Virus record (IMG/VR): IMGVR_UViG_3300013306_000006 | Coordinates: 1 to 45,748 of that record | Strand: one strand, 5' to 3' | Source: a virus | Length of the DNA: 45,748 bases | Part shown: positions 1 to 45,748 of the stretch, piece after piece | Position numbering within the stretch: position 1 is the first letter of the stretch | Layout: each line of letters begins with the position of its first letter | Program-made: the position numbers and the translations under genes | The notes under the pieces: generated by a model | Database searches by the model: none | What the model saw: the letters and a program-made list of their open reading frames with translations, nothing else | Told to the model about the DNA's origin: nothing

Positions 1-123
1 GGACGTCCAGACGGCGAAGGCAATCGATCACGCTGTAAATCGACCGGTAACAGCTTCGCAGTTGCCGGATGCGGAAACCGTATATGCAAACCTCAGCGAC
101 GCCGCCAAGCGCCGCACGTCGCC
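1..123. repeat. Terminal redundancy, left copy
   Basis: The first 123 bases are identical to 45626-45748. The repeat lies inside one reading frame, which becomes continuous when the ends are joined, so it most likely reflects a circular contig with an assembly overlap. Genuine fixed terminal repeats are possible but would oddly split a coding gene. Confidence 0.95.
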
Positions 124-178
124 GCGCAACGTGGCCGACGTGCTCGAAGCGATCCGTTGGATTCGGGACGGACGATAA
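1..178 (+). CDS. DUF1351-like protein, C-terminal part (continues from 45748)
   Basis: This is the C-terminal end of the gene that starts at 44826. Codons begin at position 2 and the stop TAA is at 176-178. Joined across the circular end, the protein is 325 residues. The part seen here holds the last 58 or so residues and ends in RWIRDGR. The next gene starts 2 nt after the stop. See the entry at 44826 for domain and context. Confidence 0.85.
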   Translation, partial: DVQTAKAIDHAVNRPVTASQLPDAETVYANLSDAAKRRTSPRNVADVLEAIRWIRDGR

Positions 179-180
179 GA

Positions 181-681
181 ATGGACGCAATCATTAGCGA
201 GTGCGGCGCTTATCGTTATCTATTGCGCCGAGCAGCACAAGCCGGTCCCGACATATCACTTCCTGTCTGCGGAACGGCTCTTTTCGTAATGCTGAATCCG
301 AGTACTGCGGATGCAACCGTTGACGATCCGACCATTAGGCGCTGTAAGTCCTTTGCTTATCGGTGGGGATGCAACGGAATCGCTGTCGTCAATCTGTACG
401 CGTTGCGCTCGCCGAAGCCGTGTGTTCTGTGGGGTCACAGTGACCCGGTTGGGCCAGACAATGATATGTGGCTTCGAACTGCTGCACGCGAGCACGAAAC
501 TGTTGTTTTTGCTTGGGGAGCAAATGCAAAGAAAGAGCGAGTGAAGGAAGTGTACGAGATTTTCAACGGCACGAGGAATCGAAGAATTGTATGCCTCGGT
601 AAAACCAAGGATGGTTCGCCCCGTCATCCGCTTTACGTACGAGCGGACCAACCTTTAATTGAATGGAGCCACGATGAATGA
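181..681 (+). CDS. DUF1643 family protein
   Basis: A 166-residue protein with the DUF1643 signature: FVMLNPSTADATVDDPT near residues 30-50, then a WG-x-NGIAVVNLYALRS block. The family is common in phages and bacteria and has no established biochemical role. ATG 181 follows the previous stop by 2 nt and has a purine-rich GGACGGACG upstream; the frame could also start at TTG 157, but that would overlap the previous gene. The end overlaps the ParB-like gene by 8 nt, so it is translated as part of the early operon. Confidence 0.8.
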   Translation: MDAIISECGAYRYLLRRAAQAGPDISLPVCGTALFVMLNPSTADATVDDPTIRRCKSFAYRWGCNGIAVVNLYALRSPKPCVLWGHSDPVGPDNDMWLRTAAREHETVVFAWGANAKKERVKEVYEIFNGTRNRRIVCLGKTKDGSPRHPLYVRADQPLIEWSHDE

Positions 682-1537
682 ACTAGTTGCAGGCGGACGC
701 GATGTGATCCGCAATCAATCGACCGGGCGTTTTGACGGCTACTTGGTTAAGCTGGATGCGATCAAGACGCGCGAGGGATTCAATCATCCCCGTCATTCGG
801 ACCCGGATTATCCGGCGCACGTCCGCGAGTTGGCCGACAGCATCAAGGCGAACGGGTTCTATCGGCATAAGCCGCTTACCGTGTTTGCCGCTGCTGATGG
901 TTTTCTGTACCCGTCCGATGGTCACTCACGGTTCGCGGCGGTTCTTCTGGCTAACGAGGAAGGCGCAGGCATCGAATCGGTTCCGGTCGTGAACGAAACC
1001 AAGGGAACGACCGAGGAAGACCGCATTGTAGGGCTGATCACGAACAACAATGGCAAGCGCCTCACGCCATACGGTGAAGGGCTCGTTATCAAGCAGCTTA
1101 TCGGCCGAGGTTTGGATGAAAAGGAAATCGCGCGGCGTCTCGGATTTGCAACTTCGAAAGTGTCAAACCTGCTCGACTTGGTTGCGGCGCCACGGGAAAT
1201 CGTTGCTATGGTTACGGAAGGTAGCGTATCCGCAACTACTGCCATCAAAGCCATCAAGCAGAAGGGCGCGGGCGCAGTAGAGCACCTTCAAGAAGGCGTC
1301 AGGGTAGCGAAGGCGGCGGGCAAGACGAAAGCCAGTGCCAAGCACATGAAGACGGCCAGCGAGCCAGTCACCACGGACACGCAGCGCCTTGACTTCATCG
1401 CCGAGCAACAATGCGCCATCGAGACGAACGGGACGCGCTACAGCGTCCTCAATTCGTCGGGGGCCAGTATCGCGACGGGCGACACGGCCCGCGAAGCGAT
1501 CGACAAAGCGATGCTTGTCGAATCCGCCCTGGCATGA
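674..1537 (+). CDS. ParB-like DNA-binding protein
   Basis: A 287-residue protein. Residues about 25-110 look like a ParB N-terminal nuclease-type fold, with the SDGHSR motif, and residues about 130-175 contain a helix-turn-helix (KEIARRLGFATSKVSNLLDL). ParB family members bind DNA and often act in partition, but no ParA or obvious parS array is visible here. A phage regulator or nuclease-like role is equally possible. ATG 674 is preferred over TTG 659 because it gives the short overlap usual in this operon. The stop overlaps the next start as ATGA. Confidence 0.75.
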   Translation: MNELVAGGRDVIRNQSTGRFDGYLVKLDAIKTREGFNHPRHSDPDYPAHVRELADSIKANGFYRHKPLTVFAAADGFLYPSDGHSRFAAVLLANEEGAGIESVPVVNETKGTTEEDRIVGLITNNNGKRLTPYGEGLVIKQLIGRGLDEKEIARRLGFATSKVSNLLDLVAAPREIVAMVTEGSVSATTAIKAIKQKGAGAVEHLQEGVRVAKAAGKTKASAKHMKTASEPVTTDTQRLDFIAEQQCAIETNGTRYSVLNSSGASIATGDTAREAIDKAMLVESALA

Positions 1538-1731
1538 AACGTATCCGCACAACCCTAGCGCATCCCACGGGATACGCGTGCGGAACGTGCGGAACCGAGC
1601 ACGAATTTCCGATGTATGTGTTGTCGAACTGGTTCACCGCTTTGACGCACCATTGCAACCATTGCTTCGCCTTGCACCAACTTTTGCAGGGCGTGGCGAC
1701 ACTAAAAACCCACGGACGGATTCCACGATGA
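1534..1731 (+). CDS. Small zinc-ribbon protein
   Basis: A 65-residue protein with two Cys pairs, CGTC near residues 16-19 and CNHC near 42-45, which is a typical four-Cys zinc ribbon. It starts in an ATGA overlap with the ParB-like gene and ends in an ATGA overlap with the next one, so translation is probably coupled on both sides. No specific family is recognised. A nucleic-acid-binding or structural zinc role is only inferred from the Cys pattern. Confidence 0.7.
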   Translation: MKRIRTTLAHPTGYACGTCGTEHEFPMYVLSNWFTALTHHCNHCFALHQLLQGVATLKTHGRIPR

Positions 1732-1973
1732 ACAGCGCAGAAAAGTACATGCAGGCCACTACCAAGCTTCACGCCCTCAGCAATACCATGCTTAATGGTG
1801 TTCGCCCGGAGACGGTAGAACTTGCCCGTGAACTCGTCGGCATCAGCAAGGAACTGTTCGATGTGATCGACGCCGAGAACCGGGCGACGTTGCAAAGCGA
1901 GCAATTCCGTAGTGCTCAATCCGAGTTGCGCCAGGCGCGGCAGATGGTTGGCGCATTCGATCCGCTTTTTTAA
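1728..1973 (+). CDS. Small helical protein of unknown function
   Basis: An 81-residue protein, mostly helical by composition (many Ala, Glu, Leu and Gln), with the stretch LARELVGISKELFDVIDAEN in the middle. It is the last gene of the tightly overlapping DUF1643/ParB/zinc-ribbon cluster and is followed by a terminator-like hairpin at 2034-2066. No Cys, membrane segment or catalytic motif is visible. Function unknown. Confidence 0.65.
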   Translation: MNSAEKYMQATTKLHALSNTMLNGVRPETVELARELVGISKELFDVIDAENRATLQSEQFRSAQSELRQARQMVGAFDPLF

Positions 1974-1982
1974 CGCAAAATA

Positions 1983-1997
1983 CTACCAAAACGGTTT
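1983..1997 (+). promoter_or_regulatory. Operator-like site CTACC-AAAAC-GGTTT
   Basis: A half-palindromic copy of the genome-wide CTACC-N5-GGTAG element, 9 nt after the stop of the preceding gene. TTGATA overlaps its right edge, but no good -10 follows at the usual spacing, so its promoter activity is uncertain. Confidence 0.45.
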
Positions 1998-2033
1998 GAT
2001 AGCATGTATAGTTATCTCACTGGCTAGCGCAAC

Positions 2034-2066
2034 GGCCTTTAGCGAACAAGCTACAGGCCATTTTTT
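2034..2066 (+). terminator. Rho-independent terminator
   Basis: A hairpin pairs GGCCTTTAGC with GCTACAGGCC (one mismatch, 6-nt loop) and is followed by A and six T. It sits between the ParB cluster and the exonuclease gene, so it would end or attenuate transcription from upstream. Confidence 0.75.
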
Positions 2067-2078
2067 CGCCCAAGATCA

Positions 2079-2093
2079 CTACCAAAAAAGGAT
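2079..2093 (+). promoter_or_regulatory. Operator-like half site overlapping the ribosome binding site
   Basis: CTACC-AAAAA-AGGAT. The left half matches the phage operator, while the right half supplies the AGGA of the ribosome binding site for ATG 2099. Similar arrangements occur at 4353, 33073, 33194 and 38013. Confidence 0.45.
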
Positions 2094-2098
2094 TTAAG

Positions 2099-2923
2099 AT
2101 GAATACCGACAACGTTGTTACTTTGGACATCGAGACGATCCCGGACCAGCGTCCGGGCGCTCTCGATGCGTTCCGTGCAGCAGTACAGCAGGATTTCAAG
2201 GCACCGTCCGGTCTCACGAAAGAAAAGGCATGCGCGGACCTCGGAATGACAGACCCGAGCGAAATCAAGTTCACAAGCAAGGATCGTGCGCTCGAGTTGT
2301 GGGCGGAACGCTTCAAGGAAGAAAAATCCGAGGAAGTCGCTCAAGCCGAATATCGCAAGACGAGCTTCAATGGTGCGGCCGGTCAAATCGCCGTTGTTGG
2401 GCTGGCGTTCGATGACACGGCGCCGTTTTCGATCTATCGCAGCGATTGGGAAAACCCAGGCAGCGAGAGCGAAATCATTCATCAGGCATTCGAGGCGATC
2501 GCCGACAGCTACAACCCGAACTCGATGCGCGCGCCGCTGTTCGTCGGTCATTACATCGCACAGTTTGATTTGCGGTTCCTTTTCCAACGCGCCGTCATCT
2601 TGGGTATCAAGCCGCCGTCAATAATACCTTTCCAGGCGAAACCCTGGGACGAGCAAATTTTCGACACGATGACGCGTTGGGCTGGCGCGCAAGGCTCTGT
2701 CTCGCTCGATGCACTGTGCGCAGCGCTTGGAATCGCTGGCAAGCCGGATGGCATCGACGGCTCTAAGGTTTGGGATTTCGTTCAGGCGGGCCGGATTGAT
2801 GAAGTCGCCGACTACTGCGAGGGCGACATTCGCATGGCGCGCAACGCGTACAAGGCAATGACCTTTCAACCGCTCTTGCTGGAACTTCAGCCTGAACGAG
2901 AGTTGGACCTGATTCCGTTCTAA
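2099..2923 (+). CDS. 3'-5' exonuclease, PolB-like (DnaQ fold)
   Basis: A 274-residue protein. The N-terminus VVTLDIETIP is the Exo I motif with the metal-binding Asp and Glu. GHYIAQFDLRFL near residue 150 is Exo II. DYCEGDIRMARNAY near residue 240 is Exo III. This matches the stand-alone 3'-5' exonucleases related to the proofreading domain of family B polymerases. It likely trims DNA ends in phage replication or recombination, in line with the nuclease, NinB and HNH genes downstream. The start has AGGAT 8 nt upstream. Confidence 0.85.
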   Translation: MNTDNVVTLDIETIPDQRPGALDAFRAAVQQDFKAPSGLTKEKACADLGMTDPSEIKFTSKDRALELWAERFKEEKSEEVAQAEYRKTSFNGAAGQIAVVGLAFDDTAPFSIYRSDWENPGSESEIIHQAFEAIADSYNPNSMRAPLFVGHYIAQFDLRFLFQRAVILGIKPPSIIPFQAKPWDEQIFDTMTRWAGAQGSVSLDALCAALGIAGKPDGIDGSKVWDFVQAGRIDEVADYCEGDIRMARNAYKAMTFQPLLLELQPERELDLIPF

Positions 2924-2925
2924 AA

Positions 2926-3114
2926 GTGACCGTCGAAGAGCACAAGACCGCTTGCCTTGCAGCATTTAAGGAAGCGGCTCACTACGGCCAGCGCGGGAAC
3001 TTCGTTCCTGCGCAAAACCTCGTTCACAGTATCAGGCAAAGGTGCGGCGATGCGATTGCAGAGGTCGCAAAGCGCGAACTGTGGAAATTCATCAAGTCGG
3101 GGAAAACGCTTTGA
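2926..3114 (+). CDS. Small hypothetical protein
   Basis: A 62-residue protein starting at GTG 2926, 2 nt after the exonuclease stop, and overlapping the nuclease gene at TTGA. It has a helical composition with two Cys residues and a basic C-terminus. No family is recognised. Tight packing between two recombination genes supports it being translated, though its ribosome binding site is weak. Confidence 0.55.
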   Translation: MTVEEHKTACLAAFKEAAHYGQRGNFVPAQNLVHSIRQRCGDAIAEVAKRELWKFIKSGKTL

Positions 3115-3497
3115 AGCAGACAGCAGGAAAGATCGACATACCCCAAGAAAGCGACGAGCAAATAGCGCTGTTCAAATGGCTCGCGCTGGCGTTCCCGAAG
3201 TTGATTGCCTACCACGTACCAAACGGCGGCAAGCGAAGCCTCAGGACGGCCGTACGACTCAAGAAAGAGGGAGTCAAAGCAGGCGTGCCCGATGTAATCA
3301 TCGCGAAGCGTTCCGGCATCTACGCTGGAATGTACATCGAACTAAAGCGCCGAAAGGGCGGGGTACTGAGCGAAACACAGCGAGACATGATCGCGGCCCT
3401 TCGATTCGAGGGGTATTACGTCGCAGTCTGCAAGGGTTGGGATGAAGCCCGCGATGCGATTCTAAAATACCTCTCGTTCGGAGAGCCCGTACTGTGA
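3111..3497 (+). CDS. VRR-NUC domain nuclease
   Basis: A 128-residue single-domain protein. It shows the VRR-NUC pattern: an N-terminal Glu in ESDEQIALFKWL, NGGKR near residue 40, AGVPDVI with the catalytic Asp near residue 60, and MYIELKRRKGG with the Glu-x-Lys pair near residue 75. Such proteins are PD-(D/E)XK endonucleases found stand-alone in phages and fused in FAN1. TTG 3111 overlaps the previous stop and has GGGG upstream. It is a likely DNA-processing partner of NinB and the exonuclease. Confidence 0.85.
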   Translation: MKQTAGKIDIPQESDEQIALFKWLALAFPKLIAYHVPNGGKRSLRTAVRLKKEGVKAGVPDVIIAKRSGIYAGMYIELKRRKGGVLSETQRDMIAALRFEGYYVAVCKGWDEARDAILKYLSFGEPVL

Positions 3498-3904
3498 GCG
3501 ACAAGATAGTATCCCGCCTCTGCGAACAGACCCGTCAAAATTTGGCCCAAGCGTTCGTCAACGCGCCCGATGGCTGGTTCATGACGCTTCAGCCTCCGAC
3601 TCGAACGCTGGACCAGAACGCCATGCTCCATGGAACGTTCGGAGCCATAGCTAAACAAGCAACTTGGCACGGTCGGCGGTTGAATCCCGTTCAATGGAAA
3701 ACACTCATGATCAGCGCTCACGCGATCGCTACTGGCTTGGGGTCCGATATGGTTCCAGGGCTAGAAGGCGAATGGGTAAATATCCGGGAGTCATCCGCGC
3801 AAATGGGCGTTTCCAGAATGTCGAGCCTGATTGAATACGTGGTGGCTTGGTGCGCAAACAACAACATCAAGCTTCCCGCGCCGAAAGGCTACGAGAATAT
3901 GTAA
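3494..3904 (+). CDS. ninB: NinB-like recombination protein
   Basis: A 136-residue protein resembling lambda NinB/Orf: RTLDQNAMLHGTFGAIAKQ near residues 37-55, and WKTLMISAHAIATG later. Lambda Orf binds single-stranded DNA and helps load recombinase, replacing RecFOR functions. GTG 3494 overlaps the nuclease stop by 4 nt. Position after the VRR-NUC gene fits a recombination module. Family assignment is from motif recognition; the function is known for the lambda relative only. Confidence 0.8.
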   Translation: MSDKIVSRLCEQTRQNLAQAFVNAPDGWFMTLQPPTRTLDQNAMLHGTFGAIAKQATWHGRRLNPVQWKTLMISAHAIATGLGSDMVPGLEGEWVNIRESSAQMGVSRMSSLIEYVVAWCANNNIKLPAPKGYENM

Positions 3905-3913
3905 AAACACGCT

Positions 3914-3942
3914 TTGATATACTACCTAAATAGGAGTATATT
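3914..3942 (+). promoter_or_regulatory. Promoter with operator (3922-3936)
   Basis: TTGATA (3914-3919), a 17-nt spacer and TATATT (3937-3942). The spacer contains CTACC-TAAAT-AGGAG, a degenerate copy of the phage operator. It would drive the small regulator gene at 3974 and genes beyond. Confidence 0.7.
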
Positions 3943-3973
3943 GGAGCTATCGAATTTTATCTGGAAGAGATAA

Positions 3974-4336
3974 ATGCAGCCATTAGCAGGAAACCGAATT
4001 CGCACAATGCTACGCGATCACGATTATTCAATCGCCGAGCTTGAGGCCGAATTGAGTTTGTGCCATTCCACGGTATGGCGTGCGATGAAACAGTTGAAGG
4101 AAAAAGGACTGGTTCATATTGTCGAATGGACTCACCACGACGGTAAAAAAGGAAATGGCAGACATGCAGCCGTTTACCGGCTTGGCAAACGGAAAGATGC
4201 GCCAAAACCTGAGAATCAACCGAACTCTGTGTACTCGAAGCGATACCGCGACAAAAATAGAATTTTGATTCGTGCACGGTACGCAGCGAAGAAGGGAAAA
4301 ATTCCTAACATGTTCGCGCAGCTAATCGCGCGATAA
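3974..4336 (+). CDS. Winged-helix DNA-binding protein
   Basis: A 120-residue protein. Residues about 8-60 form a winged helix: IAELEAELSLCHSTVWRAMK then QLKEKGLVHIVEW. The C-terminal half is Lys/Arg-rich (KRYRDKNRILIRARYAAKKGK). It has its own promoter at 3914 and a GGAAGAG ribosome binding site. It is likely a transcription regulator of the phage; the target is not visible. A related but shorter winged-helix gene lies at 4690. Confidence 0.7.
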   Translation: MQPLAGNRIRTMLRDHDYSIAELEAELSLCHSTVWRAMKQLKEKGLVHIVEWTHHDGKKGNGRHAAVYRLGKRKDAPKPENQPNSVYSKRYRDKNRILIRARYAAKKGKIPNMFAQLIAR

Positions 4337-4352
4337 GTCACGTCCACGAATA

Positions 4353-4367
4353 CTACCAAAATTGGAT
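4353..4367 (+). promoter_or_regulatory. Operator-like half site at the start of the HNH gene
   Basis: CTACC-AAAAT-TGGAT ends 3 nt before ATG 4371, so a bound regulator or the mRNA copy would sit on the ribosome binding site (TGGA). Confidence 0.45.
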
Positions 4368-4370
4368 TGA

Positions 4371-4727
4371 ATGGCGAAGACAGTCACGGCAGCAGAACGG
4401 CGATACATGGGTCATGTAGCGGGACTTGGGTGTTGTGTGTGCAGACGATTGGGATTCAACGATACGCCCGCCCTTGTCCACCACATGATCCACGGTCGAG
4501 GCGGATGGGGAAGGGCTTCGAACTGGCTAACCATTCCGCTTTGTCCGCATCATCACGTCGATAGTAAAGAGGGAATCCACGCACTGAACGTTGAATTGTT
4601 TTATGCAATGTACGGGTTCAGCGAAATGGATTTGATCATCGAAACACAATCTGCACTACTGAAGTATTTGCCCGAGAAAGAACGAGTCCATGCCGATAAC
4701 GAAAACGTTGAAACAGCAGTTGCTTGA
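4371..4727 (+). CDS. DUF968/Ref-type HNH nuclease
   Basis: A 118-residue protein with CCVC near residues 21-24, VHHMIHGRG near residues 36-44, and IPLCPHHHVDSKEGIHAL near residues 55-72. This Cys-pair plus His pattern is that of the DUF968/Ref family. P1 Ref is a RecA-dependent HNH nuclease that enhances recombination. It fits the adjacent nuclease and NinB genes. The 3' end overlaps the next gene by 38 nt in another frame. Confidence 0.75.
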   Translation: MAKTVTAAERRYMGHVAGLGCCVCRRLGFNDTPALVHHMIHGRGGWGRASNWLTIPLCPHHHVDSKEGIHALNVELFYAMYGFSEMDLIIETQSALLKYLPEKERVHADNENVETAVA

Positions 4728-5001
4728 TGCCATGAAAACCGGGCGCGAATACGGTAGAGCGGAAATTGAAAAGCTGTTTCCAGGCTCCCCCAAGTCGCTG
4801 ATTCACGATGCATTGAAGGCTCTCGTAAAAGAGGGAAAAGTATGGAATCCATCGCAGGATTCCCGGTACACCAAGATCGAAGTTTTTGAATCCAACGTTG
4901 CTATACAGCAATGCCCGTCCCACAACTGGGGCAACCTTGAAGGCTACGAAGCGTCCTTGCGCGCCGCAAACATAGCCGAACCCGTGAGCCGTAGATCATG
5001 A
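4690..5001 (+). CDS. Winged-helix-like small protein
   Basis: A 103-residue protein whose first 60 residues look like a winged helix (LKQQLLDAMKTGREYGRAEI, then LIHDALKALVKEGKVW). It starts inside the 3' end of the HNH gene. Its stop overlaps the next start as ATGA. A regulatory or DNA-binding role is inferred. The C-terminal tail has no recognised motif. Confidence 0.6.
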   Translation: MPITKTLKQQLLDAMKTGREYGRAEIEKLFPGSPKSLIHDALKALVKEGKVWNPSQDSRYTKIEVFESNVAIQQCPSHNWGNLEGYEASLRAANIAEPVSRRS

Positions 5002-5153
5002 CGACATTTCAAATTCTTGTAGCTGCTTCGGGCTACGCCGTGGCCCTTTTGATCGTGCTGATTTTCTGGCGCGGGCGTTCGGGAAATGACCTCGCAAAAG
5101 ACAAGGCTATGTTGCGGAAGATTTTTGGGGATGATCATGGCACGCAGTACTAA
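4998..5153 (+). CDS. Small single-pass membrane protein
   Basis: A 51-residue protein starting at ATG 4998 in an ATGA overlap with the previous gene. Residues about 5-24 form one hydrophobic segment (ILVAASGYAVALLIVLIFW), followed by a charged cytoplasmic-type tail. The stop is inside the beginning of the next gene. Function unknown. Confidence 0.6.
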   Translation: MTTFQILVAASGYAVALLIVLIFWRGRSGNDLAKDKAMLRKIFGDDHGTQY

Positions 5154-5601
5154 GCCGCGCAAGAAATACGTTCCTAAGTGGAACGCAGGTAAAACCCTTC
5201 GTACAGAGCCCTGGAAGGTCGCGGCCGTGTTCGGGCCGGTCGAGTCAATCCTTGATCGTCTTGAGCGTGATGGCGAAATTTCGATTGATCCAGATGATCG
5301 GCCGCTGTTCAACGATCAAATCGACGGCAACCATTACGCACTCGCGCCAAGTATGCGTGGCCTAACGGATGCATTCGATCTGCACCGCGAGCGCCAGGGA
5401 AAGCCGTTGGTTAGTTCTGGATTGCTTGGGCTAGTCTCGCGCCTGGAAAGTGGTGACGACATCGACCAAGCGGACATCGACGCGGCCCGCAAATCGGTTG
5501 CCGCGATGCGTGCCGATGCATTGGAAATGTCGGGCGAGTACGCGGCCGGGCTCGTGAAGACCTGTCAAATCAAATTCGAAATGGAAGCACTGAGAGCATG
5601 A
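5137..5601 (+). CDS. Hypothetical phage protein
   Basis: A 154-residue protein with a basic start (MARSTKPRKKYVPKW) and an acidic, helical remainder. ATG 5137 has GGGG 6 nt upstream and is preferred to ATG 5131. Its stop overlaps the PrtN-like start as ATGA. It resembles small proteins often found before PrtN and integrase genes in Burkholderia-type prophages, but I do not recognise a functional domain. Confidence 0.65.
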   Translation: MARSTKPRKKYVPKWNAGKTLRTEPWKVAAVFGPVESILDRLERDGEISIDPDDRPLFNDQIDGNHYALAPSMRGLTDAFDLHRERQGKPLVSSGLLGLVSRLESGDDIDQADIDAARKSVAAMRADALEMSGEYAAGLVKTCQIKFEMEALRA

Positions 5602-5864
5602 ACACCGTTTTCTTACTGATGGCTCAGTTTGGAGCTAGAGCCGTTATCCCGATCGATGAGGTTCGGCGCGAATACTTTTCTCACCTTGAGCTTGACAAGT
5701 TTCTGATGAAAATTGGTCGTGGCGAAATCCCGATTCCGGTTGTTCGGGCAGAGCGAAGCCAGAAGGCCGCTAAGGGCGTCTACGTCCAAGACTTGGCGGA
5801 TTACATTGACGCGCAGCGGGCAGCGGCGGTAAAGGAGCGCGATCAACTCTGCGGGCGCTTATGA
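5598..5864 (+). CDS. prtN: PrtN-like pyocin/phage activator
   Basis: An 88-residue protein matching the PrtN family over its whole length: MNTVFLLMAQFG at the start, RREYFSHLELDKFL in the middle, IPVVRAERSQK and DLADYIDAQR at the end. In Pseudomonas aeruginosa PrtN activates pyocin gene transcription and is released by RecA-dependent loss of PrtR. Here it is the last gene of the early operon and overlaps the integrase 3' end by 22 nt tail to tail. It may activate late or excision genes of this phage; that is inference. Confidence 0.8.
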   Translation: MNTVFLLMAQFGARAVIPIDEVRREYFSHLELDKFLMKIGRGEIPIPVVRAERSQKAAKGVYVQDLADYIDAQRAAAVKERDQLCGRL

Positions 5865-6961
5865 CCGAGCGGAAGTTGTGGAAGTGGCGCGACAATATCA
5901 AGCCATTTCCACTTCGCGTATTTATCACCAAACGCATGTATATGCGCGTACCGCTTCAGATGAACCCATGTCTTGTGGCCTGACATCATTGCAACCGCTG
6001 GAATGCTCATTCCAAGTTCGAAAAGTCGGCTTACCCCTTCGTGCCGCAAGTCGTGAAATCGTAAGTCATCTATCTCTAACTTTTCGCAAGCCTCTTCAAA
6101 CTCCCCACTGATTGCAGCAACTGAACAGGGAAAAATTAACTCATCGTGTGTTCTTGGTGCTGCGCGCGCTATGCGTACAGCTTCTGGTGTTAGGTCAACC
6201 CAAATATGATTCCCGATTTTCTTTTTCGGGTCTTTCATGTCAAACACGAGTAAGCGCGATCCTGCTTGGTCGATGTCCGTCCATTTCATTCGGGCAATCT
6301 CGCTTCTGCGCCTCGCGGAAAACACGGCAAACAGGATAATCAAGTCATACGGGAAAAGAGCGGGGTTCGCCATTCGCTTCGTGCGAATGTACTCAATAAT
6401 CCGGCTCAGTTCGTCTAAGGTCGGGCGCCTGTCTCTACTATCCGACGTTCCAGTTATCCCCAATTCAGACAAAACGTCGAGCGCTTCCATTATCGTTGCC
6501 TTGCTTAGCGGGTATCCCCAAGCCGGGCGAGCAATCTTGAATATGGTTTTCAGGTGCGAAAAGTATCCCGATACTGTGACAGGCGCACGCCCGATCGATA
6601 TTCCCCATTGAACCAGTGTGTTGCTGGTTATTGCGGACCCGCGCATTTCCCCAAGTTTTCCGTTCTTGATCATCAACAAGGCGTTGCGCTTGCTCTTGCC
6701 TAGCTCGCGTTGCGCCTCGTTGAGGTAACGATCAATGATGTCTGCTAACATCGGATCGTCGGATTTCGCCTCTTCAATTGCTCCCGGCTTCGCAAGTTCC
6801 GTCTCCCTTTTCTTCGCCCAGGCCGAAGCAGCCTGCCGACGATCGAAGGTTTCTGTTTCCTGATGGATCACCTTGCCGCCGCGCCGAATGCGAACCTGAG
6901 CCTTGTAAGAAGTCGTTCCGTCTGCTTTTATGCGCGGTGTTATCGTTCCCACTTTTATCAA
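5843..6961 (-). CDS. int: Tyrosine recombinase (integrase)
   Basis: A 372-residue integrase. The N-terminal arm-binding and core-binding domains span about residues 1-165. The catalytic domain carries Arg in the ARRRSEI motif (about 218), Lys in DPKKK (about 247), HDLRH (303-307), GHK (His 329) and the nucleophile Tyr 338 in HLKRYAH. All catalytic residues are present. It makes the phage temperate, with attP expected in the 300-bp gap upstream of its start (6962-7262). It converges with the PrtN gene. Confidence 0.95.
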   Translation of the reverse strand: MIKVGTITPRIKADGTTSYKAQVRIRRGGKVIHQETETFDRRQAASAWAKKRETELAKPGAIEEAKSDDPMLADIIDRYLNEAQRELGKSKRNALLMIKNGKLGEMRGSAITSNTLVQWGISIGRAPVTVSGYFSHLKTIFKIARPAWGYPLSKATIMEALDVLSELGITGTSDSRDRRPTLDELSRIIEYIRTKRMANPALFPYDLIILFAVFSARRRSEIARMKWTDIDQAGSRLLVFDMKDPKKKIGNHIWVDLTPEAVRIARAAPRTHDELIFPCSVAAISGEFEEACEKLEIDDLRFHDLRHEGVSRLFELGMSIPAVAMMSGHKTWVHLKRYAHIHAFGDKYAKWKWLDIVAPLPQLPLGHKRPQS

Positions 6962-7026
6962 TCCCCGTTACCGAATGCCGTGGCACCTATCTTGGCACAC
7001 TGATACGAACGGGACAAGGGTAAAAA

Positions 7027-7041
7027 CTATCGTAACGGTAG
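7027..7041 (+). promoter_or_regulatory. Operator copy upstream of the integrase
   Basis: CTATC-GTAAC-GGTAG followed by TAAATAG. It is the same palindrome as in the early promoters, with the GGTAGTAAATA context also seen at 42913 and 44457. It is placed to let the phage regulator control integrase transcription or act at attP. Confidence 0.6.
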
Positions 7042-7187
7042 TAAATAGAATAGCTTTTTTGTCCTTATCCCCTTGGTTTTTCGCTATTTATTCCGACACA
7101 CCTATACAAATCAAGCACTTAACGGTAGTAGGAAAATGGGAGGAAAGGGGTATTATATGGGTTATATGGAACGTGAAACGCGTTTTA

Positions 7188-7251
7188 AAACAATCGCTTA
7201 GGTGTTTTCTTTGGAGCCTTGGCACCGTATCGGCACACCAAGCGATTGTTT
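7188..7251 (-). terminator. Large inverted repeat at the end of the late operon
   Basis: AAACAATCGCTT (7188-7199) and its perfect complement (7240-7251) flank a 40-nt loop, just after the last late gene on the minus strand. On the minus strand the second arm ends in GTTTTAAAA, so it could terminate late transcription. It could also belong to attP. Confidence 0.4.
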
Positions 7252-7262
7252 CGAGCCGCGCT

Positions 7263-7637
7263 CTACATTGCCGTATTGTAGTGCGAACCGCCAAATAGCC
7301 GCACGCCCGCCCACATGCAGAAGCGGCGCCACGCTGCAACGCCTGTCACCGCTGATGCTTCCTTGAAAACAGCATCAGCGACATCGCGCGGGACCTTGGC
7401 GGGCTTCGAGTACAGAAAGTCATGTACCGTCGCTGCCTCGTTCGAAGTGTTTCCGAAAAGCGCATAGGCGACGATCAGGCGGGGCACCGATGCGAAGTTC
7501 GTGACGAATCCTGGGGGAACTGTGAAAGTCTGCCCGGCCACGTCCGATTGATAGACGAGCGGCGCCGTCAACCGCCATGTCCCATCATCTCGCGGCGTCG
7601 CGTTCTCCACTTGGAGTTCGGAGAGAAACGCGCTCAT
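7263..7637 (-). CDS. DUF1353 family protein
   Basis: A 124-residue protein with the DUF1353 pattern: VPPGFVTNFASVPR near residues 41-54, then AATVHDFLYS near residues 68-77 and ADAVFKEA after it. The family is frequent near phage lysis genes and has a predicted peptidase- or nuclease-like His-Asp site, but no proven role. It is the last gene of the late minus operon, one nt after the lipoprotein gene. C-terminal residues are aromatic and Trp-rich. Confidence 0.75.
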   Translation of the reverse strand: MSAFLSELQVENATPRDDGTWRLTAPLVYQSDVAGQTFTVPPGFVTNFASVPRLIVAYALFGNTSNEAATVHDFLYSKPAKVPRDVADAVFKEASAVTGVAAWRRFCMWAGVRLFGGSHYNTAM

Positions 7638-7638
7638 G

Positions 7639-8076
7639 TTATTGCGCCTTCGCGAGCGCGATGGAAATCACCGCCTGGGCTCCCGTGATCGCAAGTTCTG
7701 CGGCTGTCCGCTGCGGATCGGGCAGGGCAGAGGCGGCGATCACGGTCAGGAGCTTCGGAACGCCCTCATTTACGGCCGTGGCAACGTCCGCAAGCGAAAG
7801 CGTCACGCTCACACCTGATGCGACCGGCGAAGCCGCCAGAGCGCAGATTTTGCCAATATCCGTCGATGCGAGCGATAAATCGGCGAGCGCCGATGCATTC
7901 GCCTGATTCAGGATCGTCATATCGGCAAGTACCGGCTGAATCACAGTGCATTGCTTCGAGACGACGTTTTGAACGTTCGCGATTAATTGCGCAGTTTCAG
8001 CGGGAGTAACGGGAGCGGGGGCGGCGCAAGCGCAAACGATGATAGCGGCCAGAGCCGCGAGGAATACCGATTTCAT
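7639..8076 (-). CDS. Lipoprotein in the lysis region
   Basis: A 145-residue protein with a lipoprotein-type signal: Lys-2, a hydrophobic run, then IIVCACAAP where Cys 16 or 18 would be lipidated. The mature part is Ala/Val-rich and largely helical with two further Cys residues. It lies two genes after the endolysin. Size and lipidation make an outer-membrane spanin-like role possible, yet no overlapping inner-membrane partner is seen, so this remains a guess. Confidence 0.65.
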   Translation of the reverse strand: MKSVFLAALAAIIVCACAAPAPVTPAETAQLIANVQNVVSKQCTVIQPVLADMTILNQANASALADLSLASTDIGKICALAASPVASGVSVTLSLADVATAVNEGVPKLLTVIAASALPDPQRTAAELAITGAQAVISIALAKAQ

Positions 8077-8086
8077 GGGGATAGCC

Positions 8087-8278
8087 TTATATAGATGCAG
8101 GCGCTTTCGCGGGAATGCTGAAAGGAAGGTTGGTTGCTGCGTGCCAAATCGGGACAGCGCTGATTAGCGTCCCGAGCATGGCGAAAAGAACCGGGTCATT
8201 AATGTGCAGCAAATCGCAAGCGATCCACGCAAGCACGAGAAACCCGACCGAAATCATTTTCAATAGAACGTCGTTCAT
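8087..8278 (-). CDS. Small membrane protein, candidate holin
   Basis: A 63-residue protein with two hydrophobic segments (VLLKMISVGFLVLAWIACDLL and VLFAMLGTLISAVPIW), joined by a short HINDP turn. Two-segment small proteins next to an endolysin are often holins. Its start overlaps the HNH-like gene stop by 4 nt. No family motif confirms the role; the coiled-coil protein at 9405 is an alternative candidate for pore control. Confidence 0.6.
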   Translation of the reverse strand: MNDVLLKMISVGFLVLAWIACDLLHINDPVLFAMLGTLISAVPIWHAATNLPFSIPAKAPASI

Positions 8279-8703
8279 TGAATGGCCTCGTCAGGGGAGA
8301 ATGTGAAACTAGAAAGTTGATTGCGTTGCATAATCCAGATCGGATATGGCAACAGGTGAATGCCGTGGTCTTTGCCGCGATGATGTTTTTCGCAGAGAAC
8401 GACCATGTTGTATTCCGAGTCGATGAAGTCAGAGTCTTCTTTGAACGTTGACCAATCGAAGTTTGGATGAATCGCGCGCATCTTTATCCAATCGATACCT
8501 TCGGTATCCGCCCATTCCGCATGGAAATGGTGAACCTCGCGCTTTTCTTTCGTTCCGCAAACCCAACAAGGAGTATCGAGAACCTTTATTAGGTGATGTT
8601 TGGTGCGGGAAAATAACGCCGACTCCTTGCGCGGCGAATGATCGGGGTAAAAAATATCGATAACGATTGTTTCGTGTTGCTCGTGTTCGTGTTCTATTGC
8701 CAT
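8275..8703 (-). CDS. HNH-like zinc-binding protein in the lysis cassette
   Basis: A 142-residue protein from ATG 8703 (TTG 8718 would lie in the terminator tail). CWVCGTKEKREVHHFHAEW near residues 43-61 and VVLCEKHHRGKDHGIH near residues 112-127 form the paired Cys and His pattern of HNH-type proteins. Many phages carry such ORFs between lysis genes, often as free-standing homing-type nucleases. The catalytic His would be in VHHFH. It is separated from the endolysin gene by a terminator. Confidence 0.65.
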   Translation of the reverse strand: MAIEHEHEQHETIVIDIFYPDHSPRKESALFSRTKHHLIKVLDTPCWVCGTKEKREVHHFHAEWADTEGIDWIKMRAIHPNFDWSTFKEDSDFIDSEYNMVVLCEKHHRGKDHGIHLLPYPIWIMQRNQLSSFTFSPDEAIQ

Positions 8704-8716
8704 GATGTCCAGACGC

Positions 8717-8740
8717 AAAAAAAGCCCGCACGCAGCAGGC
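8717..8740 (-). terminator. Terminator after the endolysin gene
   Basis: On the minus strand, GCCTGC pairs with GCGGGC (one G-T pair) around a 5-nt loop and is followed by seven T. It lies between the endolysin stop and the HNH-like gene. Confidence 0.8.
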
Positions 8741-8760
8741 TTGATTCGATTGTGATTTGG

Positions 8761-9408
8761 CTAGATGCCGAGAGCGGCCTTACAGCGCGCATAACGCGCG
8801 TCGCGGTCTTCCTTGCCGAGCATTGCCGGGTTGATGCGCTTCGTTATGGCGTCGAAATCGCCGGATTCAGCGAGGCTGTTCAGACCGTGATTGATCCAGT
8901 AGAACCCGGCAACCATCGCGCCCGTTGCCGCGTCGGTTCGGACAAGGTCAGGGTTTGCAACGATGTCGATACCCGTCCCTTCCTTCGCCGCCTGGAAGTT
9001 CGCGAGGAACGTGGTTTGAACCGGCCCCGAGCCCCGGTACTTCCAGCCGTCGCAGGATGCCGTTCCACCGTTACCGTAGCGGTTCCCGTAGACCATGTTT
9101 GCAATCTGCGTTTGGCGGGCGATGGGGACGGCCTTTTCTGAGGGTTGCCGCCCGAGCTTCACTGCAACGGCATAGGTCATGACGCGAGGAAAGGTCGCCA
9201 TCAAAGCAGGGATTGCGTAATCGAACGATTCCGACAAAAGCTTCAGGCCCGCGCTTTCGTGACCAATCTGAGCCAAGAATGCGGCGAGACGTTGCGGCGT
9301 GTTGATGGAGTACTTGACGCACGCGGCCTGCAATGGCGCCGCCCATCGTTCCGCACTAACGATCAACGGCTGCACCGTTGCCATCAATAAAGCAGGAGTG
9401 ACGATCAT
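8761..9408 (-). CDS. Endolysin, GH19 chitinase-like
   Basis: A 215-residue protein. FLAQIGHESAGLKLLSESFDYA at residues about 44-65 carries the GH19 catalytic Glu (51) and a second acidic residue (60). YGNRYGNGG, YRGSGPVQTT and a C-terminal RINPAMLG segment also match phage GH19 lysozymes. It cleaves peptidoglycan at the end of infection. No signal peptide is apparent. Start overlaps the membrane coiled-coil gene by ATGA, consistent with a lysis operon. Confidence 0.88.
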   Translation of the reverse strand: MIVTPALLMATVQPLIVSAERWAAPLQAACVKYSINTPQRLAAFLAQIGHESAGLKLLSESFDYAIPALMATFPRVMTYAVAVKLGRQPSEKAVPIARQTQIANMVYGNRYGNGGTASCDGWKYRGSGPVQTTFLANFQAAKEGTGIDIVANPDLVRTDAATGAMVAGFYWINHGLNSLAESGDFDAITKRINPAMLGKEDRDARYARCKAALGI

Positions 9409-9704
9409 GGTTTATCCGCCTTCCGGTCTAGTTTTTCGTCAATGCGCTCTAGCTTCTTGAAGATCGCATCAACGGCGCGGTTCATCGTTTCTATGGATGA
9501 CGTAAGCGCTGTGGTCGTAACGTACGTTTCGGCGCAATGGAGTTTGAATTTCGCTAGGTCATCCTTGATCCAGTCAGCAGCCAAGTTCGAATCGCGGTCT
9601 GTTTGATCCACCTTGGCATGCAGGCTTCGGAACAGCCACCACAGCACCACGCCAGCCCCACCCGCAAACAGGATCAGCCACGTGTTGAGTGTTTGAAAAT
9701 CCAT
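9405..9704 (-). CDS. Membrane-anchored coiled-coil protein, lysis region
   Basis: A 99-residue protein with one N-terminal membrane segment (residues about 8-25, WLILFAGGAGVVLWWLF) and a charged helical remainder ending in IFKKLERIDEKLDRKADKP, which looks like a coiled coil. It is the first gene of the lysis cassette and overlaps the endolysin start. Such proteins are annotated in phages as holin accessory or i-spanin-like; the sequence does not settle which. Confidence 0.65.
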   Translation of the reverse strand: MDFQTLNTWLILFAGGAGVVLWWLFRSLHAKVDQTDRDSNLAADWIKDDLAKFKLHCAETYVTTTALTSSIETMNRAVDAIFKKLERIDEKLDRKADKP

Positions 9705-9731
9705 CTATTTCCTAGTTTTTAAAAATAGCTC

Positions 9732-9760
9732 TTGAACTGCTACCGTAAAGGTAGTATTGT
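9732..9760 (+). promoter_or_regulatory. Promoter with operator for the SGNH lipoprotein
   Basis: TTGAAC, a 17-nt spacer holding the perfect palindrome CTACC-GTAAA-GGTAG (9740-9754), then TATTGT. AAATA lies 4 nt before the -35, as in the early promoters. This places a plus-strand gene in the late region under the same control. Confidence 0.8.
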
Positions 9761-9841
9761 TCTTCCATCGAACACGCGAAGGGGTTAGAAATGAAAGCAG
9801 ATATGATTCGTCTCTCGAACAAAAAAGCAGCGGGGGAGAAA

Positions 9842-10591
9842 ATGTCGCGAGGTTTAGTCGGGTGCCTTATGGGAGTGGTCGTGATTGCATGCAGCGCGTG
9901 CGGAGGCGGTGGGGGAGGATCAACCGCGCCCGCGCCAGTTGTAGCGAAAGCTCCAAATTCGGTACTTATCGCCGAATACGGCGATTCGACAACTGCCGGA
10001 TGGCAAGTGAATAACGGCGTTGGCGCTAATACATCGGCGTCTGAACCGGTAGAACTGCAGAGCTACTTGCAGGCGCAGTTTGGTACGACGGTGACGGTAT
10101 CAAACCAGGGCGTTGGCGGCACGGAAGCATCCCAATTGCTCAATGGAACAGATGGAACACACGGGGCATGGTTCAACGAAATTGCGGCATCAAAAGCGCA
10201 AATCGTTACGTTCAATTTTTCCTTGAACGATGCGTTTTTCTCAGTCACGCAGCGAGACGGGACCATTAACGAAAGCGTTGACCAATACAAAGGCTACATG
10301 GTTGCCCTTATCGAGGGCGCCAAGTCCGCTGGAAAGAAGGTAGTTGTGTACACGCCAAACCCGACGTGCGAGGCAGTCCGCGTGCCGATCCTTCCTCAGT
10401 ACGTCGATGCACTGAAGGCTGTTGCGGCATCGGAAAACGTTCCGATCGTTGACAATTACGGGATCATTTCAGCGATGCCGAATTGGCAAGCAATGCTTTC
10501 TGATTGCCTCCACCCAAACGACGCGCTATACGCAATCAAGGCTAAGAACGAAGCAGACGTTTTAGCCCCGATTGTCAAATCGCTCCTCTAG
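9842..10591 (+). CDS. SGNH/GDSL hydrolase lipoprotein (moron)
   Basis: A 249-residue protein from ATG 9842; ATG 9791 in frame would add 17 charged residues before the signal. It begins with a lipoprotein signal (VVVIAC lipobox, then a Gly-rich linker). The hydrolase blocks are complete: Y-GDS with the nucleophile Ser (about 49), NQGVGG (about 88-93), SLND (Asn about 128) and DCLH (Asp about 221, His about 224). It would be an outer-membrane esterase or acyl hydrolase. It opposes the late genes and has its own operator-controlled promoter, so it is probably expressed in the prophage and could modify the cell surface. Confidence 0.85.
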   Translation: MSRGLVGCLMGVVVIACSACGGGGGGSTAPAPVVAKAPNSVLIAEYGDSTTAGWQVNNGVGANTSASEPVELQSYLQAQFGTTVTVSNQGVGGTEASQLLNGTDGTHGAWFNEIAASKAQIVTFNFSLNDAFFSVTQRDGTINESVDQYKGYMVALIEGAKSAGKKVVVYTPNPTCEAVRVPILPQYVDALKAVAASENVPIVDNYGIISAMPNWQAMLSDCLHPNDALYAIKAKNEADVLAPIVKSLL

Positions 10592-10773
10592 GCAGGCGTG
10601 GGCCACTCCTTGGCGACCGGAGCCGGTATCGATTCGTAGAATTCTTTATAGCGCGAATCGTCGGCTCCAACGCTACCCTGATACGGGAATGCAGATGTGT
10701 CCTGCGCGCACCCAAAAACCGAACTAATCGACGTTTCGGATGCGTCCGAAAACGCTACAAAAATCGTGTTCAT
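10588..10773 (-). CDS. Small tail-fibre-associated protein
   Basis: A 61-residue protein: NTIFVAFSDASETSISSVF at the start and DDSRYKEFYESIP near the end. This resembles short phage proteins encoded right after tail fibres, possibly fibre assembly or tip proteins. It starts at the fibre stop in an ATGA overlap. Its 3' end overlaps the lipoprotein gene by 4 nt on the opposite strand. Confidence 0.65.
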   Translation of the reverse strand: MNTIFVAFSDASETSISSVFGCAQDTSAFPYQGSVGADDSRYKEFYESIPAPVAKEWPTPA

Positions 10774-12164
10774 CAGATTGTGTATCCGCTAAGGCTGATT
10801 GTGAATGACGGCGTTCCGGTCGAATTGAGCGCGATGTAATAGATCGTTTGCGGCGTTGTGATGTCGATTACGAAGCCGCCTGCAACGCTCACACCGTTTG
10901 CGCCCAACCCGTACAGGCCGGAGCCTGAAGCGTCAGTTGCGACGTTTAGGCCGAGCGAGGAAGAGGAAGAGGATGATACTTGCAGGTTTCCATTCGCAGA
11001 AATAGCATTCGGAGGAACGCACACCGCTACGGACAGAAGCGTATAAGACGCTTGGGGCGTAGCAGTCGTTAGTACGTTTATCTGCGGGAAAATGAACTTC
11101 CTATTACGCTGGTATCCACCATTGAATTTTCCGGTGGAGCTTGTAGGCCACACAGCAATCAATGCGGACGCTGTATATCCAGCGGGCAGGTTCGCACCGC
11201 CGTACACTGTCGGCTGAACGCCTGAAGTCGCGTTTTTTGCGAGGATGCTTTGTGCGCCCGTAGTCGGATTGTAAAGAGCGTAGATCGCCAGAAATCCGCT
11301 GTTTGGCGGCGCTCCCGTATCCATGCCGCCAGCGCCAGTGGTAGCCGTATTAACCGTCTGGTTAAACGCGCCGAGTCTAAAGGCTTGCCCGCCGATAGCC
11401 GTTCCAACAACGATTTCATCGGCCGTGAAATTAAGCGTTTGCCCGAGAATAGTGTTAGCAGCCTTCAAGTTTGATGCCGAGCCGATCGGACCAGACGGAG
11501 CGCCTTGAATCTGCGCAAGCAACGAATTTCCTAGAAACGGAGCACCCGAAACCTTCGATATATTCGCGGCTGTAATGGTTGTTTGACCAAACGCTACTGT
11601 GATGACGTACAACGCAGTAGTGCCGATAGGAGTGGCGGGCGTTGCCTGAGTTCCGCTAGTTGCAGCGGCACCCGCTGTAAGGGTTAGCTGAACAGTGTCC
11701 TGCCGGGTCGTGTTCTGTGCAACCCCCGTTCCGTTTGGCCCGCTAAACGCCTGGGTAGGATTTGATGCATTGTAGTAAGGCAAGACGACTGGATTAACAT
11801 CTGCTTCAACAAAGTTCGCAGAGACCAGGTAATTGATAGAAAAGCCAGAGGTTAGTGGCGCAGCAATCGCAAGCGTCTGCGAGTTCAGCATGACACCCTG
11901 CTTGACCAACTGATGCGCGATGTCTGCGGGCAAGGACGAATACGGCGTGTTGTCCAAATTTTGAAGCGCGTACGCGGACCCTGCGTTGATCGTAACTGCG
12001 AGCGACGCGGGAATGGCAGGAACGCATCCAAGGCCCGAAAACAGATTGCTTGTTCCGAACACGTCTTGCATTAGCATTCCTAGTGCAGTCAACGCAAATC
12101 GGTTCGTGTTGAGAATGTCGGTTTCAAGCGGGATACTTCCCGCATATACGATCTGGCGATCCAT
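10773..12164 (-). CDS. Tail fibre protein
   Basis: A 463-residue protein rich in Thr, Ala, Ser and Gly, with an N-terminal MDRQIVYAGSIPLETDILNT that looks like a baseplate-attachment segment. A Ser-rich run lies near the C-terminal domain, which ends in a beta-rich TPSFTISLSGYTI. ATG 12164 is chosen because the longer frame to 12251 would translate through the terminator hairpin. It likely forms the host-recognition fibre. Its position after the gpI-like gene and before a tiny fibre-associated gene matches P2/Mu-type order. Confidence 0.75.
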   Translation of the reverse strand: MDRQIVYAGSIPLETDILNTNRFALTALGMLMQDVFGTSNLFSGLGCVPAIPASLAVTINAGSAYALQNLDNTPYSSLPADIAHQLVKQGVMLNSQTLAIAAPLTSGFSINYLVSANFVEADVNPVVLPYYNASNPTQAFSGPNGTGVAQNTTRQDTVQLTLTAGAAATSGTQATPATPIGTTALYVITVAFGQTTITAANISKVSGAPFLGNSLLAQIQGAPSGPIGSASNLKAANTILGQTLNFTADEIVVGTAIGGQAFRLGAFNQTVNTATTGAGGMDTGAPPNSGFLAIYALYNPTTGAQSILAKNATSGVQPTVYGGANLPAGYTASALIAVWPTSSTGKFNGGYQRNRKFIFPQINVLTTATPQASYTLLSVAVCVPPNAISANGNLQVSSSSSSSLGLNVATDASGSGLYGLGANGVSVAGGFVIDITTPQTIYYIALNSTGTPSFTISLSGYTI

Positions 12165-12180
12165 TCGTTTTAGTTCCTGA

Positions 12181-12221
12181 AAAAGAAAAAGCCCCGCGAG
12201 CGCGGTGCCTTTGTGCGGGGC
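12181..12221 (-). terminator. Terminator between baseplate and fibre genes
   Basis: On the minus strand GCGGGGC (12221-12215 side reads GCCCCGC) pairs with GCGGGGC across an 17-nt loop that may itself pair (GCACCGCGC), followed by TTTTTCTTTT. It separates the gpI-like gene from the fibre gene. Confidence 0.7.
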
Positions 12222-12229
12222 ATTGCTGG

Positions 12230-12895
12230 TTAGTTTTGGATTCGCATCCAAGCTATCGTTGCCACAGGGATAACGGAGGCGACAGCGGCGTATATCTGCG
12301 CGTCAGTGATTCCGGTCTGTGAACTTGAAATGTTTGCGTATTCGAGTTGCGATCCGCGAGAGTAGCCACCAACCGAAGTGCCGTAGCCGCCTACATTTGG
12401 AATGCCGGAACCAAGAGGGCGGTATGCAGTAACGAACGCCTGATAGGCAAGCATGCGCGAGCCGTACGAGCCAGCGACGCCATACCCAATGAGAGGCCCG
12501 CCATAAACGCCCGTATCTGCTGGACGTTGCGGCTCTATGATCGTCGGCGCGCGCCCGGTCAAGTCTGTAAGTATCTTGACGACAGCGGCCCTTGTTCCTC
12601 GCTCTCTGATGATGTTGATCTTTATCCGGTTCCGGTAGGCCGAATCAGATTCACCCGGATTGCGAGGCAATCCATTAGGACCGAAATAATCAGCCGCTAA
12701 GAGGTCTAGCCAACCATCCGTCGATGTTTGCAAACGCGTCTGCAAGACCATGTACGCATATGCCGAATAAACGGCAGACAGCGCGTTCGATACGCCCCTC
12801 AAGATGGCATCTAACAACGGATGAAATGAGCCGAACCAGCCTTTCGGAATGCGCTCACTAAGGCGTGCAAAAATGTCTGCTTGGTCACCTGTCAT
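12230..12895 (-). CDS. Baseplate/tail protein, gpI-like
   Basis: A 221-residue protein following the gpJ-like baseplate gene, as gpI follows gpJ in P2. The first half (DIFARLSERIPKGWF, LDAILRGVSNALSAVYSAYAYM, NPGESDSAYRNRI) resembles small baseplate wedge-fibre connector proteins, and the second half is Gly/Tyr-rich. It probably joins the fibre to the wedge. It overlaps the J-like gene by 1 nt. A terminator follows its stop. Confidence 0.7.
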   Translation of the reverse strand: MTGDQADIFARLSERIPKGWFGSFHPLLDAILRGVSNALSAVYSAYAYMVLQTRLQTSTDGWLDLLAADYFGPNGLPRNPGESDSAYRNRIKINIIRERGTRAAVVKILTDLTGRAPTIIEPQRPADTGVYGGPLIGYGVAGSYGSRMLAYQAFVTAYRPLGSGIPNVGGYGTSVGGYSRGSQLEYANISSSQTGITDAQIYAAVASVIPVATIAWMRIQN

Positions 12896-14046
12896 TAAAT
12901 CACCGATACAGAATTCGTCTTGATGACTTGCTTGTTCGTAGCCAGAACGTCGGCAGTGCCACCGTTGAGCGTGTAACTAAGTATGCTAGTCACGTCAGAC
13001 GACGCATCTAGAGCGACTTGACCAAGACGAAAATAAGACAGGCTTTGACCGAGAGTCAGGGAATTCACATAAGCTGTGATTGCCTGCGCTACCAGAGCGG
13101 CGGTAGCTGAATGCCCTGCACCTACGGACGTAGTTTGTATCGACATCGACACGACAGCGAACACATCGACGGGGCCGAAGACACCGAACGTTGACGTGAA
13201 AGGTCGCACGACATCGATAGCATTTGATACGGTTGCGAGAGTTGGGGCGGGAGGGGCTCCTGAGCCGTCATCTACGACGACATAGAAATATCCCATCTGA
13301 GTAACACCCGCATACGTCTGGTTCTCAGTTATGGTGAATGTGAAGTTCGAGCCAAGCGCCGTGATAGCTGCGCCAATTGCTTGCTTCGTTGCTCGCGCGA
13401 GAGAGGCAAGGTAGCCAACGAATCGAATTCGAGCCGATGCATCGCTTTCAGCATTTACGCCATTGGAAAACGCAAGCGCATTGGATACGGTATCTACGCC
13501 GCTGATGGACTGGAAAAGCGCGCTGATTGTCCCGGCAGATACATTGCCGGATGCATCGGGCAAGTTCAGCGAGTTATTACCCGGCGTGATTCCGACAACC
13601 GAACAAGTCACCGACGCGGTTCCAGCGGGGATAACAAACCCGCCTAGCGTTACGCTGTACGCAGGGTTGCTTGTGTCCGCTATTACTTGATATTGCTGTG
13701 TGCCGTCGCCAGTCTGGACAATCGAGAGGACCGGGATTAGTGCTTGTTGAGTTGGCGTAAATCTAGCGAACGTGACTTGCCCGCTTGCGGGCGTCGGGGC
13801 TAAACGGGCGAACCCGAATTGAGCGAGCCACGAATCAAGATCAGCACCATTCGAAGTTACGGCGCGAGTTAGCGCGATCGCATTCAGGATAAGCGATTGA
13901 AGCCACATTGCGACCCATGCAGTTCCTTCGCCGATCGCCCGCAAGATCGAGCCTATAACGAAGTTGACTAGGACCGACGCCGCACCCTGAACGACGGATG
14001 CATAGCCGGTAATTATCTGCGTAAAAGACTGGCTATTTACGGTCAT
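12895..14046 (-). CDS. Baseplate J-like protein
   Basis: A 383-residue protein of the baseplate J family. Recognisable parts are GTAWVAMWLQSLI near the start, ADLDSWLAQFGFARL, then a beta domain with GTQQYQVIADTSN, GVDTVSNALAFSNGVNAESD ASARIRF region (residues about 170-200), and VVDDGSGAPP. J-like proteins form the baseplate wedge around the central hub. Start overlaps the preceding wedge gene by ATGA. Confidence 0.85.
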   Translation of the reverse strand: MTVNSQSFTQIITGYASVVQGAASVLVNFVIGSILRAIGEGTAWVAMWLQSLILNAIALTRAVTSNGADLDSWLAQFGFARLAPTPASGQVTFARFTPTQQALIPVLSIVQTGDGTQQYQVIADTSNPAYSVTLGGFVIPAGTASVTCSVVGITPGNNSLNLPDASGNVSAGTISALFQSISGVDTVSNALAFSNGVNAESDASARIRFVGYLASLARATKQAIGAAITALGSNFTFTITENQTYAGVTQMGYFYVVVDDGSGAPPAPTLATVSNAIDVVRPFTSTFGVFGPVDVFAVVSMSIQTTSVGAGHSATAALVAQAITAYVNSLTLGQSLSYFRLGQVALDASSDVTSILSYTLNGGTADVLATNKQVIKTNSVSVI

Positions 14047-14444
14047 TTATTGATGTCGAAAGATAGCGTGTCAGTCTCCCCCGTTACAAGGTTGACGTAC
14101 GCAATTGTTATGGTCGCGCCGTCGTTAAACGAGGCCACGTCGATAGTCGGTGAGGGGGAGCGAGAGACAGAGGGAAACGATAGAACAACAGACCGGACTA
14201 GTGCGCGGATATAAGGAGCGCTCAGTGTTGAGCCGATCTTTCGAGGAAGACCCGCCCCAAAATTAGGATGGTCCGAATAGTCCGCCGACGCGATAGGGTT
14301 TCCCGCCGAGTCGTTCCACGCGGGATTCGTCATGAGCGCGCGCAATATCTGTTGCGTGGTCGAATCCGAATCGTCCGCGATTAGTATGTCGCCTGTCGCT
14401 GATACCGTTAAATCATTCCCCCAATAATGGAAGATGTCGGGCAT
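14043..14444 (-). CDS. Baseplate wedge protein, gpW/gp25-like
   Basis: A 133-residue protein between the spike and J-like genes, the place of gpW/gp25 in contractile tails. Residues LRALMTNPAWNDSAGNP and FGAGLPRKIGSTLSAPYIRALVRS recall the gp25-like lysozyme-fold wedge proteins, which have lost catalysis. It likely initiates sheath attachment at the wedge. Both ends overlap neighbours by 1-4 nt. Confidence 0.75.
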   Translation of the reverse strand: MPDIFHYWGNDLTVSATGDILIADDSDSTTQQILRALMTNPAWNDSAGNPIASADYSDHPNFGAGLPRKIGSTLSAPYIRALVRSVVLSFPSVSRSPSPTIDVASFNDGATITIAYVNLVTGETDTLSFDINK

Positions 14445-15139
14445 TAACCGCCTTGTACTGTGCTGGTTAGTTGACTTGCGCCCATCGTCTGAAGCGGGAT
14501 GCTGGTCGGCGATCCTGACCCGGATGATGTATGCGTGTGGCTATTGAATAAGGAGACCATTGCCGAGGTTACGAACTGAAGCAGGGACTGACCCGTTGCG
14601 CCAATCTTGATAATCGGGGCGGTGATTGCGACTGATGTAGCAGAGACGATCGACGCCGCTCCTTGGACTGTTGCAGAGAGTGCCCCGGCAACGGTTGCGG
14701 TCAAGCCGCCCGCAACGTTGGCGATAAGGTTTCCTGCCGTATTGAGCCGAACATCGCCGTTCGTCATGAATTTCAGATAACTACCGCTCTTGTGGAAAAT
14801 CCACGTCTCGCCAGCCGGTATTGCTGGCGGCATGTTGACCGACGAAAAGAAACGACCGACTATGCGGGGGGCTTTGCTGTCGCCCTCGTTGAACGCAACC
14901 TGAACCATGTCGCCGATGTTGGGAGCAGTCGCTACCCCGAATCCTTTCCCAACGCCAACGGCGCCTAACGGAATCCATCCGGCAACTTCTTCGCCTTCCG
15001 GCTGCAAGATCACCTTGACGGCGTGCTTGTTAGGATCGTACGAACTTATCTCGCCAGTGCGAGGCTTGGCGATAGCTCGCGACGCCAATTCAGATTGTTG
15101 CCGCGCCATGTTGCTTAGCTGCTGAAATGCGCGGCTCAT
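14444..15139 (-). CDS. Baseplate spike protein, gpV-like
   Basis: A 231-residue protein. The N-terminal OB-like domain (TGEISSYDPNKHAVKVILQP, WIPLGAVG, PNIGDMVQVAFNEGD) is followed by a Thr/Ala/Val repeat region that would form a beta-helix. A His-x-His segment (NSHTHTSSGSGSP) near residue 205 is the apex iron-binding type motif. It would pierce the outer membrane on contraction. It lies between the gpD-like hub and wedge genes. Confidence 0.85.
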   Translation of the reverse strand: MSRAFQQLSNMARQQSELASRAIAKPRTGEISSYDPNKHAVKVILQPEGEEVAGWIPLGAVGVGKGFGVATAPNIGDMVQVAFNEGDSKAPRIVGRFFSSVNMPPAIPAGETWIFHKSGSYLKFMTNGDVRLNTAGNLIANVAGGLTATVAGALSATVQGAASIVSATSVAITAPIIKIGATGQSLLQFVTSAMVSLFNSHTHTSSGSGSPTSIPLQTMGASQLTSTVQGG

Positions 15140-16251
15140 TGAGCTATCTCCTGGGAATCCGGGGAATGGTTTTTACAATGAACGTCCATCATGTAACCGC
15201 CAGTCCAACTGAGCGAGCGCCTGATGGAGTCAGGGAAATATGTCTGGTCCCATGCGGTTCCAGTCCCGCGCAACGTGAGCACGCTGCTAACGTCTAGCGT
15301 GTCATTACCAGGCAATTCAAATTCGCATGTCATTTCGTGCTGAATCAGTTCGGCATACTTCGCTTGCGCGTACTGCACTACTTTTTCTTGGGTAAGATTC
15401 CCGATGTTGTAAAAGTAGTTTTGAGCATCGCCAGGGAGCGTTGCTGATCCCGGCTTAATAGACTTCGCAGCTTTCGGCGGATAGCTGAATGTGAAAACCT
15501 TTTGCGCAGCGTCGTTCCAGCTACGCACGGTTACGACAATGCCTCTTGAAACGGTCAGAGCACGGCCAAGCTTCAATCCCTTAACATTGCATGTCGGGAA
15601 CCCTGTAGCGCCGTCTGGCGGCGTCCATACGACAGGGAAAGGCGTTACATCAGCCGGGACGGGCTTAGGTTGAAAGAACAATGTCTTGCCGCGAACATAC
15701 ACGTCATATTGCTCAATGCGGGCTAGGAACGTGAGCAAGTCCCATTCGGTACGCGCGTCGTGCATTTGCTCGTGGTCGATTTCATAGTACTTGCCGACCG
15801 TTGTTTTTGTTGGCGTGACTATCGCCGTCATGCCGTGTCGCTGCGCGAGAATTTGCGCGATCTGCGAGGAAGTTTTGTTTTGCCATTTCTCAGTCGTCTT
15901 CGAATCGATAAACATGCGGGTAAGGTCACGCCCGCTAACTTCAATTTTTCCCTCTTCGGGCAGGTAATCTATTTTGTCGATTTGCCCGTAAATCCAACTA
16001 GGCAAGTCGTCTGGATGCCAGCTATTCAAATTTGGCGGGGTTCCGACGTACAGTTGAATGTATCCATCCTTCTGATTCGAAAACCACGCCGCGTTTCGGT
16101 CGGGCTGTAGTTGGTTCACCATGAACGTGCAAGAGAACGTATCGGCGTTCGCGAAGGAATTGTTATCCACGCTAAACGCCGACCATCCTTTGACTATTTC
16201 ATCGTTCAACTTGACCGCGCCGCGTACCGCCCGCGCGGTCGATTTAGACAA
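15136..16251 (-). CDS. Baseplate hub, late-control gpD-like
   Basis: A 371-residue protein: VKLNDEIVKGWSAFSVDNN, EVSGRDLTRMFIDSKT, and WDLLTFLARIEQYDVYVRGKT LFF region, all typical of the gpD/gp27-like hub. It connects tube and spike. Start is TTG 16251, supported by GGGGAGG 9 nt upstream and by overlap with the LysM gene stop. No ATG lies nearby. Confidence 0.82.
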   Translation of the reverse strand: MSKSTARAVRGAVKLNDEIVKGWSAFSVDNNSFANADTFSCTFMVNQLQPDRNAAWFSNQKDGYIQLYVGTPPNLNSWHPDDLPSWIYGQIDKIDYLPEEGKIEVSGRDLTRMFIDSKTTEKWQNKTSSQIAQILAQRHGMTAIVTPTKTTVGKYYEIDHEQMHDARTEWDLLTFLARIEQYDVYVRGKTLFFQPKPVPADVTPFPVVWTPPDGATGFPTCNVKGLKLGRALTVSRGIVVTVRSWNDAAQKVFTFSYPPKAAKSIKPGSATLPGDAQNYFYNIGNLTQEKVVQYAQAKYAELIQHEMTCEFELPGNDTLDVSSVLTLRGTGTAWDQTYFPDSIRRSLSWTGGYMMDVHCKNHSPDSQEIAQ

Positions 16252-17200
16252 GTGCCGTTACCTCCCCGGTATATGGCGGGATTGCGATCGTTTGAGGACC
16301 GTTGATGTTCGTGTCGCCCTTTAGGCTTGGATTTGCCTTAGAGATTCCGACCCACCCCGCGACGTTTCCATAATACTTCGCTGCCAGATCAAACAATGAT
16401 CCGCCTCCGACTTGAACTGATTTCGCGCCGCTATTAAGTTGTCCGATGTTGACACCCATTCGCCCGAGAACGCTATTCAGTTGAACAAGGTTCGTCTGGT
16501 TGGTCATCGCGTTAATCTGCGATGTCATGCGGGCGACGTTTTGCGATAGAGGGTTATTCGGGAGAATGCCGCCAAGCGTCGTTACGCTTTGCAACGTGTT
16601 TTCGGTCGATGTGATGAGCGTTCCAACGTAGGCGCTAGCCTGCGCCAACGGCGTGAGTACCGAGTTGATTTGCGCTTTGGTCGCGCTCGCGAAAGACGAT
16701 ACGGCACTGATGGCCGAACCGAGCGATGACACGTTAGAAGACAAGCCCGAATCGCCGATAGAAGACGAAAGGGCAGTGCAAACATTCATGTCATCGCCGA
16801 CCAGATCATCGATTGAATCCGAAGCGTCGCCGTTTAATGGCGCAGTCAAATCCTGAACTACCTCTAACCGTATGCTGTACGGAATTTGATAGTCGCGCTC
16901 ATAGTCGGCCACGAAGCCATCTACGATCACTTGATACAGGAATTCGGACCACGAGAGGATGAGCGGAAACCCGGCATCATTCATGCCCTTCAGGGTGAGC
17001 GCTCGCTCCAATGCATTTTCGCCGATTAGCCAACCTGAAAACTCGATTGGCTCGTGATCGGCGCCCAACGTCTGAACGTCTCGGGCTCCACCAACGAACT
17101 TGGTTACGATCGTTCTGTGACCGGTCTTAACGGCGATGTGTTCCGGGATTTCGGTATCTGCGAACGTGACATCGCCGAGGATGAGTTCAATATCTGCCAT
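16244..17200 (-). CDS. LysM-containing tail/baseplate protein
   Basis: A 318-residue protein. The first 120 residues resemble tube-initiator or DNA-circulation-type proteins (LSWSEFLYQVIVDGFVADYE). The middle is Ser/Ala-rich helical. The end (GGGSLFDLAAKYYGNVAGWVGI then a SKANP... IAIPP segment, residues about 265-312) is a LysM-type module. It likely connects the tube to the hub, with the LysM part touching cell wall or baseplate. TAATG overlap links it to the tape measure. Confidence 0.75.
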   Translation of the reverse strand: MADIELILGDVTFADTEIPEHIAVKTGHRTIVTKFVGGARDVQTLGADHEPIEFSGWLIGENALERALTLKGMNDAGFPLILSWSEFLYQVIVDGFVADYERDYQIPYSIRLEVVQDLTAPLNGDASDSIDDLVGDDMNVCTALSSSIGDSGLSSNVSSLGSAISAVSSFASATKAQINSVLTPLAQASAYVGTLITSTENTLQSVTTLGGILPNNPLSQNVARMTSQINAMTNQTNLVQLNSVLGRMGVNIGQLNSGAKSVQVGGGSLFDLAAKYYGNVAGWVGISKANPSLKGDTNINGPQTIAIPPYTGEVTALV

Positions 17201-19032
17201 TAGAAGCCCATCCCAGGTGTTGACATGTTCATGCCGCCATCGAAGGCGCCCGCGCTCGTGCTGTGTGTCGTTGCGTTCGCCTGATGCTTACTCACGACTT
17301 CCGCGACTTGTTTTCCGTCAAGATTGACGTTGGTATGGACGACGGTAGTCTTGTCGCTTGACGTGCGAACATTCGGCGAACCATTTGGCGCCGGTTTGCT
17401 TTCGGAATTTTGGCTATCGGAATTGGTATCAGCAGGCCCGATAAGCGACTTGCCATCGCCCCCCATCCAAACAGGCCGATGCGACCACAAGCCGCCGAGC
17501 CACGAAAAGAACCCCATAAAACCATTCTTTATGGCGTTCCAACCGGCCGTCATTTCGTTACCGGCCTCCTTCCAGTCAATCGCATATACAAGCGCCAAGA
17601 GCGCGGCGCCGATTCCTGTTATGAGGGACGTGAAAAGCAAGACAGGGCCACCGACCAGCAAAAATCCAGCGACCAGCATTGCGATTGCGCCGCCGATGAT
17701 CAATACGGTTGCAGTCATGAGCGCGCCATACATGGCGAACCTGACAAAGCCCGGATTATCTCGCGTGAAGTCGGCGACTTTGGAAAGGAACCGGTTAAAC
17801 GTCGTCAATCCTGCGTTGACGTTCGGAAGGATGGCCGTTCCGATATTGGTCAAAATGTTTTGCCAGTTCGTCGCAACTGCATTCTGTTGCGCCTGCGTGG
17901 TCTTCTGCATATCGGCGTATGAATCGTTCACACCGAGACGCTTGCGAATCGCTTCAGGAGAACGAGCAATCGGCGCTTCCTGCTGCTGCATCAACGAAAA
18001 CAGCGTGCCGCCAGTCCGACCGAACAGGCGCGCATTCTCGATGTTTTTCTGATCCTGAGTAACCAAGCCCATTTTTGCGTACATGGGCTCAAGTACTTCT
18101 TTTTCCCACTTAACCGGGTCCGTTTGAAGCAGCGATGCGCCCTTAAGCAAGCCCTCAGAGCGGATATTCTTGGCGCCGCCCTGGGCGTTCCAATCGATGT
18201 TCTTGCCGTTCCACAAGCCCGAATTTACCAACTCGTGGATGATCTGATTCGGCAGCTTGACGATTCCGTTCAAACGGTTAAACGAAGTCATCAGCGCGGT
18301 TCCAGCGCTAGTGCCCTTCATTTCGCCCATGAGCGGCTCGAACTTCATCAATGCTTCTTCGGTGAGCCCCTTTGCAGAAACCCCGCCACGGGCGTAAAAA
18401 GCCCGTACGTCTTCATACTTGACCTGACCGCCAGACGAGCCGACCAACTTGAAAATAGCATCGGCGCGGCTGTTGAACGTAGCAGCATCCTTCAAACCGC
18501 CCGACATTTCGATGGCACGAATCAAACTTGCGTCGTCTGATTCGGTCATTTCGTGACCCTGCGCCTTCGCAACCACGGCGAGCCGGGCAAGCATCGGAGC
18601 GGCGAGCTTTGCGCCCGCTAGGGCTTCAGGGCCAGTCAACCCCGATTCGCGGAAGGCGCCTTGCGCTTCCGTCATTTTGTGCAGGTTATCAACATAGGTC
18701 GATCCTGCAATATTCATCGCCTGGGCGAACCGGAACGCCTCGTTATTTGTCGCCGAGTCCATCCCAAAGAGTGAGAAATTTGCCTTGGCTGTTTCCCACT
18801 TTTTAGCCGCGTCTATCGCGGGTTTCATCGTCATGAGCATCGCGGCGCCCGCACCCATTGCGATAGCGCCACCAAACGCAAACTTTGTCGCAGTTCCCAT
18901 CTTGGCGATTTTTGAGCGCAGACTGTCGGCGGCGTATTCCGCCTTATTGAAGTCTTTTGCCATCGCAATCAAGCCGTGCGATACTTCATTTACAAGGGAT
19001 AACTTAATCCCGATTTTGAAGGCTTCAAACAT
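17200..19032 (-). CDS. Tape measure protein
   Basis: A 610-residue protein in the position of a tape measure, between the tail chaperone/completion genes and the baseplate hub. It is helical at the start, has a Gly/Ala membrane-like segment near residues 50-70 and a second long one (ATVLIIGGAIAMLVAGFLLV, about residue 440), and ends in a low-complexity Gly/Met tail. It sets tail length; at about 0.15 nm per residue the tail would be roughly 90 nm. That figure is an estimate from the usual rule. Confidence 0.85.
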   Translation of the reverse strand: MFEAFKIGIKLSLVNEVSHGLIAMAKDFNKAEYAADSLRSKIAKMGTATKFAFGGAIAMGAGAAMLMTMKPAIDAAKKWETAKANFSLFGMDSATNNEAFRFAQAMNIAGSTYVDNLHKMTEAQGAFRESGLTGPEALAGAKLAAPMLARLAVVAKAQGHEMTESDDASLIRAIEMSGGLKDAATFNSRADAIFKLVGSSGGQVKYEDVRAFYARGGVSAKGLTEEALMKFEPLMGEMKGTSAGTALMTSFNRLNGIVKLPNQIIHELVNSGLWNGKNIDWNAQGGAKNIRSEGLLKGASLLQTDPVKWEKEVLEPMYAKMGLVTQDQKNIENARLFGRTGGTLFSLMQQQEAPIARSPEAIRKRLGVNDSYADMQKTTQAQQNAVATNWQNILTNIGTAILPNVNAGLTTFNRFLSKVADFTRDNPGFVRFAMYGALMTATVLIIGGAIAMLVAGFLLVGGPVLLFTSLITGIGAALLALVYAIDWKEAGNEMTAGWNAIKNGFMGFFSWLGGLWSHRPVWMGGDGKSLIGPADTNSDSQNSESKPAPNGSPNVRTSSDKTTVVHTNVNLDGKQVAEVVSKHQANATTHSTSAGAFDGGMNMSTPGMGF

Positions 19033-19267
19033 GAAACCATCCTTTAAATTGCGTCTCCATGAGTGGGCGGCAGATCATTTCGATTTTTTTCAGTATCCGA
19101 ATATCCGCCCATTGAATGTGCAGTCGCGCACATTGCCGCCCGTGAGACGCGAACAGGTTTGGAAGTTCGTTGGGGTCACGGGTCGGACAATACTTTGCTT
19201 GTTTCTGCTACTCGTCGGCGTTCCGTTAATCTACCTGCTTGTTCGACTCGCCATCGCGCTTACTTGA
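19031..19267 (+). CDS. Small membrane protein opposing the tail operon
   Basis: A 78-residue plus-strand protein from ATG 19031, in the only gap of the tail operon without a minus-strand gene. Residues about 52-76 form one strong membrane segment (TILCLFLLLVGVPLIYLLV); the first half is aromatic and basic. GAAGG lies 8 nt before the ATG. Start and end overlap the flanking minus genes by 2 and 8 nt. The fit to the gap and the clear membrane segment argue for a real gene, perhaps a moron. No family recognised. Confidence 0.6.
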   Translation: MKPSFKLRLHEWAADHFDFFQYPNIRPLNVQSRTLPPVRREQVWKFVGVTGRTILCLFLLLVGVPLIYLLVRLAIALT

Positions 19268-19760
19268 TCCGCTTGGACGTCATGACAGTGCTAGACGTTG
19301 TTCCTGCGCCGAGCAAACCGGTAACGAGTGCCGCACCTAAGACTTCTTTTATCAAGTCCTCGTTGTGAATCACGGCGGGACCCAGGAAAGAACGAGGGGG
19401 CGCCTTGTCAGTACCTAGCTCCATCCAGACAGCTTTATCTTGATCCGAGCCGACATACCCGTCGAGCCCGACAACTTCATCGTCAATAGACTCGCGCATT
19501 GAGCCGGAAGCGAGCAAGGGATCGTTTTCTGTGAAACCCTTTTTGACCCGGTTTTCCTTGGTTGCGTCGGCGAGTTCTTTCCACGCCTCGAAGTGTTCAA
19601 CGGCGGGCTGGTAATGACCGAGTTCCGCCTTGGCAGTTTCTTTAATCGCGTGTGTAACGAATTTCAGCCCTGTTCGCAGTTCCGCAACGACCAACGCTTG
19701 TCGTATCAGAAGATGCGATGCGAAGGCATTCATGCTCGTAAATGTGCGAGATACGCTCAT
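19260..19760 (-). CDS. Tail completion-like protein
   Basis: A 166-residue protein between the tail chaperone and tape measure. ELGHYQPAVEHFEAWKELAD and VWMELGTDKAPPRSFLGPA near the end resemble the HK97 gp10/virion-morphogenesis type, where a conserved ELGT...PPRSFL motif is typical. It probably completes tail or head-tail joining. ATG 19760 overlaps the stop of the frameshifted chaperone frame by 3 nt. Confidence 0.7.
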   Translation of the reverse strand: MSVSRTFTSMNAFASHLLIRQALVVAELRTGLKFVTHAIKETAKAELGHYQPAVEHFEAWKELADATKENRVKKGFTENDPLLASGSMRESIDDEVVGLDGYVGSDQDKAVWMELGTDKAPPRSFLGPAVIHNEDLIKEVLGAALVTGLLGAGTTSSTVMTSKRIK

Positions 19761-20313
19761 TCTTTGAATTCCATTTTCGAGTAATCAAACTTGTGGCCTT
19801 CAAACTCAGAAAACTTAATGGCAAATGCCGCTCGCGTTACGTCGTCAAGAGCGAACGCAACGTCGAACGGCACGCCGTTTCTAACGAGCCAAAGCGCTTC
19901 GCTTACCGGAACAGAGCGCGCTAGTTTTTTATGTCTTCCTTGGCTGCTTCAGGGTTTGCCTGACCGCCGAAGTTTTCCGCGACGCCTTGCATTACGGCAT
20001 TTACGCCGTCTTCATCGAGCCGAGTAATCAACGCTTCCAATTCGCGTTCGCTGTTCGGATAAGCAACCGTTTTCCCGTCGATTTCGGAAACGTATGTCAT
20101 CGGTAGCATCATGCCGACGTACACTTGATTTTTGGCGGCATCGCCAAGCATCTTCACAAGCCGGAACTGACTGAGAACACCCGGTTTCTTGAGCGTGACC
20201 TTGAAGCCGTTCGGCGTGTCGATCGTAACGGCAGAGTCAGCCGCTTTGATGAGTTGTTCGGACGGCGTTTGTGCCGCTGCTTTCTTGGTGTTTCGAATGT
20301 TCACAGTGGTCAT
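19757..20313 (-). CDS. Tail assembly chaperone, -1 frameshift product
   Basis: The zero frame ends at 19921. Just before its TAG the codons are ATA AAA AAC, giving the slippery heptamer A-AAA-AAC (plus strand 19924-19930). A -1 shift enters an open frame to 19757 that adds about 55 residues (LARSVPVSEALWLVRNGVPF, then DVAFALDDVTRAAF, ending YSKMEFKE). This is the G/GT or E/E' arrangement of long-tailed phages, where both products guide tape-measure assembly. The shift itself is inferred from sequence and gene position. Confidence 0.85.
19921..20313 (-). CDS. Tail assembly chaperone, unshifted product
   Basis: A 130-residue protein between the tube and tail-completion genes. It has DTPNGFKVTLKKPGVLSQFR and VGMMLPMTYVSEIDGK in the middle and an acidic helical end (AAKEDIKN). 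Order sheath, tube, chaperone, tape measure is standard for contractile tails. It ends in the slippery sequence described for the frameshift product. Confidence 0.82.
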   Translation of the reverse strand: MTTVNIRNTKKAAAQTPSEQLIKAADSAVTIDTPNGFKVTLKKPGVLSQFRLVKMLGDAAKNQVYVGMMLPMTYVSEIDGKTVAYPNSERELEALITRLDEDGVNAVMQGVAENFGGQANPEAAKEDIKN

Positions 20314-20314
20314 G

Positions 20315-20746
20315 TTATGCCAGCTTGATCCTTGTTTCGGCCATGAAAGTGACCTTTTGTTTTACGGACTCGTCGCCCGCGAAATCGCCCGCGTCATCGA
20401 GCTTGAAAATCACGCCGACGAATTGGTATTGAGATACCGATCCATCGACTTCATTGATGGTTTCGGTAATGGTCGAAGGGAGTAGATTCAGACCGGCGTA
20501 ATAGTTCGATTCCTGCGCCGCAAAGAAGTCGTCAATCTGCGAGTTCTGGCGTTCGACTTCAAAAGAGCCGGTCCAGCCATCGGGGAAAATCAGGTGACGC
20601 GTGCGGCCGTCGAGCCCCTTGATCTTCTTGTCCGTCGTATCCGGCTTCGCGGTGAACTTCGTGATTAGCGAGAGTGCAAGCGTTCCGGTCGGCGTAGAAA
20701 TCGAGGTCGATACATCGCGACCAACGGTAAAGCCGTTCAAAGGCAT
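20315..20746 (-). CDS. Tail tube protein
   Basis: A 143-residue protein directly after the sheath gene. The sequence is beta-rich (FTVGRDVSTSISTPTGTLAL, FPDGWTGSFEVERQN, VSQYQFVGVIFKLDDAGDF), and size and place match tube proteins of small myophages. It polymerises into the rigid inner tail tube. A terminator precedes it, so tube and sheath may be expressed at different levels. Confidence 0.8.
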   Translation of the reverse strand: MPLNGFTVGRDVSTSISTPTGTLALSLITKFTAKPDTTDKKIKGLDGRTRHLIFPDGWTGSFEVERQNSQIDDFFAAQESNYYAGLNLLPSTITETINEVDGSVSQYQFVGVIFKLDDAGDFAGDESVKQKVTFMAETRIKLA

Positions 20747-20762
20747 TTCGTATCCTTAAATG

Positions 20763-20788
20763 AAAAAGCCCCGCACACTGGCGGGGCT
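20763..20788 (-). terminator. Terminator between sheath and tube genes
   Basis: On the minus strand AGCCCCGC pairs with GCGGGGCT around a 6-nt loop and is followed by TTTTTCA. It sits between the sheath stop and the tube start. Confidence 0.8.
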
Positions 20789-20807
20789 CATCGGTTGCGA
20801 TGCCTGA

Positions 20808-22367
20808 TTAGGCGTTCGGCGTTTGGCTGGATTGAATGACGACGGTTTGACCGCCTTGCAAGTTGATGACGAAGTAGTAAATGACGCTCAGATACTTCAC
20901 CATGACGTTCGCCGTCATGTAGCCATTCGCTACCTGTTGATCAGGGTTGTTCGCGGCATCAATTTCGACGCTGAACGGCAGGGCTTGTGGATTGTTAACA
21001 TCGCCAATCATCTTGGAGCGCCAGAGATTGGTTAGGAACGATTGAATTGCGGCTCGCGTGTCCGAACGCAAGTCATCCGTCTGGTTCTCGCCGATGACCT
21101 TGCCGAACGCGCTTGCGAGCGTCAGGGCAAGATAGTTGGTCATGCGCGTATAGTTGTCGCCTTGTTGCCCGTTCGTGCTCGATACGTTCACGCCGGTTTG
21201 CATCGCGTAGTAATTTCCACCCGGCGACGGGTTGGTAATCACGTCAAGGCGTGCTTGCTTGATAGCGCCGATTTCGGGGCCGCTATACGGTTGCTTTTGG
21301 GCGACACGTTGCGTCGATACGATGCCCGGAAGCGGCTTATTCAGCGACGAGCGTTCGGGCGAGAGCGATGCCTGTTCAGCAGCCCAAAAGGTAGTCGGTC
21401 CGATCAAACGATTTTGCTGATTGAAGCCGTCGAAATACGTCACCCAATCGCCGACGCAGACTTTGAGGCCGTATCCATCTGCGCCCGCCGTGTTAAGCGC
21501 GGTTGCTGTGGTAGCCGTGGACGTGCCCGGTGCGGACTGCATGCCAAAGTACGTGCCTTCCGACAGACCATAAGCAAGCACGGTAGACGCGGCCGACAGG
21601 TCGGAGTGATCGAGCAAGACGCCGACTTGAGCGCCGGTTCCGCGAAGACAGAACATGCCTTTGCGAACGCCTGCAACGCCGTCCACGCCGACGAGCATCG
21701 AATCGGTGATAGTAGCCGTGCCATCCGTGCCAGCGGAAAATGCGAAGGTTGACGTAACGTCAGGTGCGGCAGCGCTGGCGGCAGCAGTCGCGACGCACAG
21801 TTGCGAAGGGCCGCGCACGTTCGATTGACCGTTGTTCACGGCATTTGCGGCAGCGACGTACAGCGCATTGCCGGTGCCGCTAAGATTGTCGAATACTTCC
21901 GGCTGAATGCCCGGCTTCGCGATGACAAGCTTGAAAGTGCCGTTTTTCGTGCCCGGCAGCATGTTCGCCGTCATGGTGTTGCCGCCCGTTCCGGTATAGA
22001 ACGCGGTCAGGTTGAGCGCTGCGGCGGGGGTTGTAGCCGAATCCTTGACGATCGCCGTAGCGGCCGTATCCGTCCCGTCAGTGACGCGAACATACTGGAT
22101 GGCGGTAGCGCCGATCAGGAAGAAAATTCCCATCGCCGTTGCGAGGTCATACTTCCGTACGGCCGGGTTCCCAAGGAACGTGAACACGTTCGACGGGGAA
22201 CCAACGAGAGTGGGCGAGTTGACCGGACCCCACGAGCCGACGCCGACCACGCCAAGCAAATTGGACGGTACGCCGTTGATGATGAGGGGCGGCGGTTGAA
22301 TTTGGAGATACACGCCAGGGGCAGAAAGCGCCGTCGTGTTCAATTGACCGACTTGATAAATTGGCAA
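20808..22367 (-). CDS. Tail sheath protein
   Basis: A 519-residue protein with typical sheath features: SAPGVYLQIQPPP near the start, GVVGVGSWGPVNSP, IGATAIQYVRVTDG, and a C-terminal domain with YTRMTNYLALTLASAFGKVI and a beta end (YYFVINLQGGQTVVIQSSQ). It forms the contractile sleeve. Start is TTG 22367 with GGAGC 6 nt upstream. The longer TTG at 22385 sits in the terminator tail and is rejected. Confidence 0.88.
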   Translation of the reverse strand: MPIYQVGQLNTTALSAPGVYLQIQPPPLIINGVPSNLLGVVGVGSWGPVNSPTLVGSPSNVFTFLGNPAVRKYDLATAMGIFFLIGATAIQYVRVTDGTDTAATAIVKDSATTPAAALNLTAFYTGTGGNTMTANMLPGTKNGTFKLVIAKPGIQPEVFDNLSGTGNALYVAAANAVNNGQSNVRGPSQLCVATAAASAAAPDVTSTFAFSAGTDGTATITDSMLVGVDGVAGVRKGMFCLRGTGAQVGVLLDHSDLSAASTVLAYGLSEGTYFGMQSAPGTSTATTATALNTAGADGYGLKVCVGDWVTYFDGFNQQNRLIGPTTFWAAEQASLSPERSSLNKPLPGIVSTQRVAQKQPYSGPEIGAIKQARLDVITNPSPGGNYYAMQTGVNVSSTNGQQGDNYTRMTNYLALTLASAFGKVIGENQTDDLRSDTRAAIQSFLTNLWRSKMIGDVNNPQALPFSVEIDAANNPDQQVANGYMTANVMVKYLSVIYYFVINLQGGQTVVIQSSQTPNA

Positions 22368-22383
22368 GGCTTTGCTCCAATGC

Positions 22384-22406
22384 AAAAAGCCCGCACGAGG
22401 CGGGCT
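22384..22406 (-). terminator. Terminator before the sheath gene
   Basis: On the minus strand AGCCCGC pairs with GCGGGCT around a 5-nt loop and is followed by TTTTTG. It lies between the 59-residue gene and the sheath. Confidence 0.8.
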
Positions 22407-22427
22407 TGATGTCGGGGTTTCGGGGGA

Positions 22428-22607
22428 TTACTGCGGGTCTTGCTTTCCTACCTTGTGGCAGTGGTGAGCGTTTTCGCCCGCGAGGATTTCGGCAATCTGC
22501 GCCGGGTCGCTGATTCGCGTACCGCGCTCGATGAATCCGAATTGATGAATAACGACGAGTTCAAAATCGAACGTCGGGGCCGGGGCCGCGTCTTTCTTGG
22601 TTGCCAT
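22428..22607 (-). CDS. Small hypothetical protein before the sheath
   Basis: A 59-residue protein from ATG 22607, 6 nt after the neck gene stop: MATKKDAAPAPTFDFELVV at the start and an HHCHK cluster near the end. It fills the gap exactly between the tail-terminator region and the sheath terminator. A His/Cys cluster could bind metal. No family recognised; short proteins of this kind are common before sheath genes. Confidence 0.65.
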   Translation of the reverse strand: MATKKDAAPAPTFDFELVVIHQFGFIERGTRISDPAQIAEILAGENAHHCHKVGKQDPQ

Positions 22608-22613
22608 GTGCGC

Positions 22614-23438
22614 CTATTCGACAATGGTTTTGATGAGGTTCCCGTTTTGATCGGAAACGATGGTTTTGCCGACGATTACTTGAGCCGTTCCTTGCGTCTT
22701 CGTCGTGGCGAAATCGACCATGTACATAAGGTCTTTGCGGAACAGCCTCGCTTTCTCGCCGAGGTCTTGTTGCGGGCTGTTGTGATAAACGATCCGGGCG
22801 AACAAGCCATCAGGCAGCGTCAGGAAACGCAAATCGGAAAGTAGGGGGTCGATCAGATTCGAGAGCGCGTTGCGCTGCGCGGGCGTAGAACACCAAAGCA
22901 CGATTTGAAACATTCGACATTGGTTGCGGATAACTTTGACCGCTGTACCGGTCCCGCCGACGCGCAATGCGCCGATGGCGCCCGGAATCGTTACTACGGC
23001 TCCCGCACTGGTAGCGCCTGGAATGATGGCAGCGAGCGCGGCGGCGATCGTGGCTGGCGTGTCAGTCGGTTGAACCGGGTACGTGTACGGCGAATGATCC
23101 ACGAACACAGCGATATTCTGTTGCGAGTAGGGAGCGGGATTCGTCCCGCCCACTGTCACCGTTTGCCCTTGACCCGTCAGGGTCAGTGTGGGCGTTCGTG
23201 ATGTCTGCTGTTGCCATCCCTGTTGATAGCGGGTTGTTTTGCGTTCGTTTGGCGTCGCATACACGGTCACATTCGCGGTTCCCGCCAGCAAATCAGGATC
23301 GAGCGTCGCGCGAGTCGGCCAGCCCGAGCCGACGCGGACAGGAAATCCGACCGACGATTGCTGCGCAGTCCCGTTCGGATACAGCCATCCGGCGATCAAC
23401 CCGACCAAGACGTTTTGAACGTCGGATAAATCCGCCAT
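22614..23438 (-). CDS. Neck/tail terminator-region protein
   Basis: A 274-residue protein between head-completion and sheath genes. ATG 23438 is chosen because it forms a TAATG overlap with the previous gene. The start DLSDVQNVLVGLIAGWLYPNG and the end RFLTLPDGLFARIVYHNSPQQD and DLMYMVDFATT resemble large tail-completion proteins of myophages. It likely caps the tail tube or sits at the neck. The middle is beta-rich with Pro/Thr repeats. Confidence 0.7.
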   Translation of the reverse strand: MADLSDVQNVLVGLIAGWLYPNGTAQQSSVGFPVRVGSGWPTRATLDPDLLAGTANVTVYATPNERKTTRYQQGWQQQTSRTPTLTLTGQGQTVTVGGTNPAPYSQQNIAVFVDHSPYTYPVQPTDTPATIAAALAAIIPGATSAGAVVTIPGAIGALRVGGTGTAVKVIRNQCRMFQIVLWCSTPAQRNALSNLIDPLLSDLRFLTLPDGLFARIVYHNSPQQDLGEKARLFRKDLMYMVDFATTKTQGTAQVIVGKTIVSDQNGNLIKTIVE

Positions 23439-24085
23439 TAGGTTTGCCCTTGCATTGCGGTTATGCGCCAACCAAGATCTGTTAATTCAGCGCTCGAAAT
23501 GATCATCCTTCGCCCAAGGTCATCCGCAATGATGTCGCCGGATGCGAGCGTTACGCCTGCGGTGTACGGCAGCAACACAGCCCACCAGGGATTACGCGCG
23601 TCGCCGGGCAACTGGACCTCGCCTTTTTCCCCCTTCGTGCCTTGCAGGATCGACGCGGGCCAACCGATCATGAGCGGCGTTTCGTTCGCCGCCGTCGTTC
23701 CTTCGTAGTCGGTCACGCCCCCGACTTGCGTCTGCAACTGCGGGCGCGTAATGTTGATGACGCGGTTGCAATCAACCGCCAAGATCGGAAGCAACGGTTG
23801 CATGGCGGCGATGAAGTACGTCTTATCGCCCCGAATCAGGTAATCGAATACCTGCATGCCTGTTCCATCGGCCAAGCAATACCAAGTCGGCTTCGCGTAC
23901 TTGTTCGGCTTGCCGTATTTCATGTCTTCAGCGTTGAACGATGCCAGCAAGGCAGGGTTCACGGGAGGCGATGAGAGAGGATTTATCGCCATCGATGGCC
24001 GGTACTGTGCGAATGCCAATCCGAGCCGAAGCGCCGCCTTGCCGTAACCGATGTAAATCTTCGATTGGAGCTTGGTTCCGTCCAT
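23438..24085 (-). CDS. Head-tail connector or neck protein
   Basis: A 215-residue protein. Recognisable stretches are MKYGKPNKYAKPTWYCLADG, DYLIRGDKTYFIAAMQPLLP and RRMIISSAELTDLGWRI. Place between the capsid-side adaptor and the tail terminator, with short overlaps on both sides, points to the neck. No exact family can be named from sequence alone. Confidence 0.65.
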   Translation of the reverse strand: MDGTKLQSKIYIGYGKAALRLGLAFAQYRPSMAINPLSSPPVNPALLASFNAEDMKYGKPNKYAKPTWYCLADGTGMQVFDYLIRGDKTYFIAAMQPLLPILAVDCNRVINITRPQLQTQVGGVTDYEGTTAANETPLMIGWPASILQGTKGEKGEVQLPGDARNPWWAVLLPYTAGVTLASGDIIADDLGRRMIISSAELTDLGWRITAMQGQT

Positions 24086-24472
24086 TTACACCACCATCGT
24101 GATACCGCCGCCCGAGTCGGCAAGTGCGGGGCCGGGCGGAATGCCGAAGAAACCGCACAGTCGGCGCCGCGTCGAGTCAAACAGATTTTCGCGGTCGCGC
24201 TGTTCGTTCTTGTTGTGCGTCCAGACGGCCGCTTGTGCAGTGTCCAAGTTATCCGACGCGGTATAAATCGCAGCTTCAAGCGCGTTCAACTGAGTCAGAT
24301 AATTGACGATCACAACTTGCTCATCGTCAGAGGCGTTAGCCATCCGAAATTCGAGCGTGCCGTACCATTGATAGAAGCGATGGCCGAACGCCTGGACAGG
24401 TTGACCGCCGAACAGCGGGAACCCGCAAAAGCGACGACAATCCACGAGTTGAGCAGGCGTCAGCGCGGCCAT
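24086..24472 (-). CDS. Head-completion/adaptor-like protein
   Basis: A 128-residue protein from ATG 24472 in a TAATG overlap with the upstream gene. TPAQLVDCRRFCGFPLFGG at the start and IPPGPALADSGGGITMVV at the end; the middle is helical. Size and place (after the small linker gene, before the neck protein) fit a head-tail adaptor of the gp6/gp15 kind. Function is inferred from position. Confidence 0.65.
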   Translation of the reverse strand: MAALTPAQLVDCRRFCGFPLFGGQPVQAFGHRFYQWYGTLEFRMANASDDEQVVIVNYLTQLNALEAAIYTASDNLDTAQAAVWTHNKNEQRDRENLFDSTRRRLCGFFGIPPGPALADSGGGITMVV

Positions 24473-24750
24473 TAAGCGGCCTTTTCTGTTTCGGCCGGTT
24501 CGTCGCCAATGCCATACAGGCGGGCGCCGCGATCGATCAGCAATGCGATGTCTTCGGGGCTCGTGACGGTTTCGCCTTGGAGCCACGCTTGAAGGTCGCC
24601 CGCTTCGTCATAAAAGCCGTGCGGAGCCGCCAATTTGACGGATTCGGGCAGATCACCACGATTGACCGTTTCCGGCTTCGTCGGCGAGGCCTTTTTTTCG
24701 GCCTTGGTGGCCTTCGCCGGGGTTACCGGCTTACTTTGTACGTCTGACAT
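24472..24750 (-). CDS. Small hypothetical protein after the capsid
   Basis: A 92-residue protein with a Lys/Ala/Pro-rich start (VTPAKATKAEKKASPTK) and an acidic helical end. Short genes directly after the major capsid often encode head-completion or decoration factors. A LLIDRGARLYG motif near residues 70-80 is seen. No family is certain. Confidence 0.6.
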   Translation of the reverse strand: MSDVQSKPVTPAKATKAEKKASPTKPETVNRGDLPESVKLAAPHGFYDEAGDLQAWLQGETVTSPEDIALLIDRGARLYGIGDEPAETEKAA

Positions 24751-24798
24751 TGTTCTAGCCCTGTGGCGGGCCGCATATCAACGCGGCCCGGTTGTCGA

Positions 24799-26112
24799 TT
24801 ACAGCGATTCGATGATCACGCCGCGCTTGAAGTACGAATTCGTCGCGGTCGGGATGATGTTGGTTGTCGCCGTAATGTCGGTCGGCACAGCAAAGCCGCC
24901 GATCCAGTACCACGACTGAGCGATAATTTGCTTCAATCGGTCGAGCGGTTCGCGCGTGATCATTGCGACGCCATCAACCATTTCGAGCAAACCGGCTTCA
25001 GCTTCGGGAATGTTGCTGTAACCCGTCGAGGCAAAATCGCCCTCGATCAATGCGCCTTGACCGCACACGAAACAGCGGTGAATGACGCCAGCGCCAAGCG
25101 ATGCTTGCTGCGGGCTTTCCGTGGTCGGGATCAGGCGAACGCCCATCAGTTCGATGACTTGACCGGCAACGTAGGCTTCCGACTGGTAAGCGCCGCGATA
25201 CAACAGCTTGAAATCGGGGTCTTGGAACAGGCCGAGCAACTGGCGATCGTCCAGATAAGCGTTGTACTTGCCGCGAACGGTCGGAACCTTGTTCGAGCGC
25301 AGAGCAGCAACCGCGTTCAGGATGGCTTGCATCGTCAACGTGTCGCCTGCGATGAGCGCAGCGGTAGATGCGCGACCATTCGGGCGAATGATGAGCGATG
25401 CAACAGCGGCGACGACGCCGTTACCGGCCGTGCCATCGAGAACCGTAACGTTGGTCGAGAACGTCAACGTGCCCGACACACCCTTGGGAGCGGTCGATAC
25501 GTTCGAGCCGTCAGCGGTCGCGCCGACGCAGGTGTACACGTTCGAACCAACCGTGACGGTCAGCGGGAACGAGCTCGAAATCGGCACAAGAACGCCGTTC
25601 GAAAAGGCTTGCTGGAAGCCGCGAATGTCATCGACGGAAACCGTCGTGCCAGCCGCGCCGAGCGTGGTACGAACGCGGGTATTGCCCGACAAGTACGCGC
25701 CGAAAATCTTGTTGCGCGCGATGCGGTCAAGCGACTGCATGGCCTGGATGCCGTTCGTTTCGGCATTCTTCAGGAACTGCGACGCGATGCCGACGCCAGT
25801 CGTCACCATGTTCAGGTCCATCGTGTCACCGTACATGTCGATGCCGAGAACGTATTGTTCGATCGTCCAGCCAGCGGGCGTCAAGCCGTTGTCAAGATTG
25901 GTGTTGTTCGACGGGTTCATCGGCGTTTCGACGGGGGTCTTGAGGCCCTTGCGCGTCTTCGTGACCGTTTCACCGATGGCGTTCGGGAAACTCTCGCGAT
26001 CCGCGATGTCTCGATAGGTCAGCGAAGATTGCAGGCCCGTTTGAAACTCACGGGCAAGCATGCCTTGCTGGATTGCCGGTTGGAGAGCGGCGGGGAAATT
26101 GCTAATCGGCAT
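24799..26112 (-). CDS. Major capsid protein
   Basis: A 437-residue protein of HK97-like size, in the capsid position after the scaffold-like gene. Segments such as QQGMLAREFQTGLQSSLTYRD, PTVRGKYNAYLDDRQLLGLF and VIELMGVRLIPTTESPQQ are typical of large HK97-fold capsids of myophages. The best start is ATG 26112 with AAGG 8 nt before; the longer frame begins in the terminator. Terminator-like hairpin at 26131 precedes it. Confidence 0.85.
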   Translation of the reverse strand: MPISNFPAALQPAIQQGMLAREFQTGLQSSLTYRDIADRESFPNAIGETVTKTRKGLKTPVETPMNPSNNTNLDNGLTPAGWTIEQYVLGIDMYGDTMDLNMVTTGVGIASQFLKNAETNGIQAMQSLDRIARNKIFGAYLSGNTRVRTTLGAAGTTVSVDDIRGFQQAFSNGVLVPISSSFPLTVTVGSNVYTCVGATADGSNVSTAPKGVSGTLTFSTNVTVLDGTAGNGVVAAVASLIIRPNGRASTAALIAGDTLTMQAILNAVAALRSNKVPTVRGKYNAYLDDRQLLGLFQDPDFKLLYRGAYQSEAYVAGQVIELMGVRLIPTTESPQQASLGAGVIHRCFVCGQGALIEGDFASTGYSNIPEAEAGLLEMVDGVAMITREPLDRLKQIIAQSWYWIGGFAVPTDITATTNIIPTATNSYFKRGVIIESL

Positions 26113-26130
26113 TTGCGACCTTGAAATAGA

Positions 26131-26154
26131 AACGGCCCGCAAATGTGCGGGCCG
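26131..26154 (-). terminator. Hairpin between scaffold and capsid genes
   Basis: CGGCCCGC and GCGGGCCG pair around a short loop. On the minus strand TTTCTATTT follows. The tail is weaker than at the other late hairpins, so it may act as a processing or partial-termination site upstream of capsid. Confidence 0.65.
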
Positions 26155-26193
26155 CTTGGTTTTGGTGAACTACCTGGTGTTACTGGATCGGGC

Positions 26194-26799
26194 TTACTGC
26201 TTCCGAGCGTCGGCGAGGTATTGAGCCTTCGAGGCCGCGTACTCTTCCGGCGTTTGCTTGCGTACATCGACCTTTTCACCGGTTACAGGCTTCGGCGTCT
26301 TTTGCGTGCTGGACGTGGACGGTTCGCCGAAAAGGTACGGCTTCGATTTCTTGGCTTCCTCGAACAGCGCATCGGCGCCTTCAATGGTCCCGTCTTCGTT
26401 CAGCTTCACCTTGCTCAGGTCGAGCAGCTTCAACGCGTCCATGTCCACGATTCCCGCCTTCACGGCAACCGCTTTCAGTTCTGCGCGCAACACGCGATCG
26501 TTGGCGGCTTTCTCAGCGGCCGTAACGCGCTCATTTGCGGCGGCTTCCGCTGCGGCGATCTTTTCGGCTTGCTCCTTGATCGTCGCCTCGCTACCTTGCG
26601 CCTTGAGGCGCCATGTCTTGGCTTCCTCACGCACTTCAGAGACGTATTCGCGGGAGAACAATTCGCGCGGAGCCGGTGTATTTGCCGGGGGATTGACGTT
26701 TCCGCCGCCGCCTTCCGGGTCATCCACATAGGAACGAACGAGGCCAAAGCCCAGGAGCATTGCAAGAAGTTTCGAAATACGCATAGTTGATCCGGGCAT
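26194..26799 (-). CDS. Scaffold-like protein
   Basis: A 201-residue acidic, helical protein between portal and capsid. After a Pro/Gly linker (DDPEGGGGNVNPPANTPAP) comes a long coiled-coil stretch (KAQGSEATIKEQAEKIAAAE, then ERVTAAEKAANDR). This matches scaffold proteins that template the capsid shell. ATG 26799 has AGGA 10 nt upstream; ATG 26784 is the alternative. C-terminus is basic and may bind the capsid. Confidence 0.75.
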   Translation of the reverse strand: MPGSTMRISKLLAMLLGFGLVRSYVDDPEGGGGNVNPPANTPAPRELFSREYVSEVREEAKTWRLKAQGSEATIKEQAEKIAAAEAAANERVTAAEKAANDRVLRAELKAVAVKAGIVDMDALKLLDLSKVKLNEDGTIEGADALFEEAKKSKPYLFGEPSTSSTQKTPKPVTGEKVDVRKQTPEEYAASKAQYLADARKQ

Positions 26800-26849
26800 C
26801 AAGCCCAATCCTTTGATAAATAGAGAGTCGCATCAGGCGACCCGATGGT

Positions 26850-28328
26850 TTAGTCGCCGGTAGAATCCGGGACCGGCTTCGTTGCTACCGCGAGCGCGAG
26901 CGCTGCATCGGCAGCGGCTTGCTGTTCGTTTTTGATGCGGGTAAGTTCGGCTGGCACGTCTTCGATGTCGTATTGATCCGCAATCGACTTGGTTGCGGTT
27001 TCCTTGGACATCAATCCGCCCGTCGTGAGCGTGTTGAGCGTGTTCGCCTCGTTGGTTTTGTCAGTCCACGTCGGCGCATACCATGCAGGCCATTGCAGCG
27101 AGATAGGTTTGCCAGTGGAGATAGCAGGGATCGCATTCCCGCCCGAATCTTTCAGGTTGAATTTGTTCGATGCCTTGACGATCATGTTGTAGAGCGCGAG
27201 CAAGCCCGTTTCGCCGTAGCTGATGCGAAGCTTGTCAGCCAGCCAGATAAGCGCTTGGTTCATCAGTTCCATAGCGCGCCCCGACTGTGCGGCGGCGATC
27301 TTGTCAGCGTCCGCCTTGTTGCCGTGGATCGACTCAAGCGCCACTTGACGCGCGAGCCTGACGAATTCGAGTAGCGCATCAGTGCTACCGCCCGTCATTT
27401 CCAGCAACTTAGCGTCGCCGTTTTCCGATACTACGATCGCGTTACCGCCGCCCTTAACGAGCGTGTTGCCCGTGCCCGTGGCGGGCTCCTTAATCATCAA
27501 GGTAGGGTCAGACGCATACTTGAGCGCGCGACCGCCTTGCGACAGTAGATAGTCAATCTCGATGTTCGTATCGATGGCGCGCTTGAACGTACAGGCGCCG
27601 TCGATGTCATCGCCGCCCGGAAGGTTCTTGATCCAGACGATTGGCACAAATCCGAGTGAATGCGTTTTGCTGCGGGTTTCGTCACGCATCGGCACAATGG
27701 CTGGATCGGAGCCCTTCACAAGCCAGGGTACGAACCAGTTTTCGGCGTTGGTATCCCAAATGCGTTGGAACCAGAAATCAGCCGCCATATCGTCGGACTT
27801 GATTGGGTATCCCGACGCTGCGAGCGCGCTACCCTTCGTCTTGTATTTCTCGGTAATTGACTTGAGCGTGTCGGGCGCGTCATCCTGCCATACCGGCGTA
27901 AGAAACTGCGTCGGCATGACCTTGAAGAACAACCGATTCTTCAAAACGCGCATCTGGATTGCGATCGATCCGACCGAACCGCGCGTAGCGGCATCGATCA
28001 TTACCTCGTTCAGCTTGCAATCCTTCACGATCGCCGCGATAGTTTCAACCGCTTTCGGGTCTTCACTCGCAGCCGTTGGATAATGCTCTTCACTGAACAG
28101 CAATCCTACCGAGTCATCGACAACGGCGTTGCACAGTGCGTATCGAACGCTAGGGCGGCGCTTGCGAAGTGGAATGTACTCGTCGGCGTCCGACTTTTCC
28201 GTATGGAACGAATGGGGCAGCGCATCGTATTGCGTGCCGTCCAATATCGCGTTGTAGCAAATGATGTCGAACGATCGTTGCGGAAGGTCCGCATCTTTCG
28301 AAAACGACTCTTTTAGGGCCTTCCAGAT
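26850..28328 (-). CDS. Portal protein
   Basis: A 492-residue portal protein just after the large terminase. The frame is open to 28328, where AGGAGG stands 4 nt before an ATC codon followed by WKALKESFSKDADLPQ. No ATG, GTG or TTG in frame occurs until TTG 28244, which would remove 28 coding-like residues. So initiation at ATC (AUC) is likely. Later segments FVPIVWIKNLPGGDD, DYLLSQGG and ALESIHGNKADADKI are portal-like. It forms the 12-fold DNA gate. Confidence 0.85.
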   Translation of the reverse strand: MWKALKESFSKDADLPQRSFDIICYNAILDGTQYDALPHSFHTEKSDADEYIPLRKRRPSVRYALCNAVVDDSVGLLFSEEHYPTAASEDPKAVETIAAIVKDCKLNEVMIDAATRGSVGSIAIQMRVLKNRLFFKVMPTQFLTPVWQDDAPDTLKSITEKYKTKGSALAASGYPIKSDDMAADFWFQRIWDTNAENWFVPWLVKGSDPAIVPMRDETRSKTHSLGFVPIVWIKNLPGGDDIDGACTFKRAIDTNIEIDYLLSQGGRALKYASDPTLMIKEPATGTGNTLVKGGGNAIVVSENGDAKLLEMTGGSTDALLEFVRLARQVALESIHGNKADADKIAAAQSGRAMELMNQALIWLADKLRISYGETGLLALYNMIVKASNKFNLKDSGGNAIPAISTGKPISLQWPAWYAPTWTDKTNEANTLNTLTTGGLMSKETATKSIADQYDIEDVPAELTRIKNEQQAAADAALALAVATKPVPDSTGD

Positions 28329-28336
28329 ATGACCTC

Positions 28337-29704
28337 CTATCGTTGCATGTGGTCGCTTTGAACGCGTTTCGCAGGGATATAAACAAATTTGGTGAACAGG
28401 TAATATCCGAGCGCATCCGGTACGTGATCCAATCCCAATTCCTTATCGGGATCGTTCGTGCCTTCCTTGTAGGTCAATTGCTCATAGCATTTGATCGATT
28501 CCTTGCATGAGGGATCGACAAAGAAATGGCGCTTGCCATCGGCTGATTTAATTCGACCGTTCACGTAGTTGACGCGATCGCGGATGAGCGGATGCGCGTC
28601 CATCGAAACGACGTTGAAGCCGTACGAGCGAAGGATCGAAATATCGGTTTTCCCCTGGGCGCTGGTCTTGCGCTGCGCCCCGGCAGGGTCCGGGTATATG
28701 GTGATGTGATCGAGCTTCGGCGCCGAGGGATCGAACGAGGGCAGGCCGTACGTATCGCGCAGCACGCCCGCCATTTCGTCGGTGTTTGATGTGGGAATTA
28801 CGTGTTCAGCGATCTGCCAGATTTCGCCGTCCGCTTGCTCTTGGCAAACAACCGCCGACATGGGATTTACGTTGAAGTCCATCCCGATATGAACGGCTAA
28901 CTTCGGGTCGAACGAGCACGGCTTGACCGATTCCTTGCGATGAAAGTCGTAGTAGACGCGGCCAGAATAGTTCTCGAATGAACCCTCATATTCCTGTCGG
29001 AACGTTCGGGGGTCCAGTGTTCGGCGTGCTGCTTCCACTTCTTCCGGGGGGACATTCCCACCCTGTACGCTTGTATAAAGCCATGACTTATGATCTGGTT
29101 CGCCACCGTCTTGACCAGCCACGTATGAGTCGTAACAGTGATTAAAGCCCTTTGGCGTCCCGATCCGCAAACAATGACCACCGACATATTTCACCCCATC
29201 AATTTCGTACTTGCATGTCGAGAGCATCGGGCGCAAGACTTCTTTCCAGGCCTCGTAAGGGCAGTCGGCCCATTCATCGACTAGGGCAAAGAAAAGACCC
29301 GATCCGCGCAGGTTGTCATACTCATTAAGACCGACAATTCGAATAATGTGACCGGAGCGCAGCAAAATAAAGCACTCAGACTCATTAGGCTTCCCGTCCA
29401 TCCATGCACGCGGTATCGCCCGCTTGAGTCTTCGCCAAAACACGCGCTTAGCTTGTTTAAAGGTCGGGGCGGCATACCAGATTTCATCATCGGGTGAGAC
29501 TTTCCAACGGGCCGCAAGCTGCGCAGCGCGTCGCATTTCCTTTGCGCCAAGAAACGTCTTGCCAAATCGTCGGCCGCACACCGCATCGCGGAATCGCGCC
29601 TTCGGTTGCCATCCCCATGCATAAATGTTCGCCTGTTTCGGTGTTAGCTGGATCGATTCGAATACGCTTGTCGGGCCGCTTGCTCGCGCCTTAGTACGGG
29701 ACAT
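28337..29704 (-). CDS. Terminase large subunit
   Basis: A 455-residue protein. Walker A is CGRRFGKT (residues 43-50), Walker B is LVDEWAD (141-147). The nuclease domain shows GMDFNVNPMSAV near residue 275, IYPDPAGAQRK near 350 and DHVPDALGYYLF near 430 with metal-binding Asp residues. It pumps and cuts phage DNA at the portal. Its start overlaps a small gene by 14 nt, and its stop is 8 nt before the portal AUC. Confidence 0.92.
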   Translation of the reverse strand: MSRTKARASGPTSVFESIQLTPKQANIYAWGWQPKARFRDAVCGRRFGKTFLGAKEMRRAAQLAARWKVSPDDEIWYAAPTFKQAKRVFWRRLKRAIPRAWMDGKPNESECFILLRSGHIIRIVGLNEYDNLRGSGLFFALVDEWADCPYEAWKEVLRPMLSTCKYEIDGVKYVGGHCLRIGTPKGFNHCYDSYVAGQDGGEPDHKSWLYTSVQGGNVPPEEVEAARRTLDPRTFRQEYEGSFENYSGRVYYDFHRKESVKPCSFDPKLAVHIGMDFNVNPMSAVVCQEQADGEIWQIAEHVIPTSNTDEMAGVLRDTYGLPSFDPSAPKLDHITIYPDPAGAQRKTSAQGKTDISILRSYGFNVVSMDAHPLIRDRVNYVNGRIKSADGKRHFFVDPSCKESIKCYEQLTYKEGTNDPDKELGLDHVPDALGYYLFTKFVYIPAKRVQSDHMQR

Positions 29705-29870
29705 ACGGTTGCTGATGCGAGGCGATCAGCCCGCCATCAGGTAGGCGCGTCATTACGATGCCATCGCGCCGCGTGTTGTCGAATGCCTCTTGAATCGCTT
29801 CCTCAATGTCCGCAATGGCGTACTTTCCGATCGGGAATACCTGACATGACGTGATGTATTGGCGGCTCAC
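29691..29870 (-). CDS. Small protein upstream of terminase
   Basis: A 59-residue protein from GTG 29870 with GGAGGG 4-5 nt upstream. It overlaps the terminase start by 14 nt and the previous gene stop by 4 nt. Sequence features are FPIGKYAIADIEEAIQEAF and RRDGIVMTRLPDGG. No family recognised. Placement inside the packaging gene group suggests a packaging accessory role. Confidence 0.65.
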   Translation of the reverse strand: MSRQYITSCQVFPIGKYAIADIEEAIQEAFDNTRRDGIVMTRLPDGGLIASHQQPYVPY

Positions 29871-30076
29871 AGAACCCTCCCGGTTTCGTCGGTGAGCACA
29901 ATGCGCGTGGTGTATGTCACCGTTCGTTGGTGGATAGCCAAGAGCGCGCGCCGCGCTTCGTCAATCAGTTCAGGCGTGCAAGGAAGGTCGAGCAGAGTAT
30001 CTAGGTAGGCTTTGCCCTCGCGTTGATACTCTTCGGCGCCTGATACGTCGATGTCGCATACGGCATGAATCAGCAT
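29867..30076 (-). CDS. Small hypothetical protein in the packaging operon
   Basis: A 69-residue protein: EEYQREGKAYLDTLLDLPCT and LIDEARRALLAIHQRTVTYT suggest two helices. It sits between the candidate small terminase gene and the 59-residue gene. Function unknown; translation is supported by the GTGA overlap at its end. Confidence 0.6.
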   Translation of the reverse strand: MLIHAVCDIDVSGAEEYQREGKAYLDTLLDLPCTPELIDEARRALLAIHQRTVTYTTRIVLTDETGRVL

Positions 30077-30086
30077 TGGTGAGCCT

Positions 30087-30632
30087 TTACAGGATAGGTT
30101 TTTCTGGGATAGGTTCGTCAGGCGCGATGAATGTGTCGGTGCGCGTCAAATCGTCGTCGTTACCGTCGCCGCCGTTCAGTTCGAGCAGTTCAGCGCGCAG
30201 CTTTTCGAGCGCTCCAATGCGCGCGGTCAACCGGTCGATGTGGGCGTTGTAGTCAACGCGCTCGTAAATGCGTTCCGGGCCAGCCGAAAACTCGGTAGCC
30301 TCTTTATCGTTGAATTTCTGTAGCTCCAACCCGTCGTGCTCGTTGTCTTCCGCGCGGTTCTGCGCTTCCAGGGTTCGAACGAGTTGCAACCGCACGATCG
30401 CCAACTCGTCGTCAACGCTCCCGGCTGATCGCTTGATTTCAGCGTGTAGGTCGCGCTCGTGCTCTCGTACCGTGCGGCCGTAGATGCCGTGCTTTGTCGC
30501 GTTTTGCGCCACATTCGGCGTACCCGGCCCGGCGCTCGCTCCACCGTGCACATGGCAACGCTTCCCGCCCTTTACCGCTTTTGCAGCACATGGAGCGCCC
30601 GAGCGGGTTTTCGCCCCACACAGTGGACGCAT
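30087..30632 (-). CDS. Candidate terminase small subunit
   Basis: A 181-residue protein. The first 50 residues carry CGAKTRSGAPC, KRCHVHGGASAG and QNATKHGIYG, a Cys/His-rich pattern common at the start of phage genes next to large terminases. The middle is helical and the end acidic (NGGDGNDDDLTRTDTF). It probably recognises phage DNA for packaging. As first gene of the late minus operon it lies beside the divergent early promoter at 30654. GGAG occurs 9 nt before ATG 30632. Confidence 0.65.
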   Translation of the reverse strand: MRPLCGAKTRSGAPCAAKAVKGGKRCHVHGGASAGPGTPNVAQNATKHGIYGRTVREHERDLHAEIKRSAGSVDDELAIVRLQLVRTLEAQNRAEDNEHDGLELQKFNDKEATEFSAGPERIYERVDYNAHIDRLTARIGALEKLRAELLELNGGDGNDDDLTRTDTFIAPDEPIPEKPIL

Positions 30633-30653
30633 ACAAATACTCCAAAAAAGGTA

Positions 30654-30683
30654 TTGACCGTGAAAATACCATTACGGTAGTAT
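30654..30683 (+). promoter_or_regulatory. Early promoter with operator (30666-30680)
   Basis: TTGACC, an 18-nt spacer and TAGTAT. The spacer end holds ATACC-ATTAC-GGTAG. AAAAA lies 4 nt before the -35. It lies in the gap between the late minus operon and the plus accessory genes, so it could govern both directions. Confidence 0.8.
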
Positions 30684-30715
30684 TCGCAGACACTAACGCA
30701 CGGCAGGGGCAAGAA

Positions 30716-30880
30716 ATGAAACGGTTTTACGTATTCCGCGAGTCGGACGGGTGCTTGATCGACGTTGTTACGGCCTTTACGGACGCGTTTGCGTGCCTCG
30801 TGGCCTCGCGAAAGGAAAATTGCGACTGGCTGACCCTTCGCGCTTCCACGAACGCAACAGCGCAGTTCCGGTGCTACTGA
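30716..30880 (+). CDS. Small hypothetical protein
   Basis: A 54-residue protein from ATG 30716 with GGGG 6-9 nt upstream and an operator-promoter at 30654. Sequence: MKRFYVFRESDGCLIDVVTA start and three Cys residues in all. It is the first plus-strand gene after the late region. No family recognised. Confidence 0.65.
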   Translation: MKRFYVFRESDGCLIDVVTAFTDAFACLVASRKENCDWLTLRASTNATAQFRCY

Positions 30881-30881
30881 T

Positions 30882-31169
30882 ATGCCCTACGCATGTCCCA
30901 TACGGCAACGCGAGGCACACAACGCGGCAGTAAAGCGCTGGCGCGAGAAATCAGCCAAGCGCTACAACGCACAGCAGGCGGTTAAAGCGGCCCTGGCGAG
31001 CGGGAAACTGGAAAAGTGGCCTGTATGCGCCGCGTATCCCTGCAAACGCAAGCGCGGGCTCGAAGCACATCATTTCGACTACGACCAACCGTTGCAAGTG
31101 ACGTGGCTTTGCATGAAGTGCCACAAGGCCGCGCACGCGATAGTCGGGTTTCGCAACACAGAACACTGA
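30882..31169 (+). CDS. HNH-type endonuclease
   Basis: A 95-residue protein with CAAYPC near residues 47-52, LEAHHFDYDQPLQVTWLC near residues 60-77 and KCHKAAHAI after it. This Cys4/His2 with HHFDY is the standard small phage HNH. HNH nucleases beside terminase genes help cos cleavage in some phages. This one is divergent from the terminase, so packaging help is possible but unproven. Confidence 0.8.
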   Translation: MPYACPIRQREAHNAAVKRWREKSAKRYNAQQAVKAALASGKLEKWPVCAAYPCKRKRGLEAHHFDYDQPLQVTWLCMKCHKAAHAIVGFRNTEH

Positions 31170-31177
31170 AATAACCA

Positions 31178-31207
31178 TTGACGCCAATACTACCCGTACG
31201 GTAGTGT
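31178..31207 (+). promoter_or_regulatory. Early promoter with operator (31190-31204)
   Basis: AAATA, 4 nt, TTGACG, an 18-nt spacer and TAGTGT. The perfect palindrome CTACC-CGTAC-GGTAG overlaps the spacer end and -10. It drives the DUF6874-like gene cluster from 31233. Confidence 0.82.
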
Positions 31208-31232
31208 TGGCGTAATCACAACAGGAGTTCAA

Positions 31233-31523
31233 ATGTCAGTCTCGTTCGCAGCAACCAAGGAAGAATCAATTCTCATCGGCGCTATCGTTCGGCGTTACGT
31301 CGCCATCGCCAAGGAACAGGGGCAGAAGTTGCCCGACGCTGTTTCGCTCGCGATGGACATCACAGCGTGTCACGCGAACGGTTGCCCGCTCGAATTGGAA
31401 ACGCTGTACAAGTTCGATGATTTCAATTTCGTGCACGACGTGAGCGGAATCCGCAACACGCTCAATCGTTCGAACGGCGAACTGACCAACAATTTCTTGC
31501 CACGTTGCGCGGTGCCGTTATGA
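31233..31523 (+). CDS. DUF6874-like protein
   Basis: A 96-residue protein resembling DUF6874 proteins of Burkholderia-type phages: EESILIGAIVRRYVAIAKEQ at the start, SLAMDITACHANGCPLELETL in the middle, DFNFVHDVSGIRNTLNRSNG near the end. No biochemical role is known. CAGGAG precedes ATG 31233. It is the first gene of an operon of four overlapping genes to 33025. Confidence 0.75.
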   Translation: MSVSFAATKEESILIGAIVRRYVAIAKEQGQKLPDAVSLAMDITACHANGCPLELETLYKFDDFNFVHDVSGIRNTLNRSNGELTNNFLPRCAVPL

Positions 31524-32005
31524 GCGCGATCTATCAGGCCCGAGGGCGCGGCGATAAATCATGGCTCGATTGCAGCGAGGAAGCGTTCGAGCACATGAGC
31601 AACAATCCGTTGCTTTTCGAGACTCGTATCGTCGCCATCCTGCAAGCCGCCACTCGCGAGGCGTCAAGTGCTGATGTCGGCCATGCGTGTGCAACCAAGA
31701 TGCGCGCGACGATGGTACGCCTTGGTGCGTTTCCGGGCGAAGGGTTGGAATGGTTTCAGGCCAACATCGAAGACAACATTTATCTCATGTGCAGAGAAGT
31801 GAACAAACTGCTAGACGATATTACTGTCAGCGCGCCAAGTGCTGATGCGGTAGATGCGCTGAAGCAGATTAAAGCACTGGTGTGCGGCGACCGCTCGCCC
31901 CGCTGGAATAACGACCATCAAGTATCAATTTCGCGCTCGATGATCGCGGACATTGTCGACAACGCTATCGCTGCCAGCGCGCCGAAGGAAGATGGAAATG
32001 ACTGA
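31520..32005 (+). CDS. Hypothetical protein
   Basis: A 161-residue protein starting in an ATGA overlap with the DUF6874-like gene. It is helical, with NIEDNIYLMCREVNKLLDDI in the middle and an acidic end. It is probably made together with the genes on each side. No motif or family recognised. Confidence 0.6.
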   Translation: MSAIYQARGRGDKSWLDCSEEAFEHMSNNPLLFETRIVAILQAATREASSADVGHACATKMRATMVRLGAFPGEGLEWFQANIEDNIYLMCREVNKLLDDITVSAPSADAVDALKQIKALVCGDRSPRWNNDHQVSISRSMIADIVDNAIAASAPKEDGND

Positions 32006-32639
32006 ACGATACGACGGCGATGATCGCGAATCGCGCACTGCTTTTCGCGCATACGACAGCGTGAGCGAGCCTGTATCCAGTCGTACACCGTGGCAAATCT
32101 GGCGCGATGCATGCGCTTGGCAAGCCGCACGCGCCACGCCAGCGGACCAAGAGCCGTTTGCATGGGCGTACAAGTGCGGCGACCAAGTGCATTTGCACAC
32201 GAAAAAATTGGATCACTATTACAGCATGGATTTCGGCGAAACATACGTTAAAGGGATTCCGCTTTATGCCGCACCCCAACCCCCGCAAAACGCTGCCGAC
32301 CATATTGTTGATGCCAACAAAAAGGTTGAGGCGCAGAGCGTGCGGGATGCGGTGATCGGGTCAACTTGGGTAGCCGAAGTTTGCCAAGACGCAGATGGCT
32401 TTAAGCACATTGAGGCGGTCGTTGAGGACTTAGACGATTTCGCTGCGGGAACTCGGCTCTATGCAGGCGGTTTTATTGATGAAGATCGCATTGCTAAGTT
32501 GGCCCACGAAGTCTCGACTGAGTGCCTATCTGTGCCCGGCGTCAACTTCTACATGGCTGCTGAGATGGCTATTGAGCTAACGCTTGAAATGCTCGGGCTG
32601 AAGTCAGCACCGCCCCAGAAACCAGAGGTCATAAAATGA
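31998..32639 (+). CDS. Hypothetical protein
   Basis: A 213-residue protein from ATG 31998, with AAGGAAG 7 nt upstream; ATG 31992 in frame is the alternative. Its parts look unrelated to one another: an N-terminal helical segment rich in Arg/Trp/Ala, a middle with EPFAWAYKCGDQVHLHTKK and GIPLYAAPQPPQ, and a helical end (MAAEMAIELTLEMLGL). The middle pattern (AWxY... IPLYAAPQPP) is common in proteobacterial phage accessory proteins of unknown role. Overlaps both neighbours. Confidence 0.65.
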   Translation: MTERYDGDDRESRTAFRAYDSVSEPVSSRTPWQIWRDACAWQAARATPADQEPFAWAYKCGDQVHLHTKKLDHYYSMDFGETYVKGIPLYAAPQPPQNAADHIVDANKKVEAQSVRDAVIGSTWVAEVCQDADGFKHIEAVVEDLDDFAAGTRLYAGGFIDEDRIAKLAHEVSTECLSVPGVNFYMAAEMAIELTLEMLGLKSAPPQKPEVIK

Positions 32640-33025
32640 CCCTCAATCGGTACTGTGTGCGCCTGCCAATATCCATCGCGCATGTGTTTGCCCTTGACCT
32701 CGTAGAAGCCCGCACGATGGCGACACAGCGCTACGGCGGCTTTTCCGATATTTGGCTAGACGAAGAGCACGCGCAGGAGGCCAACGAGGACGCAGAGCGC
32801 CAGGAGTTCGATGCGTGGCGGGAAACCGTTCCGGACTTCAAGCGCGCGTCGGCCAAGGCCATCAATCTAGCGTGGCAGGCATGGAGGGAACGAGCCATGC
32901 GCGCAACGTGGCTTAGCACGCCTCGCGTCGATTTCGAGGCGCTTGGTATCTCGCTGATGACCAAGGCGCAACGAGCGCTCAGCTACGATCGCTGGCGAAA
33001 ATGGACTGGCGGCAACGATTCATGA
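32636..33025 (+). CDS. Hypothetical protein
   Basis: A 129-residue protein in an ATGA overlap with the previous gene. It is rich in Ala, Arg, Trp and Glu. The central acidic segment is EEHAQEANEDAERQEFDAW, and two LAWQAWRERAM-like Trp segments follow. Last gene of the operon from 31233. Function unknown. Confidence 0.6.
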   Translation: MTLNRYCVRLPISIAHVFALDLVEARTMATQRYGGFSDIWLDEEHAQEANEDAERQEFDAWRETVPDFKRASAKAINLAWQAWRERAMRATWLSTPRVDFEALGISLMTKAQRALSYDRWRKWTGGNDS

Positions 33026-33033
33026 AATAAGTG

Positions 33034-33063
33034 TTTGCGCATTTGCTATCGTTTGGGTAGTAT
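33034..33063 (+). promoter_or_regulatory. Promoter with operator (33046-33060)
   Basis: AAATA, 4 nt, TTTGCG, 18-nt spacer, TAGTAT. The spacer carries CTATC-GTTTG-GGTAG. It starts the tiny-gene cluster at 33093. Confidence 0.75.
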
Positions 33064-33072
33064 TCATTCACA

Positions 33073-33087
33073 CTACCAAAACGGGAG
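33073..33087 (+). promoter_or_regulatory. Operator-like half site merged with a ribosome binding site
   Basis: CTACC-AAAAC-GGGAG, 5 nt before ATG 33093. The right arm doubles as GGGAGG ribosome binding site. Confidence 0.5.
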
Positions 33088-33092
33088 GAAAC

Positions 33093-33221
33093 ATGAAAAT
33101 AATATCAGATCGCCCGCTGCAATCAGAGCACGCGGGCATGTTGGAAGCTATCGAGCACGGAACGATTTTCGTGTTTTCGCTCGTCCGTAACCACTACCGT
33201 AACAGGAGTACAAATGCATAA
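33093..33221 (+). CDS. Tiny hypothetical protein
   Basis: A 42-residue peptide behind a strong GGGAGG and the promoter at 33034. Sequence highlights are MKIISDRPLQSEHAGMLEAI and FVFSLVRNHYRNRS. Its 3' end overlaps the next tiny gene, and its codons for HYRNRS read through the second operator-like site. Function unknown. Confidence 0.55.
   Translation: MKIISDRPLQSEHAGMLEAIEHGTIFVFSLVRNHYRNRSTNA
33194..33208 (+). promoter_or_regulatory. Operator-like half site merged with a ribosome binding site
   Basis: CTACC-GTAAC-AGGAG, 5 nt before ATG 33214. The first ten bases match the consensus operator; AGGAG replaces GGTAG and serves as ribosome binding site. Confidence 0.55.
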
Positions 33222-33291
33222 CGCAACTTGGGCGGTCTGGTTCGTCTTCGCCGGGCTCGCATGGTGGATCACACATCGGGGCACGCAATGA
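33214..33291 (+). CDS. 25-residue membrane peptide
   Basis: ATG 33214 has AGGAG at good spacing. The peptide is one membrane segment (ATWAVWFVFAGLAWWITH) with a short basic tail. It overlaps the genes before and after by 8 and 4 nt. Function unknown. Confidence 0.5.
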   Translation: MHNATWAVWFVFAGLAWWITHRGTQ

Positions 33292-33413
33292 GCGCCGCAT
33301 ATCACTCGACGCTGTTCCAGTTCATGTGTCTCGTGTTCATTTTCGTGGCGCCGGTTGTCGCAGCAATGAGCGCACATCGTTGGCCCACGATCCCGCCGAA
33401 GGGTGACGCATGA
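33288..33413 (+). CDS. 41-residue membrane peptide
   Basis: Starts in an ATGA overlap. Residues about 8-27 (LFQFMCLVFIFVAPVVAAM) span a membrane once; the tail is RWPTIPPKGDA. Coupled translation with its neighbours is likely. Function unknown. Confidence 0.5.
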   Translation: MSAAYHSTLFQFMCLVFIFVAPVVAAMSAHRWPTIPPKGDA

Positions 33414-33502
33414 CATCAATCTACTTTCCAGTGCTCACCTGGGCGGCGTTCGCCCTGTTCGTGGCGTGTGTAGCGGTCGCTCAACGCTTCCGGGGGCGAT
33501 AG
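33410..33502 (+). CDS. 30-residue membrane peptide
   Basis: Starts in an ATGA overlap. One membrane segment (FPVLTWAAFALFVACVAVA) and an RFRGR tail. Its TAG stop shares one base with the next GTG start. Function unknown. Confidence 0.5.
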   Translation: MTSIYFPVLTWAAFALFVACVAVAQRFRGR

Positions 33503-33678
33503 TGGCTCGCGCACTAGGTGGAGTCACCGGGAAGCCCGTGTACGAGCGATTCGAGGAGCGCGAGGCCGCTATCAAGGCAGGAGCGCAGGTCATCCCTGAT
33601 TTACCGCGCCCGCCCTGGTACAAGCCGCGCCCGGCGAACGTGCCGACGTTCCAACAGTATTCAATGCTTGAGGATTGA
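33502..33678 (+). CDS. Small soluble hypothetical protein
   Basis: A 58-residue protein from GTG 33502. It is charged and Pro-rich (PDLPRPPWYKPRPANVPTF) with no membrane segment, unlike its neighbours. CGGGGG lies 4-9 nt before the start. Function unknown. Confidence 0.5.
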   Translation: MARALGGVTGKPVYERFEEREAAIKAGAQVIPDLPRPPWYKPRPANVPTFQQYSMLED

Positions 33679-33679
33679 A

Positions 33680-33757
33680 ATGCGAGATTTCTTTCTAGGC
33701 GCCGTGTTGTTCGCAATCGCGTTCGGCCCGGCAATCATCATCCGTCTGTGGCATTAA
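33680..33757 (+). CDS. 25-residue membrane peptide
   Basis: Starts 1 nt after the previous stop, with GAGGA upstream. Nearly the whole peptide is one membrane segment (FFLGAVLFAIAFGPAIIIRL). Function unknown. Confidence 0.5.
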   Translation: MRDFFLGAVLFAIAFGPAIIIRLWH

Positions 33758-33788
33758 ACGACAGTGCACAGACAACAGGGGAACGAAC

Positions 33789-33926
33789 ATGACCAAACGA
33801 ATCAAGGTAGACATCATCGACATGCGGCGTCAGCGCGACGCGTACGGGCTCAAGATTCTAGGCGCCTTCGTGGGCGGCTTCGCGCTGTTCCTGATCGTCG
33901 GCGCGCTGATCTACGGCATCCACTAG
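33789..33926 (+). CDS. 45-residue membrane peptide
   Basis: A basic, amphipathic N-terminus (MTKRIKVDIIDMRRQRDAYG) is followed by one membrane segment (GAFVGGFALFLIVGALIYGI). GGGG lies about 8 nt before ATG 33789. It is the last of the tiny-gene cluster and converges with the minus gene at 33930. Confidence 0.5.
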   Translation: MTKRIKVDIIDMRRQRDAYGLKILGAFVGGFALFLIVGALIYGIH

Positions 33927-33929
33927 GCG

Positions 33930-34265
33930 TTACGTGCGCCAGTGGTAGTCGTATCGCGCATCGAAATCCAAATCCCGATACTTCCGGCCGATTCGTTCAG
34001 CCGCTTTCTTTTGTGCTCGCTCGAATAGCCACAGTTCGTACATGCCGAACGCTAGGCGAGCCATAGACGCCAATCCCGAGCCGACGCGCAACACATCGAT
34101 CGTCTGTAACCAGAAGGCAAGCCACAACAGCCACCATGCGATCGCTGGCACATTCGCAGGCAGCGCCATCAATCCTGCCATGAACAGGAGCACTGGCAGT
34201 ACAGCGATAAGCACGCGGGCAGCGTAGCCGACGATGAACCAAGAATAGCGGGTAAGTTGCGTCAT
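33930..34265 (-). CDS. Membrane protein of unknown function
   Basis: A 111-residue protein from ATG 34265. Three membrane segments lie between residues about 5 and 75 (FIVGYAARVLIAVLPVLLFM, VPAIAWWLLWLAFWLQ, and a weaker third). The tail is charged (AQKKAAERIGRKYRDLDFDARYD). It is divergent from the operator promoter at 34302, and a related CAACAGTT element lies in the shared gap. It could be a superinfection or accessory membrane factor; nothing in the sequence proves it. Confidence 0.6.
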   Translation of the reverse strand: MTQLTRYSWFIVGYAARVLIAVLPVLLFMAGLMALPANVPAIAWWLLWLAFWLQTIDVLRVGSGLASMARLAFGMYELWLFERAQKKAAERIGRKYRDLDFDARYDYHWRT

Positions 34266-34301
34266 AGGGATCACCCTGAGTAACAACAGTTGAAATACTT
34301 G

Positions 34302-34331
34302 TTGACTGTTACGCTACCTAAACGGTAGTAT
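34302..34331 (+). promoter_or_regulatory. Promoter with operator (34314-34328)
   Basis: AAATA, 4 nt, TTGACT, 18-nt spacer, TAGTAT, with the perfect palindrome CTACC-TAAAC-GGTAG. An extra block AACAACAGTT upstream is shared with the promoter at 37972. Confidence 0.85.
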
Positions 34332-34367
34332 TCAATCACTGAAACGAAACGAGCAAGGGGAAACGAA

Positions 34368-34541
34368 ATGCCGAAAGCCATGAAGACATACGAGATCACG
34401 TTCAATTTTGAACATGCTTCAGGGAGTGCAACCGTTCAAGTACGCGGGTTTGATGACGAAAACGCGATTAGTAACGCAATGCAATACGTCAACAAAGATT
34501 TATCCCCGGTTCTATATCACATTCACGATTTGACTCTTTAA
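34368..34541 (+). CDS. Small hypothetical protein
   Basis: A 57-residue protein from ATG 34368 with AGGGG about 10 nt upstream and its own operator promoter. Composition suggests a beta-beta-alpha fold (YEITFNFEHASGSATVQVRG, then an EN-AISNAMQYV helix). A hairpin at 34548 follows. Layout (own promoter, single small gene) repeats at 34929 and 38033. Function unknown. Confidence 0.65.
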   Translation: MPKAMKTYEITFNFEHASGSATVQVRGFDDENAISNAMQYVNKDLSPVLYHIHDLTL

Positions 34542-34547
34542 CCCAAT

Positions 34548-34564
34548 GCCCCGCACGACGGGGC
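34548..34564 (+). terminator. Short hairpin after a small gene
   Basis: GCCCC and GGGGC pair around a 7-nt loop, followed by TTAG. There is no T run, so termination strength is doubtful. Confidence 0.45.
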
Positions 34565-34607
34565 TTAGTCGGTATCATGGTGGAATACGAAAGAGGCAGC
34601 TAACAGA

Positions 34608-34844
34608 ATGTCGAAAAAACAGAAGGAAACCGAGCAGGCAGCAAAAGACGTTCTCGCCGGGCGCCGAACTCTCACAGAAGACGAGATACGCGAGCTAAAG
34701 CGAACCGTCGCCAAGCAACGCGCAAACCGCGCCAAGAAGGCAAAGCAAGCCGCTTCACGCCCGCGAACAACGGATATGCGAGGCGCGCGCACTTCTACCG
34801 TGGCGCCGCGTGTAGTGCCTGGAAGCTTCGAATCTAAGAAGTGA
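34608..34844 (+). CDS. Small basic protein
   Basis: A 78-residue protein very rich in Lys and Arg: DEIRELKRTVAKQRANRAKK and KQAASRPRTTDMRG. It may bind nucleic acid through charge. The ribosome binding site is weak. It sits between two promoter-operator units. No family recognised. Confidence 0.55.
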   Translation: MSKKQKETEQAAKDVLAGRRTLTEDEIRELKRTVAKQRANRAKKAKQAASRPRTTDMRGARTSTVAPRVVPGSFESKK

Positions 34845-34863
34845 TAAAACAGCGAAATAACCG

Positions 34864-34892
34864 TTGACTGTTGCATACCGAATAGGTAGTAT
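34864..34892 (+). promoter_or_regulatory. Promoter with operator (34875-34889)
   Basis: AAATA, 4 nt, TTGACT, 17-nt spacer, TAGTAT, with ATACC-GAATA-GGTAG. It drives the 57-residue gene at 34929. Confidence 0.82.
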
Positions 34893-34928
34893 TCACACAT
34901 CGGCAGCAAACAACCAGGGGAACGCGCG

Positions 34929-35102
34929 ATGAACGAGCAAGCCAAGCAACCGCAAAAGATCACGTTCGCAGCGTTCGACAAGAACAACCGCATGCACATG
35001 TCCGTGACCGTGCTCGATACGCCGAAGCAGATCGCCGATGCGATGCGGTTCTTCGAGAACAACTATCCGGGCGAGCGCGTGTTTCGCAAGATCGCGAGCT
35101 AA
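34929..35102 (+). CDS. Small hypothetical protein
   Basis: A 57-residue protein under its own operator promoter, with GGGG 8 nt before ATG 34929. Sequence features are KITFAAFDKNNRMHMSVTVL and PKQIADAMRFFENN. The predicted pattern (strands then a helix) resembles that of the product of 34368, but identity is low. Function unknown. Confidence 0.62.
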   Translation: MNEQAKQPQKITFAAFDKNNRMHMSVTVLDTPKQIADAMRFFENNYPGERVFRKIAS

Positions 35103-35497
35103 CGCCCAACCTTGCGCGGGTCGCAACACGTGGCCCGACCGTTCAGCAGATGCGAGCACCACCAGCAACGCGGGCCGCTCGAAGTTTGGTGTAATATCTC
35201 GGATAAATGGATTGCGACTACGCGGTCGGCGTCGCGGGGATCGGAACTACGGTCCCCCTTCGCTTCTCTTTTCGATCCCGGCGCAATGTCCGCCAAATCT
35301 ACGCTCACAAGCCCCAACCTTCGCCAACAGCGGAAATGTGCATGACTGTTCCTCGCGCGCACATGCGCATCATGGGGTTTGTTTCTGGAATAGGGAGCGG
35401 GAAAACTGAACGCGGGCGCACATATTTTTCACTGGTCTCTAAACGCTCAAGGCTCCGACTCGCCGCATGTGTGCGAACGTCATCCTTGTATTTGCGT

Positions 35498-35570
35498 GGC
35501 GCTCACCCAACGCGAAGGGTGTGGTGGTCTATTGCGCCAGTCCAGCGGAACGCTTCGACACACGGGCGCC
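35498..35570 (+). other. tRNA-like cloverleaf candidate
   Basis: A 73-nt stretch closed by a 7-bp stem (GGCGCTC with GGGCGCC, one G-T pair). Inside are stems at D-arm place (ACCC/GGGT, 8-nt loop), anticodon place (TGGT/GCCA with a 7-nt loop CTATTGC) and a short AGCG/CGCT hairpin in place of the T arm. No canonical TTCGA T loop in the right position. It could be chance or a tRNA-like RNA. Confidence 0.3.
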
Positions 35571-35820
35571 GTAATCCTCCCCTATGTGCGCCTAGCTTCT
35601 CTAGTGTCATCCTCACCGCTTGGTGTTCAGTCTTCCCGCGTGATCGTTGAGGGTAGCAACCCTTTCAGGTCGCCGTCGTGCCGTTTCCCACCTGTCCGCA
35701 CGCTGACAGTCTGCGTCTCCTGGGGCGCAGGAACAACCTTGACGCAACGTTTCTTACCCTCATGAATGACGACTGCTCAGGGCAGATATGTCCCGGCCAC
35801 GAGTCCAAGCCCCCAGGGCA

Positions 35821-35894
35821 AGTAAGCATCCGAGTCGAACGGTCCAATCGTCATTCGTGAAAGCAGGGCGCTCCGGTCTCTATCCCGGCTTATC
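35821..35894 (-). other. Degenerate tRNA-Glu-like sequence
   Basis: On the minus strand 74 nt run from GATAAGC to GCTTACT (five clean pairs, one G-T, one mismatch). At positions 32-38 is CTTTCAC, the anticodon loop of tRNA-Glu(TTC), and a T loop TTCGACT lies near the expected place. The anticodon stem has only two of five pairs, and the D stem is poor. If it derives from a tRNA it is decayed. Confidence 0.3.
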
Positions 35895-35914
35895 TCTGTG
35901 CGCCCTGTAAATCG

Positions 35915-36163
35915 TTACTCTTTCCTCTCACGCTCGCGTCGTGCCCTACGATGCGCAAAGCCATCCATCGCCATCCGATATGCATAAGCGGCCGTCACGA
36001 TTGGGCCGCCCTTGAATTCATGGCGAAGATCGCGCAGGCCGCTGATGACTGAGTCTTTAATCCCTACCAGCAGATACCAGAGGAACACGAGAGGGATAAA
36101 GACAAATCCGATGACGACGAGCAACGCGGCTAGATACCGATCCTTTGGCTTGTTGTATTCCAT
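35915..36163 (-). CDS. Small membrane protein
   Basis: An 82-residue protein from ATG 36163 (GTG 36166 possible), overlapping the previous stop. Residues about 10-33 form a membrane segment (YLAALLVVIGFVFIPLVFLWY). A basic cytoplasmic tail ends in RRARRERERKE. Last gene of a five-gene minus operon. Function unknown. Confidence 0.6.
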   Translation of the reverse strand: MEYNKPKDRYLAALLVVIGFVFIPLVFLWYLLVGIKDSVISGLRDLRHEFKGGPIVTAAYAYRMAMDGFAHRRARRERERKE

Positions 36164-36663
36164 CACGTACCACCCGGAACGGTCAGCAGGGCGCTTTCCA
36201 GTGATCCATAAGCCGTGAGCGTCAGGAAGTCATGCAGAGAGCGCAGCGGGCCGGTTTCGTCACTGCTTGCCATCAGGATCACGGCCGCTTCCAGTCGGAT
36301 AAGCCTTTCGGATAGCGTGACGCTTCGTCCTGGCTTGAGCGCTGTGTGATCCCACGGACCGCCGTTGTTACCGACCTTCGCAGAGTATGCCCGGCGCTTT
36401 TCGCGTTTCCGCTTGGCCTTATCCCGATCGGGGCTCGACGGTTCCGCGCGAACAGTTGAATTACTTTTGGCTGTTCGGTGCGAAATCGCTTCAAGTCGAT
36501 CGGCATTTCCCGGCTGAACGATGCTAATCGGGACGGGCGACAGACTGATTGTTAGATGGTCGCGCCCGCTCCCCACATAGCCATCGATCTTGTAGCCAAC
36601 AGCCCCAACCAAGAACGCCTCGAACTCGTTACGCGTCGGCGCATGTCTGATCGCGTACTGCAT
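36163..36663 (-). CDS. Hypothetical protein
   Basis: A 166-residue protein following the HD hydrolase in an overlap. The first third is beta-like (YKIDGYVGSGRDHLTISLSP), then a basic linker (DKAKRKREKRRAYSAK), then a helical end (SERLIRLEAAVILMASSDE). No family recognised. Co-transcribed with the HD gene, so it may act with it. Confidence 0.6.
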   Translation of the reverse strand: MQYAIRHAPTRNEFEAFLVGAVGYKIDGYVGSGRDHLTISLSPVPISIVQPGNADRLEAISHRTAKSNSTVRAEPSSPDRDKAKRKREKRRAYSAKVGNNGGPWDHTALKPGRSVTLSERLIRLEAAVILMASSDETGPLRSLHDFLTLTAYGSLESALLTVPGGT

Positions 36664-37316
36664 CAGATTTTCCCGAAGCCCGGCCGCGCAAAGTTGAAAA
36701 TTCGCTTGCGGGGCACGGGAGGCGATTCCGGTTCACTCGATCCGGTCGGCGTCGCCGGTTGCGGCTCCGCAGTAGCGAATGGCGGCGCAAAGTACGCGTT
36801 CACCTGGGCGGTTGCCGCCGCATGCAAGCCCTCGTGACCGCCAACCAGCACCATGAGCAACCGGCGCTTCTCAGGCATGTACACCTTGGCGAATTCGGGA
36901 TCGTGCTGGCAAATGCTCGACGTGTTGTCCAGCAAGTCGGCGAGCTTGATCGTCTTGGCTTCCGGCGAAATATCGGCAGCGCGCGCCAGTTCGATAGCCG
37001 TCCGCTCGAATCGGTTCAGCTTGCGCGCATCGTTGGTACGGTCGATATGCGAGCATTCCACGACGAGTTGCGCGACGTGTTCACCGAAAAAGTACGCGAT
37101 CATGCCGCGCTCGATGGCCGTATCCTCAACCACGTCATGCAGCCAAGCCGCCGCAACCATGTCATCGGTTCCGCCCGCGTTCGCCACGATCTGCGCCACT
37201 CGGTAGGGATGGGCGATGTAGTCAATGCCATCGTATTTGCGCTTCTGACCTACCGCGCCGTGTGCGGCATGCGCAAACGCGCTCGCCAGCATGACAACAG
37301 GTGATTGCTCTTTCAT
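36663..37316 (-). CDS. HD hydrolase, Mesh1/RelA-SpoT type
   Basis: A 217-residue protein. GQKRKYDGIDYIAHPYRVA (residues about 23-41) holds the first His; AAAWLHDVVEDT (56-66) carries the HD pair; KLADLLDNT (124-132) supplies the last metal-binding Asp. This order is that of the (p)ppGpp hydrolase domain of SpoT/Mesh1. No synthetase domain is present. It might lower alarmone during infection or lysogeny. The C-terminal 40 residues are Pro/Ser-rich. ATG 37316 has GAGGG 7 nt upstream. Confidence 0.8.
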   Translation of the reverse strand: MKEQSPVVMLASAFAHAAHGAVGQKRKYDGIDYIAHPYRVAQIVANAGGTDDMVAAAWLHDVVEDTAIERGMIAYFFGEHVAQLVVECSHIDRTNDARKLNRFERTAIELARAADISPEAKTIKLADLLDNTSSICQHDPEFAKVYMPEKRRLLMVLVGGHEGLHAAATAQVNAYFAPPFATAEPQPATPTGSSEPESPPVPRKRIFNFARPGFGKI

Positions 37317-37368
37317 CGGTGAACCCTCGCGCATCAGCGCTTTAAGCATTGGCCGTATCAACGGCAGG

Positions 37369-37710
37369 TCAAGCAGTGATCGTTTCGCACGGCCCCGGCT
37401 TCATGCGCTCGCGCTTGGCCGGGTCATCCTGGGTGACGAACTTTTCCGAGTAGCCCGGCTTACGGTCCGGCTCGCCTTCCGGTTCATCGTTGATGTCGAA
37501 GACTGGCGGCAGGCAGGCCCGCACGACAGCAGCAAGGGCCGGTTCGTCATGAAAGAGCGCGTCAGCACTGATACGCCCTTCGAGCAACCATCCCGCCGCC
37601 TTGGCCGAAGTCGCGCGGTAATCGGCGCTTTCCTTTTCCCAAGGCTGAACATGCGGACACTTCACACGGCTCACTTCGTGAAGGATTCGGGCGACTTCGG
37701 TTGCGTTCAT
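37369..37710 (-). CDS. Hypothetical protein
   Basis: A 113-residue protein: KCPHVQPWEKESADYRATSA near residues 17-36, LPPVFDINDEPEGEPDRKPG after residue 65, and a charged end. Acidic overall. Second gene of the minus operon, coupled by ATGA to the gene before it. A similar layout (KCPHVQPWE) is seen in phage accessory proteins of unknown role. Confidence 0.6.
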   Translation of the reverse strand: MNATEVARILHEVSRVKCPHVQPWEKESADYRATSAKAAGWLLEGRISADALFHDEPALAAVVRACLPPVFDINDEPEGEPDRKPGYSEKFVTQDDPAKRERMKPGPCETITA

Positions 37711-37913
37711 ACAGTCCTAGCGGGGTAGTGGCGAAGAATGAAGCGCTGAACGTCCCAGGTGGCTGACATCGAATGCGGTTCGATACGCTTGCCGTCAAAC
37801 TCGATCGCGCCTAGCGATGCACGACGGGCGTTGTCGTCCAGTGCAGCAAATGACCGAACGGCGGCTTTCCGGTCAACGGATAGCCCGCCAATTGCATTGC
37901 AGCACTCAACCAT
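37707..37913 (-). CDS. Small hypothetical protein
   Basis: A 68-residue protein, first gene of the minus operon 37913-35915. GAGGG lies 7-11 nt before ATG 37913. Features: SVDRKAAVRSFAALDDNARR and SATWDVQRFILRHYP. It is divergent from the operator promoter at 37972. No family recognised. Confidence 0.58.
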   Translation of the reverse strand: MVECCNAIGGLSVDRKAAVRSFAALDDNARRASLGAIEFDGKRIEPHSMSATWDVQRFILRHYPARTV

Positions 37914-37971
37914 TCCCGAACCCTCGCTTTCATGGCGCGTTGCCTCATTCGAAACAACAGTTAAATAACGT

Positions 37972-38000
37972 TTGACTGTTCACTATCGTAACGGTAGTAT
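37972..38000 (+). promoter_or_regulatory. Promoter with operator (37983-37997)
   Basis: AAATA, 4 nt, TTGACT, 17-nt spacer, TAGTAT, with CTATC-GTAAC-GGTAG. The upstream AACAACAGTT block matches the one at 34281. Minus-operon transcription diverges from the same gap. Confidence 0.85.
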
Positions 38001-38012
38001 TTAAATCGTCAA

Positions 38013-38024
38013 CTACCGAAGGAG
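38013..38024 (+). promoter_or_regulatory. Operator left half next to a ribosome binding site
   Basis: CTACC-GAA-GGAG, 8 nt before ATG 38033. The spacing is shorter than in full operators, but the left half and its place at a start codon repeat the pattern seen at 33073 and 33194. Confidence 0.4.
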
Positions 38025-38032
38025 CGAAAATC

Positions 38033-38191
38033 ATGTGGCAACTAAGCGTCAAATTCACCTGGGGCCAACCGTTCGCAGTGAACGGCAGCTATCAGACCGA
38101 GAACGAAGCCGACGAAGCAGGCGATGCGCTTGTGGGCGACGGCTCGATAGTCGATTACAAGATCGAAAACATGAGTCAGGCATACGCATGA
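38033..38191 (+). CDS. Small hypothetical protein
   Basis: A 52-residue acidic protein from ATG 38033 with AGGAG upstream and its own operator promoter. Features: WQLSVKFTWGQPFAVNGSYQ then an acidic helix (ENEADEAGDALVGDG). Ends in ATGA overlap with the next gene. Function unknown. Confidence 0.62.
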   Translation: MWQLSVKFTWGQPFAVNGSYQTENEADEAGDALVGDGSIVDYKIENMSQAYA

Positions 38192-38544
38192 ACCGGCCAA
38201 ACCTCACCACGCTCACAAAGGATCAACTCGTGGCGCTCTACAAAGCGCTCCACTTACCGGGCGTCGATCCGGCTAGGCACGCGCGCGAATACTACCGTAA
38301 CGCGCTTGAATCAAGAGGCAGCGAAGAGCTAGCCGCTGCGCTCGAAGCATTGCCGCCCAAAGCGGCGCGCAAACTGTCGGCAGCAAAGGAGCAACAGAAA
38401 AAAGCGCTAGCGAATGCGAAAGAGTTTCACGCAATCGTTAGGGCTTTCAGATCGTGGGGGCCTGACTTGCTAGGCAATCCCGACGCACACGCAACGTTAC
38501 TCGCACGCGCTGATAAGGCGCTTGGAGCCGGTCAAAATGTATGA
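38188..38544 (+). CDS. Hypothetical helical protein
   Basis: A 118-residue protein coupled by ATGA to the gene before. Start TTLTKDQLVALYKALHLPGV, then a Lys/Ala-rich helix (LPPKAARKLSAAKEQQKKAL). Possibly DNA-binding by charge; no family recognised. Overlaps a 33-residue ORF at its end. Confidence 0.6.
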   Translation: MNRPNLTTLTKDQLVALYKALHLPGVDPARHAREYYRNALESRGSEELAAALEALPPKAARKLSAAKEQQKKALANAKEFHAIVRAFRSWGPDLLGNPDAHATLLARADKALGAGQNV

Positions 38545-38638
38545 CGCCGACGATTACGACGAACCGGAACCGCTCACGCCAGAAGAGCGCGAAGAGCAAG
38601 CCCGAGACAAAGCGGACGCTTACAACGATTGGAACTAA
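38537..38638 (+). CDS. Tiny acidic protein
   Basis: A 33-residue, strongly acidic peptide (YDADDYDEPEPLTPEEREEQ start). GGAG lies 10 nt before ATG 38537. Such small acidic proteins can mimic DNA, but no evidence beyond charge supports that here. Confidence 0.45.
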   Translation: MYDADDYDEPEPLTPEEREEQARDKADAYNDWN

Positions 38639-38740
38639 GAGACTTGCCCGCGCTACGTTGCCCGCGTCAATGACCGGGCATCGGGTAGCGGGGCTATCTC
38701 GCTTCTCTTGGTGATACAAGACTCATCCGACACGCTAGTA

Positions 38741-38771
38741 CGCCCACGGCATGCATGCGGCGGGCATTTTT
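38741..38771 (+). terminator. Probable terminator of the accessory operon
   Basis: GCCC...GGGC enclosing a GCATGCATGC palindrome is followed by ATTTTTCT. It lies 100 nt after the last accessory plus-strand gene. Confidence 0.5.
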
Positions 38772-38839
38772 CTCGACGGTCTATTGTCCAATCATCCACG
38801 CACCACACAGGCGCGTCGGTCCGATTTAACGGATTCGGT

Positions 38840-38886
38840 TTGATTTCAAATCAATGCGCGTTCGCGCTTTTGAGTTCTTAAAGAAC
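38840..38886. promoter_or_regulatory. Two perfect palindromes close together
   Basis: TTGATTT-C-AAATCAA (38840-38854) and GTTCTT-A-AAGAAC (38874-38886), with a GCGCG-TT-CGCGC hairpin between them. Both are unlike the CTACC operator and may bind a different regulator or initiator. Confidence 0.4.
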
Positions 38887-38974
38887 GTTACCGTTCAGCG
38901 ATCAACTTTTCATAAACGATCCCCGCACGATATTGGTTAGACGCCCTGTATGGGGTGCGCCAATTCTATTTCCC

Positions 38975-39066
38975 TCGGGAAGTCTGCCGCGCACCTGTTG
39001 GACCGCACGGAGGGTAGCAACGATAGCGCGACTAGGGCATTGCGCCCCGACCGGCAGACTTCCCGA
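38975..39066. repeat. 15-bp inverted repeat enclosing 62 nt
   Basis: TCGGGAAGTCTGCCG (38975-38989) and its exact complement (39052-39066) flank 62 nt that can form smaller hairpins (GGGC-attgc-GCCC near the right arm). A transcript would form a long stem with an internal multi-branch loop. No gene overlaps. Confidence 0.7.
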
Positions 39067-39192
39067 AGGGGCCGAGTGTAGGTTCGGCCAGGTCCGCCAG
39101 TTGTTCGCTGGACTTTTTGCGGCTGGTGCGACGGGCGTTCAATCCCGCGTCGTCTGAATTCAGGGCTCTGACTAAGCTACGCACCAAATGAA

Positions 39193-39221
39193 AAGGGCGG
39201 CTACCTTGCGGCGCCGCCCTT
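39193..39221 (-). terminator. Terminator of the minus-strand switch genes
   Basis: AAGGGCGG pairs with CCGCCCTT around a 13-nt loop. On the minus strand TTTCATTT follows, so it would end transcription of the gene at 39289 (and possibly the repressor). Confidence 0.65.
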
Positions 39222-39288
39222 CGAATATCGTTTTGCTCGTACTAATTCACAGCATAGAAAGAATTGTACAGATCGTCTTTGGCCTCGT

Positions 39289-39489
39289 CTAGCTCTTTTT
39301 GGTAGTTTGTTCGACTACCTTATCATTGATGCTTTTTAGCAACAGTTTCTGCTCTTCGGGAGAAAACATTGAAAGCGCCTGTACGAATTCGCTCTCGCTC
39401 AATGTTTTCCCATCTTTCGAGCAGGCCGCGCATATGGTCAGTATGCTGCTTTTTTCCGCTCTTCTTATCTCGGCAACGCCACAGTCCAT
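39289..39489 (-). CDS. Small hypothetical protein next to the repressor
   Basis: A 66-residue protein from ATG 39489, with GGAGCGGG 4-11 nt upstream; ATG 39531 in frame overlaps the promoter and is rejected. Features: AEIRRAEKSSILTICAACSK and SPEEQKLLLKSINDKVVEQT. Two Cys residues form CAAC. It is governed by an operator at 39537. It could be a repressor-linked accessory; function unknown. Confidence 0.6.
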   Translation of the reverse strand: MDCGVAEIRRAEKSSILTICAACSKDGKTLSESEFVQALSMFSPEEQKLLLKSINDKVVEQTTKKS

Positions 39490-39533
39490 CTTTCCCGCTC
39501 CGGTAATTATCACGCCCTCGTGAACGTGCATGA

Positions 39534-39551
39534 ATTATACCGCTTTGGTAG
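39534..39551 (-). promoter_or_regulatory. Promoter/operator for the minus gene at 39489
   Basis: On the minus strand CTACC-AAAGC-GGTAT merges with TATAAT (39539-39534). A TTGATA lies 20 nt upstream of the -10, a little far. The operator (39537-39551) would block this promoter. Confidence 0.55.
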
Positions 39552-39623
39552 TAGAACAGTATCAAGTTGTAACGGCAAAACATGCCTATATTTGCGCTAT
39601 CGTTCCCGGTAAATATGTGCTAC

Positions 39624-39998
39624 CTAACCAGACAGCTTTTTCGTAAGTGCCTGAATCAATGCGGCTTGTGCGTCGTTCGGGCTTTGTCGGTAAAGCTCTA
39701 CAGCCGCTTTCACAAACTCTGCCTCGTCGGGCGTGCGCGGCGCGCCGTTCTCGTGATCCTGATCCATCCAGCCAGGAGGTAGCTTTAACGCCGCCTCGAT
39801 TTTCTTACCCATTCGAGCGCCGATCGGCTTATACCCGGTGTTCAGATGCGACATATACGCTTCGCTGATGCCAAGTCGCTCGCCAAAACGCCGCAACATA
39901 CCTCGGTCGGGCTCGCCGGGCCATTCTCGCCAAACGGATTCCTTGAATCGCTCGAAGAGAAATTGGTAGTTCTTGAAGCGAATTTGATAAACGTCCAT
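39624..39998 (-). CDS. Repressor-like HTH protein
   Basis: A 124-residue protein. After a 30-residue basic/aromatic start it has a Cro/C1-type helix-turn-helix: MLRRFGERLGISEAYMSHLN then GYKPIGARMGKKIEAALKLP (residues about 34-73). The end is helical and lacks a peptidase domain, so it is not self-cleaving. Place, opposite to a Cro-like gene with operators between, makes it the candidate lysogeny repressor and the best candidate reader of the CTACC operators. GAAGG lies 7-11 nt before the start. Confidence 0.72.
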   Translation of the reverse strand: MDVYQIRFKNYQFLFERFKESVWREWPGEPDRGMLRRFGERLGISEAYMSHLNTGYKPIGARMGKKIEAALKLPPGWMDQDHENGAPRTPDEAEFVKAAVELYRQSPNDAQAALIQALTKKLSG

Positions 39999-40155
39999 GA
40001 TGCGCCTTCGTTGGTAGTTATTCGATAATTAGAACCATACCATAAAGATACGAATAAACTACACGAAAACCCTGCACGGCCGCATATAGCTTGCGTTTGT
40101 CCGACCACATAGACTACCATAACGGTTGTATTTCTACGATCAACCAAGGAGTTTT
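39999..40155. promoter_or_regulatory. Divergent switch region
   Basis: The gap between repressor and Cro-like gene. A half operator GGTAG (40013-40017) lies in the repressor leader; a near-complete operator CTACC-ATAAC-GGTTG (40114-40128) precedes the Cro-like gene with TTGTAT as -10. No good TTGAC is seen for the plus promoter, which suggests a weak or activated promoter. AAGGAG is the ribosome binding site at 40156. Confidence 0.65.
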
Positions 40156-40401
40156 ATGGCTACCAAGCAAAAAATGCCGATGAACGCAATGGAGTTCTGG
40201 CAAGCGGTCGGGACACCGATAGTAAAAAAGGTGTGCGACAAAGCCGGGACAAAGTTCAGCTACTTCGAGCACATCAAGCACGGACGCAAGCGACCAGGCT
40301 ATGACCTTGCAAAAAGTCTCTCTGTCGCCGCCTTTGAAGTCACTGGACATAACCTTGGCGTAACGCAACTGATGGAAGCCAAGGAGGGGAAAGCTGAATG
40401 A
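40156..40401 (+). CDS. Cro-like HTH protein
   Basis: An 81-residue protein: MNAMEFWQAVGTPIVKKVCD near the start, then FSYFEHIKHGRKRPGYDLAK and a helical end. It resembles small YdaS/Cro-type regulators that open the lytic operon. AAGGAG precedes ATG 40156 well. Its end overlaps the replication gene. DNA target likely the operators in the gap before it. Confidence 0.68.
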   Translation: MATKQKMPMNAMEFWQAVGTPIVKKVCDKAGTKFSYFEHIKHGRKRPGYDLAKSLSVAAFEVTGHNLGVTQLMEAKEGKAE

Positions 40402-41165
40402 TAGTTCGCTCGAAGCAGAAATCACGCGGGTTCTACATGCTGGAAAACTCGCTCGCCAACGATCCCGGCATATCGTGGGCGGCGAAAGGCATGTTGGTTT
40501 TCTTGCTCGCCAAGCCGGATGAATGGCGCGTCTGTGTTGAGGCACTTGTAAATTTCACCCTCCCGGCCACCCCCAAGAACGTCGGCAAGGATGGCGTCTA
40601 CTCGATCATCAAAGAATTGGTCGCAGCAGGGTACATGACCAAGCACAAGCACCGCGACGGAACGCTTGATTACATGGTCTACGACGAGCGTCAGATCGAA
40701 GAATCAGCAGATCGGGAAAATCCCGATTTGCTAAATAATCAGCAAAACGGGAATTTCCCAAACAGGGAAAACCCAGATCGGGAAATTCCGCCACTAGTAA
40801 AGACTGACTTAGAAACTAAGACTGTAAAAGCTTTAAAGAAAACTAAGCGATCGCCCCGCATGACCGAAGTACTGGCGATTCTTCCTGAATGGCTCGCCGT
40901 TGAAGATTGGGAAAAATGGGTGACGCATCGCAAGCAGCTTGGCAAACCGATGACGCCTCTTGCTGCTGAACAATGCCTTTCAAAGCTCGTTGCGTTCCGG
41001 AACGAGGGTTACGACCCGAAGGCAATTATTGAGAACTGTGTGGCCCTTGGATACCGCGGATTGTTCGTGTCTCCGAATACTACCAAAACGGTTGGACAAC
41101 CAAGCCGCTTTAACCTAAAATCAATGGACTACGGGAAAGACCTCGACAGCGACATACCTTTTTAA
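40398..41165 (+). CDS. Replication initiation-like protein
   Basis: A 255-residue protein. Residues 1-95 form a winged-helix domain (FYMLENSLANDPGISWAAKG, VYSIIKELVAAGYM) like phage O/DnaD-type initiators. A Asn/Arg-rich linker with repeated REN/DREIP follows (about 105-130), then a helical DnaD-like domain. The last residues are DSDIPF, an SSB-type tip. It is followed by a DnaC-like loader, as in O-P pairs. A copy of the operator core lies within its coding frame at 41080. Confidence 0.75.
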   Translation: MIVRSKQKSRGFYMLENSLANDPGISWAAKGMLVFLLAKPDEWRVCVEALVNFTLPATPKNVGKDGVYSIIKELVAAGYMTKHKHRDGTLDYMVYDERQIEESADRENPDLLNNQQNGNFPNRENPDREIPPLVKTDLETKTVKALKKTKRSPRMTEVLAILPEWLAVEDWEKWVTHRKQLGKPMTPLAAEQCLSKLVAFRNEGYDPKAIIENCVALGYRGLFVSPNTTKTVGQPSRFNLKSMDYGKDLDSDIPF

Positions 41166-41177
41166 GCACTGCGAAAA

Positions 41178-41948
41178 ATGACCGATACCAAAATCCTTCA
41201 CTGTCCGACGCATGGCGACTACGCGGCTCAACCGATCATGTTTCGCGGCGCAGTCATCACAAAGGGTGAGCACTGCCTACTGTGCACCCGCGCTGAAGCC
41301 GACGCATTGGAAGCGACGAACAAGGCAAAGGAGGCGGTCGAGCGGCAAGAGCGCATCGAGAAGCGGTTTGCACAGTCAGGCATCCCGCGCGGATTCGCTA
41401 ACCGGACGTTCGAAAGCTACAGGGCCGACACGCCAGCCATGCAAACGGCCATTGCGAAGGCTCAGCGGTTCGCAGACGGGTTCCGGTCGCATCTTAAGGT
41501 CGGAACGTCTCTGATGTTCATCGGAGGCATTGGAACGGGCAAGACGCACCTTGCCGTTGCAATTGCTCACCGGGTTATGTCGTTCGGCCATAGCGTCATG
41601 TACGAAACGGCTTTCGACCTCGTAACACGGATGCGTGATTGCATGCGTCGTGACGCCGAAACCAGCACTACAGCAATGATGGACGCATACGGCGCCATCG
41701 ACCTTTTGGTACTTGACGAAATTGGCATCCAGGGCGCGACGGACGATGTTCGCGCTCACCTGACAAACGTCATCGACCGGCGTTATCGGAACGCCCGCCC
41801 GACGATCATTATTTCAAACCTCGATAGGGAGTCTCTAGCCCAATACCTGGGCGACCGTATTGCCGACCGCCTGCGCGAGCGCGCATCAGTGGTGATCTTT
41901 GATTGGGAATCACAGCGCATAAAAGCGCGCAGCGTAGGGGAGTTCTGA
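41178..41948 (+). CDS. DnaC-like helicase loader ATPase
   Basis: A 256-residue AAA+ protein. An N-terminal zinc-like set (HCPTHG, HCLLC, residues 8-36) precedes Walker A GGIGTGKT (116-123) and Walker B LLVLDEIG (about 177-184). A sensor-like IIISNLDRESL and the arginine-rich ADRLRER follow. It would load host DnaB at the phage origin with the upstream initiator. Overlaps next gene by TGATG. Confidence 0.87.
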   Translation: MTDTKILHCPTHGDYAAQPIMFRGAVITKGEHCLLCTRAEADALEATNKAKEAVERQERIEKRFAQSGIPRGFANRTFESYRADTPAMQTAIAKAQRFADGFRSHLKVGTSLMFIGGIGTGKTHLAVAIAHRVMSFGHSVMYETAFDLVTRMRDCMRRDAETSTTAMMDAYGAIDLLVLDEIGIQGATDDVRAHLTNVIDRRYRNARPTIIISNLDRESLAQYLGDRIADRLRERASVVIFDWESQRIKARSVGEF

Positions 41949-42229
41949 TGTTATCGACCAAAGCCGAGTCCTTGATAGAAACGCGAGCCAGTGGCGTGAA
42001 GCAACGCCAGCAAGTCGCGATACTCAATTTTCTGAGGGATATGAACCATTCATCATTCAGTAGGAACCAGCTATCGCGGAACATGGGAATGTTGGTTGGC
42101 TCTGTGTGCGCTCGAATCGATGAGTTGCTAGCCGATGGCCTGATCGCTCGTGGCGACCCGATCAAGGACTCAATCACCGGCCGCACGGTGCAAACCGTTC
42201 GCGCCGCACCTGACCTTTTCTTGCAATGA
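41948..42229 (+). CDS. HTH/winged-helix small protein
   Basis: A 93-residue protein from ATG 41948. Residues about 20-75 look like a winged helix: QQVAILNFLRDMNHSSFSRN, then NMGMLVGSVCARIDELLADG LIARGD. GGGGAG lies 4-9 nt upstream. May regulate replication or late genes. ATGA overlap at its end. Confidence 0.65.
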   Translation: MLSTKAESLIETRASGVKQRQQVAILNFLRDMNHSSFSRNQLSRNMGMLVGSVCARIDELLADGLIARGDPIKDSITGRTVQTVRAAPDLFLQ

Positions 42230-42450
42230 GCGATCTTCAACGCGGTGACTACAACCGCGACCCCCTGATTATCTTAATTGAACGCGAATCCCGGTCATGC
42301 GCTGCTTGCGTGTGGTCGATCGGAAAATACAACTTTTTAGGCGATCCCGTATGCGCGCAGAACCGGCTAATGAAAAAGCAGTGCGAAAAGTTTGCCTCTT
42401 TGGATCAGTACACAACGGCTTGCAATTTGCGTTCGAATCGCTCGCAGTAG
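42226..42450 (+). CDS. Small Cys-rich protein
   Basis: A 74-residue protein with Cys at CAAC (residues about 25-28), C in GDPVCAQN, KQC and TAC, a possible zinc site. It starts in an ATGA overlap and its end is overlapped by the next gene for 100 nt. Proteins of this type (ESRSCAACVWS, MKKQCEKF) are common in phage replication operons. Function unknown. Confidence 0.6.
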   Translation: MSDLQRGDYNRDPLIILIERESRSCAACVWSIGKYNFLGDPVCAQNRLMKKQCEKFASLDQYTTACNLRSNRSQ

Positions 42451-42899
42451 CGGAATCGATCAAAACGCCGGGGTACGACGAGCCAACCGCAAACGCGACC
42501 GAGAAAAAGAGCAAGCTTTCACGGCTAGATTCAGTGACGCAAGCCGTTTGGGTTATGAAATCAACGAAAGAGTCTCTGACGGCCTCGGAAATGGCTTGGG
42601 CTACTGCCACATACGATGGGGCGGGCGAAGCCAAGCGGCAAGCGATCGATGCCCTTGCCGACGAATACTCAACGCTTAGCAAAAGCCGCGAATTGCTCAT
42701 TGCGGTCTTGGATCGAGAATTCATCATCGGCGAAACATATTGTCCGAGCTTCGCGACGGTTGCGAAGGATCACGGCGTGTCGAAATCCTACGCGGGCGCG
42801 GTCGGCTTGCGAATACAGCGGGCGATGCGGAGCCTGGGGAATGTAGCCGTCACAAAGCTGCACGAGGCGTACAAGAATCAAGGATGGTTGCCGCACTAA
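42351..42899 (+). CDS. HTH protein, candidate late regulator
   Basis: A 182-residue protein from ATG 42351, which overlaps the previous gene by 100 nt; GTG 42381 and later starts are possible. The first 60 residues are poorly defined. Residues about 95-165 are helical with a HTH (SFATVAKDHGVSKSYAGAVG then LRIQRAMRSLG), like sigma region 4 or antiterminator-type proteins. Last gene of the replication operon, the usual place of a late regulator. The role is inference. Confidence 0.6.
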   Translation: MRAEPANEKAVRKVCLFGSVHNGLQFAFESLAVAESIKTPGYDEPTANATEKKSKLSRLDSVTQAVWVMKSTKESLTASEMAWATATYDGAGEAKRQAIDALADEYSTLSKSRELLIAVLDREFIIGETYCPSFATVAKDHGVSKSYAGAVGLRIQRAMRSLGNVAVTKLHEAYKNQGWLPH

Positions 42900-42902
42900 A
42901 AA

Positions 42903-42956
42903 ATATCTAAATGGTAGTAAATAGCGCTTGACGCGATTACTACCATAACGATATGC
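42903..42956 (+). promoter_or_regulatory. Promoter with tandem operators
   Basis: Upstream operator ATATC-TAAAT-GGTAG (42903-42917), AAATA, 4 nt, TTGACG, then core operator CTACC-ATAAC-GATAT (42940-42954) with ATATGC as -10. Centres are 37 bp apart, exactly as at 44447/44484. It serves the Sak4-like and SSB-like genes. Confidence 0.8.
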
Positions 42957-42988
42957 TTCGTTCACGTTATCGGAAACAGGCGGGCCAG

Positions 42989-43174
42989 ATGGAAGACGAC
43001 GACGCAGGGCAGCAGCAATTCGAGCAAGACGAACAGCGCGAACAGACCGAAACAGAAACCGAAAAGGGAAATCATGGCAACCGTAACTTTTATCCTTGGC
43101 GCGTCCGGGACCGGAAAGTCCACCGCTATGCGCAATCTTGCGCCAGCGGAGACGCTTTTGATTCAGGCGCTTAG
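42989..43174 (+). CDS. Doubtful acidic leader ORF
   Basis: A 61-residue frame from ATG 42989 (GGCGGG upstream) with an acidic repeat-like stretch (MEDDDAGQQQFEQDEQREQT). It overlaps the Sak4-like gene by 100 nt in another frame. The acidic part lies before the overlap. It may be a leader peptide or no gene. Confidence 0.3.
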   Translation: MEDDDAGQQQFEQDEQREQTETETEKGNHGNRNFYPWRVRDRKVHRYAQSCASGDAFDSGA

Positions 43175-43730
43175 GAAGTCGCTCCCGTTCAAGGGCAAGT
43201 CGGCAGGATGGGATTACCTGTCCGCTGAGAACAAGCAGGGCAACATCATCGCGTCGGATAAATCCGAATACATAATAAACGCGATGCAGCGCACGCGGCG
43301 CAAGATCATTGTCATTGACGATTTCCAATACGTCATGGGCAATGAATTCATGCGGCGCAATGACGAGAAAGGCTACGACAAGTTTAACGACATTGGCCGT
43401 CACGCCTGGGACATTCTCAACGCTGCAACCGAACTGCCCGCCGATGTGCGTGTGTACATCATGTCGCACACCGAAGAAACGGACACGGGCAAGTCCAAGA
43501 TGAAGACGATCGGAAAGATGCTTGACGACAAAATTTGTCTCGAAGGCATGGTCACAATCGTTTTGCAAACCGAAGTCATCGACCGCGAACACCTGTTCGT
43601 GACACAGAACAACGGACGCACGACAGTGAAGAGCCCTATTGGTCTGTTTTCCGATGACATGATCCCGAATGATCTTGCGGCCGTTGATGCAGCTATCACC
43701 GACTATTACGACCTCACCACCCCGGCCTAA
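43074..43730 (+). CDS. Sak4-like RecA-type ATPase
   Basis: A 218-residue protein with Walker A GASGTGKS (residues 9-16), Walker B IIVIDDFQYV (about 77-86) and a glutamine/threonine region like RecA-core ATPases (YIMSHTEETD). It matches the AAA_24/Sak4 group of phage recombinases that work with an SSB partner. The next gene provides an SSB-like protein, which supports this. Ribosome binding site AAGGGAA 5 nt before ATG 43074. Confidence 0.82.
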   Translation: MATVTFILGASGTGKSTAMRNLAPAETLLIQALRKSLPFKGKSAGWDYLSAENKQGNIIASDKSEYIINAMQRTRRKIIVIDDFQYVMGNEFMRRNDEKGYDKFNDIGRHAWDILNAATELPADVRVYIMSHTEETDTGKSKMKTIGKMLDDKICLEGMVTIVLQTEVIDREHLFVTQNNGRTTVKSPIGLFSDDMIPNDLAAVDAAITDYYDLTTPA

Positions 43731-43759
43731 ATCGCCTAAACCGATCGAGAAGGAAAAAC

Positions 43760-44443
43760 ATGTACGCAATCACTAAAGAATCTGTCGATGCAGCACGCAA
43801 AGCAGAAAACCGCACGCACTTCATCGACGCGAAGGGCGCTTTCCTGGGCGAATTCACCAAGGCCGAAAAAGTTCTTGCCGCCACGGGCACGCACGGCGTT
43901 TCGTTCTCGTTCAAGGGCAACGACGGCGACCTAGCCAACTTCAGCATCTACACGATCAAAAAGGATGGCACGAAGCTTGGCGACTATGGGTTGCTCATTG
44001 CGATCATGGCATGTATGGGCGTTCGTGACTTGACGGAAGCAAAAGTAAAGTCGCCAGTCTGGAACGCGGAAACTCGCCAAAACGAAGAACAGGTGCTCAC
44101 GCAGTTTCCCGAGCTTTTGGGAAAGCAAATCGGGCTCATGTTCATCATGGAAGAGTACGAGAAAAAGGACAACACGGGCGCCGGTACGGGCGAGTATGGC
44201 TGGTCTGCTCGACTCAACGCGGCTTTCCGTGCCGCCGACAATCTCTTTGCGTCTGAAATCATGGATCGCAAAACCCAGGCGCTGAAATATCCGCTGATCC
44301 TCGATGCGTTGCGGGATCGGCCGATAAAGAACAAGGCGGGCGGCGGGGCTTCCCTTGGATCGCGCAGGCTTGGAAACAGCGGGCATCCGAATGCGCCGGG
44401 GGCGGGCGGGTTTGATCAGATGGATGACGACATTCCTTTCTGA
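43760..44443 (+). CDS. SSB-like DNA-binding protein
   Basis: A 227-residue protein. Residues about 30-110 look like an OB-type domain (FSFKGNDGDLANFSIYTIKK, YGLLIAIMACMGVRDL). The C-terminus is a Gly-rich linker and the acidic tip FDQMDDDIPF, the hallmark of bacterial SSB tails that recruit host repair proteins. Together with the Sak4-like gene it makes a recombination pair. AGAAGG precedes ATG 43760. Confidence 0.8.
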   Translation: MYAITKESVDAARKAENRTHFIDAKGAFLGEFTKAEKVLAATGTHGVSFSFKGNDGDLANFSIYTIKKDGTKLGDYGLLIAIMACMGVRDLTEAKVKSPVWNAETRQNEEQVLTQFPELLGKQIGLMFIMEEYEKKDNTGAGTGEYGWSARLNAAFRAADNLFASEIMDRKTQALKYPLILDALRDRPIKNKAGGGASLGSRRLGNSGHPNAPGAGGFDQMDDDIPF

Positions 44444-44446
44444 GTC

Positions 44447-44501
44447 CGACCAAAACGGTAGTAAATAATCCTTGACGCGAATACTACCATGCCGATAGTA
44501 T
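44447..44501 (+). promoter_or_regulatory. Promoter with tandem operators
   Basis: Upstream operator CGACC-AAAAC-GGTAG (44447-44461), AAATA, 4 nt, TTGACG, then core operator CTACC-ATGCC-GATAG (44484-44498) and TAGTAT -10 with an 18-nt spacer. Centres 37 bp apart. It starts the operon 44531 to 1973. Confidence 0.84.
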
Positions 44502-44530
44502 TCGCCATCGGTAGCGGAACAGGGGGCGAA

Positions 44531-44863
44531 GTGGCAAGAACGCACGTCAGATGCAGGAAATGCGAAACACGCCGCGTGTTGCGACTTCTGCCAGAGCAGT
44601 ACGAAATTATCCCTAAGTGCAGAACGTGCGGGGAGCGCAGTTACCGGGTTGATAGCTGGATGAACAACAGGCCAACCGCAAAAATGTCGTGTGTTTGTGC
44701 GGGTTACTGGTTCAAACATCGCCAGGGCTCGCTTTACTGTCATCACAGAGCAAACGGCGAAGTACGGCAATACGGCGACACAGACTTTGCAGACCGAAAC
44801 CTACCAATCGAAAATGGAACCGAAAATGAACACGAACGAATCCTCGAATGTGCCGAGCACTAG
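44531..44863 (+). CDS. Zinc-ribbon protein
   Basis: A 110-residue protein from GTG 44531, with AGGGGGC 5-10 nt upstream; ATG 44489 lies inside the operator/-10 and is rejected. Cys pairs CRKC (residues about 8-11), CRTC (about 32-35), CVC and YCHH suggest one or two zinc ribbons. The C-terminal half is charged. Overlaps the DUF1351-like gene. May bind nucleic acid; function unknown. Confidence 0.68.
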   Translation: MARTHVRCRKCETRRVLRLLPEQYEIIPKCRTCGERSYRVDSWMNNRPTAKMSCVCAGYWFKHRQGSLYCHHRANGEVRQYGDTDFADRNLPIENGTENEHERILECAEH

Positions 44864-45748
44864 CGCCGTACTTGCCCCGTTTGATCCGGTAAAAGCCGTC
44901 CTTGCTGAACTGACTCGCCGACATGCTGGCGTTGTCCACGATGTGAAGACGACGGCGGGAATGAAGGCCGCACGTAAAGATCGCGCCGAGTTGCGTGGTG
45001 TGCGTACCGATGTCGAAGCGCTGCGAGTTAAGCTGAAAGAGCCGATCTTGCGCGACGGGCGAGACATCGACGCAGAGGCGAAACGCATTACCGCCGAAAT
45101 TTCCACGCTCGAACTCGATTACGACAAGCAGATTCGCGCCGAAGACTTGCGCAAGGAGCGTGAAGCGAAGGAAGAGGCCGATCGGAAGGCGGCTGAGGCG
45201 AAAGCGATCCGTGATGCAGAGTTGGCCGAGGAACGCCGTATCGCCGCCGAACGCGAGGCCGTCTTGCAGGCAGAGCGAGACGCCGCGCAACAGCGCGAGA
45301 ATGAATTGCGCGAACAGCTTGCAGCAGCGCAAGCGGCGATCGAAGCGGCAAAGCCCGTGCCGAGCATCGTGGACATTCTTTCGGACGACAAATTGAGCCA
45401 ACCCGAACCGGCTCCAAATGCTATCGCTGAACTCGCCTCTACGGATGAAGGCGCAATTCCGGCAGGTTGGGAACGAATCGAAGCGGGCGACGAAGTAGCG
45501 GTTAAGCAAGCGCCTATCGGTTACACGCGTCCCGCTGCATCCCGTTATATGCCGCTTGGCGCATCAGTCGCCAAGGTAGAGTCAGTCAGCCCCCGACGTT
45601 TCGAGGATGATTTGCTCGACCTTCTGGACGTCCAGACGGCGAAGGCAATCGATCACGCTGTAAATCGACCGGTAACAGCTTCGCAGTTGCCGGATGCGGA
45701 AACCGTATATGCAAACCTCAGCGACGCCGCCAAGCGCCGCACGTCGCC
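44826..45748 (+). CDS. DUF1351-like protein, N-terminal part (continues at position 1)
   Basis: The gene starts at ATG 44826 (ATG 44814 in frame is an alternative), overlaps the zinc-ribbon gene and runs off the end; its remainder is at 1-178, total 325 residues. The N-terminal region (VLAELTRRHAGVVHDVKTTA, RTDVEALRVKLKEPILRDG) and a long charged coiled coil (KEREAKEEADRKAAEAKAIR) match the DUF1351 type, found next to phage single-strand annealing or exonuclease genes. Likely a recombination accessory. Confidence 0.78.
   Translation, partial: MNTNESSNVPSTSAVLAPFDPVKAVLAELTRRHAGVVHDVKTTAGMKAARKDRAELRGVRTDVEALRVKLKEPILRDGRDIDAEAKRITAEISTLELDYDKQIRAEDLRKEREAKEEADRKAAEAKAIRDAELAEERRIAAEREAVLQAERDAAQQRENELREQLAAAQAAIEAAKPVPSIVDILSDDKLSQPEPAPNAIAELASTDEGAIPAGWERIEAGDEVAVKQAPIGYTRPAASRYMPLGASVAKVESVSPRRFEDDLLDLLDVQTAKAIDHAVNRPVTASQLPDAETVYANLSDAAKRRTS
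45626..45748. repeat. Terminal redundancy, right copy
   Basis: Identical to positions 1-123. One copy should be removed to obtain the circular unit of 45,625 bp. Confidence 0.95.

Follow-up and report, generated by a model that had tools for sequence, protein, structure and literature searches.

The genome examined here repeats one promoter-like layout with a palindrome inside it, which raises the question of which protein reads that palindrome and with what effect. The window is the whole stretch of DNA analysed, the 45,748 nucleotides of IMG/VR record IMGVR_UViG_3300013306_000006. The virus is a temperate phage of Burkholderiales-type bacteria, and its switch lies in about ten early promoters and further sites, the words "early" and "promoter" being applied to these units on the strength of their sequence. 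A sequence-only reading had proposed a regulon spanning the phage genome, its operator lying where a bound repressor would block RNA polymerase, and this is still the best reading of the motif excess, the position of the operator against the -10 and the comparative evidence. We consider it very probable that the phage lysogeny repressor encoded at 39624-39998 (minus strand) has this palindrome as its operator and would silence the lytic early promoters through it.

The palindrome and its promoters

The eight promoters proposed between 30654 and 44501, and those at 9732 and 3914, are all present with the layout described for them. They are listed below, with counterparts in the related viral genome G001.

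30654-30683, plus strand: putative promoter, operator ATACCATTACGGTAG (30666-30680), spacer 18, -10 TAGTAT; counterpart in G001
31178-31207, plus strand: putative promoter, operator CTACCCGTACGGTAG (31190-31204), spacer 18, -10 TAGTGT; counterpart in G001
33035-33063, plus strand: putative promoter, operator CTATCGTTTGGGTAG (33046-33060), spacer 17, -10 TAGTAT; counterpart in G001
34286-34331, plus strand: putative slot promoter, ACAG..CTGT flanking the -35, operator CTACCTAAACGGTAG (34314-34328); gene 34368-34541 (57 aa)
34849-34892, plus strand: putative slot promoter, operator ATACCGAATAGGTAG (34875-34889); gene 34929-35102 (57 aa)
37957-38000, plus strand: putative slot promoter, operator CTATCGTAACGGTAG (37983-37997); gene 38033-38191 (52 aa)
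42903-42957, plus strand: putative promoter between operators 42903-42917 and 42940-42954, 5' of the AAA_24 ATPase gene (43074); pair kept in G001
44447-44501, plus strand: putative promoter between operators 44447-44461 and 44484-44498, 37 bp apart; pair kept in G001
9732-9761, plus strand: putative promoter, operator CTACCGTAAAGGTAG (9740-9754), lipoprotein gene 9791-10591; kept in G001 at 7582 (minus strand)
3912-3942, plus strand: putative promoter, operator CTACCTAAATAGGAG (3922-3936), HTH gene 3974-4336

The operator is 15 bp long, with half-site centres 10 bp apart. Allowing up to two mismatches, CTACC-N5-GGTAG occurs 29 times in the whole window against 7.7 ± 2.6 expected from dinucleotide shuffles, none of 100 of which reached that count; at one mismatch or fewer the figures are 15 and 0.4. 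This confirms the excess over shuffled sequence that the sequence-only reading had made a test of its proposal, and one motif is thus found above chance at many promoters across the genome. The half-sites vary (CTATC, ATACC, GATAG and GATAT besides CTACC and GGTAG) and the centre prefers RTAAC. It had been claimed that the structural operon contains no operator, which holds overall except for a single palindrome with one mismatch at 23000, about the chance level.

Within the in-span promoters the hexamers are separated by 17 or 18 nt, and the operator keeps a fixed position against the -10, its right half providing the first bases (GG|TAGTAT). The distance of 11-12 nt given for the interval before the palindrome is right as a number, but it is counted from the first T of TTG. 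The module AAATA-N4-TTG[AC] occurs seven times on the plus strand and never on the minus (shuffle mean 0.69, maximum 4). The composite TTG-N8/9-[AC]TA[CT]C-N5-G[GA]TA[GT] occurs eight times on the plus strand and never on the minus against a shuffle mean of 0.013, an expectation that overstates the surprise somewhat since the pattern was written with the sites already known. At 9732 and 3914 the sequence places the operator 3 bp nearer the -35, as had been noticed, and a separate -10 follows it; the hexamers there read TTGAAC-N17-TATTGT and TTGATA-N17-TATATT, respectively. The operators at 42940 and 44484 each have a second operator 37 bp upstream, at 42903 and 44447.

While all ten sites listed earlier exist, that list lacked these two upstream operators, the three palindromic operators given next and the promoterless one-sided sites that follow them.

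40114-40128, plus strand: operator CTACCATAACGGTTG, between the repressor gene and the Cro-like gene; conserved in G001
39537-39551, minus strand: operator that overlaps a TATAAT and precedes the 80-aa gene 39289-39531 (minus strand); counterpart in G001
7027-7041, minus strand: operator CTATCGTAACGGTAG, directly upstream of the integrase gene 5843-6961 (minus strand)

1982-1997, plus strand: one-sided promoterless site ACTACCAAAACGG; counterpart at G001 15425
2078-2093, plus strand: one-sided site adjoining, upstream, the start codon of gene 2099-2923; counterpart at G001 14503
4352-4367, plus strand: one-sided site 5' of the gene at 4371; counterpart at G001 12663
33072-33087, plus strand: site CTACCAAAACGGGAG, its right half the ribosome-binding site
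33193-33208, plus strand: site CTACCGTAACAGGAG, its right half the ribosome-binding site; counterpart at G001 29800
41079-41094, plus strand: one-sided site with no promoter, close to where gene 40398-41165 ends; counterpart at G001 21904

The one-sided sequence ACTACCRWAAC is found seven times on the plus strand and never on the minus (0.03 expected), several copies being kept in G001, and the promoterless sites all point with transcription (7:0). They look stoperator-like and are possibly roadblocks. A fixed ACTACC-N15-ATG spacing at the ribosome-binding sites was only modestly enriched, and we make no claim for it.

The candidate repressor and its neighbour

Two divergent genes flank the operator at 40114, a layout of the CI/Cro type.

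39624-39998, minus strand: putative lysogeny repressor of 124 aa with an XRE/lambda-type HTH and no visible peptidase domain
40156-40401, plus strand: divergent Cro-like protein, 81 aa, predicted all-helical HTH

The putative repressor matches PHROG 5736 (transcriptional regulator, 2e-8) and, through residues 37-94 of the profile only, Rep of phage SPC32H (5d50, 5e-5). Its AlphaFold model has six helices (pLDDT 82), and Foldseek gave weak matches to it (best E 1.7e-3), with SPC32H Rep again the best fold. Pfam HTH_3 scored under the cut-off; no S24 peptidase domain was found in Pfam, PHROGs or NCBIfam, and NCBIfam has no family for either protein. A search of 50,697 phage records gave no match to the repressor, and a search of plasmids gave one (36%). 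Its putative recognition helix, EAYMSH, is conserved among the phage repressors. Strict covariation between the residues of this helix and the half-site was set aside, since there are too few repressor types for assigning contacts. The Cro-like protein (model pLDDT 78) has weak XRE-fold matches, and its relatives adjoin the repressor in 17 viral contigs (22-32% identity) and in G001 (78%).

The operator follows the repressor family

The sites, the promoter geometry, their conservation and the way in which operator and repressor family occur together were all computed directly. The repressor is present in 18 viral relatives. G001, whose copy is 88% identical, has the same operators at the corresponding promoters, and so the motif is indeed present in a related phage, where the sequence-only reading had suggested looking. 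In the other viral relatives (repressor about 52% identical) the 5-N5-5 geometry and the -35 module are kept and the half-site has drifted to [AC]T[AC][CT]C. Contig L022 has the palindrome and stops short of the repressor region. A multi-hit in the viral pattern scan, contig L131, was dropped, its sites lying in unrelated sequence without promoter context.

Repressor homologues (38-44% identical) were also found in 14 Oxalobacteraceae-type loci, picked by repressor homology alone, and the palindrome adjoins the gene in 13 of them. Within -1.1/+0.9 kb of the gene, limits set with sites already seen, there are 19 sites with at most one mismatch against two in the other 229 kb, although these are not independent events since they are partly orthologous; permuted half-sites gave 0-2 near the gene. 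One locus, L248, has a palindrome just upstream of an ATPase gene, like 42903-42954 here. The 4.8-kb contig of a Caballeronia homologue (L242), where the context differs, carries no operator. The operator accompanies this family of repressors into genomes of Burkholderiales, and it can be traced as repressor identity falls from 88% to about 40%. This co-occurrence favours 39624-39998, of the two proteins that had been named for binding assays, as the likeliest operator binder.

Proposed regulon and alternatives

Binding, repression, timing, dimer formation, roadblocks and the role of the Cro-like protein are what we infer from these associations. In the prophage, a repressor dimer would place one HTH on each CTACC half, the half-site centres being one helical turn apart, and a dimer lying between the -35 and -10 would exclude RNA polymerase. 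One protein would thereby silence about ten scattered transcription units, which cover the left arm and the replication/recombination arm as well as accessory genes and the lipoprotein gene at 9791, and upon infection or induction all of these would open together. The Cro-like protein probably uses the same operators or modulates them, and the one-sided sites oriented with transcription may add roadblocks.

Since relatives of the Cro-like protein occur in 18 of the 18 viral contigs searched, the roles of the two proteins are inseparable among phages. This, together with the divergent CI/Cro layout and the predicted HTH-like fold, could mean that the Cro-like protein is the main reader in lytic growth, where it would shut down early transcription, and that the repressor acts at the switch region only. 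We regard this as improbable, since in the three Oxalobacteraceae-type genomes searched the palindrome is kept by the repressor homologue and no Cro-like relative was detected; the bacterial loci could still encode one too divergent for detection.

It is highly improbable that the palindromes bind an activator that switches the promoters on. In its favour are the imperfect -10 (TAGTAT) and, at two promoters, an upstream site bordering the -35 region. However, the palindrome spans the spacer and reaches over the -10 itself, so that a dimer bound there would keep polymerase out, and the promoters look self-sufficient, having a near-consensus -35 (TTGACN) preceded by an AAATA tract. To recent duplication of one promoter cassette, with no common regulator, we give hardly any weight. 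While a longer ACAG..CTGT module is common to three slot promoters, the remaining promoters share just the operator and hexamers, the operator stands in another register at 9732 and 3914, the half-sites are kept as centre and flanks vary, and the same palindrome adjoins homologous repressors in bacteria. The phage would thus have an immunity regulon of dispersed operators, as in P1 C1, L5 and SPbeta, built on a new operator-repressor pair.

Comparison with known systems

In lambda, the operators are concentrated at OR and OL. With lambdoid CI/Cro this phage shares a repressor and a small HTH protein that are divergently encoded on either side of an operator, whereas the operators here are spread among about ten promoters and the repressor shows no S24 peptidase domain. 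In P1, C1 acts on 22 operators dispersed over the genome and many lytic units (PMC8546580), similarly one repressor with about 20 scattered operators; the P1 operator is a 17-bp asymmetric ATTGCTCTAATAAATTT rather than a 15-bp palindrome, and no sequence relation is suggested. The sites of L5/Bxb1 lack dyad symmetry, are bound by monomers without a Cro analogue and drift in sequence with the repressor (PMC6550527). The L5 stoperator analogy drawn earlier is apt for dispersed sites, some in promoters and others promoterless and transcription-oriented, but fails for the palindromic promoter operators and the divergent Cro-like gene. MrpR of SPbeta is a master repressor acting on 15-bp SPBRE repeats in promoter regions (PMC10516654), an element of the same length and location as here, but MrpR is tyrosine-recombinase-like and our candidate is an XRE/lambda-type HTH protein. 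SPC32H Rep, the best profile and fold match, has 199 aa and binds the antirepressor Ant through a tetramerization domain (PMC9986798), while the candidate has only 124 aa; no Ant was identified in this phage. The proposed operator-repressor pair belongs to a soil-phage family, and a near-identity search of the 50,697 phage records found no match to this genome. With this pair, immunity types would become predictable from sequence.

Slot promoters and exchanged small genes

The slot promoters are mostly 92-99% conserved up to the start codon across relatives, with the small gene behind them replaced; about 20 unrelated gene families stand directly behind slot promoters in related viruses. The ACAG..CTGT dyad of the three slot promoters (34286, 34849, 37957) may be a second dimer operator, although its spacing varies between 13 and 14. 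We lean towards a joint reading in which standard early-gene slots come with the repressor operator inside them and retain promoter, operator and leader as the small gene is swapped, and in which the operator co-changes at all slots with the repressor to give new immunity types. A newly acquired gene would then be silenced in the prophage and on at infection. A repeated early promoter motif with shuffled small genes is also described for the T4-type PeSL cassettes (Arbiol 2010, Comeau 2014), which, in the account given in PMC4503421, join promoter and terminator and occur in virulent phages; in contrast to the cassettes of that account, the promoter here carries a lysogeny-repressor operator. 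The slots would be a place to seek small early proteins that evolve fast, counter-defence genes among them, and any gene immediately downstream of a slot promoter is a candidate for these. Small proteins related to that of the 34849 slot stand behind slot promoters in viral contigs L266 and L282, and the 52-aa product of 38033-38191 has an orthologue 90% identical in G001.

Results

As the sequence-only reading had expected, a scan of both strands found the palindrome CTACC-N5-GGTAG in excess of chance, with 29 copies in the window at up to two mismatches (7.7 expected) and 15 at up to one (0.4 expected). The composite pattern TTG-N8/9-palindrome, which was written once the sites were known and is therefore description as well as test, occurs eight times on the plus strand and never on the minus strand (shuffle mean 0.013).

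The layout proposed for these predicted promoters held in most respects. At all eight of the 30654-44501 span the right half-site of the putative operator continues into the -10 (GG followed by TAGTAT), seven have TTGACN and one has TTGCGC as the -35, and in seven cases AAATA ends exactly 4 bases above the -35. Since the right half is shared with the -10 and the -35/-10 spacer varies between 17 and 18, the operator is locked to the -10 and not to the -35, and here the proposal has to be amended. The AAATA tract appears to resemble the proximal UP element, an established feature of sigma-70 promoters. At 9732 and 3914 the operator was correctly described as closer to the -35; the shift is 3 bp and a different -10 comes after it; the 9732 arrangement is kept in the related viral contig G001. 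At promoters 42928 and 44472 a further operator stands exactly 37 bp upstream of the first, and G001 retains each of these pairs. Half-site centres are 10 bp (one helical turn) apart, as would be expected of a lambda-type HTH dimer.

A 123-bp direct terminal repeat (1-123 and 45626-45748 of 45,748 bp) makes it probable that the window is a complete sequence, either circular or circularly closed. Its integrase and PrtN/excisionase-family protein identify it, by gene content, as a temperate phage, and the nearest bacterial homologues are from Burkholderiales. Two neighbouring genes encode the putative regulators:

39624-39998, minus strand: candidate repressor, 124 aa; matches PHROG 5736 (transcriptional regulator) and Rep of phage SPC32H (profile match, 5e-5; weak fold match)
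40156-40401, plus strand: Cro-like protein, predicted all-helical; gene adjoins the repressor gene and is divergent from it

Repressor relatives were gathered by protein similarity alone. Among viral contigs, G001 encodes one that is 88% identical and 17 others encode relatives of 50-56%. A bacterial-genome scan added 14 loci of 38-44% identity, all of Oxalobacteraceae type (Noviherbaspirillum, Herbaspirillum, Herminiimonas, Paucimonas and MAGs), plus a single one in Caballeronia arvi. The latter (L242:1867-2136) shares 84% DNA identity over 240 bp with its counterpart in contig G035; operators are absent from the 4.8-kb L242 contig.

The motif played no part in the choice of the 14 loci. Allowing one mismatch or none, 19 sites lie between 1.1 kb upstream and 0.9 kb downstream of the repressor gene, an interval fixed after inspection of the sites, and 2 elsewhere in the loci (229 kb); 13 of the 14 loci have at least one nearby site. 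The 19 other arrangements of the same five half-site letters gave 0-2 nearby sites. Because the loci share ancestry, the nominal p of 5e-17 cannot be read as a true probability, but the contrast between real and permuted half-sites stands despite this and the post hoc interval.

Both proteins had been put forward as binders of the palindrome. The sites beside repressor homologues favour the repressor, and a search of three of these Oxalobacteraceae-type genomes turned up no relative of the Cro-like protein. Together with one palindrome just upstream of an ATPase gene in a bacterial locus (L248), like the 42903/42940 pair of the window, this makes the repressor the likely common factor. Ordinary metabolic genes lie next to the repressor homologue, AAA-type ATPase and Gp157-like genes (seen in L248) of the loci L243-L256 (about position 10001 in most), which, still with their operators, have the appearance of prophage remnants that were conserved or of early regions that were domesticated.

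Family-level counts are based on related contigs. Phages with a ~52% identical repressor retain both the module ACAGYGAAAATA-N4-TTGACTGT upstream and the 5-N5-5 arrangement, with a half-site of [AC]T[AC][CT]C and right halves GGTAT, GGTAG, GATAT or GAGAG, and their promoters fail the exact CTACC-N5-GGTAG pattern. Contig L022, which stops short of the repressor region, has the exact pattern with a different centre.

Discussion

The system would work like the dispersed immunity operators of P1, with 22 asymmetric C1 operators (PMC8546580), of L5-type phages, with no Cro and 20-30 asymmetric sites of which many lack a promoter and point in the direction of transcription (PMC6550527), and of SPbeta, whose 15-bp SPBRE is bound by MrpR (PMC10516654). 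It is not a member of any of these kinds, since its operator is palindromic, its candidate repressor is of the XRE-type HTH class and it has a Cro-like partner. The suggested analogy to L5 stoperators thus extends to the dispersed sites and a promoterless rightward class, but not to the asymmetry of the L5 sites or their lack of a Cro.

That class is represented by the one-sided motif ACTACCRWAAC, found seven times on the plus strand and never on the minus strand (0.03 expected). Not all copies are promoterless, as 40113 and 42939 are part of palindromic operators, and 38291 is intragenic; the promoterless sites of this type fall in rightward-transcribed regions. Those at 1982, 2078, 4352, 33193 and 41079 have G001 counterparts at corresponding places, and some one-sided sites overlap ribosome-binding sites. 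They could be stoperator-type roadblocks, or worn operators.

In a promoter subset, ACAG and CTGT flank the -35 with a spacing of 13 or 14:

34286-34311: ACAG..CTGT flanking the -35
34849-34873: ACAG..CTGT flanking the -35
37957-37981: ACAG..CTGT flanking the -35

Each promoter of the window has both elements or neither. These three, and those of the relatives L263, L266, L276, L290, L292 and L293, are slot promoters, behind which the small gene is exchanged. In relatives they precede about 20 unrelated small proteins of 40-140 aa, with a leader of ~52-70 nt; one relative has a dUTPase-like gene in this position (L259:9208, minus strand). Same-slot promoter and leader are mostly 92-99% identical within a phage subgroup and 68-83% between subgroups, whereas the first 120 nt of the slot gene are usually 58-70% identical, unrelated pieces aligned in the same way giving 0.59 (maximum 0.67). 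A few pairs share the slot gene, and in one pair similarity ends at the start codon and returns ~320 nt further. The kept promoter and leader, the near-unrelated genes and this break place the exchange point, on the aligned sequences, at the start codon. With an operator in their promoter, slot genes would be expected to stay off in the prophage and to come on at infection. The slots bring to mind the PeSL cassettes of T4-type phages, as cited in PMC4503421.

An operator-bearing promoter also serves 9791-10591, between lysis and tail genes, whose lipoprotein-like product resembles PHROG 8011 and tail-fibre-type families.
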